From Nesterenkonia sandarakina (GTDB taxonomy: Bacteria; Actinomycetota; Actinomycetes; Actinomycetales; Micrococcaceae), in the NCBI RefSeq assembly GCF_013410215.1, contig NZ_JACCFQ010000001.1, forward strand, positions 930,001-994,000: DNA of 64,000 nucleotides, written 5' to 3'. A program made the translations under genes and the position numbers. Positions 1 to 64,000 of the stretch are shown in pieces; position 1 is the stretch's first letter, and every line of letters starts with the position of its first letter. Under the pieces are notes generated by a model. The model was not told the DNA's origin, made no database searches, and saw only the letters and a list, made by a program, of their open reading frames with translations.

Positions 1-426
1 ACCCACCGGGGTGACCGGGTTCTCGGCCAGGCCGACCTTCTCCATCAGCCGCACCGCCTCGGAGTTGACCTCGTGCCAGTTGATGATCCCTGCCGTGGCC
101 TTCTCGTTGCCCAGAAAGATGTTCTCCGCCACCGAGAGGTGCGGCACCAGGGCCAGCTCCTGGTGGATGATCACGATGCCCAGGGCCTCGGAGTCGTTGA
201 TCGAGGAGAAGCTCACCTGCTCGCCCTCGAAGTGGATCTCGCCCTCGTAGGTGCCCGCCGGGTAGAGCCCGGAGAGCACCTTCATCAGCGTGGACTTCCC
301 GGCCCCGTTCTCGCCGCAGACCGCGTGGATCTCCCCCCGACGCACCTGAAGGTTCACGTCGTCCAGCGCCACCACCCCAGGAAACTTCTTGGTGATGGAG
401 CGCATCTCGAGGATGTTCTCGTTCAT
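1..426 (-). CDS. Multiple-monosaccharide ABC transporter ATPase, N-terminal part (GguA/MmsA-like)
   Basis: Cytoplasmic ATPase of a monosaccharide importer; only the first 142 residues lie in the window and the gene runs off the left edge. The protein opens [18 protein letters not shown] and has a Walker A motif GENGAGKST at residues 38-46. The ATG at 426 follows a strong ribosome site (AAGGAGG). It lies 100 bp downstream of the ChvE-like binding protein and after araBDA, so it most likely energises uptake of arabinose or a related sugar. The permease is expected just outside the window. Family call is firm; the substrate is inferred from context. Confidence 0.93.
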
Positions 427-526
427 GGGCCCTCCTTAGGACCTCTGCCTCAGGGCGGGCCCGGGTGCAGACCCGGGCCCGCCCTGGAGCCGGTGAGCGA
501 TGCTCAGCTCAGATAATCGGATGAGA

Positions 527-1687
527 TCAGAGCTGGCCGGACTCGACCTGTTCCTCGGTGTAGTACTCGGAGTCCACCAGGATCTCCTCGTAGTTGTCCT
601 GCAGGATCATCTCCACCGGCAGCAGGTAGGAGGGGATGACCGCGGAGCCGTTGTCGTAGCTCTCGGTGTCGTTGGCCTCGGGCTCCTCCCCGCTGAGGAA
701 GGTGTCTGCGGCGTTGACGGCCTGCTCGGCGAGCAGTCGGGTGTCCTTGAAGATGGTGGAGTGCTGCACCCCGTCGGCGATCAGCGAGACCGAGGCGATC
801 TCGGCGTCCTGACCGGTCACGATCGGCAGTCCGTCTTCGATGGTGTCGCCCAAACCGTCGCTGCGCAGCGCCTGGATGATGCCGCGGGAGAGCGGATCCG
901 CCGGCGCCAGGACGCCGTGGAGCTCTTCGCCGCCGCTGTAGGTGCTGGTGAGCAGGTTCTCCATGCGTTCCTGAGCCGTCTCCTGCTCCCAGCGCTGGGT
1001 GGCGGCCTGCTCGATGGTGGTCTGACCCGAGGGCACCGCGATGGTCTCGTCCTCGATATAGGGCTCAAGCACGTCCATGGCGCCGTCCCAGAAGAACCGG
1101 GCGTTGTTGTCATCGAGTGACCCGGCGAAGAGCTCCACGTTCAGCGTCTCCTCCGGGGCGTCCTCGGCGGGCTCGAAGTCCTCATCGAGCACACCCAGAC
1201 CGTAGAGCAGCGCGTTGGCCTGGTTCTGGCCCACCGCGAAGTTGTCGAAGGTGACGTAGAAGTCGACGTTCTCGCTGTTGGTCAGCAGCCGGTCGTAGGA
1301 GATCACCGGGATGTCGGCCGCGTCGGCGGCGTCGAGCTGACTGGTCAGCGAGGAGCCGTCGATCGAGGCGATGATCAGCGCGTCGACCTCCTGGGTGATC
1401 ATCTGGTCGATCTGCTGCTGCTGGGTGGGGATGTCGTCATTGGCGAACTGCAGGTCAGCGGTGTAGCCGAGCTCCTCCAGGCCTTCCTCCACGGAGGCGC
1501 CGTCGTTGACCCAGCGCTCGTAGGTCTGAGTCGGCATCGCTACGCCGACGGTCATGTCCTCCGGTGCGGCGTCGCCGCCGCCGGCGTCATCGCCGCCGTC
1601 GCTGCCAGCGCCTCCGCCGGAGCATGCGGTGAGGCCCAGAACCAGGACCGCCGAGACGCCCAACATCTTCATTGATCGGTTGTGCAT
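527..1687 (-). CDS. chvE: ChvE-type sugar-binding lipoprotein of an ABC importer
   Basis: Extracellular periplasmic-binding-protein-like lipoprotein (386 aa) that would capture a monosaccharide for the ATPase encoded next. The chosen ATG at 1687 has an AGGAGG site 9 nt upstream and gives a typical lipoprotein signal (hydrophobic stretch, lipobox LTAC, Cys22) followed by a Gly/Asp-rich linker. The body has the features of the type I sugar-binding fold (VGVAMPTQTYERWVNDG near the start, QQQQIDQMITQEVDALIIA, and TGQDAEIASVSLIADG). Longer readings from upstream starts would bury the signal peptide. It sits 79 bp after araA on the same strand, so it is likely co-transcribed with araBDA. Confidence 0.9.
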   Translation of the reverse strand: MHNRSMKMLGVSAVLVLGLTACSGGGAGSDGGDDAGGGDAAPEDMTVGVAMPTQTYERWVNDGASVEEGLEELGYTADLQFANDDIPTQQQQIDQMITQEVDALIIASIDGSSLTSQLDAADAADIPVISYDRLLTNSENVDFYVTFDNFAVGQNQANALLYGLGVLDEDFEPAEDAPEETLNVELFAGSLDDNNARFFWDGAMDVLEPYIEDETIAVPSGQTTIEQAATQRWEQETAQERMENLLTSTYSGGEELHGVLAPADPLSRGIIQALRSDGLGDTIEDGLPIVTGQDAEIASVSLIADGVQHSTIFKDTRLLAEQAVNAADTFLSGEEPEANDTESYDNGSAVIPSYLLPVEMILQDNYEEILVDSEYYTEEQVESGQL

Positions 1688-1766
1688 GATGCTTTCCTCC
1701 TGAGAAGTGATGTCTGCCGGTGCGGCAGGCACGTGGTGCGAATGAGTGGGTCTTGTACGCGCCGGG

Positions 1767-3347
1767 TCAGAGGCCCTGCGCAAGTCGGTGATAGGCGGCG
1801 TTGAAGCGCAGCTCCTTCGCGAAGCCGCGGGCCGTGGTGCCCGCATCGATGACCGCCAGCTCCATGCCGGCGATCTCGGCGAGGTCCTCGAAAGCCTGGA
1901 GGCCCGCGGCGGTGGAGAGCACGGTGTGGTGCGCGGCCCCGGCGGTGAGCCAGCACGCAGCCGAGGTCGCGAAGTCAGGGCGCGGCTCCCAGACCGCGCG
2001 GGCCACCGGAAGCTTCGGCAGCGGCTCGTCGGGGGCCACCAGGTCCACCAGGTTCGCGGTGAGCCGGAAGCGTTCGCGCAGATCAGACATGGCGACGACG
2101 ACGCCCTCGCCGGGATCGGTGTCGAAGACCATCCGGACCGGGTCCTCCCGGTCCCCGATGCCCAGCGGGTGGATCTCGATCCGCGGAGTGGAGGTGGTCA
2201 GCGAGGGGCAGATCTCCAACATGTGCGCACCGAGGATCTTCTCCTTCCCCGGAGTCATCTCGTAGGTGTAGTCCTCCATCAGCGAGGCACCACCGGGCAG
2301 GCCGTGGCCCATGACCTTCGCGGCGCGGACCAACAGGGCGGTCTTCCAATCGCCCTCCGCGCCGAAGCCGTAGCCGGATTCCATCAGCCGCTGCACCGCC
2401 AGGCCGGGGAGCTGGCGCAGTCCACCCAGGTCCTCGAAGTTGGTGGTGAAGGCGGAGAACCCGCCCTCTTCAAGGAAGGAGCGCATCCCGGCCTCCTGCC
2501 GGGCCGCGTAGGCCAGGGACTCCCTGCGGGCGCCACCTTCCCTCAGTTCGGCGGCGACCTCGTAGTGCGCGTCGTATTCGGCCAGCAGCGCCTGGACCTG
2601 CTCCTCGGTGACCGCCTCGACCCGTTCCACCAGGTCGTTGACCGCCCAGGTGTTGATCGAGGTGCCCAGCCGGATCTCGGCCTCGGTCTTGTCCCCCTCG
2701 GTGACGGCGACGTTGCGCATATTGTCCCCGAACCGGCACACCCGCATGTTCGCCAACGCGTTCCACCCGGCGGCGGCGCGCGCCCAGGCGCCCACCTCCG
2801 CCTGCACCCGAGGGTCGCTGCTGTGTCCGACCACGGTCTTCCGTCGCATTCCGGTGCGGGTGGCGATGTAGCCGAACTCCCGGTCCCCATGGGCGGCCTG
2901 GTTCAGGTTCATGAAGTCCATGTCGATCTCGGCCCAGGGCAGCGCCATGTTCGCCTGGGTGTGGAAGTGCAGCAGCGGCTTCGCCAGCGCCTCGAGCCCG
3001 GCGATCCACATCTTCGCCGGGGAGAAGGTATGCATCCACACGATCACCCCGAGGCAGTTCTCATCGGCGTTCGCGGCCAGCGCGGCCTGCTTGATCGCGT
3101 CACGTTCGGTGAGCACCGGCTTCCACAGGATCTGCACCGAGATCTCACCGGCGGCGTCGAGTGCGTCGCTGACCTGACGGGACTGCTCGGCGACCTGGTC
3201 CAGGGTCTCTGGACCGTAGAGCCCCTGGGATCCGGTGAGGAACCAGAGGGTCTTGCCCGCGAAGGGAGCAGCGAACGAGGAGGTCAGCGGCGCCGAGTCG
3301 GAGGTGCCGGGAGTCTCAACTGCGGGGCTCATGCCGCTGGCGCTCAT
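1767..3347 (-). CDS. araA: L-arabinose isomerase
   Basis: Cytoplasmic Mn-dependent isomerase converting L-arabinose to L-ribulose, first step of the pathway. The 526-aa product is slightly longer than the usual 500 because of a Ser/Ala-rich N-terminal extension of about 27 residues before [17 protein letters not shown]. Catalytic-site landmarks are visible: [10 protein letters not shown] and [10 protein letters not shown] (the two metal-binding glutamates), [11 protein letters not shown] and AAHHTVLS (the two histidines). The start ATG overlaps the araD stop as ATGA, implying translational coupling. An internal Met at residue 6 is an alternative start. Confidence 0.97.
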
Positions 3348-4093
3348 GTGTTGTCCTTCTGTCCATAGACGTTCTGATACCGCGCGTAGAGCGCGTCGAT
3401 CTGGTGCTGCGCGATCCGCTCGGGATTCCCGTAGGCGCGGGCGAAATGCACCGTGCGCGCGACCTCCTCGCAGAGCACCGCGGCCTTCACCGCCTCTTTG
3501 GCGTCGGCTCCGATGGTGAAGGGCCCGTGCCGGTCCATCAGCACCGCCTTGGAACGGGAGGCCTGCAGGGTCTGCACGATCCCGCGGCCGATGGAGTCAT
3601 CCCCGATCAGCGCGAAGGGTCCGATGGGGATGTCTCCGCCGAACTCGTCGGCCATCATGGTCAGCACGCACGGGATCGATTCGCCCCGGGCCGCCCAGGA
3701 GGTCGCGTAGGAGGAATGGGTGTGGACCACGCCACCGACGTGGGACATGTGCCGGTAGACGTAGGCATGCGCGGCGGTGTCGGAGGAGGGGGAGAGCCCG
3801 ATGGAGGTGTCGTCGTCGATCTTGACCCCGTCCAGGGTGCAGACCACCATGTTCGACGCGTTCAGCTCGTCGTAGCTGACCCCGGAGGGCTTGATCACGA
3901 ACACCGCGGAGAGCCCGTCGGGGCCGACCTGATCGTGATCAGCAAGCTCGACCCGCGCCGAGACGTTGCCCGCGGTCCAGGCCACCAGGTCATTGCGCGG
4001 GAGCTCCGCGTGCAGTGCGGCCACGGTCTCCCGCGACGCGGCGATGGCCTCCTGGGCGGAGGCCGAGAGATCTTTCAGATGCAGGGCATTCAT
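3344..4093 (-). CDS. araD: L-ribulose-5-phosphate 4-epimerase
   Basis: Class II aldolase-fold zinc enzyme (249 aa) that converts L-ribulose 5-phosphate to D-xylulose 5-phosphate, which enters the pentose phosphate pathway. Zinc-ligand motifs are visible: [14 protein letters not shown], and a HGPFTIG segment near residue 190. Length is close to the family norm (about 230) with a short N-terminal extension. Both ends overlap neighbours by 4 bases (ATGA with araB upstream and araA downstream), so araB-araD-araA is one translationally coupled unit. Confidence 0.97.
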
Positions 4094-5769
4094 GCGCTGA
4101 CCTCCTGCTGATGGGCGCGACGCCGGATGGCCTTGAGCCGGCGCATGACGTCGTCTCCGCCGCGCCCGAAGTGATCGTGCAATCCCCGGTATTCCGCGTA
4201 GAGCTCGTCGTAGGCCGCCGCCGCCTCAGGCTGCGGGGTGTAGGCGTTCTTCCGGCGTCCGCCCATGACCGACCCGGCGGTGGAGGCGTCCGGGTAGGCC
4301 CCGGCGGCGACCGCGGCGTGGATGGCCGAGCCCAGCGCGGGTCCCTGCGTGGAGATGATGGTGGAGATCGGCAGCCCGGTGATATCGGCGTAGAGCTGCA
4401 TCAGGAACGGATTGCGCAGCAGCCCGCCGGCGACGACCAGCTCGGTCACCGGGACCCCGGAGCTGTTGAAGGCCTCGATGATGGTGCGCGTGCCGAAGGC
4501 CGTGGACTCCAGCAGGGCGCGGTACACGTCCTCGGGCCTGGTGGCCAGGGTCACCCCGAGCAGCAGGCCGGAGAGCTCGTGGTCCACCAGCACCGATCGG
4601 TTCCCGGAGTGCCAGTCCAGGGCCACCAGCCCGTGCGCCCCGACCGGTTGGGCGGCGGCCTTCTCGGTGAGCAGCTCATGGACGCTGAGCCCGCGGCGCT
4701 CGGCCTCGGTGCTGACCCGTCCCGGAACCTGGTGCTCCACATACCAGGCGAAGATGTCCCCGACTCCGGACTGTCCGGCCTCATAGCCCCACAGCCCGGC
4801 AGTGATCCCACCGTGGACGGCGCCGCACATGCCCGGCACCTCCGCCAGCCGGTCCCCGTTCATCACATGACAGGTGGAGGTGCCCATGATCGCGACCATC
4901 TGTCCCGGTGCCACCGCGTCAGCGGCGGGTGCGGTGACGTGGGCGTCCACGTTGCCCACGGCCACGGCGATGCCCTCGGGCAGCCCGGTCCATACGGCCG
5001 CCGCGGCGCTGAGGCCCCCGGCGCGCTCCCCCAGCTGACCGATCCGATGATCGAGCTTCTCGGCGACGAACCCGGCGAACCCGGGGTTCAGCGCACGCAG
5101 GAAGTCCGGGTCCGGGTAGCTGCCGTCCTGGTAGATCCCCTTATAGCCCGCAGTGCAGGCGTTGCGCACGTATTCTCCGGTCAGCTGCCAGACGATCCAG
5201 TCGGCGGCCTCCACCCAGTGATCCATCACGGCGTAGATCTCCGGGTCCTCCTCGAGGACCTGGAGTCCCTTGGCGAACTCCCATTCCGAGGAGATGAACC
5301 CGCCGTAGCGTCCGATCCAGGATTCCGCGCGGGAATGGGCGAGTTCGTTGATCCGGTCGGCCTGAGCTTGGGCCGCGTGGTGCTTCCAGAGCTTGACGTA
5401 GGCATGGGGCCGATCGGCGTACTCCTTCAGCTCGCTGAGCGGAGTGCCCTCGGTCGTGGTCGGCACCATGGTGCATGCGGTGAAGTCGGTGGCGATGCCG
5501 ATGACCTGGCCGGGGTCGACGCCGGCCTCACGCAGGGCCGCCGGCACGGCGATCTTGAGCACATCGACGTAGTCGCCAGGAACCTGCAGCGCCCACTCTG
5601 GGGGCAGCGGCTCTCCGCGGTGGGCGGTGAGCGCCTCGTCCATGACCCCGTGGGCGTATTCGTGGACGGCAGAGCCCAGCTCCGCTCCGTCACTGACCCG
5701 GACCACCAGGGCCCGACCGGAGAGCGTGCCGTAGTCAACACCGATGACGACTGCATCCGCAGCAGACAT
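4090..5769 (-). CDS. araB: Ribulokinase
   Basis: FGGY-family kinase phosphorylating L-ribulose with ATP (559 aa). N-terminal ATPase motif is GVDYGTLSGRALVV; the C-terminal FGGY domain has VAGGLLRNPFLMQLYADITG. The open frame extends upstream, but the ATG at 5769 has a GAGGAAG site about 10 nt before it and gives the family N-terminus MSAADAVVIGVDYG. It is the first gene of the araB-D-A unit. The LacI regulator gene ends 160 bp upstream, and the 16-bp operator at 5881-5896 lies in that gap. Confidence 0.96.
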   Translation of the reverse strand: MSAADAVVIGVDYGTLSGRALVVRVSDGAELGSAVHEYAHGVMDEALTAHRGEPLPPEWALQVPGDYVDVLKIAVPAALREAGVDPGQVIGIATDFTACTMVPTTTEGTPLSELKEYADRPHAYVKLWKHHAAQAQADRINELAHSRAESWIGRYGGFISSEWEFAKGLQVLEEDPEIYAVMDHWVEAADWIVWQLTGEYVRNACTAGYKGIYQDGSYPDPDFLRALNPGFAGFVAEKLDHRIGQLGERAGGLSAAAAVWTGLPEGIAVAVGNVDAHVTAPAADAVAPGQMVAIMGTSTCHVMNGDRLAEVPGMCGAVHGGITAGLWGYEAGQSGVGDIFAWYVEHQVPGRVSTEAERRGLSVHELLTEKAAAQPVGAHGLVALDWHSGNRSVLVDHELSGLLLGVTLATRPEDVYRALLESTAFGTRTIIEAFNSSGVPVTELVVAGGLLRNPFLMQLYADITGLPISTIISTQGPALGSAIHAAVAAGAYPDASTAGSVMGGRRKNAYTPQPEAAAAYDELYAEYRGLHDHFGRGGDDVMRRLKAIRRRAHQQEVSA

Positions 5770-5880
5770 TGAACACCGTTCTTCCTCGAACTGAAACTGA
5801 CTCCGGGCCGGCGGTGACCGAAAACTGCCCGTGAACGTGATCGAGATCGTGACTTGAGTCACGTGATCTGCGTCTCAGCA

Positions 5881-5896
5881 ATGTTAACGTTAACAT
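5881..5896. promoter_or_regulatory. Probable arabinose-regulator operator, perfect 16-bp palindrome
   Basis: ATGTTAACGTTAACAT reads identically on both strands and has the central CG typical of LacI-family operators. It stands 112 bp before the araB start and 36 bp after the end of the adjacent LacI-family gene. The AT-rich motif contrasts sharply with the surrounding high GC. Binding by the adjacent regulator is inferred. Confidence 0.8.
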
Positions 5897-5931
5897 CGTC
5901 AGCCGCGTCAAGACCTGTAGAGAATTTCTTT

Positions 5932-6960
5932 TCAGTCGTGGAAGTCGGTGGAGCCGCGCTCGACCAGCTCCGGGGAGATGAAGTTCGGCACGTGGGTCAG
6001 CCCGTCGCTGACGTCGAGCAGCAGCTCCAGGGCGGCGCGGCCGGCTTCTTCGAAGGGCTGACGCACCGTGGTCAGCGGAGGGGAGAAGTACCCGGCGGCA
6101 TCCACATCGTCGAACCCGACCACCGAGATGTCTCCGGGCACCGAGAGCCCGCGCTCGGAGAGCGCCCGAATCAGGCCCAGGGCGATGAAGTCGTTCGAGG
6201 CGAAGATGGCGTCCGGCAGCGGCTGCCCGGTGAAGAGCTGCTGGGCGGCGTCGTAGCCGGCTTCGGCGGTCCAGCCGGAGGCGCGGATCATCCGCGGCGC
6301 ACTGAGATCGGCGACGGCGAGCGCCTGGCGCCACCCGACCACCCGGCCGCGGGCATCGAACCAGTCCATCGGTCCCGCGATGTGAGCGATGGCTCGGTGG
6401 CCGCGGTCGATCAGGTGCTGGGTGGCCCGGCGCGCCCCGAGCTCCTGATCGATCCCGGCCACGTTCATGTTTCCGGCCGGCCAGAGCCCGGAGGTGACCA
6501 GCACCAGCGGCACCCGGGCGGAGAGCTGCTTGGCCGCCTCGGCCAGGGCCGGGACCGGGGTGATCACCACGATCCCCTCGATGCCGTGACTGAGGAAGAA
6601 GTCCAGTGTGGACTCCACGGTCTCGGCACGCTGATCCCGGACCACGCTGAGCGCGGTGGCGTAGCCGCGCTGCCGGGCGGCATTCTCGATCGCCCAGGTC
6701 ATCCGGGTGGGACCGAAGTCGGTGTCACCCTGGCTGACCACGCCGATCAGGCCGGTGCTCTGGGTCTTCAGCGCCCGGGCCTGGCTGTTGCGCCGGTAGC
6801 CCAGGGTGGCCATGGAGCGCTCGATCCGCCCCCGGGTGTCCGGGTGGACGGTCTCCGGGGCGTTGAGCACCCGGGAGACGCTCTGGTGGGAGACACCGGC
6901 GTGCTTGGCGACGTCGATCATCGAAGGCCGCCTGGCACCCCTGCGCTTCGCCCCGCTCAC
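5932..6960 (-). CDS. LacI-family regulator, probably of the arabinose operon
   Basis: DNA-binding repressor of 342 aa: an N-terminal LacI helix-turn-helix (MIDVAKHAGVSHQSVSRVLN, then a hinge ending RRNSQARALKTQSTGLIGVV) and a periplasmic-binding-like effector domain (VVGFDDVDAAGYFSPPLTTV). I chose the GTG at 6960 because GGAGAGGAG stands 7 nt before it and it gives the normal LacI length; upstream in-frame ATGs have no ribosome site. Its position directly before araB and the palindromic operator between them suggest it represses araBDA and responds to arabinose. The effector is inferred, not seen. Confidence 0.9.
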   Translation of the reverse strand: MSGAKRRGARRPSMIDVAKHAGVSHQSVSRVLNAPETVHPDTRGRIERSMATLGYRRNSQARALKTQSTGLIGVVSQGDTDFGPTRMTWAIENAARQRGYATALSVVRDQRAETVESTLDFFLSHGIEGIVVITPVPALAEAAKQLSARVPLVLVTSGLWPAGNMNVAGIDQELGARRATQHLIDRGHRAIAHIAGPMDWFDARGRVVGWRQALAVADLSAPRMIRASGWTAEAGYDAAQQLFTGQPLPDAIFASNDFIALGLIRALSERGLSVPGDISVVGFDDVDAAGYFSPPLTTVRQPFEEAGRAALELLLDVSDGLTHVPNFISPELVERGSTDFHD

Positions 6961-7078
6961 CCCGCGGCTCCTCTCCCCACTGCTCGAGATGATCCTGCCA
7001 TATCCGCACGCGGGCACCGACTCGCTCCATGTCCGCGTCCCGCCGCCTCGGCAGACTCCTGCCTGCCGACACGTCCAA

Positions 7079-7137
7079 TGTGCAATCTGTGCAGGCTTCT
7101 CCGTCCTGATGGCCGAATTTCCTGCACAGATTGCACA
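7079..7137. repeat. 17-bp perfect inverted repeat with 25-nt spacer
   Basis: Arms 7079-7095 (TGTGCAATCTGTGCAGG) and 7121-7137 are exact reverse complements. Each arm also contains TGCA-N5-TGCA, so it looks like two operator-like copies facing each other. It lies in the 232-bp gap between the end of the binding-protein gene (7193) and the start of the LacI gene (6960), both minus strand. No T-run follows on the minus strand, so a simple terminator is less likely than a regulatory pair or extruding hairpin. Confidence 0.75.
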
Positions 7138-7192
7138 CTCGATGGGCAAGACCGAAGAAAGGGCCCGCAGGCCTGCAGCGGAGCCGCCTGGG

Positions 7193-8503
7193 CTACTGCA
7201 CCTGGGACTCCATCTCGGAATACATGGCCTCTGCCGCATCGGCCGGGCTCATGCGCTGGAAGAGCACCTCATCGTGGTAGCGGTAGAGGATATCGGGGAA
7301 GGTGGAACCACCCATCGCTGGCACCGGTTCGGACTCTCCGAGTTCGCCCTCGATGGAGTCGATGTACTCCGCCACCGCCAGCTGCGGGCCCTCGAGCTCG
7401 GCCGAGATCAATTCGCGCATCTCGGCGTTCGGCGGGATGCCCCGCTCGGCGCGGTCAATCTGAACGGCCTCCTCCGAGTTCACGAAGAAGTCGATGAACT
7501 CCTGGGCCTGCTCCGGATGTTCTGTGCCCGCGCTGGCGGAGAGGAACATCGAGGACTTGTACCAAGGCTCTGCGGCCCCGGGCTCACCGGAGGGGCTGGG
7601 GAAGCGCAGCAGCTCGAGGTCCACCCCGGCAGACTCCGAGATCGCCACTGACTGGTTCGACCACCAGGGGCGCATGGCCACCTCACCGGTGGTGGTCATG
7701 GACTGGTCCGGGCTCACCGCCTGATCCTCCGACATGGCAGAGGCCGGCGGGATGGCGCCGGAGTTCATCAGCTCCAGGAAGAACTCGAAGTAGCTCTGCG
7801 CATCCTCCACACCGAAGCCCAGCTGCCCCTCCTCGCTGCTGAGATGCCCGCCGTGCTGACGCACCCAGGTCTGGAAGCCGCCGGTCTCGTCGAAGTTGCC
7901 CGAGCCCCACGCATCGTCGAGGTTCTCGCCGAGCTCCTGCGAGATTTCGCTGTAGTCCTCCCACGTCCAGGTGGTGTCATCGGGCAGCTCCACCCCGGCC
8001 TCCTCGAAGAGGTTCGGGTTCGCGAGCATGGTGAACGCGTTGATCCCGATGGTGACCCCATAGAGGCCCCCCTCGGTGCGCCCGCTGTCCACCACGGTCT
8101 CCTCGAACTGGGAGACATCAACCTCGCTCAGGTCCAGCAGGGCCCCGCGGTCTGCGTATTCGCGAAGGTAGAGCTCGTCCATCTGGATGATGTCGGGGGC
8201 ATCGTTGCCGGCCGTCTGGGTGGCCAGGGAGTCCCAGTAGCCGTCCCATTCCCGGTAGGTGGGCTCGATGGTGATGTCCGGGTGCTCATCCTCGAATGCG
8301 TCGATGATCTCCTGAGTGTTCTGGTGCCGGGCCTCGGAGCCCCACCAGATGAAGCTCAGCGTGGCCTCTCCGTCCTCGGAGCCCCCCTCCCCGGATCCAC
8401 ATCCGGCGAGCAGGAGAGCGACGGCGCTCAATCCCGCCACGGCGCGTGGCAGCAAGCCGCGCGATCCCCTCCTGTGATGCCCTGCTGTTCGTCTGTGCCC
8501 CAT
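7193..8503 (-). CDS. Family 1 extracellular sugar-binding lipoprotein
   Basis: Solute-binding component (436 aa) of a carbohydrate ABC importer, anchored outside the membrane. The start ATG at 8503 has a GGAGGT site 8 nt upstream. The signal has an Arg-rich n-region, a hydrophobic core and lipobox LLAGC (Cys35), then a Gly/Ser/Glu linker and a MalE-type body (TLSFIWWGSEARHQNTQEII). No permease gene is adjacent. The two orphan permeases at 19529-21431 lack a binding protein, so this is their most likely partner. Sugar unknown. Confidence 0.9.
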   Translation of the reverse strand: MGHRRTAGHHRRGSRGLLPRAVAGLSAVALLLAGCGSGEGGSEDGEATLSFIWWGSEARHQNTQEIIDAFEDEHPDITIEPTYREWDGYWDSLATQTAGNDAPDIIQMDELYLREYADRGALLDLSEVDVSQFEETVVDSGRTEGGLYGVTIGINAFTMLANPNLFEEAGVELPDDTTWTWEDYSEISQELGENLDDAWGSGNFDETGGFQTWVRQHGGHLSSEEGQLGFGVEDAQSYFEFFLELMNSGAIPPASAMSEDQAVSPDQSMTTTGEVAMRPWWSNQSVAISESAGVDLELLRFPSPSGEPGAAEPWYKSSMFLSASAGTEHPEQAQEFIDFFVNSEEAVQIDRAERGIPPNAEMRELISAELEGPQLAVAEYIDSIEGELGESEPVPAMGGSTFPDILYRYHDEVLFQRMSPADAAEAMYSEMESQVQ

Positions 8504-8560
8504 GGGCCTGCACCTCCGCTCATCAGGCGCCCCCCCGTCGGGCACCTCGCAGCTGCTCCC

Positions 8561-8602
8561 GTGATCCGCGAGCTGAGCCCGATGCTACGTGAGCCGGATC
8601 AC
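8561..8602. promoter_or_regulatory. 8-bp inverted repeat upstream of the binding-protein gene
   Basis: GTGATCCG at 8561-8568 and CGGATCAC at 8595-8602 form an inverted repeat with a 26-nt spacer, between the end of the LacI gene (8632) and the start of the binding-protein gene (8503). It could be a weak terminator for the LacI gene or a regulatory site; no T-run follows on the minus strand. Low support beyond the symmetry. Confidence 0.35.
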
Positions 8603-8631
8603 AAGGAAAAGGCTTACCCGGGTCTGGCGGA

Positions 8632-9648
8632 TCAGCGCAGCCGGGTGGAGTCGCGCAGCACCGGCGCGCCCTCGACCACCAGACGGCGATCCATATCCCC
8701 GTCGGCGAGCAGCATCTCGGCGCTCATCCGGCCGATCTCCTCAAGCGGCAGCCGCACCGTGGTGATCGTGGGGTGCTGGTCCGCCAAGGTGGGGATGTCA
8801 TCGAAGCCAGCGAGGGCGATGTCCTCGGGCACTGCGAGCCCGGCAGCACGCACTGCCGCGAGCGCACCGAGCGCCATCACGTCGTTGACGCAGAACACGC
8901 ACAGCGGGCGGCCCGGATCGGCCTGCAGGACGCCGGAGTCGATGAGCTCAGACATCATCAGATACCCGCCGTCGCGTGTGAATGCGCCTTCCATCACCAC
9001 TTCGGGGGCAACGCCCGAGGCGCGGAGCTTGCCCAGGAATCCCGCGGCGCGCTGCGCGGAGGTCGAGAGTGTGGATTCTCCGGAGAGGACCGCGAAACGA
9101 CGATGACCCTGCCGCAGCAGCGCCTCGGCGAGATCAGCCGCCCCGGACTCGTTGGCGATCTGGACTCCCCCTGCATTGGGCAGCGGCTGCCCGATCATCG
9201 CCACGCGACCGCCATTGGCTCGGTAGATCCGCAGCACCTGGTCCAGCAGCGCGTCATCGGAGAGGCCTCGAGTCCCTGCAAGAAGAATCGCATCAGTCCG
9301 ATATGACATGAAGGTACGCACCGCGTCAACCTCAGCCTCGGCCCCACGCTCGGTGGAGGCCAGCATCAGCTGGATTCCCGAGCCCGCCAGCGCGCGCTGG
9401 GCGCCGCGGGCGATGGATGAGAAGTAGGGGTCAGCGATGTCATGGACCACCAGTCCCATCAGGCCTGCGCTCGAGCGGGCCAGGGCCTGCGCCTGTGCGT
9501 TGGGAAAGTAGCCCAGGCGCTCGGCCGCATCCCGCACCCGGGCCGCGATCTCGGGCTTGGGGCTGCGCGCCGAGCCGTTGAGCACGCGGGAGGCGGTGGA
9601 CTGCGAGACCCCCGCCGCGTCGGCAACATCTGCCAGGCGTACCGCCAT
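8632..9648 (-). CDS. LacI-family regulator of the unassigned sugar cluster
   Basis: Repressor of 338 aa with an N-terminal HTH (MAVRLADVADAAGVSQSTAS, then RVLNGSARSPKPEIAARV) and a type I periplasmic-binding effector domain ending AGFDDIPTLADQHPTITTVR. The ATG at 9648 has a GAAGGGAAG site. It is divergent from the catabolic operon that starts at 9803, and an operator-like GGAAAGCGCATTCC sits between them. A nearly identical operator precedes the permease genes at 21.5 kb, so this protein probably controls both units and itself. Inducer unknown. Confidence 0.92.
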   Translation of the reverse strand: MAVRLADVADAAGVSQSTASRVLNGSARSPKPEIAARVRDAAERLGYFPNAQAQALARSSAGLMGLVVHDIADPYFSSIARGAQRALAGSGIQLMLASTERGAEAEVDAVRTFMSYRTDAILLAGTRGLSDDALLDQVLRIYRANGGRVAMIGQPLPNAGGVQIANESGAADLAEALLRQGHRRFAVLSGESTLSTSAQRAAGFLGKLRASGVAPEVVMEGAFTRDGGYLMMSELIDSGVLQADPGRPLCVFCVNDVMALGALAAVRAAGLAVPEDIALAGFDDIPTLADQHPTITTVRLPLEEIGRMSAEMLLADGDMDRRLVVEGAPVLRDSTRLR

Positions 9649-9759
9649 TGCGCTTCCCTTCGATTCTCCCTCGGCGCCGCCGCGGACTCCCGCACCGGAG
9701 TGCGGGCAGCTGGTGGGCCATTGTGACGGTTGACACAGTGCACCCTACGATACTAGCTT

Positions 9760-9773
9760 GGAAAGCGCATTCC
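9760..9773. promoter_or_regulatory. LacI-type operator in the divergent regulator/operon promoter
   Basis: GGAAAGCGCATTCC is a palindrome with one mismatched pair around a central GC, typical of actinobacterial LacI-family operators. It lies between the divergent LacI gene (start 9648) and the oxidoreductase gene (start 9803). Confidence 0.75.
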
Positions 9774-9802
9774 CACGCCTGACGACCAAGGAGTCCCCCA
9801 CA

Positions 9803-10969
9803 ATGTCTGAGCCCCGCGTCCTGCGCATCGCCATGAACGGCATCACCGGCCGAATGGGATACCGCCAGCACCTGCTGCGTTCAATCCTGCCCATCCGTGA
9901 TCAGGGCGGCATCACCCTGGCTGACGGATCCAAGGTCACCGTGGAGCCCATCCTGATCGGACGCAACGAGGCGAAGATCAAGGAGCTCGCCGCCAAGCAT
10001 GACGTGGAGCACTGCAGCACCGACCTCGACGCCGTGATCAATGATCCCTCCGTGGACATCGTCTTCGACGCCTCGATGACCTCGCTGCGCTACGCGACGC
10101 TCTCCAAGGCCATCGGCGCCGGCAAGCACGTCTTCACCGAGAAGCCGACCGCCGAGACTCTGGAAGAGGCCGTGGACCTGGCCCGCCAGGCAAAGGCCGC
10201 GGGCATCACCGCCGGCGTCGTCCACGACAAGCTCTACCTCCCGGGCCTGGTGAAGCTGCGCCGCCTGGTGGAGGAGGGCTTCTTCGGCCGCATCCTCTCG
10301 CTGCGCGGGGAGTTCGGCTACTGGGTCTTCGAGGGCGACCACCAGCCCGCCCAGCGCCCCTCGTGGAACTACCGGCTGGCCGACGGCGGGTCGATGACCA
10401 CCGATATGTACTGCCACTGGAACTACGTGCTCGAGGGCATCATCGGCACGGTCAAGACCGTCACCTCCAAGACCGCCACACATATCCCGCAGCGCTGGGA
10501 CGAGAACGGCGAGGCCTACACCGCGGACGCCGACGACGCCGCCTACGGCATCTTCGATCTCGAGACGCCCCAGGGTGATCAGGTCATCGGCCAGATCAAC
10601 TCCTCCTGGGCCGTGCGCGTCTACCGCGACGAGCTGGTGGAGTTCCAGATCGACGGCACCCACGGCTCCGCGGTGGCTGGGTTGAACAAGTGCGTGGCCC
10701 AGCAGCGCGCCCACACCCCGAAGCCGGTCTGGAACCCGGACCTGCCGGTCACCGAGTCCTTCCGCGACCAGTGGAGCGAGGTCCCTGCCAACGGAGACCT
10801 GGACAACGGCTTCAAGGCGCAGTGGGAGGAGTTCCTGGCCGACGCCGTTGCCGGACGCGAGCACCGCTTCGGTCTGCTCTCCGCTGCCCGCGGCGTCCAG
10901 CTGGCCGAGCTCGGGCTGCAGTCTGCCGCAGAACGCCGCACCCTCGACATCCCGGAGATCACCCTATGA
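9803..10969 (+). CDS. Gfo/Idh/MocA-family oxidoreductase
   Basis: NAD(P)-dependent sugar dehydrogenase-like protein (388 aa). N-terminal Rossmann segment RIAMNGITGRMGYRQHL, and the family EKP motif in GKHVFTEKPTAETL. The start ATG at 9803 has AAGGAG 10 nt upstream and gives MSEPRVLR; a longer in-frame start lacks a ribosome site and would cover the operator. First gene of a tightly coupled five-gene unit: its stop overlaps the next start as ATGA. It probably oxidises a sugar or sugar derivative; substrate unknown. Confidence 0.9.
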   Translation: MSEPRVLRIAMNGITGRMGYRQHLLRSILPIRDQGGITLADGSKVTVEPILIGRNEAKIKELAAKHDVEHCSTDLDAVINDPSVDIVFDASMTSLRYATLSKAIGAGKHVFTEKPTAETLEEAVDLARQAKAAGITAGVVHDKLYLPGLVKLRRLVEEGFFGRILSLRGEFGYWVFEGDHQPAQRPSWNYRLADGGSMTTDMYCHWNYVLEGIIGTVKTVTSKTATHIPQRWDENGEAYTADADDAAYGIFDLETPQGDQVIGQINSSWAVRVYRDELVEFQIDGTHGSAVAGLNKCVAQQRAHTPKPVWNPDLPVTESFRDQWSEVPANGDLDNGFKAQWEEFLADAVAGREHRFGLLSAARGVQLAELGLQSAAERRTLDIPEITL

Positions 10970-12297
10970 GCACCCACAGCCCGGCAGCGGTCACCGACCC
11001 TGAAATCACAGAATCTGAAATCGCCGGCCCTGGAACAAGCGGCCCCGCGACGAGCGACCCCGCACGGCCCTCCACGGGCGCCCTGCCCACGCTGCGCCTG
11101 CCCTCCCCGGAGGGTCAGCTGCTGGACTACACGATGTCCGGTCCCGCCGACTTCGCTCCGCCCAGCACCCCGCTGACCTCCCGGAAGGTCTACGCCGCGG
11201 CACACGTGGTGCCGATGATGTCGGCGGAGAACGTCCCTGGCGCCCCCGCACAGCTGGACTGGGAGGCCACTCTGGCCTACCGGCATGAGCTGTGGTCCTA
11301 CGGGCTCGGCGTCGCCGATGCCATGGACACCGCCCAGCGCGGCATGGGCCTGGACTGGGCCGCGACCAAGGACCTGATCCGCCGTTCGGCCGCCGAGGCC
11401 GCCACCGTGGTGCGCACCCAGCGGCACCCGGCGGTGATCGGCCGCTCGGTGCGGGACCTGATCGCCTGCGGCGCCGGCACCGATCAGCTCGATCCCAGCT
11501 CGGTCGAGCCGGGACCGACGGGTCTGCAGTCCGTGCTCGCCGCCTATCAGGAACAGCTCGCGGTGGTCGAGGACTCTGGGGCGAAGGTCATCCTGATGGC
11601 CTCCCGCGCCCTGGCGAAGGTGGCCAGCGGCCCCGAGGACTACCTCACGGTCTACTCGCAGCTGCTCGATCAGGCTAAGGAGCCGGTGATCCTGCACTGG
11701 CTGGGCACCATGTTCGATCCCGCGCTCACCGGCTACTGGGGCTCCACGGACGTTCCGGCCGCGACGGCCACCTTCCTGAAGCTGATCCGGGACAACGCTG
11801 AGAAGGTCGACGGCGTGAAGGTCTCGCTGCTCGACGCCGCACATGAGAAGCAGCTGCGCGCGGATCTGCCCGAGGGCGTGCGCCTCTACACCGGAGATGA
11901 CTTCAACTATCCGGAGCTAATCCACGGTGAGGACGGCGTCCATTCCGATGCGCTGCTGGGCATCTTCGCGGCGATCTACCCGGCGGCCTCCGCGGCCCTG
12001 CAGGCCTACGACGCCGGTGACCCGGAGCGCGGCCGTCAGATCATGGACTCCACCCGAGCGCTGGGTAAGCACATCTTCGCCGCCCCCACCCTGTACTACA
12101 AGACCGGAATCGCGTTCCTGGCCTGGCTCAACGGCCATCAGAGCGGATTCCAGCTGGTGGGCGGGCTGCATTCCGGACGCTCGCTGACCCACCTGGCGCA
12201 CACCTTCGTGCTCGCCGATCAGGCCGGGCTGCTGCGCGATCCGCAGCTGGCGGCGCAGCGGATGACCGCACTGCTGACGACCGGAGGACTCACATGA
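10966..12297 (+). CDS. DUF993-like (dihydrodipicolinate synthase-like) protein
   Basis: 443-aa protein with a roughly 50-residue Pro/Thr/Ser-rich N-terminal tail, then a body I recognise as DUF993 (VYAAAHVVPMMSAENVPGAP, and later EPVILHWLGTMFDPALTGYW). This family is annotated as TIM-barrel and DHDPS-related, which suggests aldolase or lyase chemistry; no function is established to my knowledge. KVDGVKVSLLDA may hold the barrel lysine, an inference. Both ends overlap neighbours by 4 bases (ATGA), so it is obligately expressed with the oxidoreductase and isomerase genes. Confidence 0.82.
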   Translation: MSTHSPAAVTDPEITESEIAGPGTSGPATSDPARPSTGALPTLRLPSPEGQLLDYTMSGPADFAPPSTPLTSRKVYAAAHVVPMMSAENVPGAPAQLDWEATLAYRHELWSYGLGVADAMDTAQRGMGLDWAATKDLIRRSAAEAATVVRTQRHPAVIGRSVRDLIACGAGTDQLDPSSVEPGPTGLQSVLAAYQEQLAVVEDSGAKVILMASRALAKVASGPEDYLTVYSQLLDQAKEPVILHWLGTMFDPALTGYWGSTDVPAATATFLKLIRDNAEKVDGVKVSLLDAAHEKQLRADLPEGVRLYTGDDFNYPELIHGEDGVHSDALLGIFAAIYPAASAALQAYDAGDPERGRQIMDSTRALGKHIFAAPTLYYKTGIAFLAWLNGHQSGFQLVGGLHSGRSLTHLAHTFVLADQAGLLRDPQLAAQRMTALLTTGGLT

Positions 12298-13205
12298 GCT
12301 TCGAACTCTCGCTGAACACCGGCACGACGCCGAACCTGACTCTGGAGCAGGCAGTCGAGGCGGTGGCCGCCTCCGGGCTCAAGCACATCGGCCCCTGGCG
12401 TCACCTGCTGGAGCAGGCCGGCGGGGCGGAGAAGGCCTCGGCGATCATCGCCGACGCCGGACTCACCGCCAGCACCCTGTGCCGCGGCGGGTTCCTGACC
12501 CCGGCGGACGCAGACGGGCGCCGCGCCGCCCTGGAGTCGAACCGCGCCGCGATCCGTGAGGCGGCGATGATCGGGACGGCCGAGCTGATCATGGTCGTCG
12601 GCGGACTGCCGGCGGCCGCGCACCTCCTCGCTGGCAGCGGCGACGCCGCACAGAAGATGAGCGCGGACAAGGACATCCTCGGAGCTCGGGGACGCGTCGC
12701 CGAGGGCCTGGCCGAGCTGGTCCCCTACGCCGCCGAACATGGGGTCCGGCTGGTCCTGGAGCCGCTGCACCCGATGTACGCCGCGGACCGCGCGGTGCTC
12801 TCCACCCTGGGCGAGGCCCTGGATCTGGCGGCCCCGCACCCGGCCGAGACGGTCGGCGTCGTCGTCGATACCTTCCATGTCTGGTGGGATCCGCAGCTGC
12901 GCGAGATGATCGCCCGCGCCGGTTCCGAGCAGCGCATCGCCAGCTACCAGGTCTGTGACTTCAACCTGCCGCTGGCCGCCGACGCGCTGAAGTCCCGCGG
13001 CATGATGGGCGATGGCTACGTGGACTTCCCCACGATCAGCCGATGGGTGGCGGAAGCGGGTTACACCGGTCCGGTGGAGGTGGAGATCTTCAACCAGGCG
13101 ATCAACGACCAGGACGCCTCCACCACGCTGGAGACCATGACGCAGCGCTATGAGCAGCTGGTGCTGCCCTCCCTGGAACAGGCCCTCGCCCGGACCCCGG
13201 CATGA
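12294..13205 (+). CDS. Sugar phosphate isomerase/epimerase-like TIM-barrel protein
   Basis: AP-endonuclease-2/xylose-isomerase-like protein (303 aa). Visible metal-site motifs include LVLEPLHPMY (Glu), VGVVVDTFHVWWDP (Asp/His), YQVCDFNLP and VEVEIFNQ (C-terminal Glu), as in inosose dehydratases and ketose epimerases. It could isomerise, epimerise or dehydrate the product of the neighbouring Gfo/Idh enzymes. The start overlaps the DUF993 stop and its own stop overlaps the next start, both as ATGA. Confidence 0.88.
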   Translation: MSFELSLNTGTTPNLTLEQAVEAVAASGLKHIGPWRHLLEQAGGAEKASAIIADAGLTASTLCRGGFLTPADADGRRAALESNRAAIREAAMIGTAELIMVVGGLPAAAHLLAGSGDAAQKMSADKDILGARGRVAEGLAELVPYAAEHGVRLVLEPLHPMYAADRAVLSTLGEALDLAAPHPAETVGVVVDTFHVWWDPQLREMIARAGSEQRIASYQVCDFNLPLAADALKSRGMMGDGYVDFPTISRWVAEAGYTGPVEVEIFNQAINDQDASTTLETMTQRYEQLVLPSLEQALARTPA

Positions 13206-15400
13206 GCGCAAATCAGCTGAGCTCGGCCGAGCCGAGGATGGAGAAGGCGAACGCCGAGACGTCGAAAGGCACAGCCTCGAGCGAAGCCGCCCGGACCGTG
13301 GTGCTGATCGGTCTGGACGGCTTCGGCCGTCAGCACCTGCTCAACCTCACCCGGCTCGCTGAGCTGGGCAAGGTGCGACTGATCGCCGGTGTGAGCTTCT
13401 CCGATCCGGGCCCGCAGGTCCGCGGGGACATCCCGGTCTTCGAGACCCTCGCACAGGCCCTGGCCGCGGGCCACCGTCCCGACATCGTGATCGTCTCCAC
13501 CCCGATCAACACGCACAGCGAACTCGCCATCGAGGCGCTGCGCTGCGGCGCCGACGTGCTGCTGGAGAAGCCCCCCACGGCGACGCTGGAGCAGTTCATG
13601 CAGCTGCAGGCAGTCGCCGAGGAAGTCGGCGGACGGGTCCAGGTCGGCTTTCAGTCTCTGGGATCTCATGCGCTTCCCGCGATCAGAGACCTGCTCATCG
13701 GGACTCCGGAGGAGCCCGGGCGCATCGGTCGGCTCCGTGCCGTCGGCGCCACCGGCCAGTGGGTGCGAAGCCTCTCCTACTACCAGCGCTCTCCCTGGGC
13801 CGGACGACGCGAGATGGACGGAGTCCCGGTGGTGGACGGGGTGGTCACCAACCCGCTGGCCCACGCGGTGAAGACTGCGCTGCACATCGCAGGAGCCAAG
13901 ACCCTCGACGACGTGGCCTCGCTGCACACCGAGCTCCATCACGCCCACGACATCGAGGCCGACGACACCTCCCTCGTGGCGCTGCGCACCCGCGGCGGGA
14001 TCCCGGTCACGGCCGCCCTGACACTCTGTGCGGCCCAGCAGCAGGACCCCTGGATCACCATCTCGGGCACCGAGGGCGAGGCGATCTTCTACTACACCCG
14101 CGACGAGCTTGTGATCCGGCCCAACCCGCAGCGACCCGGCCACGCCGAGATCGCGCCGCAGACCTACCAGTTCGAGCGCACCAATCTGCTCGAGAACCTC
14201 ATCGACGTGCAGCTCGGCGCCAGACACGAGGACGGCGCCCCGGTGACCCTGCTCTCCCCGTTGAGCGATCACGGCGCCTTCATGCGGGTGCTCGAAGCCG
14301 TGCGCACCGGGGACGCGCCTGATGGGATCGGCCCTGAGCATGTCCAGTGGGTCGGCGAGGCCCAGGAGGCCCACCCGGTGATCGCGCACATCGAGGACTA
14401 CCTGGCGCGCGCGATCAAGGCGGCACCCTCCAGCTTCTCCTCCTTGGGCGCCCCTTGGGCCGCGGAGCCTGCCGTCGCCGGTGAGCTCAGCGTCGTCCTC
14501 GGCGGGCAGCGCAGGAGAGTCGCGACGCTGCGCACCGGCACGGACATCTCGCCCACCGACTCCCCGCGGCCGTTCCTGGATGAGGTCCGGACCGTGGGCG
14601 CAGTGGTGGTCTCGGACCAGCAGCCGCTGGATCACACCTGGCACCTGGGTGTCGGTGTGGCACTGCAGGACGTCAACGGCACGAACTTCTGGGGCGGACG
14701 GACCTACACCCGTGAGACGGGCCGCTACATCTGGCGCGAGGACCACGGCCGGATCGAGACCACAGATCAGCAGATCCTTGAGACCAGCGCGGGAACCCAG
14801 CTCAGCAGTCAGCTGGTCTGGATCGATCCGTCCGGCACCACACTGCTGCGCGAGCAGCGCGAGATCACGGTCACAGGTCGCCGCATCACCTCGGACGCTG
14901 ATGCCGCCGCTGACCCGGCGGCCGACTCCACCCCGGGCGAGAGCGCCTGGAGCATGGACTTCGCCACCACGCTGGGCAATCCCGGGGAACACGATGTCGC
15001 GCTGGGCAGCCCGGGATCCAACGGGCGGGTCAAGGGCGGCTACGGCGGTTTCTTCTGGCGGCTGCCCGCATTGGGCGCCGCCGAGATCTTCACCGCCGAG
15101 GCACACGGGGAGGACGCCGTGCACGGCAGCCTCACCGAGTGGCTGGCGGTCAGCGCCGAGTTCCGACCTCGGCCCAGCCGTGCGGGCGGCGCCGGGGAAG
15201 CCACCCTGGTGTTCCTCCGCGAGGACGCGAACCCCGACCCGTGGTTCGTCCGCCATGCCTCCTACCCCGGTGTGGGAACGTCCCTGGCCTGGGAGAAGCC
15301 CGTGACCCTGGCCCCGGGCGAGCAGCTGACCCGCCAGGTTCGCGTGCTCGTCCTCGATGGCCGGCTCGATGCAGAACGGGTGGCCCGACATGTCCGTTGA
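13202..15400 (+). CDS. Gfo/Idh oxidoreductase fused to a DUF6807-like domain
   Basis: 732-aa two-domain protein. Residues about 32-400 are a Gfo/Idh enzyme (VVLIGLDGFGRQHLL; ADVLLEKPPTATLEQF). Residues about 420-732 resemble the DUF6807 family, once labelled PmoA (PRPFLDEVRTVGAVVVSDQQ, DHTWHLGVGVALQDVNGTNF, GRIETTDQQILE). DUF6807 proteins are usually separate, so the fusion implies consecutive steps on one substrate. Operon position (ATGA with the isomerase, 11-bp overlap with the M24-like gene) supports a shared carbohydrate pathway. Catalytic role of the C-terminal half is unknown. Confidence 0.82.
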   Translation: MSANQLSSAEPRMEKANAETSKGTASSEAARTVVLIGLDGFGRQHLLNLTRLAELGKVRLIAGVSFSDPGPQVRGDIPVFETLAQALAAGHRPDIVIVSTPINTHSELAIEALRCGADVLLEKPPTATLEQFMQLQAVAEEVGGRVQVGFQSLGSHALPAIRDLLIGTPEEPGRIGRLRAVGATGQWVRSLSYYQRSPWAGRREMDGVPVVDGVVTNPLAHAVKTALHIAGAKTLDDVASLHTELHHAHDIEADDTSLVALRTRGGIPVTAALTLCAAQQQDPWITISGTEGEAIFYYTRDELVIRPNPQRPGHAEIAPQTYQFERTNLLENLIDVQLGARHEDGAPVTLLSPLSDHGAFMRVLEAVRTGDAPDGIGPEHVQWVGEAQEAHPVIAHIEDYLARAIKAAPSSFSSLGAPWAAEPAVAGELSVVLGGQRRRVATLRTGTDISPTDSPRPFLDEVRTVGAVVVSDQQPLDHTWHLGVGVALQDVNGTNFWGGRTYTRETGRYIWREDHGRIETTDQQILETSAGTQLSSQLVWIDPSGTTLLREQREITVTGRRITSDADAAADPAADSTPGESAWSMDFATTLGNPGEHDVALGSPGSNGRVKGGYGGFFWRLPALGAAEIFTAEAHGEDAVHGSLTEWLAVSAEFRPRPSRAGGAGEATLVFLREDANPDPWFVRHASYPGVGTSLAWEKPVTLAPGEQLTRQVRVLVLDGRLDAERVARHVR

Positions 15401-16556
15401 GCAGCCCTCGACCAGCACTGCTGACGCATCAGGATCACCCGCCGCGGCGGAGTTCTCCGCCAAGCACGCGCGGCTGGTGCGCATACTCGAAGACCGCGGC
15501 GTTGACGCGCTGCTGCTGACCTCCACCGGGGCGCTGGCCTGGCTGCTGGTGGGGGCACGGGTGCACATCTCGCTCGCGGGACCGCCGATCCTCACCGCCG
15601 TGGTGCATCGCGAGGGGGTCGAGATCGGTGTCTTCACCAATGAGGCGGCCCGGATCCGCGACGAGGAGCTCGGCGCCCTGCTGGAGACGTCCTCACCGCG
15701 GCTGAGGCTCCACGAGCTGCCCTGGCACGAAGACCTCGAGGCGACGTCGGCCTGGCTGCCCGGCAGCGCTGGCTGGGAGCTGCTGGACGAGGCTTCGGCG
15801 GCGCTTCAGCTGCGCGCTGCCCGTGCCGAGCTGCTGCCCACCGAGATCGAGCGGTATCGCGCGCTGTGCACCGACGCCGCCGTCGCCCTGACCGATGTGC
15901 TCAGCGAGGTCACCCCGGAGACCACCGAGCGTGAGCTCGCCGCAGCCCTTGGCCCGCGAATCCTCGACGCCGGGGCGGATCCGGTGGTGCTCTTGGTCAG
16001 CGGCGCCTCGCGTGCTGCCCACCGGCACCCGCTGCCCACCGAGGCCGCGCTGGGTCACCGGGCCATGGCAGTGGTCTGTGCCCGCCGCGGCGGCCTGATC
16101 GCGAACGTCACCCGGTGGGTGGGTTTCGAGGCTCCCCGTCCGGGTGAGGCTGAGCTAGATGCCGCGATCAGTGCCGTGGAGGCGGACGCGTTCCAGGCCC
16201 TGGTGCCCGGGGCGGAGCTGGCCTCGGTGCTGCAAGAGCTCCAGCGCGCCTACCCGCGCCACGGCTTTGACGCCCAGGAGTGGACCCGACATCACCAGGG
16301 AGGCGCCGCCGGATACCAGGGTCGGGATCCGCGACTCAGCCCCGGCGTCGCCGACCTGATCCACCCGAACCAGGCCTTCGCGCTGAACCCCACCGGATTC
16401 GACACACCACGCGGGCTCCCCGCGAAGGTCGAAGACACTGTGGTGCTGCGCAGCACCGATTCGGCCTCGACCTGGATCGATGTGCTCTCGGTGGATCCGC
16501 GCTGGCCCACCGTGGAGGTCGCGGGTCGCCCGCGGCCCGGCGTTCTGCGCCGCTGA
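15390..16556 (+). CDS. M24-family (creatinase/aminopeptidase fold) protein lacking usual metal ligands
   Basis: 388-aa protein with an N-terminal creatinase-like domain (KHARLVRILEDRGVDALLLT) and a C-terminal pita-bread domain. The usual M24 metal ligands look substituted: the first Asp pair region reads GLIANVTRWVGF, and the expected FTVEPG box reads FALNPTGF; the last Glu (VEDTVVL) is kept. Creatinase itself works without metal, so activity as a non-peptidase amidohydrolase is possible. Start ATG at 15390 overlaps the previous gene by 11 bp. Last gene of the five-gene operon; its substrate is not apparent. Confidence 0.8.
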   Translation: MSVEQPSTSTADASGSPAAAEFSAKHARLVRILEDRGVDALLLTSTGALAWLLVGARVHISLAGPPILTAVVHREGVEIGVFTNEAARIRDEELGALLETSSPRLRLHELPWHEDLEATSAWLPGSAGWELLDEASAALQLRAARAELLPTEIERYRALCTDAAVALTDVLSEVTPETTERELAAALGPRILDAGADPVVLLVSGASRAAHRHPLPTEAALGHRAMAVVCARRGGLIANVTRWVGFEAPRPGEAELDAAISAVEADAFQALVPGAELASVLQELQRAYPRHGFDAQEWTRHHQGGAAGYQGRDPRLSPGVADLIHPNQAFALNPTGFDTPRGLPAKVEDTVVLRSTDSASTWIDVLSVDPRWPTVEVAGRPRPGVLRR

Positions 16557-16612
16557 ACCACCTCGGCTACGCTGAAGCGTGGCAAAGCTCACAACCCTCG
16601 AAGGAGAACATG

Positions 16613-17041
16613 ATGACCGGACCGATCGTCGTCGGCGTGGACGGAAGTCCAACAGCCCAGCGCGCCGCTGCCAAGGCGCGTGACCTGGCGCGGCGCCTTG
16701 AGGTCCCGCTGCATGTGGTCTCGGCACACACCGACGCCACCATCGAGCACGTGAACAGCGGCTCGGACCAGTGGGTCGTCTCAGGGGCCGACAACGCGCT
16801 CTACATCGCCGAGAGCGTGGTCAAAGGGCTGCGCACCCCGGGCATGAAGATCCAGGCGGGCTCCGCCCAGGGCAAGCCAGCCGAGGCGCTCATCGACTAC
16901 GCGGAGAAGGTCGGTGCCGAGATGATCGTGGTCGGCAACCAGCGGATGCGCGGCGCCAAGCGGGTACTGGGCAGCGTGGCCAACTCGGTCTCGCACAACG
17001 CGACCTGCGACGTCTACATCGCGAACACCTACGTGCAGTGA
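16613..17041 (+). CDS. Universal stress protein family
   Basis: Single-domain UspA-like protein of 142 aa: PIVVGVDGSPTAQRAAAKA at the N-terminus, and a nucleotide-binding region MIVVGNQRMRGAKRVLGSVA near the C-terminus. Adjacent ATGs at 16610 and 16613 are possible; the second has the better spacing (6 nt) from AAGGAG. It lies 56 bp after the M24-like gene and is followed by a stable hairpin. Its link to the sugar cluster may be only positional. Confidence 0.9.
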   Translation: MTGPIVVGVDGSPTAQRAAAKARDLARRLEVPLHVVSAHTDATIEHVNSGSDQWVVSGADNALYIAESVVKGLRTPGMKIQAGSAQGKPAEALIDYAEKVGAEMIVVGNQRMRGAKRVLGSVANSVSHNATCDVYIANTYVQ

Positions 17042-17044
17042 TCT

Positions 17045-17080
17045 CGGTGGTCCGCATCGCCGAGGCGGTGCGGACCACCG
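17045..17080. terminator. Stem-loop between convergent genes
   Basis: A perfect 12-bp inverted repeat (17045-17056 with 17069-17080, CGGTGGTCCGCA arm) with a 12-nt loop sits between the universal stress gene and the minus-strand epimerase gene. No clear T-run, so termination is inferred from stem and position. Confidence 0.65.
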
Positions 17081-17088
17081 CCGCACGT

Positions 17089-17994
17089 TCAGTCCCGGAG
17101 CTCGGCCACCAGCTCGGTGCGCCAGGACCGGGTGGGTTCCCAGCCGAGCACCTCTTTCGCCTTACGTATCGAGAACGCCGGTGAGTCACCGATGAGCCCT
17201 CCGGCCAGGTGGGCCAGGGCCGGAAAATGCTCGGGCACCAGCTCGGCCAGCGGCCGGCGCGCCATCGCATCCTTGGCGCCGACGAAGAACACTTCCCCGT
17301 TCCGCACCCGGTCGATGTTCGCCAGCGCGGTCAGCAGGAAGTCCGTGACATCGCGGGCATCGACATAGTTGAACAGCGCTACCGCGGAGAGCGCCGGATC
17401 CTCGAGCCGCTCGGCGATGGTGTGACCCTGCTGGGTCGGTGCACCCGCCCATTCCTCCGGGGCGATCACATAGCAGGGACGGAAGCTGATGAACTTCACG
17501 TCGTCTCTCTGCTGGGCGAACATCGCGGCGACCTGCTCGGCGACATATTTGCTCAACCCATAGGCATGCCAGGGCTGCGGGGTCACGTCCTCGTCCAGGG
17601 GCAGCCGCGGCGGGACCCACCCGGCCGGCGAGCCGTAGCCCATGATCGAGGGGCTCGAGGCGATGATCACTTTCTTCGCCCCGGAGGCCACCGCCGCTGC
17701 CGTGACGCTGTGAGCGATCCCGGCATTGGTCCGCAGGATCACCTCTTCCGGGGCGCTGAAGGGGACCGCGATGGCGGCGAGGGAGACCACGGCTGTGGGC
17801 GTGAGTTCCTCGAACAGCGTCTTGGTGGCCGCTGCGTCAAGCAGGTCGATGCTGCGGTAGCTGACCCCTTCGGCCGGGTCTTCGGGCATCGACCGATCCA
17901 GGCTGAACACGTCGTGGCCCGCCTCCACGAAGCCTGCCACCACGCTGCGGCCGAGTCTCCCGGAGCCTCCGGTGATGATCACCCGCTCAGACAT
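17089..17994 (-). CDS. NAD-dependent epimerase/dehydratase (extended SDR)
   Basis: 301-aa extended SDR enzyme: Rossmann motif VIITGGSGRLGRSVV at the N-terminus and catalytic YGLSKYVAEQ (YxxxK). Such enzymes epimerise, dehydrate or oxidise sugars or nucleotide sugars. Its start overlaps the end of the upstream Gfo/Idh gene by 8 bp, so the two are coupled. Part of the same sugar cluster; substrate unknown. Confidence 0.88.
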   Translation of the reverse strand: MSERVIITGGSGRLGRSVVAGFVEAGHDVFSLDRSMPEDPAEGVSYRSIDLLDAAATKTLFEELTPTAVVSLAAIAVPFSAPEEVILRTNAGIAHSVTAAAVASGAKKVIIASSPSIMGYGSPAGWVPPRLPLDEDVTPQPWHAYGLSKYVAEQVAAMFAQQRDDVKFISFRPCYVIAPEEWAGAPTQQGHTIAERLEDPALSAVALFNYVDARDVTDFLLTALANIDRVRNGEVFFVGAKDAMARRPLAELVPEHFPALAHLAGGLIGDSPAFSIRKAKEVLGWEPTRSWRTELVAELRD

Positions 17995-19390
17995 CAGCTG
18001 CGGCCTCCAGCCCGAGATCCAGATCCGCGACCTTCACCGCATTGCCGGTGGCCAGGGACTCGTTGCCGCAGACTCCCACGGCGATGGCCTGGATCCCATC
18101 GACGAGTCCGGCCGGGCGCTTATAGGGGTCCTCCCCGGCGCCGCGGAAGATGTCCGCCAACAGCAGCCTGTCGCCGCCGCCGTGGGCGCCCTCGCCGTTG
18201 ACGATCTCGATCTCGCGGGCCTCTTCCCAGTGCCGCTGCAGCAGCAGCCGCTCCCCCTTGGCACGCAGGCGGTTGGACTGGGCGTCATCGCTGACCGAGG
18301 GGTCCACCGGGGAGCCTCCGGCGGCGGGCAGCAACGCCGCCCGCTCGATCACCTCCAGCTCAAGTCGGCCCTCGGTGCCGTTGACCGCGACCCGGTAGCC
18401 CTCCCAGGGGCTGTGCGCGTTCAGCGAGTAGTTCAGGATGGCTCCGCGCGAGTAGTCGACCACCAGGGCAAGGTTGTCCTCGATCGTGATCCCGGCGGAG
18501 AAGACGTCCTGGTCCCGGCGATACCCGTCGTGGTGTTCGTTGTTCAGGTACAGCGCCTGCAGGCGTTCATCCGAGCGCAGGTCCAGTGCGAAGGGATCCG
18601 TCTCCGACCCTTCTCGAGTGCCGCGCTCGGCGGCGTCGATGCCGCGCCTGGACGCCGATTCGGCTCCGTAGAACTTCAGCCCCCCGGAGGCGTAGACCCG
18701 CTGCGGGGTGTCCGCAATCCACCAGTTCACCAGGTCGAAGTGGTGACTGGCCTTGTGGATGAGCAGACCCCCGGAGTTCTCCTTGATCCGGTGCCAGCGC
18801 CGGAAGTAGTCGGCACCGTGGACGGTGTCCAGCACCCAGGTGAAGTCCACCGAGGTGACCTCCCCGATGATCCCGTCCTGGATGGCCGCCTTCAGCGCGG
18901 TGTTGCGCGGGGAGTAGCGATAGTTGAAGGTCACGATGACCTCGCGCCCAGTCTCGCGGGCCGTCTCGGCGATCCGGGCGCTGGCCTCGGCGCTGACGGT
19001 CAGCGGCTTCTCCACCACGACGTCAGCGCCTGCGGTGAGCGCCTCGACGATGTAGTCCGCGTGAGTGAAGTCGGGTGTGGTGATGATGACCCGGTCGATG
19101 CCCTCGGCCTGGATGTAGTCGGTGAGCGTCTCCGGCGCAAAGCTGGCCGGGCGCCGGCCCTGCTGGGCCTCCACCTGGTCCTGGTAGTACTGCATCCGCC
19201 CCGGGTTCGTGTCGGCCAGGGCCACCAGCTCGGCCACTTCAGAATGCGGCCCGGCGATGGCGTTGATGTACATCTCACAGCGATTGCCCATCCCGAGGAT
19301 CACGTAGCGGGTGCGTCCTGGCTGCTCCTGGGTCTGCTGCCCTGAGCTGCGTTCTGCGGTGCTGGAGTCTGCTGTGGCTGCTGCGCTCAT
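17987..19390 (-). CDS. Gfo/Idh/MocA-family oxidoreductase
   Basis: 467-aa oxidoreductase with RTRYVILGMGNRCEMYINAI and the EKP motif in DVVVEKPLTVSAEA. A substrate-domain segment GGLLIHKASHHFDLVNWW carries the His residues typical of this family. ATG at 19390 was chosen because AAGGAG lies 9 nt before it; an ATG at 19408 overlaps that ribosome site itself. Third Gfo/Idh domain of the island, coupled to the epimerase gene downstream and separated from the permease genes by a terminator. Confidence 0.9.
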   Translation of the reverse strand: MSAAATADSSTAERSSGQQTQEQPGRTRYVILGMGNRCEMYINAIAGPHSEVAELVALADTNPGRMQYYQDQVEAQQGRRPASFAPETLTDYIQAEGIDRVIITTPDFTHADYIVEALTAGADVVVEKPLTVSAEASARIAETARETGREVIVTFNYRYSPRNTALKAAIQDGIIGEVTSVDFTWVLDTVHGADYFRRWHRIKENSGGLLIHKASHHFDLVNWWIADTPQRVYASGGLKFYGAESASRRGIDAAERGTREGSETDPFALDLRSDERLQALYLNNEHHDGYRRDQDVFSAGITIEDNLALVVDYSRGAILNYSLNAHSPWEGYRVAVNGTEGRLELEVIERAALLPAAGGSPVDPSVSDDAQSNRLRAKGERLLLQRHWEEAREIEIVNGEGAHGGGDRLLLADIFRGAGEDPYKRPAGLVDGIQAIAVGVCGNESLATGNAVKVADLDLGLEAAADV

Positions 19391-19467
19391 GGGGAGCCGC
19401 TCCTTCATGCTGGTGTCGAGGATGGAGGTATCGAGCTGTGCTGGGGAGGTATCAGGGGATCCCAGCG

Positions 19468-19507
19468 AAAAAGCGACCGTCCGCCGTCGTGGACGGGGAC
19501 GGTCGCT
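19468..19507 (-). terminator. Rho-independent terminator after the permease genes
   Basis: Perfect 11-bp stem (19472-19482 with 19497-19507, arm AGCGACCGTCC) followed on the minus strand by TTTTT. It ends the permease transcript before the Gfo/Idh gene. Confidence 0.88.
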
Positions 19508-19528
19508 CCTCGCTGGACCGGCGGAGTC

Positions 19529-20509
19529 CTACTTAATGCCGGTGGTGGCCATGCCCTTGATCAGGAAGCGCTGACCGAAGAGGAAGATCAGGAACAGCGG
19601 CAGGATCGAGACGATCGACATCGCGAACATCCCGCCCCAGTTCGATTCTCCGGTGGAGTCGATGAACGCCGAGAGCGCCAGCGGCACCGTGTACATGTCC
19701 GGTGAGGTCAGGAAGATCAGCTGGCTGAACAGATCGTTCCAGGTCCACATGAAGGTGAAGATGGTGGTGGTCGCCAGCGCCGGGACCATCAGCGGCAGGA
19801 TCACCTGCAGGAAGATCCGGATGTGCCCGGCCCCGTCGATGCGGGCCGCCTCGTCCAGATCCTTGGGGATGCCGCGGATGAACTGGATCATCAGGAAGAT
19901 GAAGAACGCGTCCGTGGCGAGCATCTTCGGCACGATCAGCGGCAGGAAGGTGTTCACCCAGCCGAGGTTCGAGAACAGGATGTACTGGGGAATGATCACC
20001 ACGTGCACCGGCAGCATGATCGTCAGCAGCATCAGCGCGAACATGGGCTTCTTGAACTTGAAGTCCAGCCGCGCAAAGGCGTAGGCCGCCATGGAGCAGG
20101 AGACCAGGTTCGCCAGGATCGAGCCGAAGACCACGATCGCGGAGTTCATCAGGAAGTGGCTGAACGGGTGGCTCAGCGCGTTCCAGCCCTGGACGTAGTT
20201 GTTGAACTCCAGGGTGGTCAGCAGAATGCCGGGTTCACGGAAGATCAGGTCGTTGGGCCGCAGCGAGGAGACCAGCATCCAGAGCAGCGGATAGATCATC
20301 ACCAGCGAAGCCAGGACCATCAGGATGTGCTTGATGACCGCCTTCATCCCGCGCTTGCGCGGAGAGGTGGAGCGCATCGGACGCTTCTCGTTCTTCGAAG
20401 CGCTCGTAGCGGCATCGGCCAGCGAAGATGTCGCGACGGACATCTCCTTCTCAGCACGGGTGTCGGTGATCGCGCCGGACTTGGTGGTGGTGAAAGTGGA
20501 GTCAGTCAT
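19529..20509 (-). CDS. Carbohydrate ABC transporter permease (MalG type)
   Basis: Inner-membrane permease (326 aa) with an approximately 55-residue charged N-terminal tail, then six predicted membrane segments starting HILMVLASLVMIYPLLWMLV. The EAA loop that contacts the ATPase reads DEAARIDGAGHIRIFLQVI. Its start overlaps the end of the companion permease gene by 8 bp. No ATPase gene lies nearby; actinobacteria often share one MsiK-type ATPase among such importers, so that is the likely energiser. Confidence 0.93.
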   Translation of the reverse strand: MTDSTFTTTKSGAITDTRAEKEMSVATSSLADAATSASKNEKRPMRSTSPRKRGMKAVIKHILMVLASLVMIYPLLWMLVSSLRPNDLIFREPGILLTTLEFNNYVQGWNALSHPFSHFLMNSAIVVFGSILANLVSCSMAAYAFARLDFKFKKPMFALMLLTIMLPVHVVIIPQYILFSNLGWVNTFLPLIVPKMLATDAFFIFLMIQFIRGIPKDLDEAARIDGAGHIRIFLQVILPLMVPALATTTIFTFMWTWNDLFSQLIFLTSPDMYTVPLALSAFIDSTGESNWGGMFAMSIVSILPLFLIFLFGQRFLIKGMATTGIK

Positions 20510-21431
20510 CGTAGTGCACCCAATACTTTGAGAGCCAGAAGTTGATTACCGTGATGGCGGAGATGATCAGGACGAGCAACCAGGCCATCGCCGAGGCGTA
20601 GCCCATGTCGAAGCGGTTGAAGCCCTGCTGGTAGAGGTAGAGCGTGTAGAACAGCGTGGAATCTGCTGGACCGCCTGAGCCTCCGGAGACCACGAATGCC
20701 TGCGTGAAGTTCTGGAATGCGCCGATGAGCTGCAGCACCAGGTTGAAGAAGATGATCGGTGTCAGCAGCGGGATGGTGATGGCGAAGAACTGCTTGAACC
20801 TGCTGGCTCCGTCGATGGAGGCAGCCTCGTAGTACATGTCAGGGATCTGTCTCAGCCCAGCGAGGAAGATCACCATCGGGGCGCCGAAGGTCCACACGTG
20901 CAGGATGATCAGCGTAGACAGCGCGGTGTCCGGGCTGGAGACCCAGCCGCGACCTTCGATGCCCACCATCTCCAGGACCTGGTTGATCAGTCCGCTGTGG
21001 CCGAAGATCTGGCGCCAGAGCACTGCGATCGCCACGGAGGATCCAAGCATCGAGGGCAGGTAGAACACCGATCGATAGAACGGCAGGGCCCGCATGCCCC
21101 GATCCAACAGCATCGCGATCGCCAGCGAGACCGCCAGCTGGATCGGTACGCCGACGAAGACATAGGTGAACGTGACCTGGATGGAATTGTGCAGACGATC
21201 GTCACCGATCATCCGGGTGATGTTCTCCATCCCGATCCATTCGGGAGTCTGCAGCAGGTTGTAGTCCGTGAACGCCAGGTACAGCGAGGCCGCCATCGGG
21301 AAGAGCGTGATCCCGAAGAGTCCCAGCGTCCACGGCAGCAGGAACAGATGTCCGGGCTTGTTGTCCTTGTGCTTGCGGCGCTCCCCTTTGGGCGCCTTGC
21401 GGAGCTGCTGGAGCTCGGAGACGACACTCAT
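20502..21431 (-). CDS. Carbohydrate ABC transporter permease (MalF/UgpA type)
   Basis: Membrane permease (309 aa), first true transport gene of the unit. Segments start LFLLPWTLGLFGITLFPMAA; the EAA loop is YEAASIDGASRFKQFFAITI. The ATG at 21431 follows AAAGGTGG and overlaps the stop of a 24-codon leader ORF as ATGA. Longer in-frame readings exist but have no ribosome site. Probably pairs with the MalG-type permease and with the orphan binding protein at 7193-8503. Confidence 0.9.
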   Translation of the reverse strand: MSVVSELQQLRKAPKGERRKHKDNKPGHLFLLPWTLGLFGITLFPMAASLYLAFTDYNLLQTPEWIGMENITRMIGDDRLHNSIQVTFTYVFVGVPIQLAVSLAIAMLLDRGMRALPFYRSVFYLPSMLGSSVAIAVLWRQIFGHSGLINQVLEMVGIEGRGWVSSPDTALSTLIILHVWTFGAPMVIFLAGLRQIPDMYYEAASIDGASRFKQFFAITIPLLTPIIFFNLVLQLIGAFQNFTQAFVVSGGSGGPADSTLFYTLYLYQQGFNRFDMGYASAMAWLLVLIISAITVINFWLSKYWVHYDD

Positions 21432-21502
21432 GGCGCCACCTTTCCGCTCACCTGGGGCGTCATCTGCTGGCGCAGGCCCCTGTGATGTATCTGGGACAGC
21501 AT
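21428..21502 (-). CDS. Probable 24-residue leader ORF coupled to the permease gene
   Basis: ATG at 21502 is preceded by a near-perfect ribosome site AAGGAGG (21508-21514) at 5 nt, stronger than that of the permease. The frame encodes MLSQIHHRGLRQQMTPQVSG followed by KVAP and a stop that overlaps the permease ATG as ATGA. It starts just downstream of the operator at 21527-21540. No known family is recognised. It may simply feed ribosomes to the permease or may act as a regulatory leader. Confidence 0.6.
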   Translation of the reverse strand: MLSQIHHRGLRQQMTPQVSGKVAP

Positions 21503-21526
21503 GGCTGCCTCCTTGCGAGTGAGATG

Positions 21527-21540
21527 GGAAATCGCTTTCC
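21527..21540. promoter_or_regulatory. LacI-type operator in front of the permease genes
   Basis: GGAAATCGCTTTCC matches the 9760-9773 site in its symmetrical positions and is a palindrome with one mismatch. It lies 13 bp upstream of the leader ORF ribosome site, so a bound repressor would block the promoter or early transcription. Confidence 0.75.
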
Positions 21541-21542
21541 AA

Positions 21543-21846
21543 ACGTGGTCCAGACCACCGTAAGATAAGTCACATTGTGAGGTCAAGCACAGGAGAAGCC
21601 CCGAACAAAATCCGGGCCGCCCATCCCGGGCGTCCCGCCAGCTGATCCTCGTGCCGAGAAGAGGGATCCCCGAAAGCGCGGGGCCGCAGGTTGGCAGCGG
21701 AATCTCGTCGAAGATTCGATACCCCTTGGGCATCAATCCATGTTCACGGTGTCTGTGGACCGCATCACAGTTGATGGATAGGCTCGGATGGCCCGACGCC
21801 GGGGGCTTCCCCGCACTACCCCCTCAGAGTCTTCAGGAGGACCAGG
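21543..21846. other. Divergent intergenic region between permease and dehydratase genes
   Basis: About 300 bp without a convincing gene. On the minus strand a TTGACC box (near 21579-21584) and a TATCTT box occur but at poor spacing; TCACA-A-TGTGA is a small palindrome between them. A TCGAA-GA-TTCGA dyad occurs near 21710. The plus-strand gene start has AGGAGG. Promoters must lie here but I cannot place them firmly. Confidence 0.5.
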
Positions 21847-22986
21847 ATGGCCGATAAGAACCCCGCCATAGCAGGGATCGAGTTGCTTCTGGTCTCAATG
21901 CCGTTCAACGCAGGACGGCGGATCAACGGGACAGAATCCGTCGATGAGTACAACGCCTCTTCCCAGACGTTCACCGAGATGGAGTCCCTGATGGTGAAGG
22001 TGACGGACACGGATGGGCGAACGGGTTGGGGAGAGGCCTTCGGACACCGAACCAACCCTGCCTCCTGGGCAGCGCTCGAAGAGGTCGTTGGGCCGTTTTA
22101 TCGTGGCCGCCCAGCCGACCCTTGGACCTCCCGGCACGAAGCGGAATACGCGTTCCACGCATTCGGTCGCACCGGTCCCGTGCACTACGCGCTCTCAGCT
22201 GTGGACACCGCGCTGTGGGACCTCGCAGCCCAGCGTCGCGAACAGCCCCTGCGGAGGCTGCTTTCCGAGTCCGCCAGGGACGAGATCGACTGCTACGCCT
22301 CCCTGGTGCACTACGGCGAAGACCCGGTGGAGGTGGCGCATCACATTGGCCGCGCCCAGGAACAGGGTTATACGGCCTTCAAGCTGCACGAGTCCTCGGT
22401 GGCCGCGATCGCGGCTGCGCGCACCCAAGCCGGGCCCACGGCTGCCCTGATGACCGATGTGAACTGCCGCTGGTCACCAGACGAAGCTGCCCGAGCCATG
22501 GAGGAACTGGAGTCGAGCGATCTGTACTGGATGGAGGAGCCCATCTTCCCCCCGGATGACACCCCGGCCCTGCGATCACTGAATCAGCGATTCGGTCGCA
22601 TCTCTGCCGGCGAGAACGCCTCCGGTGTGCAGGGGATGATCGAAGCCATACGCGCCGGGTCTGTGGCCTACGCCCAGCCCAGTGTGGGAAAGATCGGCGG
22701 GATCTCCGCCATGCTGGAGGTCTTCTCAGCCGGCGCGGAGGCCGGCGTCGCCGTCGTCCCACACTGCTTCTACTACGGGCCTGCGCTTCATGCCTCAGCC
22801 GAGCTGATCGCGACCCTGGACCGGAACGTGCAGCTGGAGGTGCCTTTCCTACAGTGGAACGAACGGCTGCACGCACTGCACGGCGCCGGGCCCCGCGTGA
22901 TCCTCTCCGAGGAACCGGGGTTGGGTTTCCACCCCGATGATGAAATTCTTCACAGACACCTGACCCGCCACGCCACGCTCTCCTGA
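21847..22986 (+). CDS. Enolase-superfamily sugar-acid dehydratase-like enzyme (MR/MLE)
   Basis: 379-aa mandelate racemase/muconate lactonising enzyme family member. Metal ligands are visible in LMTDVNCRW (Asp), WMEEPI (Glu) and SAGENASG (Glu); the general-base Lys is in AFKLHES; the His of the His-Asp dyad is in VVPHCFYYGP. The dyad Asp position reads QPSVGKIGG, i.e. Ser instead of Asp. AGGAGG precedes the ATG. Glycerate kinase starts 30 bp downstream, so a sugar-acid route to glycerate is likely. Specific substrate unknown. Confidence 0.87.
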   Translation: MADKNPAIAGIELLLVSMPFNAGRRINGTESVDEYNASSQTFTEMESLMVKVTDTDGRTGWGEAFGHRTNPASWAALEEVVGPFYRGRPADPWTSRHEAEYAFHAFGRTGPVHYALSAVDTALWDLAAQRREQPLRRLLSESARDEIDCYASLVHYGEDPVEVAHHIGRAQEQGYTAFKLHESSVAAIAAARTQAGPTAALMTDVNCRWSPDEAARAMEELESSDLYWMEEPIFPPDDTPALRSLNQRFGRISAGENASGVQGMIEAIRAGSVAYAQPSVGKIGGISAMLEVFSAGAEAGVAVVPHCFYYGPALHASAELIATLDRNVQLEVPFLQWNERLHALHGAGPRVILSEEPGLGFHPDDEILHRHLTRHATLS

Positions 22987-23016
22987 GGTGGCACGTCAAC
23001 CTGAGAGGCCCTGTCC

Positions 23017-24186
23017 ATGAGCACCACCGCGGATGCCGTGGAGCGCATCGTCTGCGTCCCCGACTCCTTCAAGGGCTCTGCCAGTGCTGCCGAAGCCGCC
23101 GCGGCGCTGGCCCGCGGCGCCCGGCAGGTCTATCCGTCGGCGGAGATCATCGAGCTGCCCTTCGCCGACGGCGGGGAAGGCACGCTCGAGGCGCTGCTGG
23201 CCGCCTGGGGCCGCCCCGCCGAGACCGTCGAGGTCTGCGACGCGCTGGGCCGGCCGGTCACCGCGCAGTACGGACGCTCCGCGGACGGGCGCCGCGGGGT
23301 GATCGAGGCGGCGCAGGGCAATGGGCTGCCCCAGGTCTCCGATGTCGCCCCAGCGCCGCTGCGCGCGGACAGCTTCGGGGTGGGGCTGATCGCCCGCGCC
23401 CTGCTCAAGGACCCAGAATGCACCGAGATCCTGCTCTGCATCGGCGGCTCCGCCAGCACCGACGCCGGGACCGGGCTGCTGCGCGCCCTGGGCGCAGAGT
23501 TCCTCGACGCCGCGGGTGAACCGGTGCCCCCTGGCGGTGCCGGTCTGGGGAGGATCAGCACCGTGGATCTCACCGGCCTGGATCCCAGAGCCCACCAGGT
23601 GAGCTGGCGGATCGCGGTGGACGTGGAGAATCCGCTCACCGGCGAGCGCGGTGCCGCGGCGGTGTTCGGACCACAGAAGGGCGCGACGACGCAGGATGTC
23701 CAGCTCCTGGACCAGGGTCTGCGTCACCTGGCCGAGACGCTGGGGGCCCACGCCGGTGATGATCCCCAGCAGCTGTGTGAGACCCCTGGATTCGGCGCCG
23801 CCGGGGGAATGCCGCTGACCATGGCGGTGCTGCTGGGCGCAGAGATCCTGCCCGGCGCCCAGATGGTCGCCGAGGCGTTGGACCTGGAGCAGACCCTCGC
23901 CGAGGCGGATCTGGTGATCACCGGGGAGGGCTCACTGGATGCCCAGTCCCTGGGCGGCAAGGTGGTCCAGGCGGTGCGCCGGTATGCCCCCCGCGAGGCG
24001 GCGGTGCTCGTGATCGCCGGCGCGGTCCAGCTCAGCGCGGAGCAGTGCCGAGCCGCCGGGCTGACCGCAGCGTTCTCGATCGCCCCGGGAGCGGCCTCGC
24101 TGCAGGACCTGCTGCACCGGGCGCCGGAGCTCATCGAGGACACCGCCGCCCAGGCCTGCGGGCTGCTGCGGCACAGCCGCCCCTGA
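23017..24186 (+). CDS. Glycerate kinase
   Basis: 389-aa glycerate kinase of the GarK/GlxK family that phosphorylates D-glycerate with ATP, feeding lower glycolysis. Family signatures: VCVPDSFKGSASAAEAAAAL at the N-terminus, LPFADGGEGTLEALL, GGSASTDAGTGLLRALG, and ITGEGSLDAQSLGGKV. Probably co-transcribed with the enolase-superfamily gene. It suggests the preceding pathway releases glycerate or tartronate semialdehyde. Confidence 0.95.
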   Translation: MSTTADAVERIVCVPDSFKGSASAAEAAAALARGARQVYPSAEIIELPFADGGEGTLEALLAAWGRPAETVEVCDALGRPVTAQYGRSADGRRGVIEAAQGNGLPQVSDVAPAPLRADSFGVGLIARALLKDPECTEILLCIGGSASTDAGTGLLRALGAEFLDAAGEPVPPGGAGLGRISTVDLTGLDPRAHQVSWRIAVDVENPLTGERGAAAVFGPQKGATTQDVQLLDQGLRHLAETLGAHAGDDPQQLCETPGFGAAGGMPLTMAVLLGAEILPGAQMVAEALDLEQTLAEADLVITGEGSLDAQSLGGKVVQAVRRYAPREAAVLVIAGAVQLSAEQCRAAGLTAAFSIAPGAASLQDLLHRAPELIEDTAAQACGLLRHSRP

Positions 24187-24273
24187 TCCGCAGTTCAGCC
24201 TGGACCGCGAGCGCTGTGCCACCACGGCTGCTCACCCATTCACCGTGAGCGCTGAGTCACCGGCCTGCCGGGG

Positions 24274-25071
24274 TCAGAGGTTCGTCGTGACCTCTGCATC
24301 GGACCTCAGGTCATCGACATGGGCCACTGCGGCCTCATTGCGGGCTTCATCGGTGGCCTGCGTCTCGAGATCATCGCGGGCCTCCTCGAAGGAGGGCATC
24401 TCAGCCTCTTCGGCACCCTCAGCTCCCTCGGGGCTGGGTGCATCCTCCTGGGCGGCGACGGCCTCGTCGTAGAGTTCCCGGAGCTCGTCCTCGGAGGGCT
24501 CGGGGACCTCCAGGTCATCGAGCACCTGGTTGATCAGCACCTGACTCTCGGCGTCCTGCCTCAGCTGCTCCTCATCCATGCCCTGGTCCTCATAGGCCTC
24601 GATGAACTCTTCAGAGGACTCCATGCCGACGTTCTCCGCGGCGTCGCTGATGATCGCCTCGATCTCCTCGGAGGAGGCTTCGTAGCCCTCATCCTCGGCG
24701 TCCTGGAGCAGCAGCTCGTTGCCGATCATCGACTCCAGGGTCTGCTCCTTGAGCTGATCCTGGTCCGGCTCCTCGCCGGAGATCTGCGACTGCATCGCCA
24801 TCTGCTGGAACTGGGACTCGTAGAGCACGGTGAAGTCCTCGCCGCTGAGCTCCTCGCCGTTGACCTCGGCCACGACCTCAGGGATGTCCGAGGTGTCAGC
24901 CTCCGGCATCTCGGGCTGCTCGGCCCCGGCCTCCGGAGACTCCGCGCCGGCCTCGGCGCTCTGTTCCTGGGCGTTCGCGTCCCCGTCGTCGGCGGCAGGC
25001 GCATCACTGCAGGCAGCCAGGGCCAGCACTCCGGCCAGCGCGAAACCAGTGGTCATCATTTTCTTCGACAA
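24274..25071 (-). CDS. SurA N-terminal-like lipoprotein
   Basis: Secreted lipoprotein (265 aa) with a SurA/PpiC-like helical chaperone domain but no visible peptidyl-prolyl isomerase domain. The TTG at 25071 is the preferred start: GAGGAGG stands 8 nt before it and it gives a normal signal (SKKMMTTGFALAGVLALAAC, lipobox LAAC). An ATG four codons later is the alternative. A Glu/Ala/Asp-rich acidic linker follows, then VVAEVNGEELSGEDFTVLYE, typical of the SurA-N family. Probably assists folding of exported proteins. Confidence 0.82.
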   Translation of the reverse strand: MSKKMMTTGFALAGVLALAACSDAPAADDGDANAQEQSAEAGAESPEAGAEQPEMPEADTSDIPEVVAEVNGEELSGEDFTVLYESQFQQMAMQSQISGEEPDQDQLKEQTLESMIGNELLLQDAEDEGYEASSEEIEAIISDAAENVGMESSEEFIEAYEDQGMDEEQLRQDAESQVLINQVLDDLEVPEPSEDELRELYDEAVAAQEDAPSPEGAEGAEEAEMPSFEEARDDLETQATDEARNEAAVAHVDDLRSDAEVTTNL

Positions 25072-25187
25072 GGCACGGACCTCCTCATTGGTAATCGAGC
25101 GCGAAACGTAGCACGCGGAGCCCAACGCGGAGACCAGTTGCTGTTCAGCTCAGGTCCAGACCCGGACTGGCCGCGCTCACCAGTGGA

Positions 25188-25514
25188 TCAGGCGAGCACC
25201 GCGAGGATGCCCAGCAGACCCAGCACCACGGTGGCCAGGGTCGTGATCAGCACCGCGGGCACGTCCGCCTCCACCTGCTCTGCGGCGATCCCTCGGGACT
25301 GCCGCGAATACCGGCGCCGCTGGGTCAGGTAGATGGCGCCGGCGACGACGGCGCAGCTCAGCGTCAGCCCCAGGGTCCAGAACCCGTAGTGCGGCAGCCA
25401 GCGCAGAAAGACCGCGCCCACCACGGCGAAGAGCATCATGGTGCGGCCCCAGGAGAGCACCGTGCGTTCTGGCTGCAGACCCGGATCTGCATGCAGCGGC
25501 GCGGCCGGGGGCAT
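25188..25514 (-). CDS. DUF202 membrane protein
   Basis: 108-aa small membrane protein with the DUF202 opening (ERTVLSWGRTMMLFAVVGAV) and three predicted membrane helices. Its start overlaps the stop of the next DUF202 gene (TGATG), so the two form a pair, as is common for this family. Function unknown. Confidence 0.85.
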   Translation of the reverse strand: MPPAAPLHADPGLQPERTVLSWGRTMMLFAVVGAVFLRWLPHYGFWTLGLTLSCAVVAGAIYLTQRRRYSRQSRGIAAEQVEADVPAVLITTLATVVLGLLGILAVLA

Positions 25515-25891
25515 CAGTCCAGCACCACCAGCGCGATGATCACGGCCATGGCGACCCCTGAGGCGAAGCTCAGCAGCGGGATGATCAGCGGCATCGGCAG
25601 CGGGTGACCCAGACGCATGCTGCGCTCCACATTGAGCCAGCGCAGCGCCGCGCCCACGCTGATCAGCAGCCCCACGCTGATCGTCAGCACCGAGACCACG
25701 GTGCGGTACGGGTCCGCGAACACCTCGGCGGCGAAGGCCTCCACAGCGACACCCCCGGCCAGGAAGGCCAGGGCGGTGCGGATCCAGGCCAGAAAGGTCC
25801 GTTCATTGGCCAGGGTGAACCGGGGGTCAGGCTCGGTGCCGTGGGCCAGCAGCCGCGCGCTCAACCGTCCCCGCTGTGGGTTCTCGCTCAC
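25514..25891 (-). CDS. YidH-like DUF202 membrane protein
   Basis: 125-aa membrane protein with the YidH signature (LANERTFLAWIRTALAFLAGG) and three predicted helices. Translationally coupled to the shorter DUF202 gene; the two may form a complex. Function unknown. Confidence 0.87.
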   Translation of the reverse strand: MSENPQRGRLSARLLAHGTEPDPRFTLANERTFLAWIRTALAFLAGGVAVEAFAAEVFADPYRTVVSVLTISVGLLISVGAALRWLNVERSMRLGHPLPMPLIIPLLSFASGVAMAVIIALVVLD

Positions 25892-26007
25892 TGTGCCTCC
25901 TGCTCGCTGCTCCTCGGCGCGCTCGCCGGCAGAGCGCGCTCAAGTCTTTCACAACGGCGGAGAGCCAGACGAGGTGGCCTCCAGGGAGGCCGCCTCCTTC
26001 GAGTGCG

Positions 26008-26823
26008 TCACACTCCGGCCGCCGCCGTGCGCTGGACGAGCAGGCCCTGCATCTTCTTGGCGATCATCGCGATCCCCCGGCGCGGGGCGATCCGCGCGAG
26101 CAGGTCGAAGAGCCGGGCGTCGTTGCCGATCATCACACGGAAGCGCTTCTTCTCCACCGCGTCCACCAGGATCCGTGCCGCCTCCTGAGGACTCGTGACC
26201 TTGGCCTCTGCCGCTGAGATGCCGCTGAGCTCCACCCCGGAGTGGGCGCTGATCTCAGTGCGCACCGCACCGGGGAAGACCTCTGTGACCCGCACTGCGG
26301 TGCCCTGCAGCTCGGCGTAGAGCCCCTCGGTGAGCATCCGCACGGCAGCCTTGGAGGCGCCATAGGCCGGCTGTCCCGGCACCGGGAGCAGGGCGCCCAT
26401 GCTGATCACATTGACCACCGAGGCCTCGGGCCGGGCCCTGAGTCCCGGCAGGATGGCCTTGACCGTGTGCAGGGTGCCCCAGAAGTTCACGTCCATGACC
26501 CGTTCCACGACCTCCAGATCCAGGTCCTCCACGGAGACGAAGGGCTGGATGATCCCGGCGACGTTGATCAGTCCGTCCACCGGGCCGTGGGCCGCAGCCA
26601 TGAGCCCGGGCAGCTCTGCGACCGCGTCGCGGTCGATGATGTTCAGGGTGTGGGTGCTCAGTCGCTCCCCCGCCTGCGCCAGCTTGACGGTCTCCTGCAG
26701 CGACTCCGGATTGAGATCGACGGCGGCCACCCGGGCACCGCGGGCGAGCAGCTCAAGCACGACGGCCCGGCCGATGCCGGCGCCTCCTCCGGTCACGACG
26801 AATACTTTCCCTGGACACTTCAT
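26008..26823 (-). CDS. Short-chain dehydrogenase/reductase
   Basis: Classical SDR (271 aa): cofactor motif VVTGGGAGIGRAVVLEL, NVAG-type segment INVAGIIQPF, catalytic Ser (VINVISMGALLPVPG) and YGASKAAV (YxxxK). ATG at 26823 has GGAGG 7 nt upstream; another ATG two codons earlier sits almost on the ribosome site. A basic C-terminus with IAPRRGIAMIAKKMQ suggests membrane association. Stand-alone gene; substrate unknown. Confidence 0.9.
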   Translation of the reverse strand: MKCPGKVFVVTGGGAGIGRAVVLELLARGARVAAVDLNPESLQETVKLAQAGERLSTHTLNIIDRDAVAELPGLMAAAHGPVDGLINVAGIIQPFVSVEDLDLEVVERVMDVNFWGTLHTVKAILPGLRARPEASVVNVISMGALLPVPGQPAYGASKAAVRMLTEGLYAELQGTAVRVTEVFPGAVRTEISAHSGVELSGISAAEAKVTSPQEAARILVDAVEKKRFRVMIGNDARLFDLLARIAPRRGIAMIAKKMQGLLVQRTAAAGV

Positions 26824-26856
26824 GGCCATGCCTCCATGTGTCACCGGCAGGCGATT

Positions 26857-26869
26857 CCTTCCCGGAAGG
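26857..26869. promoter_or_regulatory. 13-bp palindrome upstream of the SDR gene
   Basis: CCTTCC-C-GGAAGG is a perfect dyad 34 bp upstream of the SDR start and could be an operator for it; nothing identifies the binding protein. Confidence 0.35.
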
Positions 26870-26982
26870 CCAGGCTAGGGCAGGGCTCCTCCGGGCGGAA
26901 GGGCCTTTGCTCGGCCGGGCGCGGATCACTCGGCGGCGAGGCTGACGGGACCCATGAGAGTTCCAGAGGTCAGGTCCGCGTC

Positions 26983-28221
26983 TCAGCCGCGGGGCTTCAT
27001 CCTGGTGTTGGGCAGCTCGGGGGCCGGCAGCGGCGCGGCCTGTCCCGGCGGGAAGTCGCCGAACTGTGGAAAGCGCCGCCCGTCGTCGTAGCGGGTCTCG
27101 GCCAGCGCATCGCGGAGTCCTCCGTGCACCGGGTCACCCAAAGCCCCGGGCGGGACCGTCACCTGGTGCTCGGAGCCATCCGCCCGGGCGGCACGCTCAG
27201 TGGGGGCGCGCTCGGTGTGGGCGCCCTCGGTGGAGGCGCGCTGCCCGGATCCGTCCTCGCGCAGGCCCCCCGAGGCATCGGAGACGGTGTGCAACGGGGA
27301 GTCCTCGGCTGCCGGTTCAAACCCCATCTCAGCCTGGTAGGCGTTCCGGAAGGCCACGATCTCCTCGTGGCTGCGCCCGACGAAGTTCCACCACATCACG
27401 ATCTGCTCCCCCAGGGGCTCCCCGCCGATCAGCAGGGCCAGAACCGGCTCGTCGAGGGCCTGGACACGCAGCACGGTGTTCCCGGTCTCGGTGACTGCCA
27501 GGTGGTCCTCCTCGACCAGGGCGCCGTTGAGTCGCACCGCGCCTGCAATTCGCAGCAGTCCATGCTCATGCTCGGCGGGGACTTCGATCTCCAGCACGGT
27601 TCCGGGCTCCAGGCGCAGCTGTGCTCCGGTGAGCGGGAGGTAGGTGGGCACCGGCGAGCGCCGCCCCAGCAGCTCGCCCAGGAAGATCCGCGCCTCCCAG
27701 CCGGGTCCGCGGACCGGGTCTGGGCGGTGGGTCTCGAGCGAGGGTGCCACGAAGCGGTGCTCATCGGGGAAGGCATACCAGAGTTGGGCGCCGTGGAGCA
27801 CCGTGGTATCGGCCGTGGAGTACTCCGAGTGACTGATGCCGCTGCCGGCGTTCATCACCGCTACCTCCCCGGGACGCACGGTGGCCCAGTTCCCGGCGGA
27901 GTCCATGTGGTCGATCCGGCCCTCGAAGAGCCAGGAGACGGTGGCCAGCCCGGTGTGCGGATGCCGGGGCACCCGCATCGGCGTGGCCTGGGTGAGGTCA
28001 TCGGGGCCGTAGAAGTCCAGGAAGCACCAGGCACCCACGAGGGAGCGGGCCCGCTGCGGCAGGGTGCGACGCACGTTCATGGCGCGCGGCCCACCCAGCG
28101 GCACCGTGCGCGGCTCCAGCAGCTCCACCCCGTCCTGCGCGCGGGTCACTCCGTCGCGCAGGCCCTCGAAGGTATAGGGCCCGTTGATGCAGACCTGCTC
28201 CTGCAGTTCACCGCTGCTCAT
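26983..28221 (-). CDS. Pirin-family protein
   Basis: Cupin-fold iron protein (412 aa). The pirin signature is intact: RHPHTGLATVSWLFEG, MDSAGNWATVRPGEVAVMNA, SGISHSE, giving the metal ligands His, His, His and Glu. Longer than usual pirins (about 290-330) because of an insertion of roughly 60 residues near the C-terminus, rich in TER/Ala repeats (EGAHTERAPTERAARA), before the usual NTRMKPRG end. Pirins act as redox-linked regulators or quercetinase-like enzymes; which applies here is unclear. Divergent from galactokinase, with a MarR-like operator upstream. Confidence 0.93.
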   Translation of the reverse strand: MSSGELQEQVCINGPYTFEGLRDGVTRAQDGVELLEPRTVPLGGPRAMNVRRTLPQRARSLVGAWCFLDFYGPDDLTQATPMRVPRHPHTGLATVSWLFEGRIDHMDSAGNWATVRPGEVAVMNAGSGISHSEYSTADTTVLHGAQLWYAFPDEHRFVAPSLETHRPDPVRGPGWEARIFLGELLGRRSPVPTYLPLTGAQLRLEPGTVLEIEVPAEHEHGLLRIAGAVRLNGALVEEDHLAVTETGNTVLRVQALDEPVLALLIGGEPLGEQIVMWWNFVGRSHEEIVAFRNAYQAEMGFEPAAEDSPLHTVSDASGGLREDGSGQRASTEGAHTERAPTERAARADGSEHQVTVPPGALGDPVHGGLRDALAETRYDDGRRFPQFGDFPPGQAAPLPAPELPNTRMKPRG

Positions 28222-28265
28222 CGCCGTCTCCTTCAGTCCCTGGTCCGCGAATGCACGGCAAGTAT

Positions 28266-28277
28266 TTCAAAATTGAA
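28266..28277. promoter_or_regulatory. MarR-type operator-like dyad upstream of pirin
   Basis: TTCAA-AA-TTGAA, AT-rich in a GC-rich context, lies 45 bp before the pirin start and 90 bp before galactokinase. MarR/HxlR-type redox regulators often use such sites at pirin genes. No such regulator gene is in the window. Confidence 0.5.
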
Positions 28278-28366
28278 CGGAAAAGCCCAGGGGGTCAGCC
28301 TCAGACGCTGAGCGCCGGTCACTCCCATAGAACACCACGCCACTGTGGATGGCACAATGGAACACC

Positions 28367-29704
28367 GTGCGAACTACCGATGCCGTCTGGCTCGCCCCCG
28401 GCGAGCCGCAAGAGATCCAATCTGACCTGGTCACCCGCTTCCAACAGGAGTATGGCCGGGCAGCTTCGGGCACCTGGTTCGCACCGGGGCGGGCCAATCT
28501 CAACGGTGAGCACATCGACTTCCACGCCGGTCGCTGCCTTCCCCTGGCTCTGGCCCACGGAACCTATGTCGCTGCCGCCCCGCGCACCGACGGCCAGCTC
28601 CGCCTGCGCACCCTGGACCCTTCCCTTGATGACGGGGTCACCATGGTGGCCCCCGATGCGATAGGCCCCGGCGCCGCCGTCGAAGCGACGGGTCATTGGA
28701 GCCAGTACGTCTCCGGGGTCCTCTGGGCGCTGCGGGAACTCGGCGACTCCCAGCCGGAGTTCCAGGTCGATCCGGATTTCGGCGCCGACCTGCTGGTGCT
28801 CTCCACGCTGCCCATCGGCGGAGGGCTCTCCTCCTCGGCGGCCCTGGAGTGCGCCTCCATGCTGGCCTTCCTCGCCCTGGGCACTCCGTTCGGCCAGGAG
28901 AACCCGCTGCAGAACCTCAATGCAGCGCTCACCAAGCAGCACCGCAAGGATCTCGCCGCCGCCTGTGTGCGCGCCGAGGTGGAGGTGGTCGGCGCCGGCA
29001 CCGGTGGTCTGGATCAGTCCGCCGCACTGCGCGCCCGCCCTGGAAAGGTGCTCTCCCTGGACTGCCGGGATTTCAGCGTCACCCCCTTGGACATCGGCTG
29101 CATCCTGCGCGGTTACCGGCTGATCGCCGTGGACACCGGGGAGGCCCACCGCCTTGCCGATGGCCAGTTCGGCCAGCGTCGCGCCGACGCCGAGGCCGCC
29201 ACCGCTCTGTTGGGCCTCGACCGGCTGCGCGATGCGCTTCCCGAGCGTCCGCGCAAGGCCGATGTCACCCATGTGCTTGAGGAGTTCGATCGACTCTCCG
29301 AGCAGCTGGAGACCCTGGAGGGTCGCAGCATCGCCGCCTGCCGGCGTCGACTCCGACACGCGCTGACCGAGATGGTGCGCTCTGAGAAGCTGCACCATCT
29401 GCTCTCCGGGGATTCCTACGGAGTGCGCCACATCGCCTCCACCATCGGGGACATCCTCACCGCGGGCCATATGAGCATGCGCGACGACGCGGAGGTCTCC
29501 TTCGACGTCGCCGACATGGTCGTGGAGACCGCGCTGGCCCAGGGGGCAGAAGGCGCCCGGCTCATCGGCGGCGGCTTCGGCGGTTCCGTGCTCGTGCTGA
29601 TCTCTCCGGCGGCGATTCCCAAGCTCACCGCGGCTCTGGAGCGCATCAGTCGCAGCATCCGCCTGCTCGACGTGGCTCCCTCCGCGGCGGCCCACGCGCT
29701 GTGA
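28367..29704 (+). CDS. galK: Galactokinase
   Basis: GHMP kinase (445 aa) phosphorylating galactose, or a related sugar, at C1. Motifs: GRANLNGEHIDFHAGRCLPL (galactokinase signature), PIGGGLSSSAALECASML (ATP loop) and GARLIGGGFGGSVLVL (motif 3). The GTG at 28367 gives a normal N-terminus and sits 8 nt after CACAAT, a possible -10 for a leaderless message; an in-frame ATG at 28349 is the alternative. No galT or galE is adjacent. The stop overlaps the pcp start (GTGA). Confidence 0.93.
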   Translation: MRTTDAVWLAPGEPQEIQSDLVTRFQQEYGRAASGTWFAPGRANLNGEHIDFHAGRCLPLALAHGTYVAAAPRTDGQLRLRTLDPSLDDGVTMVAPDAIGPGAAVEATGHWSQYVSGVLWALRELGDSQPEFQVDPDFGADLLVLSTLPIGGGLSSSAALECASMLAFLALGTPFGQENPLQNLNAALTKQHRKDLAAACVRAEVEVVGAGTGGLDQSAALRARPGKVLSLDCRDFSVTPLDIGCILRGYRLIAVDTGEAHRLADGQFGQRRADAEAATALLGLDRLRDALPERPRKADVTHVLEEFDRLSEQLETLEGRSIAACRRRLRHALTEMVRSEKLHHLLSGDSYGVRHIASTIGDILTAGHMSMRDDAEVSFDVADMVVETALAQGAEGARLIGGGFGGSVLVLISPAAIPKLTAALERISRSIRLLDVAPSAAAHAL

Positions 29705-30402
29705 CCTCCCCCGCCCCGGCCGAGACAGTCGCAGGCGCTGCGAGACCTGGCCACACGGTGCTGCTCACCGGGTTCCAGCCCTTTGCCGGCATGGACCACA
29801 ACCCCTCCTGGAACGTGGTCACAGAACTGGCCGAACGCGCCGAACGTGCGCAGCTGCGCGCCCAGGCGGTGCACGGAGAGATCACCGTGCGCACAGCGCT
29901 GCTGCCGGTGGAGTTCGAGGCCAGCGCGCAGCTCATGGACGAGCAGATCGCCGCCACCGACCCCGACCTGGTGATCGCGGTAGGCCTGGCGGCCGGCACC
30001 GAGGCGGTCCGGCTGGAGCGCGTGGGCCTGAATCTCCGTGATGCCCGGATTCCGGACAACGCCGGCCACCAGCCCGCCGGAGAGCCCGTGGTCCCGGGTG
30101 GACCGACGGCGATGTTCTCCACCCTGCGGCTGAAGGCCGCCCATGCCCTCATCGACGCCGAGGGAATCCCTGTGACGCTCTCGCTCAGTGCCGGCAGCTT
30201 CGTGTGCAACAGCCTGCTCTACGCCCTGCTGCACACCACCGGACCCGGCGCACGTCCGGCCGGGTTCGTCCATGTCCCGGACCTGGACCTCCCCGGGTCC
30301 GAGGTGAGCCGGGCCCAGGCGGTGCTCGCGCTGGACCTGCTGATCACCGAGTCGCTGCGCCCCGAGCCAGACCTCGACGTGCCCGCCGGACTGCTGCACT
30401 GA
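29701..30402 (+). CDS. pcp: Pyroglutamyl peptidase (pyrrolidone-carboxylate peptidase)
   Basis: C15 cysteine peptidase (233 aa) that removes N-terminal pyroglutamate. Catalytic Glu is in EAVRLERVGLN, Cys in SAGSFVCNSLLYALL and His in AGFVHVPDL. It opens HTVLLTGFQPFAGMDHNPSW. The GTG start overlaps the galactokinase stop, so the two are coupled although functionally unrelated. Confidence 0.93.
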   Translation: MTSPAPAETVAGAARPGHTVLLTGFQPFAGMDHNPSWNVVTELAERAERAQLRAQAVHGEITVRTALLPVEFEASAQLMDEQIAATDPDLVIAVGLAAGTEAVRLERVGLNLRDARIPDNAGHQPAGEPVVPGGPTAMFSTLRLKAAHALIDAEGIPVTLSLSAGSFVCNSLLYALLHTTGPGARPAGFVHVPDLDLPGSEVSRAQAVLALDLLITESLRPEPDLDVPAGLLH

Positions 30403-30466
30403 GGCACTGAGGCGCTGCGGCCCTTGAGACACTTGGGCACTCAGGCGCTGAGGCGCTGAGGCGCTG
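30402..30466 (+). repeat. Octamer repeat cluster after pcp
   Basis: AGGCGCTG occurs three times in perfect tandem (30443-30466), and once at 30410-30417 next to the variant AGGCACTG (30402-30409). The first copy overlaps the last base of the pcp stop. No function evident; may reflect slippage. Confidence 0.7.
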
Positions 30467-30609
30467 GGACGCCGATGGTTCTGCCGGATCACCGGCCTGC
30501 CCGGCGAGGATTTACCTTCCGACCAGCTCATTCTCAGAGACTCTGCTTAGACTTCGCTCAAAGCGCACTGACCATCTACCGGCAGAGAGCTGCCAAGCGA
30601 GGTGCACGA

Positions 30610-30792
30610 ATGTCGTCTCATCCCGCAGGATCCGAACACCGAGAGCTTGACCCCTCGACCCAGGACTCCGCAGCCCGGCACAGCCCCGGGCTCGGGCGTT
30701 CCCATTCCGATGCCGCCGTTGCGATCACGCTGGGGCTCGGCATCGGGGTGCTCGCGTTTCTCCTGGTGCTCCCCTACCTGGGCAGGATCTGA
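30610..30792 (+). CDS. Small membrane protein
   Basis: 60-aa protein with a polar, Ser/Asp-rich first half and one C-terminal membrane helix (DAAVAITLGLGIGVLAFLLV). ATG at 30610 follows CGAGGTG at 7 nt. No known family recognised. Coding is supported by the ribosome site, the helix and the absence of a better gene on either strand. Confidence 0.6.
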   Translation: MSSHPAGSEHRELDPSTQDSAARHSPGLGRSHSDAAVAITLGLGIGVLAFLLVLPYLGRI

Positions 30793-30889
30793 CCGGAATC
30801 CGACGCCGAGCACACTTCCCCGGGTCCCAGCTGGCCCTCGGCGTCGCCGGTCTGCTTCTCACCCGGAATGCCCGGTACGCTGACACGCT

Positions 30890-31519
30890 GTGAGCACCAG
30901 CAAGAAGTCGGCCGGGAAGAAGCCCGCCTCGAAGAACTCCGCCTCCAGAGGGCCCTCCGGCGCATCGCCGTCGCCTTCGCGGAGAACGGCCTCTTCGAGC
31001 CGAAGCAGTCCGGGCCCGCGCGCTGGCTCTGGCTCACGTGCTGGCTCAGGACCGCGTGCTGGAACGGGTCCACGCAACACCTCCAGGGCCGGCGCAACCC
31101 GGAACGGAGCCCGGGGAAGATCCGGCGCGCCGGGCAGGCCTGACACCCACGGTCCCCGACCGGGCGGACGCACCACGTCGGGTCCGGCCTCTGCTGCGCC
31201 CAGTGGTCTGCGGAAGTTCGCGGGAGACTGGGGCCGGTACCTCTGGGCCGTGGTCGTCGCCGTGGTGATCGCAGCGATGCTCTTCGAGTTCACCATGATC
31301 TGGACCATCGGGGTCGGCTTCTACATGCTGGCCCTGGGCGAGTTCACCGGACTCTGGCTCCTGGTGGGCGGCTACGCGATGGCGTGCACCCCGGCGGCCT
31401 TCGGCCTGCTCATCGCCACCGGACAGTTCTGGAGGTCCATGACCCACGCACTGTGGATCGGCCTGCTCTACGGTGCCGTGGGGTTCACCTTCCTCGACGT
31501 CATCCTGGGTGCCTTCTAG
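30890..31519 (+). CDS. Membrane protein with basic disordered N-terminus
   Basis: 209-aa protein. The first ~105 residues are Lys/Arg/Ser/Gly/Pro-rich and probably disordered (KKSAGKKPASKNSASRGPS, repeated GSGPRAGTGPR). Then come about three membrane helices (YLWAVVVAVVIAAMLFEF; MLALGEFTGLWLLVGGYAMA; THALWIGLLYGAVGFTFL). No family recognised. GTG start without a clear ribosome site. The end overlaps the convergent WYL regulator gene by 20 bp. Confidence 0.75.
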   Translation: MSTSKKSAGKKPASKNSASRGPSGASPSPSRRTASSSRSSPGPRAGSGSRAGSGPRAGTGPRNTSRAGATRNGARGRSGAPGRPDTHGPRPGGRTTSGPASAAPSGLRKFAGDWGRYLWAVVVAVVIAAMLFEFTMIWTIGVGFYMLALGEFTGLWLLVGGYAMACTPAAFGLLIATGQFWRSMTHALWIGLLYGAVGFTFLDVILGAF

Positions 31520-32555
31520 CGCCCGCCGCGCGGCGGTGGCGTGCCACCAGCTCCTCAGCCCGGGCGAGCACCATGTGGCGCAGGGCATCCGGGGAGAGCA
31601 CCTCCACGCCTGGCACCGCGATGAGCTGGGACGCGGCGACCTCGAGGCTCTCCAAGCGCAGCTCGAAGCCCACCCGCAAAGGTTTCGCGGCCTCGCCCAC
31701 AGCGGTGGTGGCGTCAGCGGGGGTGGCACCAGCGGAGCCAGCTCCGACGGTGGTGCCATCTGAGCTCGCCTTCAGCCCCCGCATCGGGGCTCCCGGCGTG
31801 GCGGCCCGCAGCGAATCCACGGCTGTGATGGGCACGCTGACCTGGACCGGCACGGCGTGCAGTGCGGCTTCAAACTCAGCCCGCGAGTCCCTCCAGTGCT
31901 GGGCCAGGGAGAAGCCCTCGGGGCGCCACGCTGCTTCCGGCAGCTCCTCCGCCCGACGCATCCTGCTCACCCGGTAGGTCCGCGCGGACCGACGATGCGC
32001 CGCCACCAGGTACCAGTGCTCGCCCTTGAGGACCAGCCCCAGCGGGTCCACCACCCGGGTCACTGCGCCTCCGGCGCCCCGCTGGTAGCGGATCCGCAGT
32101 CGGTGGCCCGACCACACGGCCTGAGCCACCGCTGGAAGGGCCTCCGGCCGCTCGGGCTCGGTGAACCAGGCCTCGTGGTCGAGCAGGAATCTCTCCTGAG
32201 CGGGCAGCACCGCCGCGCTCTGGCCGGTGGTCGCCGTGGCGGCGAGCATCTTCAGCCGCGCCATCTGGAACTCGGTCTCCAGGCCGAGGCCACGCGAGCC
32301 GGCCTCGCCGATGATCAGCGCCTGCAGCTCCGGGACGGTCAGGCCGGTGAGCGGCGAGCGCCAACCCTTCACCAGGCCGACGCCGCCGCCCGGTCCGGGC
32401 CGCGTCCACAGCGGCACCCCCACGGCCTGGAGTGCGGCGATGTCCCGCTCGATGGTGCGCACACTGACCCGATGACCCGCAGCGAGCTGCGCCGCAGTGG
32501 CTACCGGGGTGCGGCCGAGCTCGAGCAGCAGCGCCACCAGCCGTGCGGATCGCAT
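31500..32555 (-). CDS. WYL-domain transcriptional regulator (HTH + WYL)
   Basis: 351-aa regulator: N-terminal winged HTH of the DeoR/HTH_11 type (RLVALLLELGRTPVATAAQL, VSVRTIERDIAALQAVGVPL) and a WYL domain, where LVLKGEHWYLVAAHRRS holds the WYL motif. Divergent from an SDR gene 141 bp away, with an 8-bp dyad between them; it probably represses or activates that gene in response to a ligand bound by the WYL domain. Contains an Ala/Thr-rich insertion near residue 275. Confidence 0.92.
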   Translation of the reverse strand: MRSARLVALLLELGRTPVATAAQLAAGHRVSVRTIERDIAALQAVGVPLWTRPGPGGGVGLVKGWRSPLTGLTVPELQALIIGEAGSRGLGLETEFQMARLKMLAATATTGQSAAVLPAQERFLLDHEAWFTEPERPEALPAVAQAVWSGHRLRIRYQRGAGGAVTRVVDPLGLVLKGEHWYLVAAHRRSARTYRVSRMRRAEELPEAAWRPEGFSLAQHWRDSRAEFEAALHAVPVQVSVPITAVDSLRAATPGAPMRGLKASSDGTTVGAGSAGATPADATTAVGEAAKPLRVGFELRLESLEVAASQLIAVPGVEVLSPDALRHMVLARAEELVARHRRAAGARRHPG

Positions 32556-32573
32556 GGCAGCAGTCTAGACAGA

Positions 32574-32594
32574 TCCCGACACCGGATGTCGGGA
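32574..32594. promoter_or_regulatory. Probable operator of the WYL regulator
   Basis: TCCCGACA (32574-32581) and TGTCGGGA (32587-32594) form a perfect inverted repeat with a 5-nt spacer in the divergent promoter region, 19 bp from the regulator start. Binding by the WYL regulator is inferred from location. Confidence 0.72.
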
Positions 32595-32695
32595 ATTGCT
32601 GGGACCCTGAGGTTCGAGGCACCGCAAGGGGCCTCACTCCAGCTCTCGCCCGCCGTGGCGCACGCGCGCACGGCACACCGCTCCAGGAGGAACCC

Positions 32696-33730
32696 ATGAC
32701 TGCCCAGTCCAGCTCAGCAGCGCCCAGCTCACCGACCTCCGCCACGCCGGCGCATCCGTCAGGCCAGTCAAGCCAGGCTGGCCACCCCCACCACCCCGAC
32801 CTCTCCGGCCGGGTCGCACTGGTCACCGGAGCCACCCGCGGAGCCGGTCGGGCAATCGCCCGCGAGCTCGCGGCCTCCGGCGCGCTGACCTATTGCACCG
32901 GTCGCTCCACGCCGGAAGCCCCCTCTGACTACGGCCGGCCCGAGACGGTGGCGGAGACCGCCCGGCTGATCAACGACGCCGGCGGCATCGCGCATCCGGT
33001 GATCGTGGATCACCTCGAGATCGAAGCGGTCCGGGCGCTGATCGCGCGCATCGACGCCGAGCAGGGACGCCTGGACATCCTGATCAACGACATCGGCGGG
33101 GAGGCCTATGTCCAGTTCGGCAAGACCCTGTGGGACTACGACCTCGACGCCGGGAAGAAGCTCTTCGACACCGGGTTCACCACGCATCTGAACACCAGCC
33201 ATGCCGCTCTGCCGCTGCTGATCCGCCACCCGGGCGGGGTGGTGGTGGAGGTGACCGACGGGACCCGCAGCTATAACGCCTCGCACTTCCGCGAGAGCGT
33301 CTTTCATGATCTGACCAAGACCGCGGTGGATCGCCTGGCCTTTGCGCAGGGGCATGAGCTCGCCGCCCACGGTGGGACCGCCGTGTCGGTCTCTCCCGGC
33401 TGGCTGCGTTCGGAGATGATGCTCGAGGGCTTCGGGGTGACCGAACAGACCTGGCGCGCCGCAGCGGAGGCCAACCGGGGCAGGACCGATGTCGTCCCGC
33501 CCTATGAATTCGTCATCTCCGAGACCCCGGCGATGCTCGCCCGCGGTGTCGCGGCCCTGGCGGCGGACCCGGCACGCGAGCGCTGGAACACGCTCTCGAC
33601 CAGCTCCTACGAGCTTGCCCAGCACTACGGCCTCACCGACATCGACGGGTCCCGGCCGGATGCATGGAGCTTCATCACCCAGCTGGAGACCACCGAGGCG
33701 GCGAGGCTGGAGGCCTCGGACTACCGCTAG
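32696..33730 (+). CDS. SDR-family oxidoreductase
   Basis: 344-aa SDR with a roughly 40-residue Ser/Pro/His-rich N-terminal tail before GRVALVTGATRGAGRAIARE. An Asn-type motif DILINDIGGEAY follows. The usual YxxxK is not plain: SYNASHFRESVFHDLTKTAV suggests an atypical active site, as in SDRs of the 'SDR family NAD(P)-dependent' mixed group. ATG at 32696 follows AGGAGG. Likely target of the divergent WYL regulator. Its stop codon overlaps that of dnaB on the other strand. Confidence 0.88.
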   Translation: MTAQSSSAAPSSPTSATPAHPSGQSSQAGHPHHPDLSGRVALVTGATRGAGRAIARELAASGALTYCTGRSTPEAPSDYGRPETVAETARLINDAGGIAHPVIVDHLEIEAVRALIARIDAEQGRLDILINDIGGEAYVQFGKTLWDYDLDAGKKLFDTGFTTHLNTSHAALPLLIRHPGGVVVEVTDGTRSYNASHFRESVFHDLTKTAVDRLAFAQGHELAAHGGTAVSVSPGWLRSEMMLEGFGVTEQTWRAAAEANRGRTDVVPPYEFVISETPAMLARGVAALAADPARERWNTLSTSSYELAQHYGLTDIDGSRPDAWSFITQLETTEAARLEASDYR

Positions 33731-35088
33731 AAGTCCCGGGCCATGTCCTGGAAGCGGGCGTAGTGACCCTGGAAGGCCACCGTGATGTCCCGGGTCGGGC
33801 CGTTACGGTTCTTCGCCACGATGATGTCGGCCTCACCGGCGCGCTCGGTCTCCTTGTCGTAGACCTCAGGCCGGTGCAGCAGCATCACCATGTCCGCATC
33901 CTGCTCGATGGACCCGGATTCGCGCAGGTCCGAGACCTGCGGCTTCTTGTCCGGGCGTGATTCCGAGCCACGGTTGAGCTGGGAGAGCGCGATGATCGGG
34001 ACGTCGAGCTCCTTGGCGAGCAGCTTCAAGGTACGGGAGAACTCGCTGACCTCCTGCTGGCGCGACTCCACCCGCTTGCCCGAGGAGAGCAGCTGCAGGT
34101 AGTCCAGCACCACGAGCTTGAGGTTGTTCCGCTGCTTGAGCCGGCGGCACTTGGCCCGGATCTCCATCAGCGACATGTTCGGGGAGTCATCGATGAACAG
34201 CGGCACGTCGTTGAGCCGGTCCACCGCCTCGGACATCTTCTCCCAGTCCTCGTCACGGATGTTGCCCTTGCGCAGATCCGAGAAGAGGATCCGGGACTCG
34301 GCGGAGAGCAGGCGCATCGCGATCTCATTGCGCCCCATCTCCAGGGAGAAGAAGGCGGCGGTCATCTTGTTGTTCACCGCGGCCGCGCGGGCGAAGTCCA
34401 GCGCCAGGGTGGACTTACCCATGGCCGGGCGGGCCGCGATGATGATCATCTGGCCGCCATGGAAGCCGTGGGTCAGGTCATCGAGCTCGCGGAAACCGGT
34501 GGGGATCCCGGTGAGCCCGCCGTCGTGGGCCGAGTTCGTCTCGATCTCATCGATGGTGGGTCCCAGCACCTCGGAGAGCGAGACGTAGTCCTCGCTCTGC
34601 CGGTTCTCGGCGACGTTGTAGATCTCCGACTGCGCCTGGTTCACGATGCCCTCGACCTCACCGTCGGCGGTGTGCCCGAGCTGCACGATCTTGGTGCCGG
34701 CGTCCACGAGTCGGCGCAGGATGGCCCGTTCCTGCACGATCTGGGCATAGAAGCCGGCGTTGGCGGCGGTGGGCACCGACTGGGCCAGGTTGTGCAGGTA
34801 GGCCGGTCCGCCGATGCGCTGGAGCTCCCCGCGCTTGGTGAGATGATCCGAGATGGTCACGACGTCGGCGGGCTCGCCGCGGCCGTAGAGATCGATGATC
34901 GCGTCGTAGATCAGCTCATGGGCGGGCCGGTAGAAGTCCGAGCCGCGCAGCACCTCGACGACGTCGGCGATGGCATCCTTGGAGAGCATCATGCCGCCGA
35001 GCACGGACTGCTCGGCCACCATGTCCTGCGGGGGTGTGCGGGAGTCCACCCCGGCCGGGGATCCAGTGTCGTAGAGCTCGGTAGTCAC
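33727..35088 (-). CDS. dnaB: Replicative DNA helicase DnaB
   Basis: Ring helicase that unwinds the fork (453 aa). N-terminal domain has PPQDMVAEQSVLGGMMLSKD; the RecA-like ATPase has AARPAMGKSTLALDFA (Walker A), VVLDYLQLL (Walker B) and a C-terminal ARNRNGPTRDI-type arginine segment (AKNRNGPTRDITVAFQG). No intein. The GTG at 35088 gives the normal N-terminus; TATCGT stands 6 nt before it, so the mRNA may be leaderless. The start overlaps the stop of the condensation-domain gene (GTGA). Confidence 0.97.
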   Translation of the reverse strand: MTTELYDTGSPAGVDSRTPPQDMVAEQSVLGGMMLSKDAIADVVEVLRGSDFYRPAHELIYDAIIDLYGRGEPADVVTISDHLTKRGELQRIGGPAYLHNLAQSVPTAANAGFYAQIVQERAILRRLVDAGTKIVQLGHTADGEVEGIVNQAQSEIYNVAENRQSEDYVSLSEVLGPTIDEIETNSAHDGGLTGIPTGFRELDDLTHGFHGGQMIIIAARPAMGKSTLALDFARAAAVNNKMTAAFFSLEMGRNEIAMRLLSAESRILFSDLRKGNIRDEDWEKMSEAVDRLNDVPLFIDDSPNMSLMEIRAKCRRLKQRNNLKLVVLDYLQLLSSGKRVESRQQEVSEFSRTLKLLAKELDVPIIALSQLNRGSESRPDKKPQVSDLRESGSIEQDADMVMLLHRPEVYDKETERAGEADIIVAKNRNGPTRDITVAFQGHYARFQDMARDF

Positions 35089-36650
35089 CCCTTTACGATA
35101 CTCGGTGCCCGCAGCCCTTCGACCACTGCCCCCAACCAGGTGTGCATGGTCTCCCGGGCCTGTGGGGTATCGGGATAGCGGCAGCGCAGATGCAGCCCGG
35201 TCTCGTTGACCACGAACCAGATCATCACCCCGTCGGTCTGGACCACGGCCGAGACATGCTGCGCATTCAGCGCCTGATCGACGTTGACCGGGAGCCGACG
35301 GTGATCCAACCAGCTCATCGCGAACATCCCCGGTTCGGCGGGCATCCCGCCATAGGGACGCATGATCGGAGCCATCGGATGCGAGCCCAGTCGGATCGCC
35401 TCCTTGACCGCCTGGTAGCTCCCGCGCAGGCTCTCGTCGTCGTTCTCCAGCACCGCGTTGGTGATGAACCAGCCCACCGAGTCGAACCAGCGCGGCTCGT
35501 CCCGGCTGTGCACCGGGAACACCGTGCGCAGCGGCTGGTCCCCGAGCTCCCGAAAGAGCCGCGTCATCACGGACACGGCGACGGCGATCAGCCGGACCCC
35601 CTGCTCCTTGGCGTGGGCCTCCAGCACATCCAGCTCCGCCGAGTCCAGCACGTCGCGGACCTCGACCTTCTCGCTGACCGGCAGCGAGATGTCCCCCAGC
35701 GGCAGCGGGAACCTCGGCATCACCCCGCCCCCGGCCTGAAGGATCTCCCGCCATCGCGAGACGATCTCCTCCGGCGGGAACGGTTTGTTCTCCATCGCCA
35801 GGGTGTGCGCCGCGAAGGACTCCGGCACCTTCAGCCCATGCGCCACCGGGCGCCCCGCTCGCAGGTTCTCCAGGACCGCGGTGAAGTCCCGCACCAGCAC
35901 CAGCAGGGACCAGGCGTCCACGTGGGCGTGATCGGAGCCGATCACGATCTGCGGGGAGCCGGCGGTGTCCCGCACGGCGGCAGACTCGCCGTCGTCGATG
36001 ACACAGAGCCGGTGTGAGGGGGTGCCGAAGGGGTCACACACGGAATCGAAGTGCGCCCGCAGAGCCGCCTTGACCTCGGCGGCGCTGAGCTGATCGCTCG
36101 GAGCGTCAAGGTGCGCGGTCTGCAGCCCTGTCCCGCTGTGCATGCTGAACCCGACCGGGCGGCTTTCACGCTCCGGCGCCTCGAGCTGTTCCCAGGCGCC
36201 GGGCAGCATGGTGACCTCCCGCAGATACAGATCGGTGATCGGGCCTCCGGAGCGTTTGCCGGGGCCAGCGTGAGCGTGATCTGCATCACTTCGGCGTGGT
36301 GCGTGTTCTGGGCGCCAGTCGAAGACCGTGCGCAGCGTGCCGTGACGTTGGATCACCACCTGCCAGGCGGCAGCGATCTCTTCCAAGGAGGCCGGGCCGT
36401 CGAGCTGAAAAGAAACCGCCATCCACGATCCGGGCCGCGACCCGAAGCTGACATGGCGGTTCTGATCAAAGGACACCGGCAGCCCGCGGGGCGGATCCGG
36501 CGTCGGCGCTGCGGCTTCTGGCGGTCCAGCGGTGAAGCCGAGGCCCGCGCCGACGTTCGGATCAGGTTCGGCGGCGGCCTGGGCCACCACCGAGTAGCTG
36601 GAGAGACGTCCCGGCCTGGCGTGCATCTGTGCCACATTGGTCAACCGCAT
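35085..36650 (-). CDS. Stand-alone condensation-domain protein
   Basis: 521-aa acyltransferase-fold protein like NRPS condensation or PapA-type domains. The active-site motif HHxxxDG appears as DHAHVDAWS: the catalytic second His and the Asp are kept, first His is Asp and Gly is Ala. Other family signs: WQVVIQRHGTLRTVFDW and FDSVGWFITNAVLE. No carrier protein or adenylation gene is near, so it may transfer an acyl group from CoA. Odd neighbour: it ends on the dnaB start codon. Substrate unknown. Confidence 0.85.
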   Translation of the reverse strand: MRLTNVAQMHARPGRLSSYSVVAQAAAEPDPNVGAGLGFTAGPPEAAAPTPDPPRGLPVSFDQNRHVSFGSRPGSWMAVSFQLDGPASLEEIAAAWQVVIQRHGTLRTVFDWRPEHAPRRSDADHAHAGPGKRSGGPITDLYLREVTMLPGAWEQLEAPERESRPVGFSMHSGTGLQTAHLDAPSDQLSAAEVKAALRAHFDSVCDPFGTPSHRLCVIDDGESAAVRDTAGSPQIVIGSDHAHVDAWSLLVLVRDFTAVLENLRAGRPVAHGLKVPESFAAHTLAMENKPFPPEEIVSRWREILQAGGGVMPRFPLPLGDISLPVSEKVEVRDVLDSAELDVLEAHAKEQGVRLIAVAVSVMTRLFRELGDQPLRTVFPVHSRDEPRWFDSVGWFITNAVLENDDESLRGSYQAVKEAIRLGSHPMAPIMRPYGGMPAEPGMFAMSWLDHRRLPVNVDQALNAQHVSAVVQTDGVMIWFVVNETGLHLRCRYPDTPQARETMHTWLGAVVEGLRAPSIVKG

Positions 36651-36734
36651 ACGGCGTAGTGTAGATGGCGTTCACGACGCCAGGATGGTTCCGGCGCAAC
36701 TTGTTGTTCACCTGAGACGCAGGAGTCAGAGACC

Positions 36735-37535
36735 GTGGGGCTTTTTCAGACGGCCGGGGCGAAGCTCGCGTATGAGCTCACCGGTGAGGGGCCGACCTTC
36801 GTCCAGCTGCACGGGCTGACCTCCTGCGCCTCCCGGGAGCGCCGCGCCGGGCTGGATATGACCCTGAACCTTCCGGACTGCCAGGTGCTGCGCTACGACG
36901 CGCGGGGGCACGGCTCCTCCACTGGTCGGGCGGTCCCCGAGGACTATCTCTGGCCGCGGCTCGCCGAGGACCTCCTGGAGCTGCTCGATGAGCTCGCTCC
37001 CGGGGAGACGGTCCACGCCGCCGGCCCCTCGATGGGAGCCGCGACCCTGCTCTATGCCGCGCTGCGCGATCCCGACCGCTTCGCGTCACTGACCCTGATG
37101 GTCCCGCCCACCGCCTGGGGCACCCGCTCCGGGCAGGCCGAGACCTATCAGAGGTCGGCTCAGCTGGTGGAGGACCAAGGGATCGGCGCCTTCGTCCGGG
37201 TGGGCCGTCAGGTGCTCCCGCCGCCGGCCTTGGCTGACCGGCAGAAGGAACGCGTCCCCGCGGTCAGCCAGGAGCTGCTGCCCTCGATCTTCCGCGGTGC
37301 TGGGATGACTGATCTGCCAGATCCAGAGGCGCTGCGCGAGCTCAGGGTCCCCACCCTGATCCTGGCCTGGGTCGACGACTACGCGCACCCGGTCTCCACG
37401 GCCGAGAAGCTCCACCAGCTGATCCCGAACTCCAGGCTGCAGATCGCCGAGACCCCGGAGGAGCTGGACACGTGGCCACGCCGGGTGGCCCGCTTCGTCG
37501 CGGCGCATCCGGTCGCGGGCGCAGTCCGCCGCTGA
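36735..37535 (+). CDS. Alpha/beta hydrolase-fold protein, catalytic His not apparent
   Basis: 266-aa protein with oxyanion motif LHGLTSCASRE, nucleophile elbow GPSMGAATLLY and an acid in LAWVDDYAHPVS. The C-terminal segment that normally carries the catalytic His (GH before the last helix) reads LQIAETPEELDTWPRRVARF, with no His there. GTG at 36735 has AGGAG 9 nt upstream. Divergent from the condensation-domain gene. Could be an esterase with a displaced His or a non-catalytic member. Confidence 0.87.
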   Translation: MGLFQTAGAKLAYELTGEGPTFVQLHGLTSCASRERRAGLDMTLNLPDCQVLRYDARGHGSSTGRAVPEDYLWPRLAEDLLELLDELAPGETVHAAGPSMGAATLLYAALRDPDRFASLTLMVPPTAWGTRSGQAETYQRSAQLVEDQGIGAFVRVGRQVLPPPALADRQKERVPAVSQELLPSIFRGAGMTDLPDPEALRELRVPTLILAWVDDYAHPVSTAEKLHQLIPNSRLQIAETPEELDTWPRRVARFVAAHPVAGAVRR

Positions 37536-37539
37536 GGAT

Positions 37540-37617
37540 CGGATCGCCGGGCACGCAGCAGGATCACGAACCCTGGGTGCGTGATCCCCTTCCCTTCGCC
37601 GGCGTCCCGGCGATCCG
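37540..37617. terminator. Nested stem-loops after the hydrolase gene
   Basis: An outer 12-bp perfect stem (37540-37551 with 37606-37617, CGGATCGCCGGG) encloses an inner 8-bp stem (37561-37568 with 37580-37587, GGATCACG). It begins 5 bp after the hydrolase stop, so termination or mRNA 3'-end protection is likely. No T-run. Confidence 0.6.
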
Positions 37618-37732
37618 ATGTGCCTCCAGGCCCGCCGTCTCATGCCCCGCATCGCGGTGCAGGGGCGCGGAACCAGGCCCGCCTCGGATTCCCCGAGGCC
37701 TCGGACACGTCGAGCATGGGACACCGGGAATC

Positions 37733-37746
37733 GCTTCCCAGCCCCC
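37733..37746. promoter_or_regulatory. Isolated LacI-type operator-like dyad
   Basis: GGGAATCGCTTCCC resembles the operators at 9760 and 21527 but lies far from the sugar cluster, in the gap before glutaminase. May be coincidental. Confidence 0.3.
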
Positions 37747-37825
37747 TGTCTCCGTTCCGGCCGCGGATCGCGGCGCCGCGTGAATGCGCGCTGGAGGAGT
37801 CCAGCCAATATTCACGTCCGAGGGA

Positions 37826-38113
37826 CTTTCCACACTGTATGTTCCGGGGCAGGCAGGAGCAATAGCCCAGAATGCCCCTGCCTGTGGAGAAAATGTGGAC
37901 TATGCGGCGTGTCTTGTGCACAACGTGTGCAGGAAGCTGTGGACAGAGTCGGGATAACGGTCCAGTCAAGCCTCTGAACTGCAGTTATAGGTTCTTCACA
38001 CTGTGCACTGCGGTTTTCTGATACCAATTTTTCCATCATTATGTGGCCTTGCCGTAACCCTGCCGTTAAGTGTATGCGGGCACCATCGCCGTGTTTTCCA
38101 CAGCTTGTCCACA
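37826..38113. other. Cluster of DnaA-box-like sequences in an AT-rich gene-free region
   Basis: The 656-bp gap 37536-38191 has no credible gene. Compared with the actinobacterial box TTGTCCACA it holds: exact match at 38105-38113; one-mismatch boxes at 37883-37891 (reverse), 37894-37902 (reverse), 37914-37922 (inside palindrome TTGTGCACAA), 37938-37946 (reverse) and 38094-38102; a two-mismatch box at 37826-37834. Between the two groups, about 37978-38045, the DNA is visibly AT-richer than its surroundings. An 8-bp stem (37850-37857 with 37877-37884) precedes the boxes. Fits a DnaA-binding reservoir or an origin-like element; not the canonical oriC. Confidence 0.6.
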
Positions 38114-38191
38114 ATCTGGTGAGAACGCCCAGGCAGGCGGTTCGTTCCCCAGCGGGTAGCGTAGGGAGTCCCACACTTCAGGAGTCTCCCG

Positions 38192-39202
38192 GTGCAAGAA
38201 TCGATCAACACATATCTCCGCGAAGTCCTCAGAGAGTCCGGTGAGGATGTCAGCGGCAAGCTCGCCGCCTACATCCCCCGACTGCGTGACGCTGATGAGA
38301 ACCTGCAGGCGCTCGCCCTGGCGACGGCCGACGGCCAGGAGTGCTCCGCGGGAGACGACGAACACCTGTTCACCATCCAGTCGATCTCCAAGCCCTTCGT
38401 CTATGCGCTGGCTCTGGATGACATCGGTCTGGATCGGGTCCGCGACATGGTGGGGATGGAACCCTCCGGCGAGGCGTTCAACGAACTCTCCCTGGAGGGT
38501 GGGACCGGACGTCCGCTGAATCCGATGATCAATGCCGGTGCCATCGCCACGCATCATCTGGTGGACCACAGCAGCCACGAGCAGCACCCCGGGGGTCAGG
38601 AGAGCCTCTCACGCACCCCTGAGGTGCGCAGCCGGACCACCCGGATCCTCGACGGCCTCTCCGCCTTCGCCGGGCGCCAGCTGGAGATCGACTGGGATGC
38701 CGCGGAAGAGGAGTACGCCACGGCGTACCGCAATATGGCGATCGCCCACATGCTGAAGTCCCACGGCTCGCTGGAGACCGAGCCGGATGAGGCGGTCCGC
38801 GGATATATCGACCAGTGCTCGATCATGGTCACGGTCAAGGACATCGCCCGGATGGCCGCCACGCTGGCGAACAACGGCGTCAATCCGGAGAACGGCGCGC
38901 GTGTGATCTCCGCAGAGTCGGCCCGCACCACGCTGGGGATCATGGCCACCTGCGGCATGTACGACGCCTCGGGTCGCTGGCTGACCCAGATCGGCATCCC
39001 GGCGAAGTCGGGGATCTCCGGTGGCATCATCGGAGTCCTCCCAGGTCAGGTCGGTATCGCCTCGTTCGCGCCGCGACTCAATGAAGAAGGCAGCAGCGTC
39101 CAAGGCGTGGCCATGTTCCAGCATCTCTCCAACGAGCTCTCACTGCATCTGATGAGCAACCAGCGGATCAACGTGATCGAGGAGCTTCAGCGACGCGTCT
39201 GA
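38192..39202 (+). CDS. glsA: Glutaminase
   Basis: Serine-dependent beta-lactamase-fold glutaminase (336 aa) hydrolysing glutamine to glutamate and ammonia. Catalytic Ser64-x-x-Lys67 is in FTIQSISKPFVYAL; other family motifs are RPLNPMINAGAIAT and RNMAIAHMLKSHGSL, and AKSGISGGIIGVLPG near the end. No STAS domain is attached. The GTG at 38192 has CAGGAG about 8 nt upstream. Preceded by the long DnaA-box-bearing gap. Confidence 0.95.
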   Translation: MQESINTYLREVLRESGEDVSGKLAAYIPRLRDADENLQALALATADGQECSAGDDEHLFTIQSISKPFVYALALDDIGLDRVRDMVGMEPSGEAFNELSLEGGTGRPLNPMINAGAIATHHLVDHSSHEQHPGGQESLSRTPEVRSRTTRILDGLSAFAGRQLEIDWDAAEEEYATAYRNMAIAHMLKSHGSLETEPDEAVRGYIDQCSIMVTVKDIARMAATLANNGVNPENGARVISAESARTTLGIMATCGMYDASGRWLTQIGIPAKSGISGGIIGVLPGQVGIASFAPRLNEEGSSVQGVAMFQHLSNELSLHLMSNQRINVIEELQRRV

Positions 39203-39256
39203 GCCGAGTCGGCAGGACCCCCGCAGCGGAGACCAGCCGGGCGGGACTGCACCTGG

Positions 39257-40378
39257 TCAGGCCACGGCGGCTGTGCCGCCGCCTGGAACGGGATCTCGGC
39301 CCTCCTCGCGACGGCGCAGCAGGCTGGCGTGCGTGGGTGCCTGCGGAGTCCCCTGCGGGGCGCGGGCGGCCACCTCCTTGCGCAGGACCGGGACCACCTC
39401 TTCACCGAGCAGATCGATCTGCTCCAGCACGGTCTTCAGGGGCAGCCCCGCGTGGTCGATCAGGAAGAGCTGTCGCTGGTAGTCCCCGGCGTACTCCCGG
39501 AAGCTCAGCGTGCGTTCGATGACCTGCTCAGGGGTGCCCACGGTCAGCGGGGTCTGCGCGCTGAAGTCCTCCAGCGAGGGCCCGCCGCCGTAGACCGGTG
39601 CCCGGTCGAAGTAGGGCCGGAACTCGCGAATGGCGTCCTGCGAGGTGCGGCGCATGAAGACCTGGCCCCCGAGACCGACGATGGCCTGCTCCTGGGTCCC
39701 GTGGCCGTAGTGCGCGTAGCGGGAGCGGTAGAGGTCGATCATCCGCCCGGTGTGTTCCTTGTTCCAGAAGATGTTGTTGTGGAAGAACCCGTCGCCGTAG
39801 TAGGCGGCCTGCTCCGCGATCTCAGGAGACCGGATGGACCCGTGCCAGACGAAGGGCGGGATGTCCTGTAGTGGACGCGGGGTGGAGGTGAATCCCTGCA
39901 GCGGGGTCCTGAAACGCCCGGAGAAGTCGACCTCGGTCTCGCGCCAGAGCCGGTGCAACAGTGCGTAGTTCTCCACCGCTAAAGGAATCCCGGAGCGGAT
40001 GTCTTTGCCGAACCAGGGGTAGACAGGTCCGGTGTTCCCGCGTCCCAGGGTGAGATCCACCCGGCCCTGGGCCAGGTGCTGGGCGAAGGCATAATCTTCT
40101 GCGATGCGCACCGGGTCTGTGGTGGTGATCAGCGTCGTCGCCGTGGAGAGCTGGATCCGGGTGGTCTGGGCGGCCAGGTAGGCCATCAGGATCGGCGGGT
40201 TCGCCGGCGCGACGAAGGGCGGGTTGTGGTGCTGGCCCACGGCGAAGACATCGAGGCCGACCTCCTCGGCCCGTTTCGCGATCGCCACCATCGACTGGAT
40301 CCGCTCGTGCTCGGAGGGCACCCGACCGGTCGTGGGATCAGGTGTCATGTCCCCGATGCTGAATACGCCGAACTGCAT
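39257..40378 (-). CDS. LLM-class flavin-dependent oxidoreductase
   Basis: Luciferase-like monooxygenase-fold protein (373 aa), FMN- or F420-dependent. Opens MQFGVFSIGDMTPDPTTGR; contains AVGQHHNPPFVAPANPPI and VDLTLGRGNTGPVYPWFG. ATG at 40378 has AGGGAGC upstream; a start seven codons earlier lacks one. C-terminal 25 residues are low complexity. Substrate unknown; stand-alone gene. Confidence 0.92.
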   Translation of the reverse strand: MQFGVFSIGDMTPDPTTGRVPSEHERIQSMVAIAKRAEEVGLDVFAVGQHHNPPFVAPANPPILMAYLAAQTTRIQLSTATTLITTTDPVRIAEDYAFAQHLAQGRVDLTLGRGNTGPVYPWFGKDIRSGIPLAVENYALLHRLWRETEVDFSGRFRTPLQGFTSTPRPLQDIPPFVWHGSIRSPEIAEQAAYYGDGFFHNNIFWNKEHTGRMIDLYRSRYAHYGHGTQEQAIVGLGGQVFMRRTSQDAIREFRPYFDRAPVYGGGPSLEDFSAQTPLTVGTPEQVIERTLSFREYAGDYQRQLFLIDHAGLPLKTVLEQIDLLGEEVVPVLRKEVAARAPQGTPQAPTHASLLRRREEGRDPVPGGGTAAVA

Positions 40379-40462
40379 AGCTGCTCCCTGCGCCGTCACG
40401 GTTGACCCGGTCTCCCCGGGGCACTGTTCAAGATTTCAACAACACCCAGCATAGCGGGCACA

Positions 40463-40500
40463 AGAAGGCCCCGGCCTCCCAAGGGAGTCCGAGGCCTTCT
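40463..40500 (-). terminator. Terminator of the rpsF-ssb-rpsR-rplI operon
   Basis: Stem AGAAGGCC (40463-40470) with GGCCTTCT (40493-40500), extended inwards by CGG/CCG after one mismatch, 38 bp after rplI. The minus strand continues TTCTTG, a weak T-run. Confidence 0.7.
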
Positions 40501-40537
40501 CAGTTCTCAGCCGCGAAGGGGCCGGGATATGTGCTGC

Positions 40538-40990
40538 CTACTTGGAACCGACGACCTGAAGGTCGAGGGTCGCTGAGACATCGGCGTGCAGGCGGACAGT
40601 GGCCTTGTAGTTGCCGACTGCCTTGATGCGCGCGGGGATCTCGACGGTGCGCTTGTCGATGGAGCCCAGGCCGGAGGCCTCGACTGCATCGGCGATCTGC
40701 GCGGAACCGACGGTGCCGAACAGGCGGCCGGAGTCGCCGGTCTTCACGGTGATCTTCACGGGGGCAGACTGCAGCTTGGTGGCCACTGCCTGTGCTTCCT
40801 CGACCGTTGCGATCTCGCGAGCCTTGCGAGCGGAGCGCAGGCGCTCCACGTCCTTCTCGCCGCCCTTGGTCCAGGCCAGTGCGAAGCCACGCGGCAACAG
40901 GTAGTTGCGTGCGTAGCCGCTCTTGACCTCGACCACATCACCGGAAGCGCCGAGACCGGTCACTTCCTGAGTCAGGATGAGCTTTGCCAT
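40538..40990 (-). CDS. rplI: 50S ribosomal protein L9
   Basis: 150-aa L9. N-domain [20 protein letters not shown] and [20 protein letters not shown] match the family, followed by the connecting helix and C-domain ([20 protein letters not shown]). Last gene of the rpsF-ssb-rpsR-rplI cluster, 34 bp after rpsR. Confidence 0.98.
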
Positions 40991-41024
40991 TGGGTTGTTC
41001 CTTTCCTTCCCAGTCAGTCCTGGA

Positions 41025-41264
41025 TCAGCCGCGGCCAGCGCCGGCGTACGGCAGCAGTGCGACTTCGCGAGCGTTCTTGATCGCCTGGGCGATCTTGCGC
41101 TGCTCCTGGACAGTCACACCGGTCACCCGGCGTGCACGGATCTTGCCTCGGTCGGAAATGAACTTCCGCAGCAGAGCGGTGTCCTTGTAGTCGATGACCG
41201 TGATGTCAGCAGCCTTCAGCGGGTTCGCCTTGGGCTTTGGCTTCTTGAGTTCAGCCTTTGCCAT
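41025..41264 (-). CDS. rpsR: 30S ribosomal protein S18
   Basis: 79-aa S18; signature [20 protein letters not shown] and [23 protein letters not shown] at 41264 has AAGGAG 8 nt upstream and gives [15 protein letters not shown]; the upstream extension is not supported. The core lacks the Cys motif of zinc-binding S18 forms (none visible at the N-terminus). Confidence 0.98.
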
Positions 41265-41377
41265 CGTGGTGCTCCTTTTCATTCTCGGAGCCCGCACCTG
41301 TGGGATGCGGGATGGTGGATAGTGTGTGTTCTTGAGCCGCTGCTCCGTGGCTCAGAGACGCGTGGCGCCTGCTGAGA

Positions 41378-41950
41378 TCAGAACGGTGGCTCGTTGTTGT
41401 CAGGGGCTCCCCAGTTTCCGCCGCCGGAGGGCTGTCCGCCCCACGGGTCCTGCGGCGCGGAGTCGTTGCTCCAGCCGCCGGAACCACCGGATGACGAGCC
41501 GCCGCCGGAGTTTCCGCCGCCGAAGCCGCCTCCGGAGGCTGCACCGCCGCCGAAGCCGCCGCCGCTCGGGCGGCCGCCCTGGCCGCCGCTCGAGCGCTGG
41601 ACGCTGGCGGTGGCGAAGCGCAGCGAGGGACCGATCTCGTCGACGTCGAGCTCCCAGGAAGTGCGGTTCTCGCCCTCCTTGGTCTGGAACGACCGAGCCT
41701 TGAGCCGACCCTGGGCGATCACGCGGGTGCCCTTGGTCAGTGACTCTGCGGCGTTCTCCGCGGCTTCACGCCACAGGGAACAACGGACGAAGAGGGTCTC
41801 CCCGTCCTTCCATTCATTCGCTTGACGGTCGAAGAACCGCGGCGTAGACGCGATGGCAAAGTTGGAGACCGCTGCCCCTGAAGGGGTGAAGCGGAGCTCT
41901 GGATCTGCCGTCAGGTTGCCTACAACGGTGATGATGGTCTCGCCGGCCAT
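41378..41950 (-). CDS. ssb: Single-stranded DNA-binding protein
   Basis: 190-aa SSB. OB fold begins [18 protein letters not shown]; a Gly/Ser-rich linker (residues about 115-165, repeats of GGGFGGG and [15 protein letters not shown]) leads to the acidic-aromatic tip NNEPPF that recruits partner proteins. ATG at 41950 has AAGGAG. Located between rpsF and rpsR as usual. Confidence 0.97.
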
Positions 41951-42006
41951 GGAAGTGCTCCTTGGTTGCTGGTTCGCCCTGACAGGTGGATCGTCCACCT
42001 GGAGGA

Positions 42007-42306
42007 TTAATCGATCTTCTGTTCCTCGGGGCGGGTGATCTTGGTGCGCATGATCGTCTCGTTCAGGCGCAGCAGTCGGTCGAGCTCAGCGGCGGCGTCG
42101 GGAGTCGAGTGGAAGTTGACGACGGCGTAGACCGCTTCCGTCTTCTTCTGGATCTCGTACGCCAGGCGGCGTCGGCCCCAGACGTCGACGCTTTCCACGG
42201 AGCCGCCGTCCTTCTTGACGACCTCCATGTACTTGCCGAGGGTCGGCTCTACGGTGCGCTCATCAACCTCGGGGTCGACGAGCACCATCAGTTCATAGTG
42301 ACGCAT
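42007..42306 (-). CDS. rpsF: 30S ribosomal protein S6
   Basis: 99-aa S6: [20 protein letters not shown], and [20 protein letters not shown]. First gene of the ribosomal/ssb cluster. AAGGAGGT lies about 11 nt before the ATG. Confidence 0.98.
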
Positions 42307-42383
42307 TGTGTTAACCCACCTCCTTTGGCCTTGCGGTCACGGGATTTCCGTAACAGGAGGGTCTATCTGCATCGGCATCTGGT

Positions 42384-42415
42384 CCTGCTCGGCCGGCCCT
42401 CGGCATGAGGGCAGG
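42384..42415 (-). promoter_or_regulatory. Hairpin in the rpsF leader, possible S6:S18 binding motif
   Basis: CCTGC/GCAGG outer stem encloses a CCCTC/GAGGG inner stem with CCG-containing unpaired parts, in the presumed 5' leader of rpsF. Such a leader structure, bound by S6:S18 for feedback, is known in many bacteria. The match here is by eye only. Confidence 0.35.
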
Positions 42416-42481
42416 CTGAAACCAGGTCAGACAACCTGCACTATGGTACCGGCTTTGCCCGCGCGTGACGAACGGGTCGGC

Positions 42482-43801
42482 TCAGCTGTGCAGCGGGGTG
42501 GCGAAGAAGCTCGCCACGGCGTCCCGGAGGTGACCGAGGTCCTCGACCCCGCACATCTCCCGCGCGGAATGCATCGAGAGCAGCGCGATGCCGACGTCCA
42601 CGGTGCGGATCCCGAGCCGGGTCGCGGTGATCGGCCCGATCGTGGAGCCGCAGGGGAGGTCGTTGTTCGAGACGAACTCCTGAGTGGGCACCCCCGCGGC
42701 ACGGCAGACCTGGGCCCACATCGCGGCACCCGGGGCGTCGGTGGTGTACCGCTGGTTGGCGTTGATCTTCAACAGCGGCCCGCCGTTGGGCAGCGGGCGG
42801 TTCGCCGGGTCATGGCGCTCGGAATAGTTCGGGTGCACCGCGTGACCGGCGTCGCTGGAGAGGTGCCAGGAGGCGGCCAGGGCCTGCGCCCGCTGGGTGG
42901 CGGTGGCCCCGGGCTGACCGGCCGCGCGGCCGAGACCCTCATAGATCCGCTCCAGCACCTCCTGGAGGAACGGCCCTGCGGCGCCGGAGCGCGAGGCGGA
43001 GCCCAGCTCCTCATGGTCGAAGGCGGCGAGCATCGGAATCACCGTGCCGGTCTCGGCCTGATCGGCGATGCTCTGCAGGGCGGTGAGCCCGGCATGGACC
43101 GAGGAGAGGTTGTCCAGACGGCTCGAGGCGAAGAACTCCTGGTTCGAGCCGAACCTCGCCGCCGGCTGGGCGTCGGCCAGCACGATGTCATATCCATCCA
43201 CCTCGGAGGGGTCCACACCGGCCGCCTCGGCCAGCAGCGCCAGCACGTCCGCGGCTGCGGCCTGCTCGGAAGTACCAGCCAGCCCCAGGACCGGGCTGGT
43301 GTGTGCCTGCTTGCCCAGCTTCAGCCCCTCGTTGACCTGACGATCCAGATGGATGGCCAGCTGCGGGATCCGGGCCACCGGGCCGGTGCAGGCCAGGTGC
43401 GTGACTCCGTCGCGGGTGACCAGACGCCCAGCCAGGCGCAGCTCCCGGTCCAGCCAGGAGTTCAGCAGCGGCCCGCCGTAGACCTCGACCCCGGCCTGCA
43501 CCCAGCCCTGGCTGATGACCGTGGACCTGGGCTTGAGCTTGAATCCGGGGGAGTCGGTGTGCGCACCGAGGATCCGCAGCGGGGTGGTCGGAGCGGCATT
43601 GGCGGGCAGCACCCAGGCCAGCACGGCTCCGTCGCGCAGGACCACATAGCCGCCGGGCTCGGCGGGCCAGTCCTGGTGTTCTCCCAGCTGGGTGAAACCG
43701 GCGCTGACCAGGCGCTGCGCCGCGACGGCGGCCGCGTGGTAGGAAGACGGGGAGGCGGCCACATAGGCGGCGAGATCTTCGACGAGCTCTTCGGATGTCA
43801 T
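42482..43801 (-). CDS. M18 family aminopeptidase
   Basis: Zinc aminopeptidase (439 aa), dodecameric in relatives. Metal-site motifs: LGAHTDSPGFKLKP, FDHEELGSASRSGAAGPF, SSDAGHAVHPNY and DLPCGSTIGPI. Matches the apeB/DNPEP family length. ATG at 43801 is preferred because the ATG at 43810 has almost no leader; both are in frame. Confidence 0.95.
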   Translation of the reverse strand: MTSEELVEDLAAYVAASPSSYHAAAVAAQRLVSAGFTQLGEHQDWPAEPGGYVVLRDGAVLAWVLPANAAPTTPLRILGAHTDSPGFKLKPRSTVISQGWVQAGVEVYGGPLLNSWLDRELRLAGRLVTRDGVTHLACTGPVARIPQLAIHLDRQVNEGLKLGKQAHTSPVLGLAGTSEQAAAADVLALLAEAAGVDPSEVDGYDIVLADAQPAARFGSNQEFFASSRLDNLSSVHAGLTALQSIADQAETGTVIPMLAAFDHEELGSASRSGAAGPFLQEVLERIYEGLGRAAGQPGATATQRAQALAASWHLSSDAGHAVHPNYSERHDPANRPLPNGGPLLKINANQRYTTDAPGAAMWAQVCRAAGVPTQEFVSNNDLPCGSTIGPITATRLGIRTVDVGIALLSMHSAREMCGVEDLGHLRDAVASFFATPLHS

Positions 43802-43846
43802 GCCCGCCATCCTAATCAGAGCCTCGATTCCTGCGGGGCCCGCTGC

Positions 43847-43852
43847 TAGCGT
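43847..43852 (+). promoter_or_regulatory. -10 box of a probable leaderless transcript
   Basis: TAGCGT is 6 nt before the ATG at 43859, without a ribosome site; the message probably starts at or next to the start codon. Confidence 0.6.
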
Positions 43853-43858
43853 GGCCGC

Positions 43859-44044
43859 ATGTCATCACTCTGGGCCGGCCTGCTCCTCAATCTCCTGTTC
43901 TTCCTGGCAATGCTGCTCATCGTGATGTTCGTGCTGCACGCCACGATCCGCGCCGCGGTGCGCAATGCGCTGCGCGACCACGACTCCTACCGCCAGGAGC
44001 AGGCCCAGGCCGCAGACCGGAGCCGCAGCCAGCCCGAGACCTGA
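43859..44044 (+). CDS. Small membrane protein
   Basis: 61-aa protein: one N-terminal membrane helix (WAGLLLNLLFFLAMLLIVMF) and a charged C-terminal tail (RNALRDHDSYRQEQAQAADR). No family recognised. Divergent from the aminopeptidase gene. Its -10 box stands 6 nt before the ATG, the same arrangement as the ABC ATPase gene at 48187. Confidence 0.7.
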   Translation: MSSLWAGLLLNLLFFLAMLLIVMFVLHATIRAAVRNALRDHDSYRQEQAQAADRSRSQPET

Positions 44045-44058
44045 CCAGCCGTGCGCCC

Positions 44059-44958
44059 CTAGAGCGGGCCGAGCAGACCGGTCTGGAACACGTAGACCAC
44101 GGCCTGCACCCGGTCCCGGAGCTGCAACTTGGTCAGGATCCGGCGCACATGGGTCTTGACCGTGGCCTCGGAGAGGAAGAACTTCGCCGCGATCTCCGCA
44201 TTGGAGAGCCCCTCGGCCACGGCGAAGAGCATCTCGGTCTCACGCTGGGTCAGCGCCTCCCGCGGGACCCCATCATCCATCGCCTCGGCGATCTCCCGCC
44301 CATCGGGCAGGGAGGGCGCCGCGCCGTCGGCCCCTGCGCGGACCCCACGAGGCTGACCGGGACGGGGATCCTGTGGGGCTGGGGCCTCGGCCGGGACAGC
44401 CCCGCGCAGGTAGACCTCCAGCAGCCGCTGGGTGATCCGCGGGGCCACTACGGCGTCGCCCTCGGCCACCACCCGCACCGCCTGGACCAGGTCCTCCGGG
44501 GTGACGTCCTTGAGCAGGAAGGCGCTCGCGCCAGCCTGCAGCCCAGAGAACGCATACTCGTCGAGATCAAAGGTGGTCAGGATGATCACCCGGGTCTGCG
44601 GGAACTGCGCGACCACCCGGGTGGTGGCCTCGATGCCGTCCATCCGGGGCATCCGCACGTCCATGAGCACCACGTCCGGGCGGCGTGCCGGGTCAAGGGA
44701 GTTCAGCTCGTGCAGCGCCTCGATCCCATCGGCGGCCTCCGCCACGACCTCGAAGTCCTCCTCACCCTCCAGGATCAGCCGGAACCCCATGCGCAGCAGA
44801 TGCTGATCATCGACCAGCATCACCTTCAGCGGCCCGCCGCGCGGCTCCTCCTGGGTCTGCGCGGCCTGGAGCTGTGCAGGGTGTGCCTGTGCGGCTTCGA
44901 GCTGTGCTGCCTGTGCCTGTGCGGGGTGTGCCGCGTCGTCGTCGTGGTGGTTGTGCAC
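44059..44958 (-). CDS. NarL/LuxR-type response regulator
   Basis: 299-aa two-component regulator. Receiver domain with phospho-Asp in VVLMDVRMPRMDG and Lys in AFLLKDVTPED; LuxR HTH ALTQRETEMLFAVAEGLSNA, ATVKTHVRRILTKLQL. GTG at 44958 has AAGGG 8 nt upstream and follows the kinase stop by 4 nt. It gives an unusual ~45-residue N-terminal tail rich in His/Asp then Ala/Gln repeats before KVMLVDDQHLL. A start at the GTG or ATG of KVMLVDD would remove it. An Ala/Pro/Gly-rich linker joins the domains. Confidence 0.9.
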   Translation of the reverse strand: MHNHHDDDAAHPAQAQAAQLEAAQAHPAQLQAAQTQEEPRGGPLKVMLVDDQHLLRMGFRLILEGEEDFEVVAEAADGIEALHELNSLDPARRPDVVLMDVRMPRMDGIEATTRVVAQFPQTRVIILTTFDLDEYAFSGLQAGASAFLLKDVTPEDLVQAVRVVAEGDAVVAPRITQRLLEVYLRGAVPAEAPAPQDPRPGQPRGVRAGADGAAPSLPDGREIAEAMDDGVPREALTQRETEMLFAVAEGLSNAEIAAKFFLSEATVKTHVRRILTKLQLRDRVQAVVYVFQTGLLGPL

Positions 44959-44962
44959 CTGG

Positions 44963-46342
44963 TCATCCCTTCTGCGGCGGTTCCAGCACCGCGCGCACCA
45001 TCCAGCCCCGGCGCGGTGCCGGGCCTGCGTAGACCGATCCGTTGTAGAAGCCTGCGCGCTCGGACATCCCGTGGATGCCCTGGCCGCTGCCCACCGATTC
45101 CCGGCGCTCCCCCTGCGCCGGGTGCACCCCGTCATCGGTGACGGTGAGCACCACCTGCCCGCAGGAGGGCATGCCCAACGCCGCCTGATCCGCCGCGCTG
45201 AGCCCCTGGGCGCTCAGTCGGCGTGACTCGCTGGGCTCCGGTCCGGGACGATGCTCGATCTGCACGCTGACAGCGGTGACCTGGCGGCCGTAGCGCAGCA
45301 CATTGGTCAGCGACTCCTGCAGGATCCGGTGCACGGTGAGACCGAACCCGGCGTCCTCGGGAAGGGCGGGGCCGGTCAGGCTCACCGTCAGCGGCAGGCC
45401 GGCCTGGCGGAAGTTCTCGTAGAGCTCCTCCAGCGATTCCCCGATCGGGCGGCGGGCGGCGCCGACGTCCTGACCCTCACGCAGCACCCCGATCACGCGG
45501 CGCATATCCCCCAGCGCGGTGCGCCCGGTCCCGGAGAGCTCCTCCAGGACCTCTCCGGCCCGGTGGGGATCCTTCCGGGCCACGATCCGGGCGCCGTCGG
45601 CCAGCGAGATCATCACCGAGAGGGAATGCGCGATCACATCATGCATCTCCCGGGCGATCCGGTTGCGCTCGGCCACCTGTGCCAGCTGCTGGTTTCGCCG
45701 GGCCCACTCCAGGACCTCCTGCTCGTGGCTGCGGCCGCGGCGCACGGCGGCGCCGATCCCCGCGGAGATCCCCACGGTGAAGAACATCATCACCGCCAGG
45801 ATGCTCAGCGACTCGAACTCGCTGAGCCCCATCGGGTCGTAGTAGTTCTCCATCCACCAGCTGGGACCGTGCCGCTCGGTCCAGATCTCGGTGCGCAGGA
45901 AGCTCAGATAGCCCAGCACGCAGGCCGGCAGCCCGGTGATCAGTCCCACCAGCAGTCCGCGCTGCAGCGCCACGGCGTAGGCGGCGAAGCACAGCCCCCA
46001 CATCTGCACCCCCTGCCAGGGGTAGAAGAGCAGCAGCGCGGCCTCAGCCAGGGCCACCAGGGCCAGCACGCTGAGCGGGTGCGAGCGCCGGAAGCACAGG
46101 GCCGCCACGATCACCGCGTATCCGGGCAGCAGCCACAGCGCGCCGCGGCCGAGATCGTAGAAGGCATAGGGGTAGACCCACAGCGTCAGCAGCACGTAGA
46201 CCCCGATGACCACCGCGTTCATGGTCTTGGGGTGCCGGCGGAACCATCCGCGCATCCCGCGGCCGCGCACGATGGCCAGGTCCTCGAACCCAGGGGGCAT
46301 CGCCTGTGCGGCGGGGGATTCGGTGAGCGACGGGGTGATCAC
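44963..46342 (-). CDS. Sensor histidine kinase (HisKA_3 type)
   Basis: Membrane kinase (459 aa) with about five N-terminal helices (MNAVVIGVYVLLTLWVYPYA onward), a HisKA_3 dimer domain AERNRIAREMHDVIAHSLSV (phospho-His) and a HATPase domain with DDGVHPAQ and GQGIHGMSERAGF. GTG at 46342 is favoured because TAGAGT (46350-46355) stands 7 nt upstream; an ATG at 46384 overlapping the permease gene is the alternative. Partner of the response regulator; both probably control the adjacent ABC exporter. Confidence 0.9.
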   Translation of the reverse strand: MITPSLTESPAAQAMPPGFEDLAIVRGRGMRGWFRRHPKTMNAVVIGVYVLLTLWVYPYAFYDLGRGALWLLPGYAVIVAALCFRRSHPLSVLALVALAEAALLLFYPWQGVQMWGLCFAAYAVALQRGLLVGLITGLPACVLGYLSFLRTEIWTERHGPSWWMENYYDPMGLSEFESLSILAVMMFFTVGISAGIGAAVRRGRSHEQEVLEWARRNQQLAQVAERNRIAREMHDVIAHSLSVMISLADGARIVARKDPHRAGEVLEELSGTGRTALGDMRRVIGVLREGQDVGAARRPIGESLEELYENFRQAGLPLTVSLTGPALPEDAGFGLTVHRILQESLTNVLRYGRQVTAVSVQIEHRPGPEPSESRRLSAQGLSAADQAALGMPSCGQVVLTVTDDGVHPAQGERRESVGSGQGIHGMSERAGFYNGSVYAGPAPRRGWMVRAVLEPPQKG

Positions 46343-46376
46343 GGCGTCGACTCTACCGAGGCCGACGGCGCGAAGC

Positions 46377-47279
46377 TCAGGCATCGCGCCGGGTGAGCAG
46401 CAGCCATCCCGGGATCAGGACGACGCCGGCCCACACCAGCAGCAGCGCTCCGGCCAGCGCCGGGGGCAGGTCGCCGGCCATCGAGGCGCCACCGATGAAT
46501 TGGCGCTGCAGCGCGAAGATCTCGAATCGCATCAGCTCGATGACCCACTGCGCGCCGTCGCTGATGCCCAGCAGCAGGCCCAGCACGATCGGCCCGCTGA
46601 AGAGCAGCAGACAGTAGGTGATCACCGCGCCGGCGGTGCTGCGCAGCAGGGCCCCGAGGCCGAACCCGAGCGAGGCGGTGATGATCACCGCGGCCCAGCT
46701 GCTGAACACCAGCCACCAGAGTCCCGGATCCAACAGTTCGGGCATCACGTCATAGAACCCGGCCAGCGGCAGCAGCACCAGGAAGCTCAGCGCCACCAGG
46801 ACTGCGGTGAGCCCCGCGATGAACCCGCAGACCGCCAGCAGCTTGGCGGTGAAGAACATGCTGCGATTGGGCACGGCGGCCAGCGAGGATCGGATCGAGC
46901 CGGTGCTGTGCTCGGAGGTGATCGCCACCGCGGCGAGCGCCCCCATCAGCAGCGTGACCAGGGTGAAGCTGGAGAAGACGTTCTCGAAGAGGGTGAACCC
47001 GTCCAGCGGCGCCGCCGAGTTCTGGAGTGCGGAGTTCTGCTGTGCCGTGTCGGAGAGCTGCGCCCGGGTGCTGAGCACGGTGCCCAGCAGCGTGAGCAGC
47101 ATCATGCTCAGCGCGACGAGGCTGAGCCACCAGTTCAGTCGCAGGCTGGTCAGCTTCAGCCATTCCGCGCGCAGCGCCCGCGGGAAGCTCAGCTCTGCGC
47201 GGCCCAGCGCCGCCGGCGGTGCGGTGGTGATGCCGCCGGGGCCGGCGCTGCCTGGGGCGCGGGATGTGTGCGGGTTCAT
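46377..47279 (-). CDS. ABC-2 type exporter permease
   Basis: 300-aa membrane protein with about six helices (NWWLSLVALSMMLLTLLGTV; LLMGALAAVAITSEHSTGSI). The ITSEHSTGSIRSSLAAVP segment is typical of ABC-2 permeases of drug or lantibiotic exporters. Start overlaps the ATPase stop as ATGA. Substrate unknown; the linked two-component system suggests antibiotic or envelope-stress response. Confidence 0.9.
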   Translation of the reverse strand: MNPHTSRAPGSAGPGGITTAPPAALGRAELSFPRALRAEWLKLTSLRLNWWLSLVALSMMLLTLLGTVLSTRAQLSDTAQQNSALQNSAAPLDGFTLFENVFSSFTLVTLLMGALAAVAITSEHSTGSIRSSLAAVPNRSMFFTAKLLAVCGFIAGLTAVLVALSFLVLLPLAGFYDVMPELLDPGLWWLVFSSWAAVIITASLGFGLGALLRSTAGAVITYCLLLFSGPIVLGLLLGISDGAQWVIELMRFEIFALQRQFIGGASMAGDLPPALAGALLLVWAGVVLIPGWLLLTRRDA

Positions 47280-48187
47280 GAGAGTCCTCCGGAGCGATGT
47301 TCGACGTAGTCCCCGGTGAGCCTGAGGTAGGAGTCCTCCAGCGAGGAGTGCAGCGGGGTCAGTTCATGGACCACCACGCCCAGCTCCAGGGCGCGGCGTC
47401 CGATGCTGCGGGCATCGACCCCGCGCACCTCGAAGGTCTCGGCGTCCTGACAGGTCAAAGTGACCTCCGCTCCGGCCAGGCCGGCCATCAGCGTCTGGGA
47501 GTCTTCGGTGCGGACCAGCACCCGGGTTTCCCCGGCCGTGTCGAGGAAGTCTCCCAGCGGCTGATCGGCGATGATCCGACCCTGCCCGAGCACGATGAGG
47601 TGGTCAGCGGTCTGTGCCATCTCCGACATCAGGTGCGAGGAGAGGAACACGGTGCGGCCCTGGCCGGCGAGCCGGCGGACCAGTTGGCGGACCCAGCGCA
47701 CCCCTTCCGGGTCCAGCCCGTTGATGGGTTCATCGAAGATCAGCACCTGAGGGTCGCCCAGCATCGCCGCGGCGATGCCCAGGCGCTGACTCATCCCCAG
47801 GGAGTAGCCCTTGGTCCGCCGGTCGGCCACCGAGCTCAGCCCGGTCATCTCGATGACCTCCTGGACCCGGGACCGGGGGATCGCGTGGGTGGCGGCGAGG
47901 ATGCGCAGCTGCTGCTCCCCGGTCCACCCGGGGTGGCCTGCCCCGGCGTCGAGCACCGCCCCGACCTCGCGCAGGGGTGCGCGGTGTTCAGCGAAGAGCT
48001 TGCCGTTGATGGTGATCTGCCCGGCACTGGGGCGGTCCAGTCCCATGGCCAGTCGCATGGTGGTGGACTTCCCGGCCCCATTGGGTCCCAGGAATCCGGT
48101 GACCCGGCCCGGTTCCAGCGCGAAGCTGATGCCGTCCACCGCGGTTCTGCTCCCGTAGGTCTTGCTCAAGCCGCTGGCTGTGATCAT
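47276..48187 (-). CDS. ABC transporter ATP-binding protein
   Basis: 303-aa ATPase: Walker A GFLGPNGAGKSTTMRLAM, signature YSLGMSQRLGIAAAMLGDP, Walker B VLIFDEPINGLDPEG. C-terminal extension of about 80 residues as in DrrA/BcrA-type exporters. Coupled to the permease by ATGA. TAGCGT at 48194-48199 is 6 nt before the ATG and there is no ribosome site, so the message is probably leaderless. Confidence 0.95.
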   Translation of the reverse strand: MITASGLSKTYGSRTAVDGISFALEPGRVTGFLGPNGAGKSTTMRLAMGLDRPSAGQITINGKLFAEHRAPLREVGAVLDAGAGHPGWTGEQQLRILAATHAIPRSRVQEVIEMTGLSSVADRRTKGYSLGMSQRLGIAAAMLGDPQVLIFDEPINGLDPEGVRWVRQLVRRLAGQGRTVFLSSHLMSEMAQTADHLIVLGQGRIIADQPLGDFLDTAGETRVLVRTEDSQTLMAGLAGAEVTLTCQDAETFEVRGVDARSIGRRALELGVVVHELTPLHSSLEDSYLRLTGDYVEHRSGGLS

Positions 48188-48193
48188 GCTTCC

Positions 48194-48199
48194 ACGCTA
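48194..48199 (-). promoter_or_regulatory. -10 box of a probable leaderless transcript
   Basis: TAGCGT on the minus strand 6 nt before the ATPase ATG, identical in sequence and spacing to the box at 43847-43852. Confidence 0.6.
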
Positions 48200-48222
48200 G
48201 ATCCGCCCGACCCCCGGACACA

Positions 48223-49518
48223 TCACGCTGAAGGATGATCCTGCGGGCGGCTCGGAGAGTTCGGTTTCACGGGAAACATCCTGCTGGAGTAGGTCCAGGC
48301 GCGCAGCGGCGCCTCCAGGGGGCCACGGGTGAAGAAGTGCAGCCACAGTCGTGAGAGCCCCAGCTGGCTCAGCCACAGCAGGACGACGACGGCGCCCACC
48401 TGGCTGGCGCTGAGCTCTCCCGCCAGTCCCAGACCCAGCGGGGTGCCGAGCGCGGAGAAGATCAACGCGAGCACCAGGGACTGTCCCAGGTAGTTGCTCA
48501 ACGACATCCGGCCGGCCGGCGCCAGCAGCCGCACCAGCCATCCGAGCCCCGGATGACGCAGGATCAGCAGCGCTGCGATCACATAGCCTGTGGCCTGCAC
48601 CGGGCCGGCCAGGAAGATCAGTCCCGAGCTGAGCGTCTCCGCTCCGAGCCCGCCGGAGTCGGCGCCCCAGAGCATCCACGCGGCGCTCAGGCTGAGCGCG
48701 CCGCCCACCGCCAGGGCGGGAAGCATGAGCGCGAGCAGCCGCGCCGTCGGAATCTCCCCGGCGATGATGCGCTCCAGCATCCGAGCGCGCCCGACCACCA
48801 GCCCGAGCAGGAAGGCGGCGAGCGCGACCGGGCCCTGCACCAGCAGGATCGAGGGCGCGACGAGGGCGTAGGCGCCCAGCTGGAAGGCCAGGTAGCTGCC
48901 CAGACTCCCGGTATAGCCCGCGCGGGCCTCCTCAGCGGACACGATCAGCCCGGAGCTCGCCCCCGTGGCGCTCTCCATCATGGCCCCGTCGATCATCCCG
49001 GAGGACTCCATCACCGCGGTCAGCGCGCCGATGCCGAGGATCGCCAGAGCCACCACGGCCCAGAGCCCGCCGGCCAGCAGCAGCGCGGCGCGGGTGCTGA
49101 TCCCACGCAGCCCCAGCAGCGCGAAGCCCAGCACCGCGTAGGCGAGCAGGATGTCCCCGACGAAGAGGAAGATCCCGTGCAGCACACCGAGGACCGCCAG
49201 TCCCAGGAAGCGACGCTGGGATCGTGAGACCTCACTGACCCCGGCGCGGTGCGCGGAGCCGGATTGCAGCACGAAGGAGAGCCCGAAGAGGAAGGAGAAG
49301 ATCACATAGGACTTGCCCTCGAAGATCGCCGTGGCCGCAAAGGCCACCCATTGATCCGCACCGGCGAGCCCGGCGTCCCCGCCGACGTCCTGGCTCATCC
49401 CGGCCGAGCGACCGCCGCCGGTGAGGTTCTCCGGGAACGCGAAGTACCAGACGTTGACGGACAGGATTCCCAGCAGGGCCAGGGCGCGCAGCGCGTCGAC
49501 GGCGTGAAGTCTCTCCAT
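48223..49518 (-). CDS. DUF418 membrane protein
   Basis: 431-aa polytopic membrane protein of the DUF418/acyltransferase-like group. Opens MERLHAVDALRALALLGILS; the C-terminal DUF418 part includes LLAPAGRMSLSNYLGQSLVL. About ten helices. Function unknown; relatives often lie near transporters. ATG at 49518 has TATTTT 6 nt upstream. A one-mismatch parS-like sequence lies in its last codons (48264-48277). Confidence 0.88.
   Translation of the reverse strand: MERLHAVDALRALALLGILSVNVWYFAFPENLTGGGRSAGMSQDVGGDAGLAGADQWVAFAATAIFEGKSYVIFSFLFGLSFVLQSGSAHRAGVSEVSRSQRRFLGLAVLGVLHGIFLFVGDILLAYAVLGFALLGLRGISTRAALLLAGGLWAVVALAILGIGALTAVMESSGMIDGAMMESATGASSGLIVSAEEARAGYTGSLGSYLAFQLGAYALVAPSILLVQGPVALAAFLLGLVVGRARMLERIIAGEIPTARLLALMLPALAVGGALSLSAAWMLWGADSGGLGAETLSSGLIFLAGPVQATGYVIAALLILRHPGLGWLVRLLAPAGRMSLSNYLGQSLVLALIFSALGTPLGLGLAGELSASQVGAVVVLLWLSQLGLSRLWLHFFTRGPLEAPLRAWTYSSRMFPVKPNSPSRPQDHPSA
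48264..48277. other. Degenerate parS-like site
   Basis: GTTTCACGGGAAAC differs from the parS 14-mer at one position in the central CACGTG. It is in the DUF418 coding end, 11.5 kb from the main array. ParB may bind weakly or not at all. Confidence 0.35.
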
Positions 49519-49529
49519 CCCCCCAAAAT

Positions 49530-49590
49530 ACCGGGGCGTACGTGGTCTACCGGGGACACCGTCCGCACGGTAGACCACGTAAGCCCCGGT
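49530..49590. terminator. 23-bp inverted repeat between ino1 and the DUF418 gene
   Basis: Arms 49530-49552 and 49568-49590 pair at 22 of 23 positions (inner part TACGTGGTCTACCG) around a 15-nt loop. On the minus strand it follows the inositol-phosphate synthase stop and is trailed by TATTTT, which is also the apparent -10 of the DUF418 gene. Reads as a strong terminator abutting a promoter; an operator role is possible. Confidence 0.75.
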
Positions 49591-49608
49591 AAAACGGAGG
49601 GGGGAGGG

Positions 49609-50694
49609 TCAGCGGTCGATCTCGCCTCGGATGAAGGCCTCCACCTTCTCGTGGGCGACATCATCATGGAACTGCTCCGGCGGGGACTTCATGAAGTAGC
49701 TCGAGGCGGAGAGCAGCGGCCCGCCGATGCCACGGTCCAGCCCGATCTTCGCCGCCCGGATGGCGTCGATGATCACCCCGGCGGAGTTCGGTGAGTCCCA
49801 GACCTCCAGCTTCAGCTCGATGGAGACCGGGGCGTCGCCGAAGTTGCGACCCTCCAGCCGGATGAACGCCCATTTGCGGTCATCGAGCCACTGGATGTAG
49901 TCGCTGGGCCCGATGTGGACATCGCGGTCCGCCAGGGGCGCCGAGGTGTTGGAGGTGACGGCCTGGGTCTTGGAGATCTTCTTGGACTCCAGCCGGTCGC
50001 GCTCGAGCATGTTCTTGAAGTCCATGTTCCCGCCCACGTTGAGCTGATACGTCCGGTCCAGGTGGACCCCGCGATCCTCGAAGAGGTGGGCCAGCTCCCG
50101 GTGCGTGATCGTCGCCCCGATCTGTGACTTGATGTCGTCTCCGACGATCGGCACTCCTGCCTCGGTGAACTTGGCTGCCCACTCCGGAGTCCCGGCGATG
50201 AAGACCGGCAGGGCGTTGACGAAGGCCACCCCGGCGTCGATCGCCGCCTGGGCGTAGAACCGAGCCGCCTCCTCGGAGCCGACCGGCAGGTAGCACACCA
50301 GCACCTGGACCTGCGCCTGCTTCAGCGCGGCGACCACATCCACCGGTTCCGCGGCGGACTCCTCGATGGTCTCCCGGTAGTACTTCCCGAGCCCGTCCAG
50401 CGTCGGTCCGCGCTGGACCGTGACGCCGGTATGCGGGACCTCCGCGATCTTGATGGTGTTGTTCTCCGAGGCCGAGATCGCCTCCGCCAGGTCCAGGCCG
50501 ACCTTCTTGGAATCCACGTCGAAGGCCGCGACGAAGCTGACATCGCGCACGTGATAATCCCCGAAGCGGACATGCATCAGCCCGGGAACGTTCTGATCAT
50601 CAGGAGCATCCTTGTAATACTCCACGCCTTGGACCAGCGATGCCGCACAGTTTCCGACGCCGACCACGGCGACTCGGATGGGTTGTTCTGCCAA
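49609..50694 (-). CDS. ino1: Inositol-3-phosphate synthase
   Basis: NAD-dependent enzyme (361 aa) turning glucose 6-phosphate into inositol 3-phosphate, precursor of phosphatidylinositol and mycothiol in actinobacteria. NAD motif [20 protein letters not shown]; later [39 protein letters not shown] and [12 protein letters not shown]. The TTG at 50694 is preferred: AAGGAG stands 6-8 nt before it and the length matches the mycobacterial enzyme. Divergent from a GT87-like gene. Confidence 0.96.
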
Positions 50695-50825
50695 AAGTTC
50701 TCTCCTTGGTGTCCTGATGGCCCCCGGTGCGTGACGCATGGGAACCCGAAGGTGATCTCAGTCATAGAGGTGTCTCCGAGAGTGAAGCCTATAGCCCATG
50801 GACCCCGAGGGTTATCGTGGAGCCG

Positions 50826-52316
50826 ATGACCCAGTCCCCGAAGACCCCGACACCGGTCGCCCCAACCCGGGACGACCCGCTGCTGCGGCACCTCTCGGAG
50901 CGCCTCGGCGGACCCGCAGGCCGCCGGCTGCGCCCCCGGCGATCACCCGCCCCGCTGCTGCTGGGGCTGACCCTGCTGGGAATCCTGCTCTCCGCGCTGA
51001 CCAGCCAATACTGCCGGATCAACGGCTGGGGCGGGGTCGAGGTGTACCACGCCGGCTGCTACTCGGACATCAGTGCGCTCTTCGCCCAGCGCGGGCTCGA
51101 CGACGCGCCGTGGGGCCCCCTGCTGGGCACCGGATATTTCGAGTATCCGGTGCTCACCAGCCTGATCGCGGCGCTGCTGGCCGCCGCGACCCGGTTCCTG
51201 CTCGCCCAGGAGATGACCGCGGCACTGGGCTGGAGCGTCGAACGCGGCTCGCTGCTGTACTGGGATCTCAGCTTCGCCGCCGCTGCGGTGGTGTGGCTGG
51301 TGCTGGTGCTGGTGGTGATGAAGGCCGCGGGTGCACGGCCCTGGGACGCTGCGATAGTGGCGGTCTCTCCTGCGGTGATCTTCGGCATCGGGATCAACTG
51401 GGACATCTGGGCGGTGACCGCGATGGCGCTGGCCATCCTGGCCTTCCAGCGCGGGGCCCATCTCAGTGCAGGCGTGATGATCGGCGTCGGAGTCTCCTTC
51501 AAGCTCTTCCCGCTGTTCATGCTGGGCGCCGTGCTGGTCCTGGTGCTGCGCCGCGACACCGGCCTGGGCTTCGGGGTCTTCCTGAAGGTCCTCGGCGCAG
51601 CGGTGGTCAGCTGGCTGATCCTGAACCTGCCTGCCATGGCCCTGAGCTCCAGTGCCTGGTCTGAGTTCTTCGAGCTCTCCGCCGAGCGCGGCGCCGGATA
51701 CTCCTCGCCCTGGTACCTCTGGCAGCTCATCGCTGAGGGCCGGGGAGCCTCCGGGCTGAGTGCGACGGCGATCTCGGGATTCTCACTCGGGCTCTTCGCC
51801 GCCGCCTGCGCAGGCATCCTGCTGCTGGGTCTGCGCGCAGAACATCCCGCGCGGATGGTCCAGCTGCTGTTCCTGATCGTGGCCGCGTTCCTGCTGCTGA
51901 ACAAGGTCTACTCGCCGCAGTTCATGATCTGGCTGGTTCCGCTCATCGCGCTGGCGGCGCCACGCTGGCGGGATGCGCTGATCTGGCAGGGGTTCCAGCT
52001 GCTGCACTTCTGGGCGGTGTGGATGCACCTGGCGGGCATCGTCGGGGATCACGAGGCGCAGCATTCCTTTGACACCGCGCTCTACATCACCGCGGTGCTG
52101 GGCCACATCGGTGCCACGCTCTACCTGATGATCCAGGTGGTGCTCGACATCCTGCGCCCCCAGCGAGACCCCGTGCGCCAGGTCGGCCGCGGCCCAGAGC
52201 CCGGTGCCGCTCGCACGCCTGAACCTCGTGCCGCTCGCACGCCTGAGCCCCAGGTCGGTCGCGGCCCAGAGCCTGGCTCCGCACCGGAGCCGGCGCCGGG
52301 CTCAGCGCTGCGCTGA
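50826..52316 (+). CDS. GT87/DUF2029-like membrane glycosyltransferase
   Basis: 496-aa membrane protein with about ten helices, resembling polyprenyl-phosphate-mannose-using mannosyltransferases (GT87) that act in lipoglycan synthesis. Segments: APLLLGLTLLGILLSALTSQ, then a loop with GTGYFEYPVLTSLI, and GVSFKLFPLFMLGAVLVL. The C-terminus ends in a repetitive Pro/Glu/Arg tail (QVGRGPEPG, AARTPEP twice). TATCGT at 50813-50818 lies 7 nt before the ATG. Divergent pairing with ino1 fits a phosphatidylinositol-mannoside role, which is inferred. Confidence 0.83.
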   Translation: MTQSPKTPTPVAPTRDDPLLRHLSERLGGPAGRRLRPRRSPAPLLLGLTLLGILLSALTSQYCRINGWGGVEVYHAGCYSDISALFAQRGLDDAPWGPLLGTGYFEYPVLTSLIAALLAAATRFLLAQEMTAALGWSVERGSLLYWDLSFAAAAVVWLVLVLVVMKAAGARPWDAAIVAVSPAVIFGIGINWDIWAVTAMALAILAFQRGAHLSAGVMIGVGVSFKLFPLFMLGAVLVLVLRRDTGLGFGVFLKVLGAAVVSWLILNLPAMALSSSAWSEFFELSAERGAGYSSPWYLWQLIAEGRGASGLSATAISGFSLGLFAAACAGILLLGLRAEHPARMVQLLFLIVAAFLLLNKVYSPQFMIWLVPLIALAAPRWRDALIWQGFQLLHFWAVWMHLAGIVGDHEAQHSFDTALYITAVLGHIGATLYLMIQVVLDILRPQRDPVRQVGRGPEPGAARTPEPRAARTPEPQVGRGPEPGSAPEPAPGSALR

Positions 52317-53726
52317 GGCCCACTCCTTCAGGATCTCCACGGCCTCTGCCTTCTCCACCGGCCCGTGCTCCATGCGGTGTTCGAGCAGGAACTTATACGC
52401 CCGGCCCACCTCGGGTCCTGGAGCGATGCCCAGCACCTCCATGATCTGTTCCCCGTCCAGGTGCGGGCGGATCCGGTCAAGCTGTTCACGTTCGGCGAGT
52501 TCCACGATGCGCGCCTCGAGGTCGTCGTAGGCGTGGTCGAGCCGGGCCGCCTTCTTCTTGTTCCTGGTGGTCACATCCGATCGGGTGAGCCGGTGCAGAC
52601 GCTCGAGCTGGTCTCCGGCGTCGGTGACGTAGCGGCGCACCGCGGAGTCGCTCCACCCCTGGTCCCCGTAGCCGTAGAAGCGCATGTGCAGCTCCACCAG
52701 CAGGCTCACCGCGGCGATGCTGGCCTTGTCGAAGCGCAGCTCCTGCATCCGTCGTCGGGTCTGCTTGGCCCCGACCACGTCGTGGTGCCGGAAGCTGACC
52801 CCGCCACCGGGTTCGAAGCGCCGGGTCTTGGCCTTGCCCACGTCGTGCATCAGCGCCGCGAAGCGCAGCACGAAATCGGGTCCGGGCACCGGGCCGTCCT
52901 CGTCGGTCTCCAGGGCGCAGGCCTGTTCCAGCACCTGCAGCGAGTGCTGGTACACGTCCTTGTGCCGGTGATGCTCATCGTCGGTGAGCTTCAGCGCGGG
53001 CACCTCCGGGAGCATGATCTCCGCGAGCCCGGAGTCCACCAGCAGGTCGATCCCGGCACGCGGGTCCGCGCCGCAGATCAGCTTGACCAGCTCCTCGCGG
53101 ATCCGCTCTGCAGAGACGATGCTGAGCCGGGCAGACATCTCGGTCATCGCAGCGAGCACCTCTTCGGCGACCTCCATGCGCAGCTGCGAGGCGAAGCGCG
53201 CCGCGCGCATCATGCGCAGCGGGTCATCGGAGAATGACTCCTCCGGGGTGGCCGGGGTGCGCAGCACGCCCAGGTGCAGATCCTTCACGCCCCCGTGCGG
53301 GTCCACCAGTTCGAAGCCCGGCAGCTTCAGCGCCATCGCGTTGACCGTGAAGTCCCGCCGGATGAGGTCCTCACCCAGGTCGGTGCCGAAGTTGACCTGC
53401 GGCTTGCGTGAGCCAGGGTCGTAGGCCTCGGCGCGGTAGGTGGTGATCTCGATCGAGTCCGCGCCCTTGCGGATCCCGATGGTGCCGAAGTCCCGGCCGA
53501 TGTCCCAGTGCGCGTCGGCCCAGCCGGAGACCGTCTCGATGATCTCATCTGGGGTGGCGGCGGTGGTGAAGTCCAGGTCCGGGGAGGTGCGTCCCAGGAA
53601 GAGGTCCCGTACGGGACCTCCGACCAGGGAGAGCTCGAAGCCGTGGGCGGCGAAGCGTTCGCCGAGTTCGACGACGACCTCGGGCAGCCAGGCGCCGTCG
53701 GGAAAACCAGAGGGAAGGTAAGGCAT
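52302..53726 (-). CDS. cca: CCA tRNA nucleotidyltransferase
   Basis: Adds or repairs the 3' CCA of tRNAs (474 aa). Polymerase head SLVGGPVRDLFLGRTSPDLD with the catalytic DLDF; RRDFTVNAMALKLPG; tRNA-binding body; HD domain RFAALMHDVGKAKTRRF. ATG at 53726 is chosen for the usual N-terminus; ribosome site is weak. Overlaps the end of the convergent GT87-like gene by 15 bp. Confidence 0.95.
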   Translation of the reverse strand: MPYLPSGFPDGAWLPEVVVELGERFAAHGFELSLVGGPVRDLFLGRTSPDLDFTTAATPDEIIETVSGWADAHWDIGRDFGTIGIRKGADSIEITTYRAEAYDPGSRKPQVNFGTDLGEDLIRRDFTVNAMALKLPGFELVDPHGGVKDLHLGVLRTPATPEESFSDDPLRMMRAARFASQLRMEVAEEVLAAMTEMSARLSIVSAERIREELVKLICGADPRAGIDLLVDSGLAEIMLPEVPALKLTDDEHHRHKDVYQHSLQVLEQACALETDEDGPVPGPDFVLRFAALMHDVGKAKTRRFEPGGGVSFRHHDVVGAKQTRRRMQELRFDKASIAAVSLLVELHMRFYGYGDQGWSDSAVRRYVTDAGDQLERLHRLTRSDVTTRNKKKAARLDHAYDDLEARIVELAEREQLDRIRPHLDGEQIMEVLGIAPGPEVGRAYKFLLEHRMEHGPVEKAEAVEILKEWASAQR

Positions 53727-53836
53727 AGCGGAAACAGTGTCCCATATGCCTCGCCGGGTGCCGCTCCCACCCGCCTCAGCACTGGGATCCACGCCCGGCG
53801 CGGGACATCACGCCATGATCACAGCGACGATCCGAT

Positions 53837-53842
53837 TAGAGT
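53837..53842 (+). promoter_or_regulatory. -10 box of a probable leaderless transcript
   Basis: TAGAGT is 7 nt before the NUDIX ATG at 53850; no ribosome site is present. Confidence 0.55.
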
Positions 53843-53849
53843 GTTCTGT

Positions 53850-54404
53850 ATGAACAGACCGGAGACCGGCGATGAACGGCGCACCCCATTGACAGTGTCA
53901 ATGGGTGCCCGGCGTGTGCCGGCCCGCCAGAGCACCCGGCAGCAGGGGAGCCTTCCCACGGTCGAGGAGGTCAGCGCAGGAGGCGTGGTCATCCGTCCCG
54001 CATCCCCCGGTTTCGAGGTGGCCATCATCGCGCGCTACAACCGGGGCGGACGCCTGGAATGGTGCCTGCCCAAGGGCCATCCCGAAGGCTCAGAGACCTT
54101 CGAGGAGGCCGCGCTGCGCGAGGTGGCCGAGGAGACCGGAGTTCAGGGCGCCATCCTGACCTCCCTGGGCAGCATCGAGTACTGGTTCACCGTCCCCTCG
54201 CACCGGGTGCACAAGACGGTGCACCACTACCTGATGGAGGCTGTGGGCGGGGAGCTCAGCATCGAGAACGACCCCGACCATGAAGCCGTCGACGTCGCCT
54301 GGGTGGACATCGACGCACTGGAGCGGACGCTCTCCTTCCCCAATGAGCGCCGGATCGTGAACCTCGCGCGTCAGGTGATCGATGAGTCTGTGCAGTCCAG
54401 CTGA
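53850..54404 (+). CDS. NUDIX hydrolase
   Basis: 184-aa nucleoside-diphosphate-linked hydrolase with a complete Nudix box (G-x5-E-x7-REVAEETGV at about residues 75-97), preceded by a ~35-residue tail. In actinobacteria this gene regularly stands between cca and murJ. The substrate is unknown. Divergent from cca. Confidence 0.93.
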   Translation: MNRPETGDERRTPLTVSMGARRVPARQSTRQQGSLPTVEEVSAGGVVIRPASPGFEVAIIARYNRGGRLEWCLPKGHPEGSETFEEAALREVAEETGVQGAILTSLGSIEYWFTVPSHRVHKTVHHYLMEAVGGELSIENDPDHEAVDVAWVDIDALERTLSFPNERRIVNLARQVIDESVQSS

Positions 54405-54425
54405 CCCGGCTATAGTCCTCTGACG

Positions 54426-56264
54426 ATGACTGCTGCTTCCCCCCATCAGACCGACCCGGGCGCTCCGCCGCCTCCGCCTGCGACTCCGGCGACCCCGGAC
54501 GGCACCGCAGCCAGCGAGAGCTCCGCAGAGCCCGTAGGCCCCGCGGGCACCTCCGGCTCCGGCTCAGACCCCGCGGCGGATCAGAGCCACCTGCCCGCCA
54601 AGGGGCTGGCCCGGGCCAGCGCGATCATGGCGGCGGGGACGCTGGTCTCCCGAGTGCTCGGCTTCGTGCGCACCGCGCTGCTGGCGGTGGCCATCGGGTC
54701 CACCACTCTGGTCGCGGATGTCTTCGAGAAGGCCAACACCGTCCCCAATGTGATCTACCTGCTGCTCGCCGGCGGGATGTTCAACGTGGTGCTGGTCCCG
54801 CAGCTGATCAAGGCCGCCCGGCGCCCCGACCGGGGCGCGGACTACACCTCCCGGCTGCTCACGCTGACCACCACCGTGCTCGCGGTCTTCACCGTGCTGC
54901 TGACCCTCGCGGCGTACCCGATCGTGCTCGCCCTGACCCGGAACTGGACCGAGCCGATGCTCGCCCTGGGCACTGCCTTCGCGATCTGGACGCTTCCGCA
55001 GATCTTCTTCTACGGGCTCTACGCGGTGACCGGGCAGGTGCTCAACGCCAACGCCCGCTTCGGCTGGTACATGTGGGCCCCGGTGCTGAACAACTTGATC
55101 GCCATCGGGGTGATCCTCAGCTTCATCATCACCTTCGGCCGGTATGCCGCCAGCGACGACCAGCTCACGGAGTGGACCGCGCAGCAGACCATCTGGCTCG
55201 CCGCCGGGCACACCGTCGGGATCATCGCCCAGGCGCTGCTGCTGCTGTGGCCGCTCTCCCGGCTCGGGCTGAAGCTGCGCCCGAAGTTCGGGCTCAAAGG
55301 GATGGGCCTGGCCTCCACCGGCCGGATCGCCGGGTGGACCCTGGTGACCATGCTCATCGGCAACATCGCCAACCTGCTCTATATGCGCCTGATCTCCGGA
55401 GCGACGGCGACCCGTGAGGGGATGGGGGAGCTCGGCGCCTCGGTGCCCGGTGAGTACGCGGCCAACGTCGCCGAGCTGATCGCGATCCTGCCGCACTCGG
55501 TGTTCGTGCTCTCCATCGCCACGGTGCTCTTCAACCAGCTCGCCCGCGCGATGGACCTGGGCCGCTATTCCCGGGCCCGGGAGATCATCAACGAGGGGCT
55601 GCGGATCTTCGCGATCCCCGTGATGTTCTGCATGGTGGCCGTCTTGGTCCTGGCCGGCCCGCTGGGCCGGATCTTCGGCGGTGCCGCGGCCGACGCGAAC
55701 CTCGCCGGCGCCGCCATCGGGCAGCTGCTGGTGCTGCTGGCCCTGGGCATGCCCTTCCGCTCCGCCAGCTTCTACCTGATGCGCGTCTTCTACTCCGCGG
55801 AGGACGCGAAGACCCCGATGCTGATCTACGCGATCATCGCGGCGGTGGGCCTGAGCACCGCCTACGGGTTGGCCCAGGTGGTCCCCGACGAGCTGATCCC
55901 CTACCTGGTCATCGGACTCTTCACCGCGCTGCACATGCTGCAGTACCTGATCTGCCACCTGCTGGTGGTCCGCCGCTGGGGCGGCTTCGACTTCGCCTCG
56001 GTGCTGGGAGCGTATCTGCGTTCCGGGGCCTGCGCGGCCACCGCCGGGCTCGCCGGGGCGGCGACGCTGTGGCTGCTCGGCGGCTACAACTGGGGCTTCG
56101 CCTGGAACACCATCTTCACCGCGGTGATCAGCTGCGCCGCCGTCGGGGTGGTGATGGCGGTGGTCTTCGTGGTGATGCTGCGCTGGCTGCGCGTGGAGGA
56201 GTTCACCGCTGCCATCGCGCCGCTGGCCAGGCGCGTTCCAGCACTGTCCCGCCTGGCCCGGTAG
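54426..56264 (+). CDS. murJ: Lipid II flippase MurJ
   Basis: 612-aa MviN/MurJ flippase that moves the peptidoglycan precursor across the membrane. A ~55-residue Pro/Ser/Gly-rich cytoplasmic tail precedes KGLARASAIMAAGTLVSRVL and about fourteen helices. Conserved GFVRTALLAVAIGSTTLVAD and FYSAEDAKTPMLIYAI are visible. TATAGT stands 9 nt before the ATG. Unlike mycobacterial MviN it has no C-terminal pseudokinase; a similar region is encoded by the next gene. Confidence 0.95.
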   Translation: MTAASPHQTDPGAPPPPPATPATPDGTAASESSAEPVGPAGTSGSGSDPAADQSHLPAKGLARASAIMAAGTLVSRVLGFVRTALLAVAIGSTTLVADVFEKANTVPNVIYLLLAGGMFNVVLVPQLIKAARRPDRGADYTSRLLTLTTTVLAVFTVLLTLAAYPIVLALTRNWTEPMLALGTAFAIWTLPQIFFYGLYAVTGQVLNANARFGWYMWAPVLNNLIAIGVILSFIITFGRYAASDDQLTEWTAQQTIWLAAGHTVGIIAQALLLLWPLSRLGLKLRPKFGLKGMGLASTGRIAGWTLVTMLIGNIANLLYMRLISGATATREGMGELGASVPGEYAANVAELIAILPHSVFVLSIATVLFNQLARAMDLGRYSRAREIINEGLRIFAIPVMFCMVAVLVLAGPLGRIFGGAAADANLAGAAIGQLLVLLALGMPFRSASFYLMRVFYSAEDAKTPMLIYAIIAAVGLSTAYGLAQVVPDELIPYLVIGLFTALHMLQYLICHLLVVRRWGGFDFASVLGAYLRSGACAATAGLAGAATLWLLGGYNWGFAWNTIFTAVISCAAVGVVMAVVFVVMLRWLRVEEFTAAIAPLARRVPALSRLAR

Positions 56265-56332
56265 GCTTGGGATGATCAGTTGCTGGCCGTCCGGAGCGGT
56301 GGCCAGGATGTTTCCCGGACCGAGGAGAACTT

Positions 56333-58282
56333 GTGGCGCAGCCTTTCGGCGTCGGCGATCTAGTGGGTGGGCGCTACCGCGTCACCCATCACGTGGTGAC
56401 GTCTGCCGACCAGGACATCGTCTTCCAGGCGAGCGATGAGGTCCTGGACCGAGATGTGAGCATCCTGCTGGCCTCACGCTCGAACGCGAAACAGGTGGCC
56501 ACCTCGGCACGGGAACTGGCGATGGGGTCACGAGACTCCGAGGTCCAGGTGCTCGACCTCGGGCTGACCGATGAGCGGACCTACCTGATCTCCACCCTGG
56601 TGGACCCCAACACGCTGCTGGATCTGGTGGTCCCGGACACCGCCCCCTACGTGGAGCCCTTCTTCACCGACTCGTTGGGATCCGAGCTCTTCGGGCAGTC
56701 CCGGGTGATGGAGCCCGAGACCTACGAGGACGACGACGAGTACTACGCCGGCCTGCACGCCGGGGCCTCCGATGATCGCTCCCAGGATGCCGCACGCCGC
56801 TTCCGACGACGTCGGCCCGCCTTCCTGGACAAGGTGTCTGACTCCTTGAATCGACGGCTGAACACCGAGAACGACGCCGCCGCGCTGGCCATGGCCGCAG
56901 GCCAGAAGGATCCAGAGCACACCGCGGCCGCGGACTTCCTGCGCCTGGACATGGAACTGACCTCTGCCGACCCGGCTGGGGACACCCCGGAGGACTTCAG
57001 CGGCACCCGGGAGATCGCCTCGACTGCACCCCCCGCCACGGCCTCCGCCGCTGCAGCAGTTCCGGCGGCACCCGGGTCAGCATCTCAGGCCCCGGCGACG
57101 GAGCCTGACGGAGCCTCCGGGGGCACACCCGTCTCCACCGCCTCCACTTTCCATGGGGAGGCGTCTGACCACGGGGAGGCCGCAGGTGCAGCCGGTGCCC
57201 GTCAGGACGATCTGGACGGGGATGAGGTCGTGGACAATCCCCCGGACTCCCCGATCGACACGTTCAACCCTCCGCCAGGTCCACCGGAGGCCTCGCAGCC
57301 CCCGCTGCCCGGACCGCCGCGGTCACGTCGCCTCAATGAATCGGTCTCCTTCACCGGTCTGATCCGGCCGGTCCCGCGTCTGGACGAAGAGACCACGCTG
57401 CAGGGGACAGCTGAGCCCTCCGCAGACTCGAATGCTGACGCTGCGGAAGCGGCAGGCGGCAGCACGGTCCCCGCGGCCGGTGCAGCTGCTGCTGGATCCG
57501 CTGCTGCATCCTCTGGGGCGGCCTCTGATGGCGCCGCGGGCTCACGCTCGGTCCCTGCGACCGCGGAGCCCGCTGACACGGACTTCCGGGATGAGAAGCC
57601 CGGAATAGGACGCTGGATCACCGCTGCAGGGCTTGCCGCGCTGTTGCTGATCGCCGCCGTGGTGATGTTCTTGAACCTGCGCGGCGGGGAGTCCGAAGAC
57701 ACCGCCGCCACTGCAGATCAGACCCAGGAGGAGGCTGACGAGGGCGCTGCAGCAGAGGGCTCCGACGAGGCCGGGGACCAGGAATCCTCCTCCGAGGAGT
57801 CCGCACCCGCTGAGACCTCCGGTCCAGAACCGGAGATCGCGGGCATCACCCGGGTTGTGCCGGATTCCCCGGATCTGATCGCCGATCGCGACGGGCAGCT
57901 TTCCAACCTCTTCGACGGCGACCCCTCCACCACCTGGGTCACGCTGTCCTTCGCCACCGCCGATTTCGGTGGCTTCAGCTCAGGCGTCGGCCTCATCGCC
58001 GAGCTGGAGGAACCCACAGAGATCTCCTCCGTCACGGTCAACCAGGTGGGCGAGAGCTCCGGGGGCGCCTTCGAGGTCCTGGTCAACGATTCACCCAGCT
58101 TCGAAGGTGCCCAGCAGGTCGCAGAGGGCACCTTGAACTGGGACGAGACCACCGTGGAGGTCGACGCCGAAGGTGCGGCAGGCTATGTGATCATCAACAT
58201 CACAGAGCTGCCGAGCCAGGATTCGCCCAACGCCGACGGGCTTCCCTTCAGCACCGAACTGGCACAGATCCGCATCGACTGA
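56333..58282 (+). CDS. Pseudokinase-remnant/extracellular-domain membrane protein next to murJ
   Basis: 649-aa protein. Residues 1-~130 resemble a Ser/Thr-kinase N-lobe (LVGGRYRVTHHVVTSADQDI, with strand pattern) but no catalytic loop follows. Then a long Ala/Asp/Pro-rich linker, one membrane helix (WITAAGLAALLLIAAVVMFL at about residues 425-445), an acidic linker and an extracellular discoidin-like beta domain (QLSNLFDGDPSTTWVTLSF). In mycobacteria similar parts are fused to MviN, where the pseudokinase recruits FhaA. GTG start after GAGGAGAA. Confidence 0.8.
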   Translation: MAQPFGVGDLVGGRYRVTHHVVTSADQDIVFQASDEVLDRDVSILLASRSNAKQVATSARELAMGSRDSEVQVLDLGLTDERTYLISTLVDPNTLLDLVVPDTAPYVEPFFTDSLGSELFGQSRVMEPETYEDDDEYYAGLHAGASDDRSQDAARRFRRRRPAFLDKVSDSLNRRLNTENDAAALAMAAGQKDPEHTAAADFLRLDMELTSADPAGDTPEDFSGTREIASTAPPATASAAAAVPAAPGSASQAPATEPDGASGGTPVSTASTFHGEASDHGEAAGAAGARQDDLDGDEVVDNPPDSPIDTFNPPPGPPEASQPPLPGPPRSRRLNESVSFTGLIRPVPRLDEETTLQGTAEPSADSNADAAEAAGGSTVPAAGAAAAGSAAASSGAASDGAAGSRSVPATAEPADTDFRDEKPGIGRWITAAGLAALLLIAAVVMFLNLRGGESEDTAATADQTQEEADEGAAAEGSDEAGDQESSSEESAPAETSGPEPEIAGITRVVPDSPDLIADRDGQLSNLFDGDPSTTWVTLSFATADFGGFSSGVGLIAELEEPTEISSVTVNQVGESSGGAFEVLVNDSPSFEGAQQVAEGTLNWDETTVEVDAEGAAGYVIINITELPSQDSPNADGLPFSTELAQIRID

Positions 58283-58334
58283 ACCCTCACTGCGGTGGGG
58301 TGCCGGACATGGCTCCAGTAGGCTGGCGGGTGAT

Positions 58335-58360
58335 GGAATAGGGTGAACATCGATGATGTT
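58335..58360 (+). promoter_or_regulatory. Sigma-R-type promoter of trxBA
   Basis: GGAAT (58335-58339) and GTT (58358-58360) are separated by exactly 18 nt, the consensus of the actinobacterial disulfide-stress sigma factor SigR/SigH, which is known to drive trxBA in Streptomyces. It lies 43 bp before trxB, inside a dyad (TGGAATA/TATTCCA and TGAACAT/ATGTTCA, 58334-58370). Confidence 0.8.
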
Positions 58361-58402
58361 CAATATTCCAGACACCACGACCGTTGCTAAGGACATGTGA
58401 TT

Positions 58403-59407
58403 GTGACTGAACAGACCCCTGACCAGGTTCATGACGTGGTCATCATCGGCTCCGGCCCTGCTGGCTACACCGCGGCCGTCTACATGGCCCGTGCAAACCT
58501 GAACCCCATCATCCTCACCGGCTCTGTGACCGCAGGTGGGGAGCTGATGAACACCACCGAGGTGGAGAACTTCCCGGGCTTCCCCGAGGGCATCATGGGC
58601 CCTGACCTGATGATGAACATGGAGCAGCAGGCACGCCGGTTCGGCGCGGACATCCGCCACGAGGATGCCACCGAGCTGCTCCTGGATCAGCCGATCAAGC
58701 AGATCACCACCGGTGCCGGGGACGTGCTGCATTCCCGCGCCGTCGTGCTGGCCACCGGATCCGCCTACCGCGAGCTCGGCGTGCCGGGCGAGAAGGCGCT
58801 CTCCGGCCACGGCGTCAGCTGGTGCGCCACCTGCGACGGCTTCTTCTTCCGGGAGCAGAACATCGCGGTGGTCGGCGGCGGAGACTCCGCCATGGAGGAG
58901 GCTCTGTTCCTCACGAAGTTCGCCTCCAAGGTCACCGTCCTGCACCGCCGCGGTGAACTGCGCGCCTCCCAGATCATGGCGGACCGCGCGAAGGCCAACG
59001 AGAAGATCGAGTTCATCTGGAACACCGAGGTCACCGAGGTCCAGGGCGAGGGCAAAGTCAGCCGGCTGCTGCTGCGCGACACCACCACCGGGGAGCCATC
59101 CTCCCTGGATGTGACAGGTGTCTTCGTGGCTATTGGTCATGACCCCCGCACCGAGCTCTTCAAGGATCAGATCACGCTCACCGAAGAAGGCACGGCTTGG
59201 GTCGAGGGGCGTACCTCCAGGACCTCGCTGCCCGGCGTCTTCGCCGCCGGAGATGTGCTTGATCCGACCTACCGGCAGGCGATCACCGCTGCAGGCTCCG
59301 GCTGTGTGGCGGCCCTCGACGTCGAACACTGGTTGGCGGACACGCTGAACTCTGAGGCCGCCAAGGTGCCGACTCCCCCTACCAACACTGCCCCCGTACC
59401 GTCCTAA
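58403..59407 (+). CDS. trxB: Thioredoxin reductase
   Basis: FAD/NADPH flavoenzyme (334 aa) that reduces thioredoxin. FAD motif VVIIGSGPAGYTAAVYMA, redox site WCATCDGFFF, NADPH motif VVGGGDSAMEEALFL and C-terminal GVFAAGDVLDPTYRQAITAA. GTG at 58403 has AAGGA 8-9 nt upstream; the in-frame GTG at 58397 is too close. Followed 14 bp later by trxA. Confidence 0.97.
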   Translation: MTEQTPDQVHDVVIIGSGPAGYTAAVYMARANLNPIILTGSVTAGGELMNTTEVENFPGFPEGIMGPDLMMNMEQQARRFGADIRHEDATELLLDQPIKQITTGAGDVLHSRAVVLATGSAYRELGVPGEKALSGHGVSWCATCDGFFFREQNIAVVGGGDSAMEEALFLTKFASKVTVLHRRGELRASQIMADRAKANEKIEFIWNTEVTEVQGEGKVSRLLLRDTTTGEPSSLDVTGVFVAIGHDPRTELFKDQITLTEEGTAWVEGRTSRTSLPGVFAAGDVLDPTYRQAITAAGSGCVAALDVEHWLADTLNSEAAKVPTPPTNTAPVPS

Positions 59408-59421
59408 GAAAGGAGATCTAC

Positions 59422-59748
59422 ATGTCAGATCTCAAGAACGTCACCGATGCAAGCTTCGAGCAGGACGTCCTGCAGGCCGATAGGCCGGTTCTGGTCGATT
59501 TCTGGGCCGAGTGGTGCGGCCCCTGCCGCATGCTGACTCCGATCCTCGAGGAGCTGGCCGCCGAGAACCCGGAGAAGATCGAGGTCGTGAAGGTCAACGT
59601 GGATGAGAATCCCGGCACCGCGGCCAAGTTCGGGATCACCTCGATCCCTGCGGTCTACGCCTTCAAGGGTGGCGAGCACGTGCAGTCTTCGATCGGCGCG
59701 AAGCCCAAGCAGGTCCTTGAGCAGGAGTTCGCTGATCTGCTGAAGTAG
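59422..59748 (+). CDS. trxA: Thioredoxin
   Basis: 108-aa thioredoxin with the active site FWAEWCGPCRMLTPIL and the conserved cis-Pro segment FGITSIPAVYAFK. AAAGGAG precedes the ATG. Co-transcribed with trxB from the sigma-R-type promoter. Small stem GCCCCG/CGGGGC follows at 59755-59771. Confidence 0.98.
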   Translation: MSDLKNVTDASFEQDVLQADRPVLVDFWAEWCGPCRMLTPILEELAAENPEKIEVVKVNVDENPGTAAKFGITSIPAVYAFKGGEHVQSSIGAKPKQVLEQEFADLLK

Positions 59749-59775
59749 CAACCGGCCCCGAACTTCGGGGCTCTT

Positions 59776-59819
59776 ACAGGTGGGGCCCGGAACGCAGCTG
59801 CGTTCCGGGCCCCACCTGT
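59776..59819. terminator. 44-bp perfect palindrome between trxA and parB
   Basis: Two 22-nt arms (centre 59797/59798, core GCAGCTGC) are perfectly complementary. On the plus strand TTT follows. It probably acts as a bidirectional terminator for trxA and parB, which converge here. It overlaps the first two bases of a parS site. Confidence 0.8.
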
Positions 59820-59831
59820 TTCACGTGAAAC
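59818..59831. other. parS site
   Basis: GTTTCACGTGAAAC, exact ParB-binding 14-mer, between trxA and the parB end and abutting the 44-bp palindrome. Confidence 0.92.
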
Positions 59832-59866
59832 TCGATGACCCCTTCCAGGGGCGCGAGGTCAGCGAT

Positions 59867-61369
59867 TCATGGGCGCGAACCGATCATGTCCATCAGACGG
59901 TGCAGATCATCGATGGAGCCGAAATCGATCGCGATCCGGCCCTTCTTGGCTCCCAGGGTGATCTTGACCTGCGTGTCGAGACGATCCGTGAGCGCTTCGG
60001 AGAACTCCTCGAGCTGACGCACCCGAGGGCTCTTCGCGCGTTCCCGGCCCAGGTCTCCCGTGTTCTGGTCGCGCTGGGCCAGGGTCACGGCCTCCTCGGT
60101 GGCACGCACCGACAGCCCCTCGGCCACGATCCGTCCGGCCAGCTGATCCATCTGCTCCAGAGACTTCAGCCCCAGCAGGGCCCTGGCGTGCCCAGCAGAG
60201 AGCACCCCGGCGGCCACCCGGCGCTGCACGGCCGGGGGCAGCTTCATCAGACGCAGGGTGTTGCTGATCTGCGGTCGGGATCGCCCGATGCGCTCCGCCA
60301 GCTCGTCCTGGGTGCAGTTGAAATCATCAAGTAATTGCCGGTATGCAGCGGCTTCCTCCAAAGGATTGAGCTGCGATCTGTGGATATTCTCCAAAAGAGC
60401 GTCGCGGAGCAGATCATCGTCGGTGGTCATCCGCACGATGGCTGGAATCGATGTCCGCTCGGCGGTCTTGGAAGCCCGCCAGCGCCGTTCACCCATGACC
60501 AGCTCATACTGGTCAGGTCCCGCAGGTCGCACCACGATGGGCTGCAGCACGCCGATCTCTCGAATCGAGTGGATCAGCTCATCCATATGCTCCTCGTCGA
60601 ACTCCTGACGAGGCTGACGTGGGTTCGGCACGATCGCATCCACTGGGATGGACCTGAACTCGGCTCCGTCCACCGTGCCGCCGGTTTCACGTGAAACGGT
60701 CTGGGTCCAGGCAGCCTCGGTGGGCTCGCTGGCCGGGAAAGAGTCCTTGGTCGCCTGATCTGTGCCGGATCTATCTTCCAGCGACGAGGCATTGCTGGCC
60801 GCAGGAGCGTGCCCCGTTGCGGCCGTGCTGGATCTAGACGCGGTACGCGAAAGCACGTCTGGCATGGGAGCACGCTGGCCACCGGGGGATCGCCTGGACG
60901 AGGTGCTTGGCGGTGCAATGGTGGCAGATTCCCGGGCGATGACCTGCCGATCCAGGTCTGATTTCGCTGAGAAGAAGACATCTATCGGGCGCGGAGCTGG
61001 TGCCCGGATTCCCCCGGTTTCGCGTGAAACCTGCTGGGATCCCGCTGACGAGTCCGCGCTATCCGCCGACTCTGGAGCCCGTGAGTCATCGCGCCGGCCC
61101 CGGCCAGCCGTCTGGGAGGCAGAGTCCGACCTTCTCGCTGGCTCGGCCCCGGTCTCGGACTCCTCATGCGTCGACCCTGTACCTGCCGCGCCTTCAGCCA
61201 CCGACCCTACACCTGCCGACCGCTGCTCTGCCCTCGCGGGCGGTGCGGACTCTGCTGCTGCTGCCTCGTCCGCCGCAGCCTGCTCGGCAGCCGCAGCCTC
61301 TTCGGCCGCATCACTGTTGATCAATGCCCCTAAGCCCCGACCAAGCCCGCGACGTTTGCGTTCTGCCAT
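59867..61369 (-). CDS. parB: Chromosome partitioning protein ParB
   Basis: CTP-dependent clamp that loads at parS and spreads (500 aa, longer than the usual 300-380). N-terminal ParA-contact box [16 protein letters not shown]; a long disordered Ala/Ser/Glu-rich region (about residues 20-235); CTP-binding motifs [10 protein letters not shown] and [34 protein letters not shown]-terminal dimer domain. ATG at 61369 has AGGAGG 7 nt upstream. Two parS-type sequences lie within its disordered-linker codons, each encoding VSRETGG. Confidence 0.96.
60684..60697. other. parS site inside parB
   Basis: GTTTCACGTGAAAC, exact, coding for VSRET at about residues 225-229 of ParB, at the end of the disordered linker. 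Confidence 0.88.
61017..61030. other. Degenerate parS site inside parB
   Basis: GTTTCGCGTGAAAC, one mismatch in the core, also coding for VSRET at about residues 114-118. Confidence 0.55.
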
Positions 61370-61401
61370 GCGGCAGCCTCCTAGCAGATAGAACCGGCGC
61401 C

Positions 61402-61415
61402 GTTCCACGTGCAGG
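61402..61415. other. parS half-site before parB
   Basis: GTTCCACGTG followed by CAGG; one half is exact, the other has three mismatches. It lies 33 bp upstream of the parB start and might contribute to autoregulation. Confidence 0.3.
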
Positions 61416-61480
61416 ACGGCCGCATCTATTCTACGGAGCAAAACCACGGGTTCGGGTCAGGCGAGACACCAGGGTTCAGC

Positions 61481-61494
61481 GTTTCACGTGAAAC
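61481..61494. other. parS site
   Basis: GTTTCACGTGAAAC, exact, in the parB-parA gap. Confidence 0.92.
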
Positions 61495-61668
61495 CTGGGG
61501 CCGCACCCAGGCGTGACTTTGCGCTCAAGGTGTGGTTCCATCCATATCGTCGCGCTTTGTCGACCAGCCCGTTGCGCGCGATCGCGGTGTCTCCGCAAGA
61601 GATGCTCTCGAGTCTGGCAGTCGCAGAGTCCACCCGCGCGGCGCTTTCTGCCAGGTGATCTTGGCTCT

Positions 61669-61682
61669 GTTCCACGTGAAAC
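61669..61682. other. parS site
   Basis: GTTCCACGTGAAAC; with its flanks (61668-61683) it equals the 16-bp Bacillus consensus TGTTCCACGTGAAACA. Confidence 0.93.
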
Positions 61683-61821
61683 ACCAAGACCTCCATCGAG
61701 AACCGCCTGCTGCAAGAAGTGGAGCATGCGCAAGCAAGCGTGCACCGCAGTCGCCGACATAAGGGATGGCGACTTGAAGGACGGCGCCGTGGTGGGATCA
61801 ACACCGCGACAGCGCAAGCAG

Positions 61822-61835
61822 GTTTCACGTGAAAC
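61822..61835. other. parS site
   Basis: GTTTCACGTGAAAC, exact, in the parB-parA gap. Confidence 0.92.
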
Positions 61836-61872
61836 CCACGCTGTTCACGCGCCCGAAGCAAGAAAAGTGCGC

Positions 61873-61886
61873 GTTTCACGTGAAAC
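61873..61886. other. parS site
   Basis: GTTTCACGTGAAAC, exact, only 51 bp from the preceding site. Confidence 0.92.
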
Positions 61887-62208
61887 TCTTTCTAGAACGG
61901 GCCGAGGCGCTGGTGACGACCGAGTTCGCGGAGGGGACATGGACTCTACCTGGACTCACCCCCCCTGCCACTGACCGCACACCAGCGCGCTGTTCGTGCA
62001 GATGACCCCGTGGCCGGCATCTGATCTGTCATCCCGTGCAGTAGGTCTCCGGCCAGCCTCGACCAGGCGGGCGGTCCGGGAGGAGCAGGATCCTACGAGC
62101 GCCGTGATCCAGTGATCCATGAATCAGCAGTATCTGCGCCCCAGACGCTTTGCTGCGCGATTGCGCCGCAAGTGCAGGATCGGATGATTCTCAGCACACA
62201 GGTCCAAC

Positions 62209-62222
62209 GTTCCACGTGAAAC
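62209..62222. other. parS site
   Basis: GTTCCACGTGAAAC, exact variant, in the parB-parA gap. Confidence 0.92.
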
Positions 62223-62303
62223 GCCCTCCGGACAGAGAAAGTCCGCTGAGGTGGGCTTGACGGGCAACGCAGCCACTCGAGAAGGCACAGATTGCCGCTG
62301 GAG

Positions 62304-62317
62304 GTTCCACGTGAAAC
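62304..62317. other. parS site
   Basis: GTTCCACGTGAAAC, exact variant, 95 bp from the preceding site. Confidence 0.92.
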
Positions 62318-62352
62318 GCGCCAGACCAGTGACAAGCGATCCGGCACAGCAG

Positions 62353-62366
62353 GTTTCACGTGAAAC
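62353..62366. other. parS site
   Basis: GTTTCACGTGAAAC, exact, 49 bp from the preceding site. Confidence 0.92.
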
Positions 62367-62538
62367 GAGGTCAGAAAGTGCATTGCCCGTTACTACACGG
62401 CCACGACCGCCATGGCGGCAGATCACTCGGCCCTCAGCTGACCTCCGCCGGCCAGTCATCTCGCCGGAGCCACACGAGTCGCTCTGCACACCCAGCCGCC
62501 GCAGCGCCGACAGGTCCACGGCCACATGAACTCCGAAC

Positions 62539-63513
62539 TCAGGAGCGCTGAACCAGCTCCGCGGCCGCCTCGAGGTAGGCCAGCGCTCCCGTGGAGGAGC
62601 GGTCGTAGGTGATCACGGTCTGCTGGTAGGAAGGCGCCTCGGAGATGCGCACGCTGCGTGGAATCACAGACTTCAACACCGAGTCCGGGAAGTGCTCGCG
62701 GACCTCACCTGCCACCTGCGAGGCCAGATTGGTGCGGCCGTCGTACATGGTCAACAAGATCGTGGAGACCTTCAGGGGTGGGTTCAGATGCTTCTGAATC
62801 ATGCCGATGTTGTTGAGCAGCTGACTCAGGCCCTCCAGTGCGTAGTACTCACACTGGATCGGGATGAGCACCTCCTGGGCAGCGACGAAGGCATTGACCG
62901 TTAGAAGCCCAAGACTGGGTGGGCAGTCGATGAACACGAAATCCAGCCGCTGGAGTCCGTTCTCCTCGCGGTAGCGGTGATACTCCGCCAGCGCGCGGGC
63001 CAGCCGCTGCTCTCTGGCGACGAGGGAGACCAGTTCGATCTCGGCTCCCGCGAGGTGGATCGTCGCAGGCACCACTTGGAGTCGCGGGATGTCCGGACAA
63101 TCAGTGACCACATCGGCCAAGGCGAAATCCTCGATCAGAACGTCGTAGACGGAGTCCGTGTCCGCGGAGTGCTCGACCCCCAGTGCGGTGGACGCATTGC
63201 CCTGCGGATCGATGTCGATCACCAAGACGTTGAAGCCCTGATCAGCCAGCGCTGCAGAGAGGTTGACCGTGCTGGTGGTCTTGCCCACCCCGCCCTTCTG
63301 ATTGGAGACGGTGATGGCTCGGGTGTGTCCCGGTCGAGTGAGCTCGGTCGTGGTCAGCTTCTTACGGCGACGATTCTCATCGGCGAGTTCGGCCGCCAGG
63401 GGAGAGGACGCGGTCAGGGACTCCAGGATGGACGAGCCCTCTGCAGTGCTGGCGGCGGCGTTGGCGGCCTTCGCCGCACCACTGGTTTCACGTGAAACGC
63501 GCTTCTCCTGCAC
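62539..63513 (-). CDS. parA: Chromosome partitioning ATPase ParA (Soj)
   Basis: ATP-dependent DNA-binding partner of ParB (324 aa). Deviant Walker A SNQKGGVGKTTSTVNLSAAL, DIDPQGNASTALG and FIDCPPSLGLLTVNA. GTG at 63513 follows AGGAAAGG; it leaves an N-terminal tail of about 65 residues before the Walker region. An exact parS sits in codons 6-10 (VSRET). It is separated from parB by about 1.17 kb of parS-rich DNA. rsmG lies 155 bp upstream. Confidence 0.95.
   Translation of the reverse strand: MQEKRVSRETSGAAKAANAAASTAEGSSILESLTASSPLAAELADENRRRKKLTTTELTRPGHTRAITVSNQKGGVGKTTSTVNLSAALADQGFNVLVIDIDPQGNASTALGVEHSADTDSVYDVLIEDFALADVVTDCPDIPRLQVVPATIHLAGAEIELVSLVAREQRLARALAEYHRYREENGLQRLDFVFIDCPPSLGLLTVNAFVAAQEVLIPIQCEYYALEGLSQLLNNIGMIQKHLNPPLKVSTILLTMYDGRTNLASQVAGEVREHFPDSVLKSVIPRSVRISEAPSYQQTVITYDRSSTGALAYLEAAAELVQRS
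63485..63498. other. parS site inside parA
   Basis: GTTTCACGTGAAAC, exact, within the first ten codons of parA. Confidence 0.9.
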
Positions 63514-63668
63514 GGGCCACCCTTTCCTTGTCTTCACTGGGCCACTGCGGCATGCTCTCCGCTTCTGCAGAGGCACCGCGGGCGCACGGGTATGAGTCTA
63601 GATCACTGCAGTCCTGGCCGGCGGCACACATGCTCGAGAGTCAGTCTCAGCATCCCGGGACGCGGGTC

Positions 63669-64000
63669 TCAGCGTCGTCCTGCTGAACGACGCCGGCACC
63701 GCACCACGGTGCTGGGTTCCTCCAGGAGACCTTCGCCGAGCAGTTCCACGGTTGGCTCTGCGAGCTTGTGCTTGCTGAAGGACTTTCCAGCGGCAGCGAT
63801 CTCGCCACGAGCGCTGCGACCCTTGATCAGCAGCAGCTCGCCGTCGTCGGCCAAAAGTGGGACTGTCATGGGCAAAAGCTTCTTCAGTGCTGTCACAGCG
63901 CGGGCGGTGACCACCTCGGCCATCACCTCATCGGTGACCTCCTCGGCGCGGGCCCGGATCAGCTGCACGTTCTCGAGCTGGAGATCCTCCACCACGGTGC
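63669..64000 (-). CDS. rsmG: 16S rRNA (guanine-527-N7)-methyltransferase, C-terminal part
   Basis: Final ~110 residues of RsmG/GidB, which methylates 16S rRNA near the 530 loop; the gene runs off the right edge. Visible: NVQLIRARAEEV, VVTARAVTALKKLLPMTVPL and LLLIKGRSARGEI, matching the SAM-methyltransferase C-terminal half. Position next to parA is conserved. The C-terminus ends in an Arg-rich tail. Confidence 0.93.
   Translation of the reverse strand, partial: TVVEDLQLENVQLIRARAEEVTDEVMAEVVTARAVTALKKLLPMTVPLLADDGELLLIKGRSARGEIAAAGKSFSKHKLAEPTVELLGEGLLEEPSTVVRCRRRSAGRR

Follow-up and report, generated by a model that had tools for sequence, protein, structure and literature searches.

A DUF993-centered gene cluster of Nesterenkonia sandarakina as a putative LacI-type-controlled sugar catabolic regulon

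A gene cluster in Nesterenkonia sandarakina appears to encode a catabolic regulon for a sugar (or sugar acid) under LacI-type control. It occupies positions 7193-24186 of the window, by which we mean the whole 64,000-nucleotide stretch that was analyzed (GCF_013410215.1, contig NZ_JACCFQ010000001.1, 930,001 to 994,000). At its heart is a predicted translationally coupled triad consisting of a Gfo/Idh/MocA oxidoreductase (GfoA), a DUF993 protein and a PF01261 TIM-barrel isomerase/epimerase-like protein (TIM). We propose that an ABC transporter would import the substrate; that GfoC, a GfoB-DUF6807 fusion and an epimerase would convert it into a form usable by the core; that GfoA would oxidize a secondary alcohol to a ketone and TIM would epimerize or isomerize the keto-sugar; and that the DUF993 protein would form a Schiff base through Lys250 and cleave a C-C bond (retro-aldol) in a keto-sugar whose ketone is not adjacent to a carboxylate. 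The C3 fragment, glyceraldehyde or tartronate semialdehyde, would become glycerate and enter glycolysis through glycerate kinase (GK), and the enolase-superfamily protein would act on a side or alternative substrate. Pfam revealed no aldehyde dehydrogenase or semialdehyde reductase in the cluster. We are very confident that this is one co-regulated catabolic unit and consider GK its probable exit; the whole explanation, with the DUF993 cleavage included, we regard as evenly poised between right and wrong.

Cluster layout and predicted operators

Every gene that the sequence-only reading had listed here is confirmed by Pfam, including its three Gfo/Idh domains, all of which exceed the Pfam cut-offs. 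That reading had not included an M24-like gene, a UspA gene, and, beside the cluster, a second LacI (5932-7239) and an L-arabinose operon (527-5862). The cluster begins on the minus strand with the substrate-binding protein (SBP, SBP_bac_1; 7193..8545, Pfam E 3e-28) and the LacI-family regulator LacI2 (8632..9648). On the plus strand follow GfoA (about 9803..10969), DUF993 (PF06187; 10966..12297; 580.5 bits, cut-off 24), TIM (12294..13205) and GfoB fused to DUF6807 (PF14100; 13202..15400; DUF6807 203 bits, cut-off 27), with ATGA overlaps at each of the three junctions, and directly 3' of the fusion the M24-like gene (about 15390..16556; 35 bits, cut-off 23); from the sequence, these five form a coupled operon. 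The opposite operon, on the minus strand, comprises the permeases PermB (20502..21431, longest ORF to 21542) and PermA (19529..20509), the third Gfo/Idh/MocA oxidoreductase GfoC (17987..19408) and an NAD-dependent epimerase/dehydratase (SDR; 17089..17994). The first in-frame ATG of PermB, at 21431, gives 309 aa, and its counterparts in two related loci (L005 and L006) have 308 aa. UspA (16610-17041; PF00582 E 1e-24) lies between the two arms, and the plus-strand genes for the enolase-superfamily (MR/MLE) protein (21847..22986; PF13378 and PF02746) and GK (23017..24186; TIGR00045 375 bits, cut-off 168) complete the cluster.

Perfect matches to a LacI-type operator occur at exactly two positions in the genome of 3.0 Mb: GGAAAGCGCATTCC before GfoA (9760..9773) and GGAAATCGCTTTCC some 100 bases before PermB (21527..21540); a degenerate copy with 2 mismatches precedes the SBP gene (8605..8618). 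The GfoA-side operator occurs at the equivalent position in relatives, and the one before PermB has counterparts in L005, L006, L126, L127, L129 and L131. Copies near the SBP gene have 0-1 mismatch in L004, L005 and L006 and 2 mismatches in L003, and in all four of these loci the SBP counterpart adjoins a LacI2 homolog. Of 80 loci, 68 have such a homolog no more than 3.5 kb from DUF993, the 80 being the best of at least 587 confirmed DUF993 relatives and hence biased to close kin. Rather than separate regulation, we thus find a common predicted operator on both arms, which places them in one putative LacI-type regulon.

The operator is conserved in three same-genus genomes with a compact locus (G407, G413 and G416) and in G399, yet these have no LacI2 orthologue at E 1e-90, which leaves doubt about the cognate regulator. 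Two others (G403 and G419) have LacI2, GfoC and the enolase gene, but no perfect operator on the PermB side, and before GfoA such an operator is absent from 40 of the 79 loci. The sites of LacI-family regulators resemble one another.

A recurring core with apparently optional neighbors

Genome-neighborhood comparison bears out the expectation of conserved co-occurrence, and with it, together with the common operator, the earlier proposal of a single catabolic unit. Of the best 80 of 587 loci, 77 have an uninterrupted GfoA-DUF993-TIM and 78 have TIM adjoining DUF993; GK was found in only four of the 80, and in most of the 80 the triad stands without the remaining cluster genes. The triad recurs in distant bacteria, and a nearly complete set is also grouped in L005 and L006. 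Our ORF scan covered 25 loci (26 were picked and L082 was dropped) and took in 102 of their 187 candidate ORFs, length being the main basis of choice. Antisense frames can pass simple ORF calling; two larger groups (4 and 5), judged antisense by position, were excluded.

Among 30 same-genus genomes, DUF993 is present in 13 at no less than 76% identity, and three further genomes have copies at 52-54%. GfoC is present in 11 at no less than 73%, with copies at 57-59% in G406, G416 and G424; the enolase gene is present in 10, every one DUF993-positive, and GK in 29, DUF993-positive or DUF993-negative alike. LacI2, GfoC and the enolase gene are nearly always gained or lost together (Fisher p 4e-7 to 4e-6, phylogeny being ignored). 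The three compact genomes keep GfoA-DUF993-TIM-GK and have no enolase relative at E 1e-60. Because the transporter, GfoB-DUF6807, GfoC, epimerase and enolase genes are all missing at their locus, these genes have the look of an optional module. The minimal recurring unit, as far as gene order tells, is GfoA-DUF993-TIM, with GK added in the compact genomes, and the grouping exceeds chance. That a single genus contains both compact and expanded versions offers a clean means of telling core from feeder enzymes.

A possible objection is that independent operons merely lie side by side, the triad and the transporter arm serving different substrates. The frequent occurrence of the triad by itself among those best 80 of 587 loci would fit this, as would G399, where GfoC and the enolase gene are on a separate contig. 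We nevertheless give it very little credence, in view of the operator common to both arms in several species, the linked gain and loss of genes, and the nearly complete sets of L005 and L006.

The exit from glycerate into glycolysis, already part of the sequence-only reading, gains support from gene neighborhoods: in four same-genus genomes GK is the first sugar gene detected beyond TIM, and among 21 annotated plasmid loci (the subset of 147 matching records with an annotated match; L178, unannotated, was dropped) it lies close to DUF993 in 10. In seven of these 21 a CoA-transferase is near DUF993, accompanied in five by an enoyl-CoA hydratase, and these neighbors are left unexplained by a plain retro-aldol reaction. 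The CoA-transferases, like the GK neighbors, would suit a route in which GfoA (or an SDR in proteobacteria) oxidizes a sugar acid at C3 and the resulting 3-keto acid is cleaved or decarboxylated by DUF993, releasing glycerate (or glyceryl-CoA), as is proposed for oxidative deoxyribonate pathways. An SDR annotated as 3-ketoacyl-ACP reductase adjoins DUF993 or lies within a few genes of it in five of the 21 loci, and the portions of PMC6365646 consulted give GK an important role in deoxyribonate catabolism, for which a 3-keto-acid cleavage is proposed. Those pathways resemble our proposal in forming a keto acid by oxidation, cleaving a C-C bond and exiting through glycerate kinase, and differ in using a beta-keto acid cleavage enzyme or a thiolase, as described in the same portions; the word 'dihydrodipicolinate' is absent from the main text of PMC6365646. 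However, Pfam shows no CoA genes in the window cluster, the TIM-barrel isomerase has no role in such a route, and the LacI regulator and sugar-type transporter suggest sugars. We consider the beta-keto-acid route unlikely, and retain retro-aldol cleavage of a keto-sugar as the preferred reading.

The suspected tie between DUF993 and carbohydrates stands in most contexts that we saw; it does not extend to one Streptomyces copy (45%), which adjoins a polyketide synthase.

The DUF993 protein and its predicted chemistry

The DUF993 protein was previously described as DHDPS-like, and it does have the DHDPS fold. It shares with the DHDPS/NAL superfamily (PF00701) the TIM barrel, the additional C-terminal helices and the position of a lysine on strand 6, but belongs to a separate Pfam family: PF00701 has no match in it, and PF06187 is the only family listed at E up to 5. 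Lys250 (numbering from base 11071) is invariant in 29 of 29 and 17 of 17 aligned sequences and aligns with the Schiff-base lysine of DHDPS. The global hhalign run aligned 11 columns only and the local run was used (E 1.5e-4); the active-site reading is thus that of a weak profile alignment, with probability 52%, and not of superposed coordinates. The GTTGE motif (G-T/S-T-G-E), which binds the carboxylate of alpha-keto acids and is typical of DHDPS-type enzymes, is replaced in DUF993 by an invariant DTAQR. The place of the catalytic tyrosine (Tyr133 of DHDPS), found by strand position since the profile alignment is gapped there, is taken by PVILHWLG with an invariant His-Trp, and neither DUF993 alignment has a Tyr within 205-216; the catalytic tyrosine is apparently missing.

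The fold, Lys250, the absence of GTTGE and the apparent absence of the tyrosine together point to a Schiff-base C-C lyase acting on a ketone that is not beside a carboxylate, and we lean toward such a lyase. More tentatively, with somewhat more doubt than belief, we suggest that DUF993 represents a class of DHDPS-fold Schiff-base lyases that act on keto-sugars and not on alpha-keto acids, and that with GfoA, the TIM isomerase and GK it makes up an undescribed non-phosphorylated sugar pathway common to Actinomycetota, Pseudomonadota and Bacillota. It may, for example, cleave a 5-keto-aldonate to dihydroxyacetone and tartronate semialdehyde, or yield dihydroxyacetone and glyceraldehyde from a ketose. 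We know of no earlier DHDPS-fold Schiff-base lyase acting on anything other than an alpha-keto acid, and 'DUF993' was not found in the literature searched. If true, this would widen the known chemistry of an enzyme fold that is among the best studied, and would provide a new route from sugar to glycerate without sugar phosphates.

The motif loss is also compatible with the beta-keto-acid route, and it tells against the pathway first suggested for this cluster, in which the enolase-superfamily protein converts a sugar acid by dehydration into a 2-keto-3-deoxy acid that DUF993 then cleaves like KDG aldolase. That order of steps suits the DHDPS fold and the presence of enolase-superfamily genes in the DUF993 clusters of S. 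meliloti, Chelatococcus, Paroceanicella and Nitratireductor. Against it stand the lost carboxylate motif and the compact genomes without enolase; furthermore, three enolases from those proteobacterial clusters (462-471 aa) have no match to the window enolase at E 1e-5, and a KdgD-like gene near an enolase gene in L074 encodes a separate protein. We judge it highly improbable.

Accessory enzymes and related clusters

The families present recall the characterized Lgd pathway for levoglucosan (LgdA, B1, B2, C), which has Gfo/Idh oxidoreductases, a PF01261 TIM barrel, an ABC transporter and a LacI; in the parts of PMC7676230 and PMC10066097 consulted, its product is glucose, and DUF993, DUF6807 and GK go unmentioned. 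By analogy, one Gfo might form a 3-keto-glycoside, TIM carry out beta-elimination, water be re-added and another Gfo reduce 3-ketoglucose, a formal hydrolysis with DUF993 as an auxiliary hydratase or lyase. Three Gfo proteins, a mutarotase-like DUF6807 and GH3 genes within the loci of some Streptomyces would accord with this. Against it, GfoA (74 bits), GfoB (24) and GfoC (61) all fall far below the levoglucosan dehydrogenase NCBIfam equivalog cut-off of 650, and the compact locus has a single detected Gfo followed by GK; we find the analogy improbable. The literature searched yielded nothing on 3-ketoglucose combined with an aldolase, or on 3-keto with Gfo, and nothing of use on DUF6807 or on the PDB entries related to the core enzymes.

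GfoA matches PDB 3OQB (E 4e-129), named merely 'Oxidoreductase', and TIM matches 7VPF, 3QC0 and 3JU2; these and 4DNH, the PDB relatives of the core enzymes, all carry only generic names. Since the three core enzymes come from one conserved operon, the functions of these PDB relatives could be solved jointly. The EKP motif was read in the Gfo/Idh/MocA oxidoreductases of the cluster, and TIM, at 39 bits, is below the IolO 5-keto-L-gluconate epimerase equivalog cut-off of 300. GfoB and DUF6807 are separate neighboring genes in L036 and L074. DUF6807 proteins carry the label PmoA; we reject its methane-oxygenase sense here, as the beta fold looks mutarotase-like.

The epimerase has its best PDB match in 2PZK (E 1e-10); a uronate dehydrogenase identity was rejected, 3RFT (E 6e-7) coming behind UDP-glucose-epimerase-like entries. 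The enolase-superfamily protein is under all listed NCBIfam equivalog cut-offs (best TalGalacDh, 131.6 of 500), so that no named dehydratase identity was retained; it is possibly an accessory sugar-acid dehydratase. In the M24-like protein, an alignment of five sequences, with no structure aligned, has CARRGGLIANVTRW and NP at what we take to be the positions of the five-metal-ligand motif of M24, and the metal ligands are apparently gone; a sequence search gave no PDB match at E 0.001.

The pAO1 carbohydrate cluster of Paenarthrobacter nicotinovorans has relatives of GfoA (83%) and DUF993 (69%) with an adjacent GK, but no TIM barrel in that stretch, and a GMC oxidoreductase and AldH are present. 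A 2013 paper, by its title, reportedly ties pAO1 to oxidative xylose catabolism; the portions of the pAO1 literature consulted held no enzymology of its DUF993 cluster. The S. meliloti cluster (L090), in which structure names identify SMc04130 as TIM and SMc04132 as DUF993, likewise groups GfoA, DUF993, TIM, an enolase-superfamily gene, a GfoC-like Gfo, an SBP and permeases. It differs in having a TetR for the LacI and an enolase that is no close relative of the window enolase, and its annotated stretch is without DUF6807 and M24; the window SBP is 32% identical to its SBP, and GfoC 38% to its Gfo3.

Gene layout and the recurrent triad

Among the best 80 of 587 related loci, 77 have GfoA (Gfo/Idh) directly upstream and TIM (PF01261) directly downstream of the DUF993 gene (PF06187, DHDPS fold); the exceptions are L037, L044 and L047. 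Two Arthrobacter strains, sp. MYb229 (L005) and sp. MYb213 (L006), also carry the gene set of the window cluster (7193-24186), without glycerate kinase (GK). Within the source genome (3.02 Mb, 2 contigs) the cluster has as its neighbor an L-arabinose operon, which includes a separate LacI gene (LacI1). On the + strand, ATGA start/stop overlaps join GfoA, DUF993, TIM and the GfoB-DUF6807 fusion gene, and the start of an M24-like gene overlaps the last 11 bases of the fusion gene, so that the genes from GfoA to M24 look translationally coupled. A second arm on the − strand comprises the permease genes PermB and PermA, the third Gfo/Idh gene GfoC and the epimerase gene; enolase and then GK, on the + strand, diverge from PermB. 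The UspA gene (PF00582, 16610-17041) lies between the two arms, and the substrate-binding protein gene (SBP) and the cluster regulator gene LacI2 are on the far side of the cluster. UspA relatives also sit between TIM and GK in two compact same-genus loci (L124 and L125). G+C drops to 0.604 at 20001-22000, covering permease genes, in surroundings of about 0.66-0.70. The M24-family protein (15390-16556; also in L003-L006) shows a new invariant pattern of CxRR, GLIANVTRWV, HHQGG and GRDPR and has apparently lost the M24 metal ligands; it possibly has a new activity.

Across 30 same-genus genomes, DUF993 was found at ≥76% identity in 13, GfoC at ≥73% in 11, enolase in 10 and LacI2 in nine, with nested presence: the LacI2 set falls within the enolase set, which falls within the GfoC set. 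Three genomes have a compact order, AraB-LacI1, then GfoA-DUF993-TIM-(UspA)-GK, then SurA, with DUF993 identity of 91-92% and UspA detected in two; one of them (G416) carries a GfoC relative of 57% identity elsewhere in the genome. Given this compact order, the window looks like a compact locus that received insertions, namely SBP-LacI2, GfoB/DUF6807-M24 and epimerase-GfoC-permeases-enolase, or else the compact form would have lost these parts together. In the compact same-genus loci L123-L125 the triad adjoins the L-arabinose genes AraB and LacI1, and it is also found beside L-arabinose genes, in a different arrangement, in two Paenarthrobacter loci (L008 and L012); these neighbors make a pentose link for the triad possible. 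Two genes may reflect either decay or assembly error: DUF993 of L136 (G404:C40), which appears as two pieces, and GfoC of G421:C35, whose frame reports stops.

A putative LacI-type operator and its possible repressor

Putative operators were found at the GfoA promoter (GGAAAGCGCATTCC) and on the PermB side (GGAAATCGCTTTCC), and these are the only two perfect matches to the pattern GGAAANCGNWTTCC genome-wide. Allowing one mismatch, the whole genome holds four forward and seven reverse matches (two and three for the backward-read control); allowing two, the window holds 18 matches vs 4.4 expected and a largest shuffle of 14, this palindrome being counted on both strands. A further operator-like sequence with two mismatches, GGGAATCGCTTCCC (37726-37739), lies between ORFs ending at 37535 and starting at 38192.

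The site (≤1 mismatch) lies upstream of GfoA in 39 of the 79 loci with GfoA, from the best 80 of 587 relatives. Within these 79 it tracks LacI2 relatives of ≥42% identity (exceptions L070 and L071) and is missing where the LacI has ≤37% identity (exception L057). With zero to two mismatches it also occurs near SBP in L003-L006 and near PermB in L005, L006, L023 and L074. All 20 fetched relatives have it upstream of GfoA (perfect in 14), and the four with a close PermB start inside the stretch (L126, L127, L129 and L131) have a perfect site upstream of PermB. A scan across the genus, covering 30 genomes, placed a perfect site in 16 of them.

In four same-genus genomes (G407, G413, G416 and G399) the site upstream of GfoA is present and no LacI2 orthologue was found at E 1e-90, and therefore another LacI must use the site there; in the first three this is perhaps the divergent LacI1. 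The genus-wide scan found no perfect site on the PermB side in G403 and G419. Both results count against a simple one-repressor reading.

Distant relatives and a proposed pathway

Of 396 genomes sampled from the phylum, the source genome among them, 29 contain PF06187; none of 14 control genomes does. A tblastn search with the window DUF993 matched 147 of 72,556 plasmid records; among the 21 annotated plasmid loci, 14 have a sugar phosphate isomerase/epimerase, 13 a Gfo, 10 a GK and seven a CoA-transferase, and a 3-ketoacyl-ACP-reductase-type SDR and a GMC oxidoreductase each occur in five. Other neighbors, in actinobacterial and other loci of the best 80 of 587, varied (ABC, CUT2-type, extra Gfo, extra TIM, GH42, PfkB, NMT1). 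The S. meliloti cluster (L090) is a far counterpart of much of the window set, and a published proteome shows concerted changes of five SMc0413x proteins.

Because 29 of the 30 same-genus genomes have GK, the gene is diagnostic by its adjacency rather than by its mere presence. We estimate that one or two GK genes per 3-5 Mb genome would place GK in ~1% of 17-19 kb stretches by chance, and against this the 10 of 21 plasmid loci, which are not independent, make the GK-DUF993 link look strong. GK was detected in only four of the best 80 of 587 loci.

We propose that GfoA would oxidize the substrate, TIM would isomerize it and DUF993, which we aligned with six DHDPS sequences, would cleave a C-C bond via a Schiff base, with exit through glycerate by GK; the second arm would serve uptake and preparation of the substrate. 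Candidate substrates are keto-aldonates or ketoses: a 5-keto-hexonate would yield dihydroxyacetone and tartronate semialdehyde, and ketoses would yield glyceraldehyde, which an aldehyde dehydrogenase such as pAO1 AldH might oxidize. In a less likely alternative, GfoA (in proteobacteria possibly an SDR) would oxidize a sugar acid at C3 and DUF993 would cleave or decarboxylate the 3-keto acid, a reading backed by the CoA genes of some proteobacterial DUF993 clusters.

CoA-transferase, mostly with enoyl-CoA hydratase, recurs near DUF993 in Pseudomonadota (L168-L172, L175 and L094). In Streptomyces sp. NBC_00557 (L174, 8019-9206) a DUF993 of 45% identity adjoins a polyketide synthase, and the annotation of this stretch lists no sugar gene. 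KdgD-like DHDPS proteins are encoded near enolase-superfamily genes in L074 (6141-8137) and L173; a similar DHDPS-family gene lies some 27-28 kb before the window (G000:C1:902199-903062, L100), and there may be a separate sugar-acid pathway nearby.
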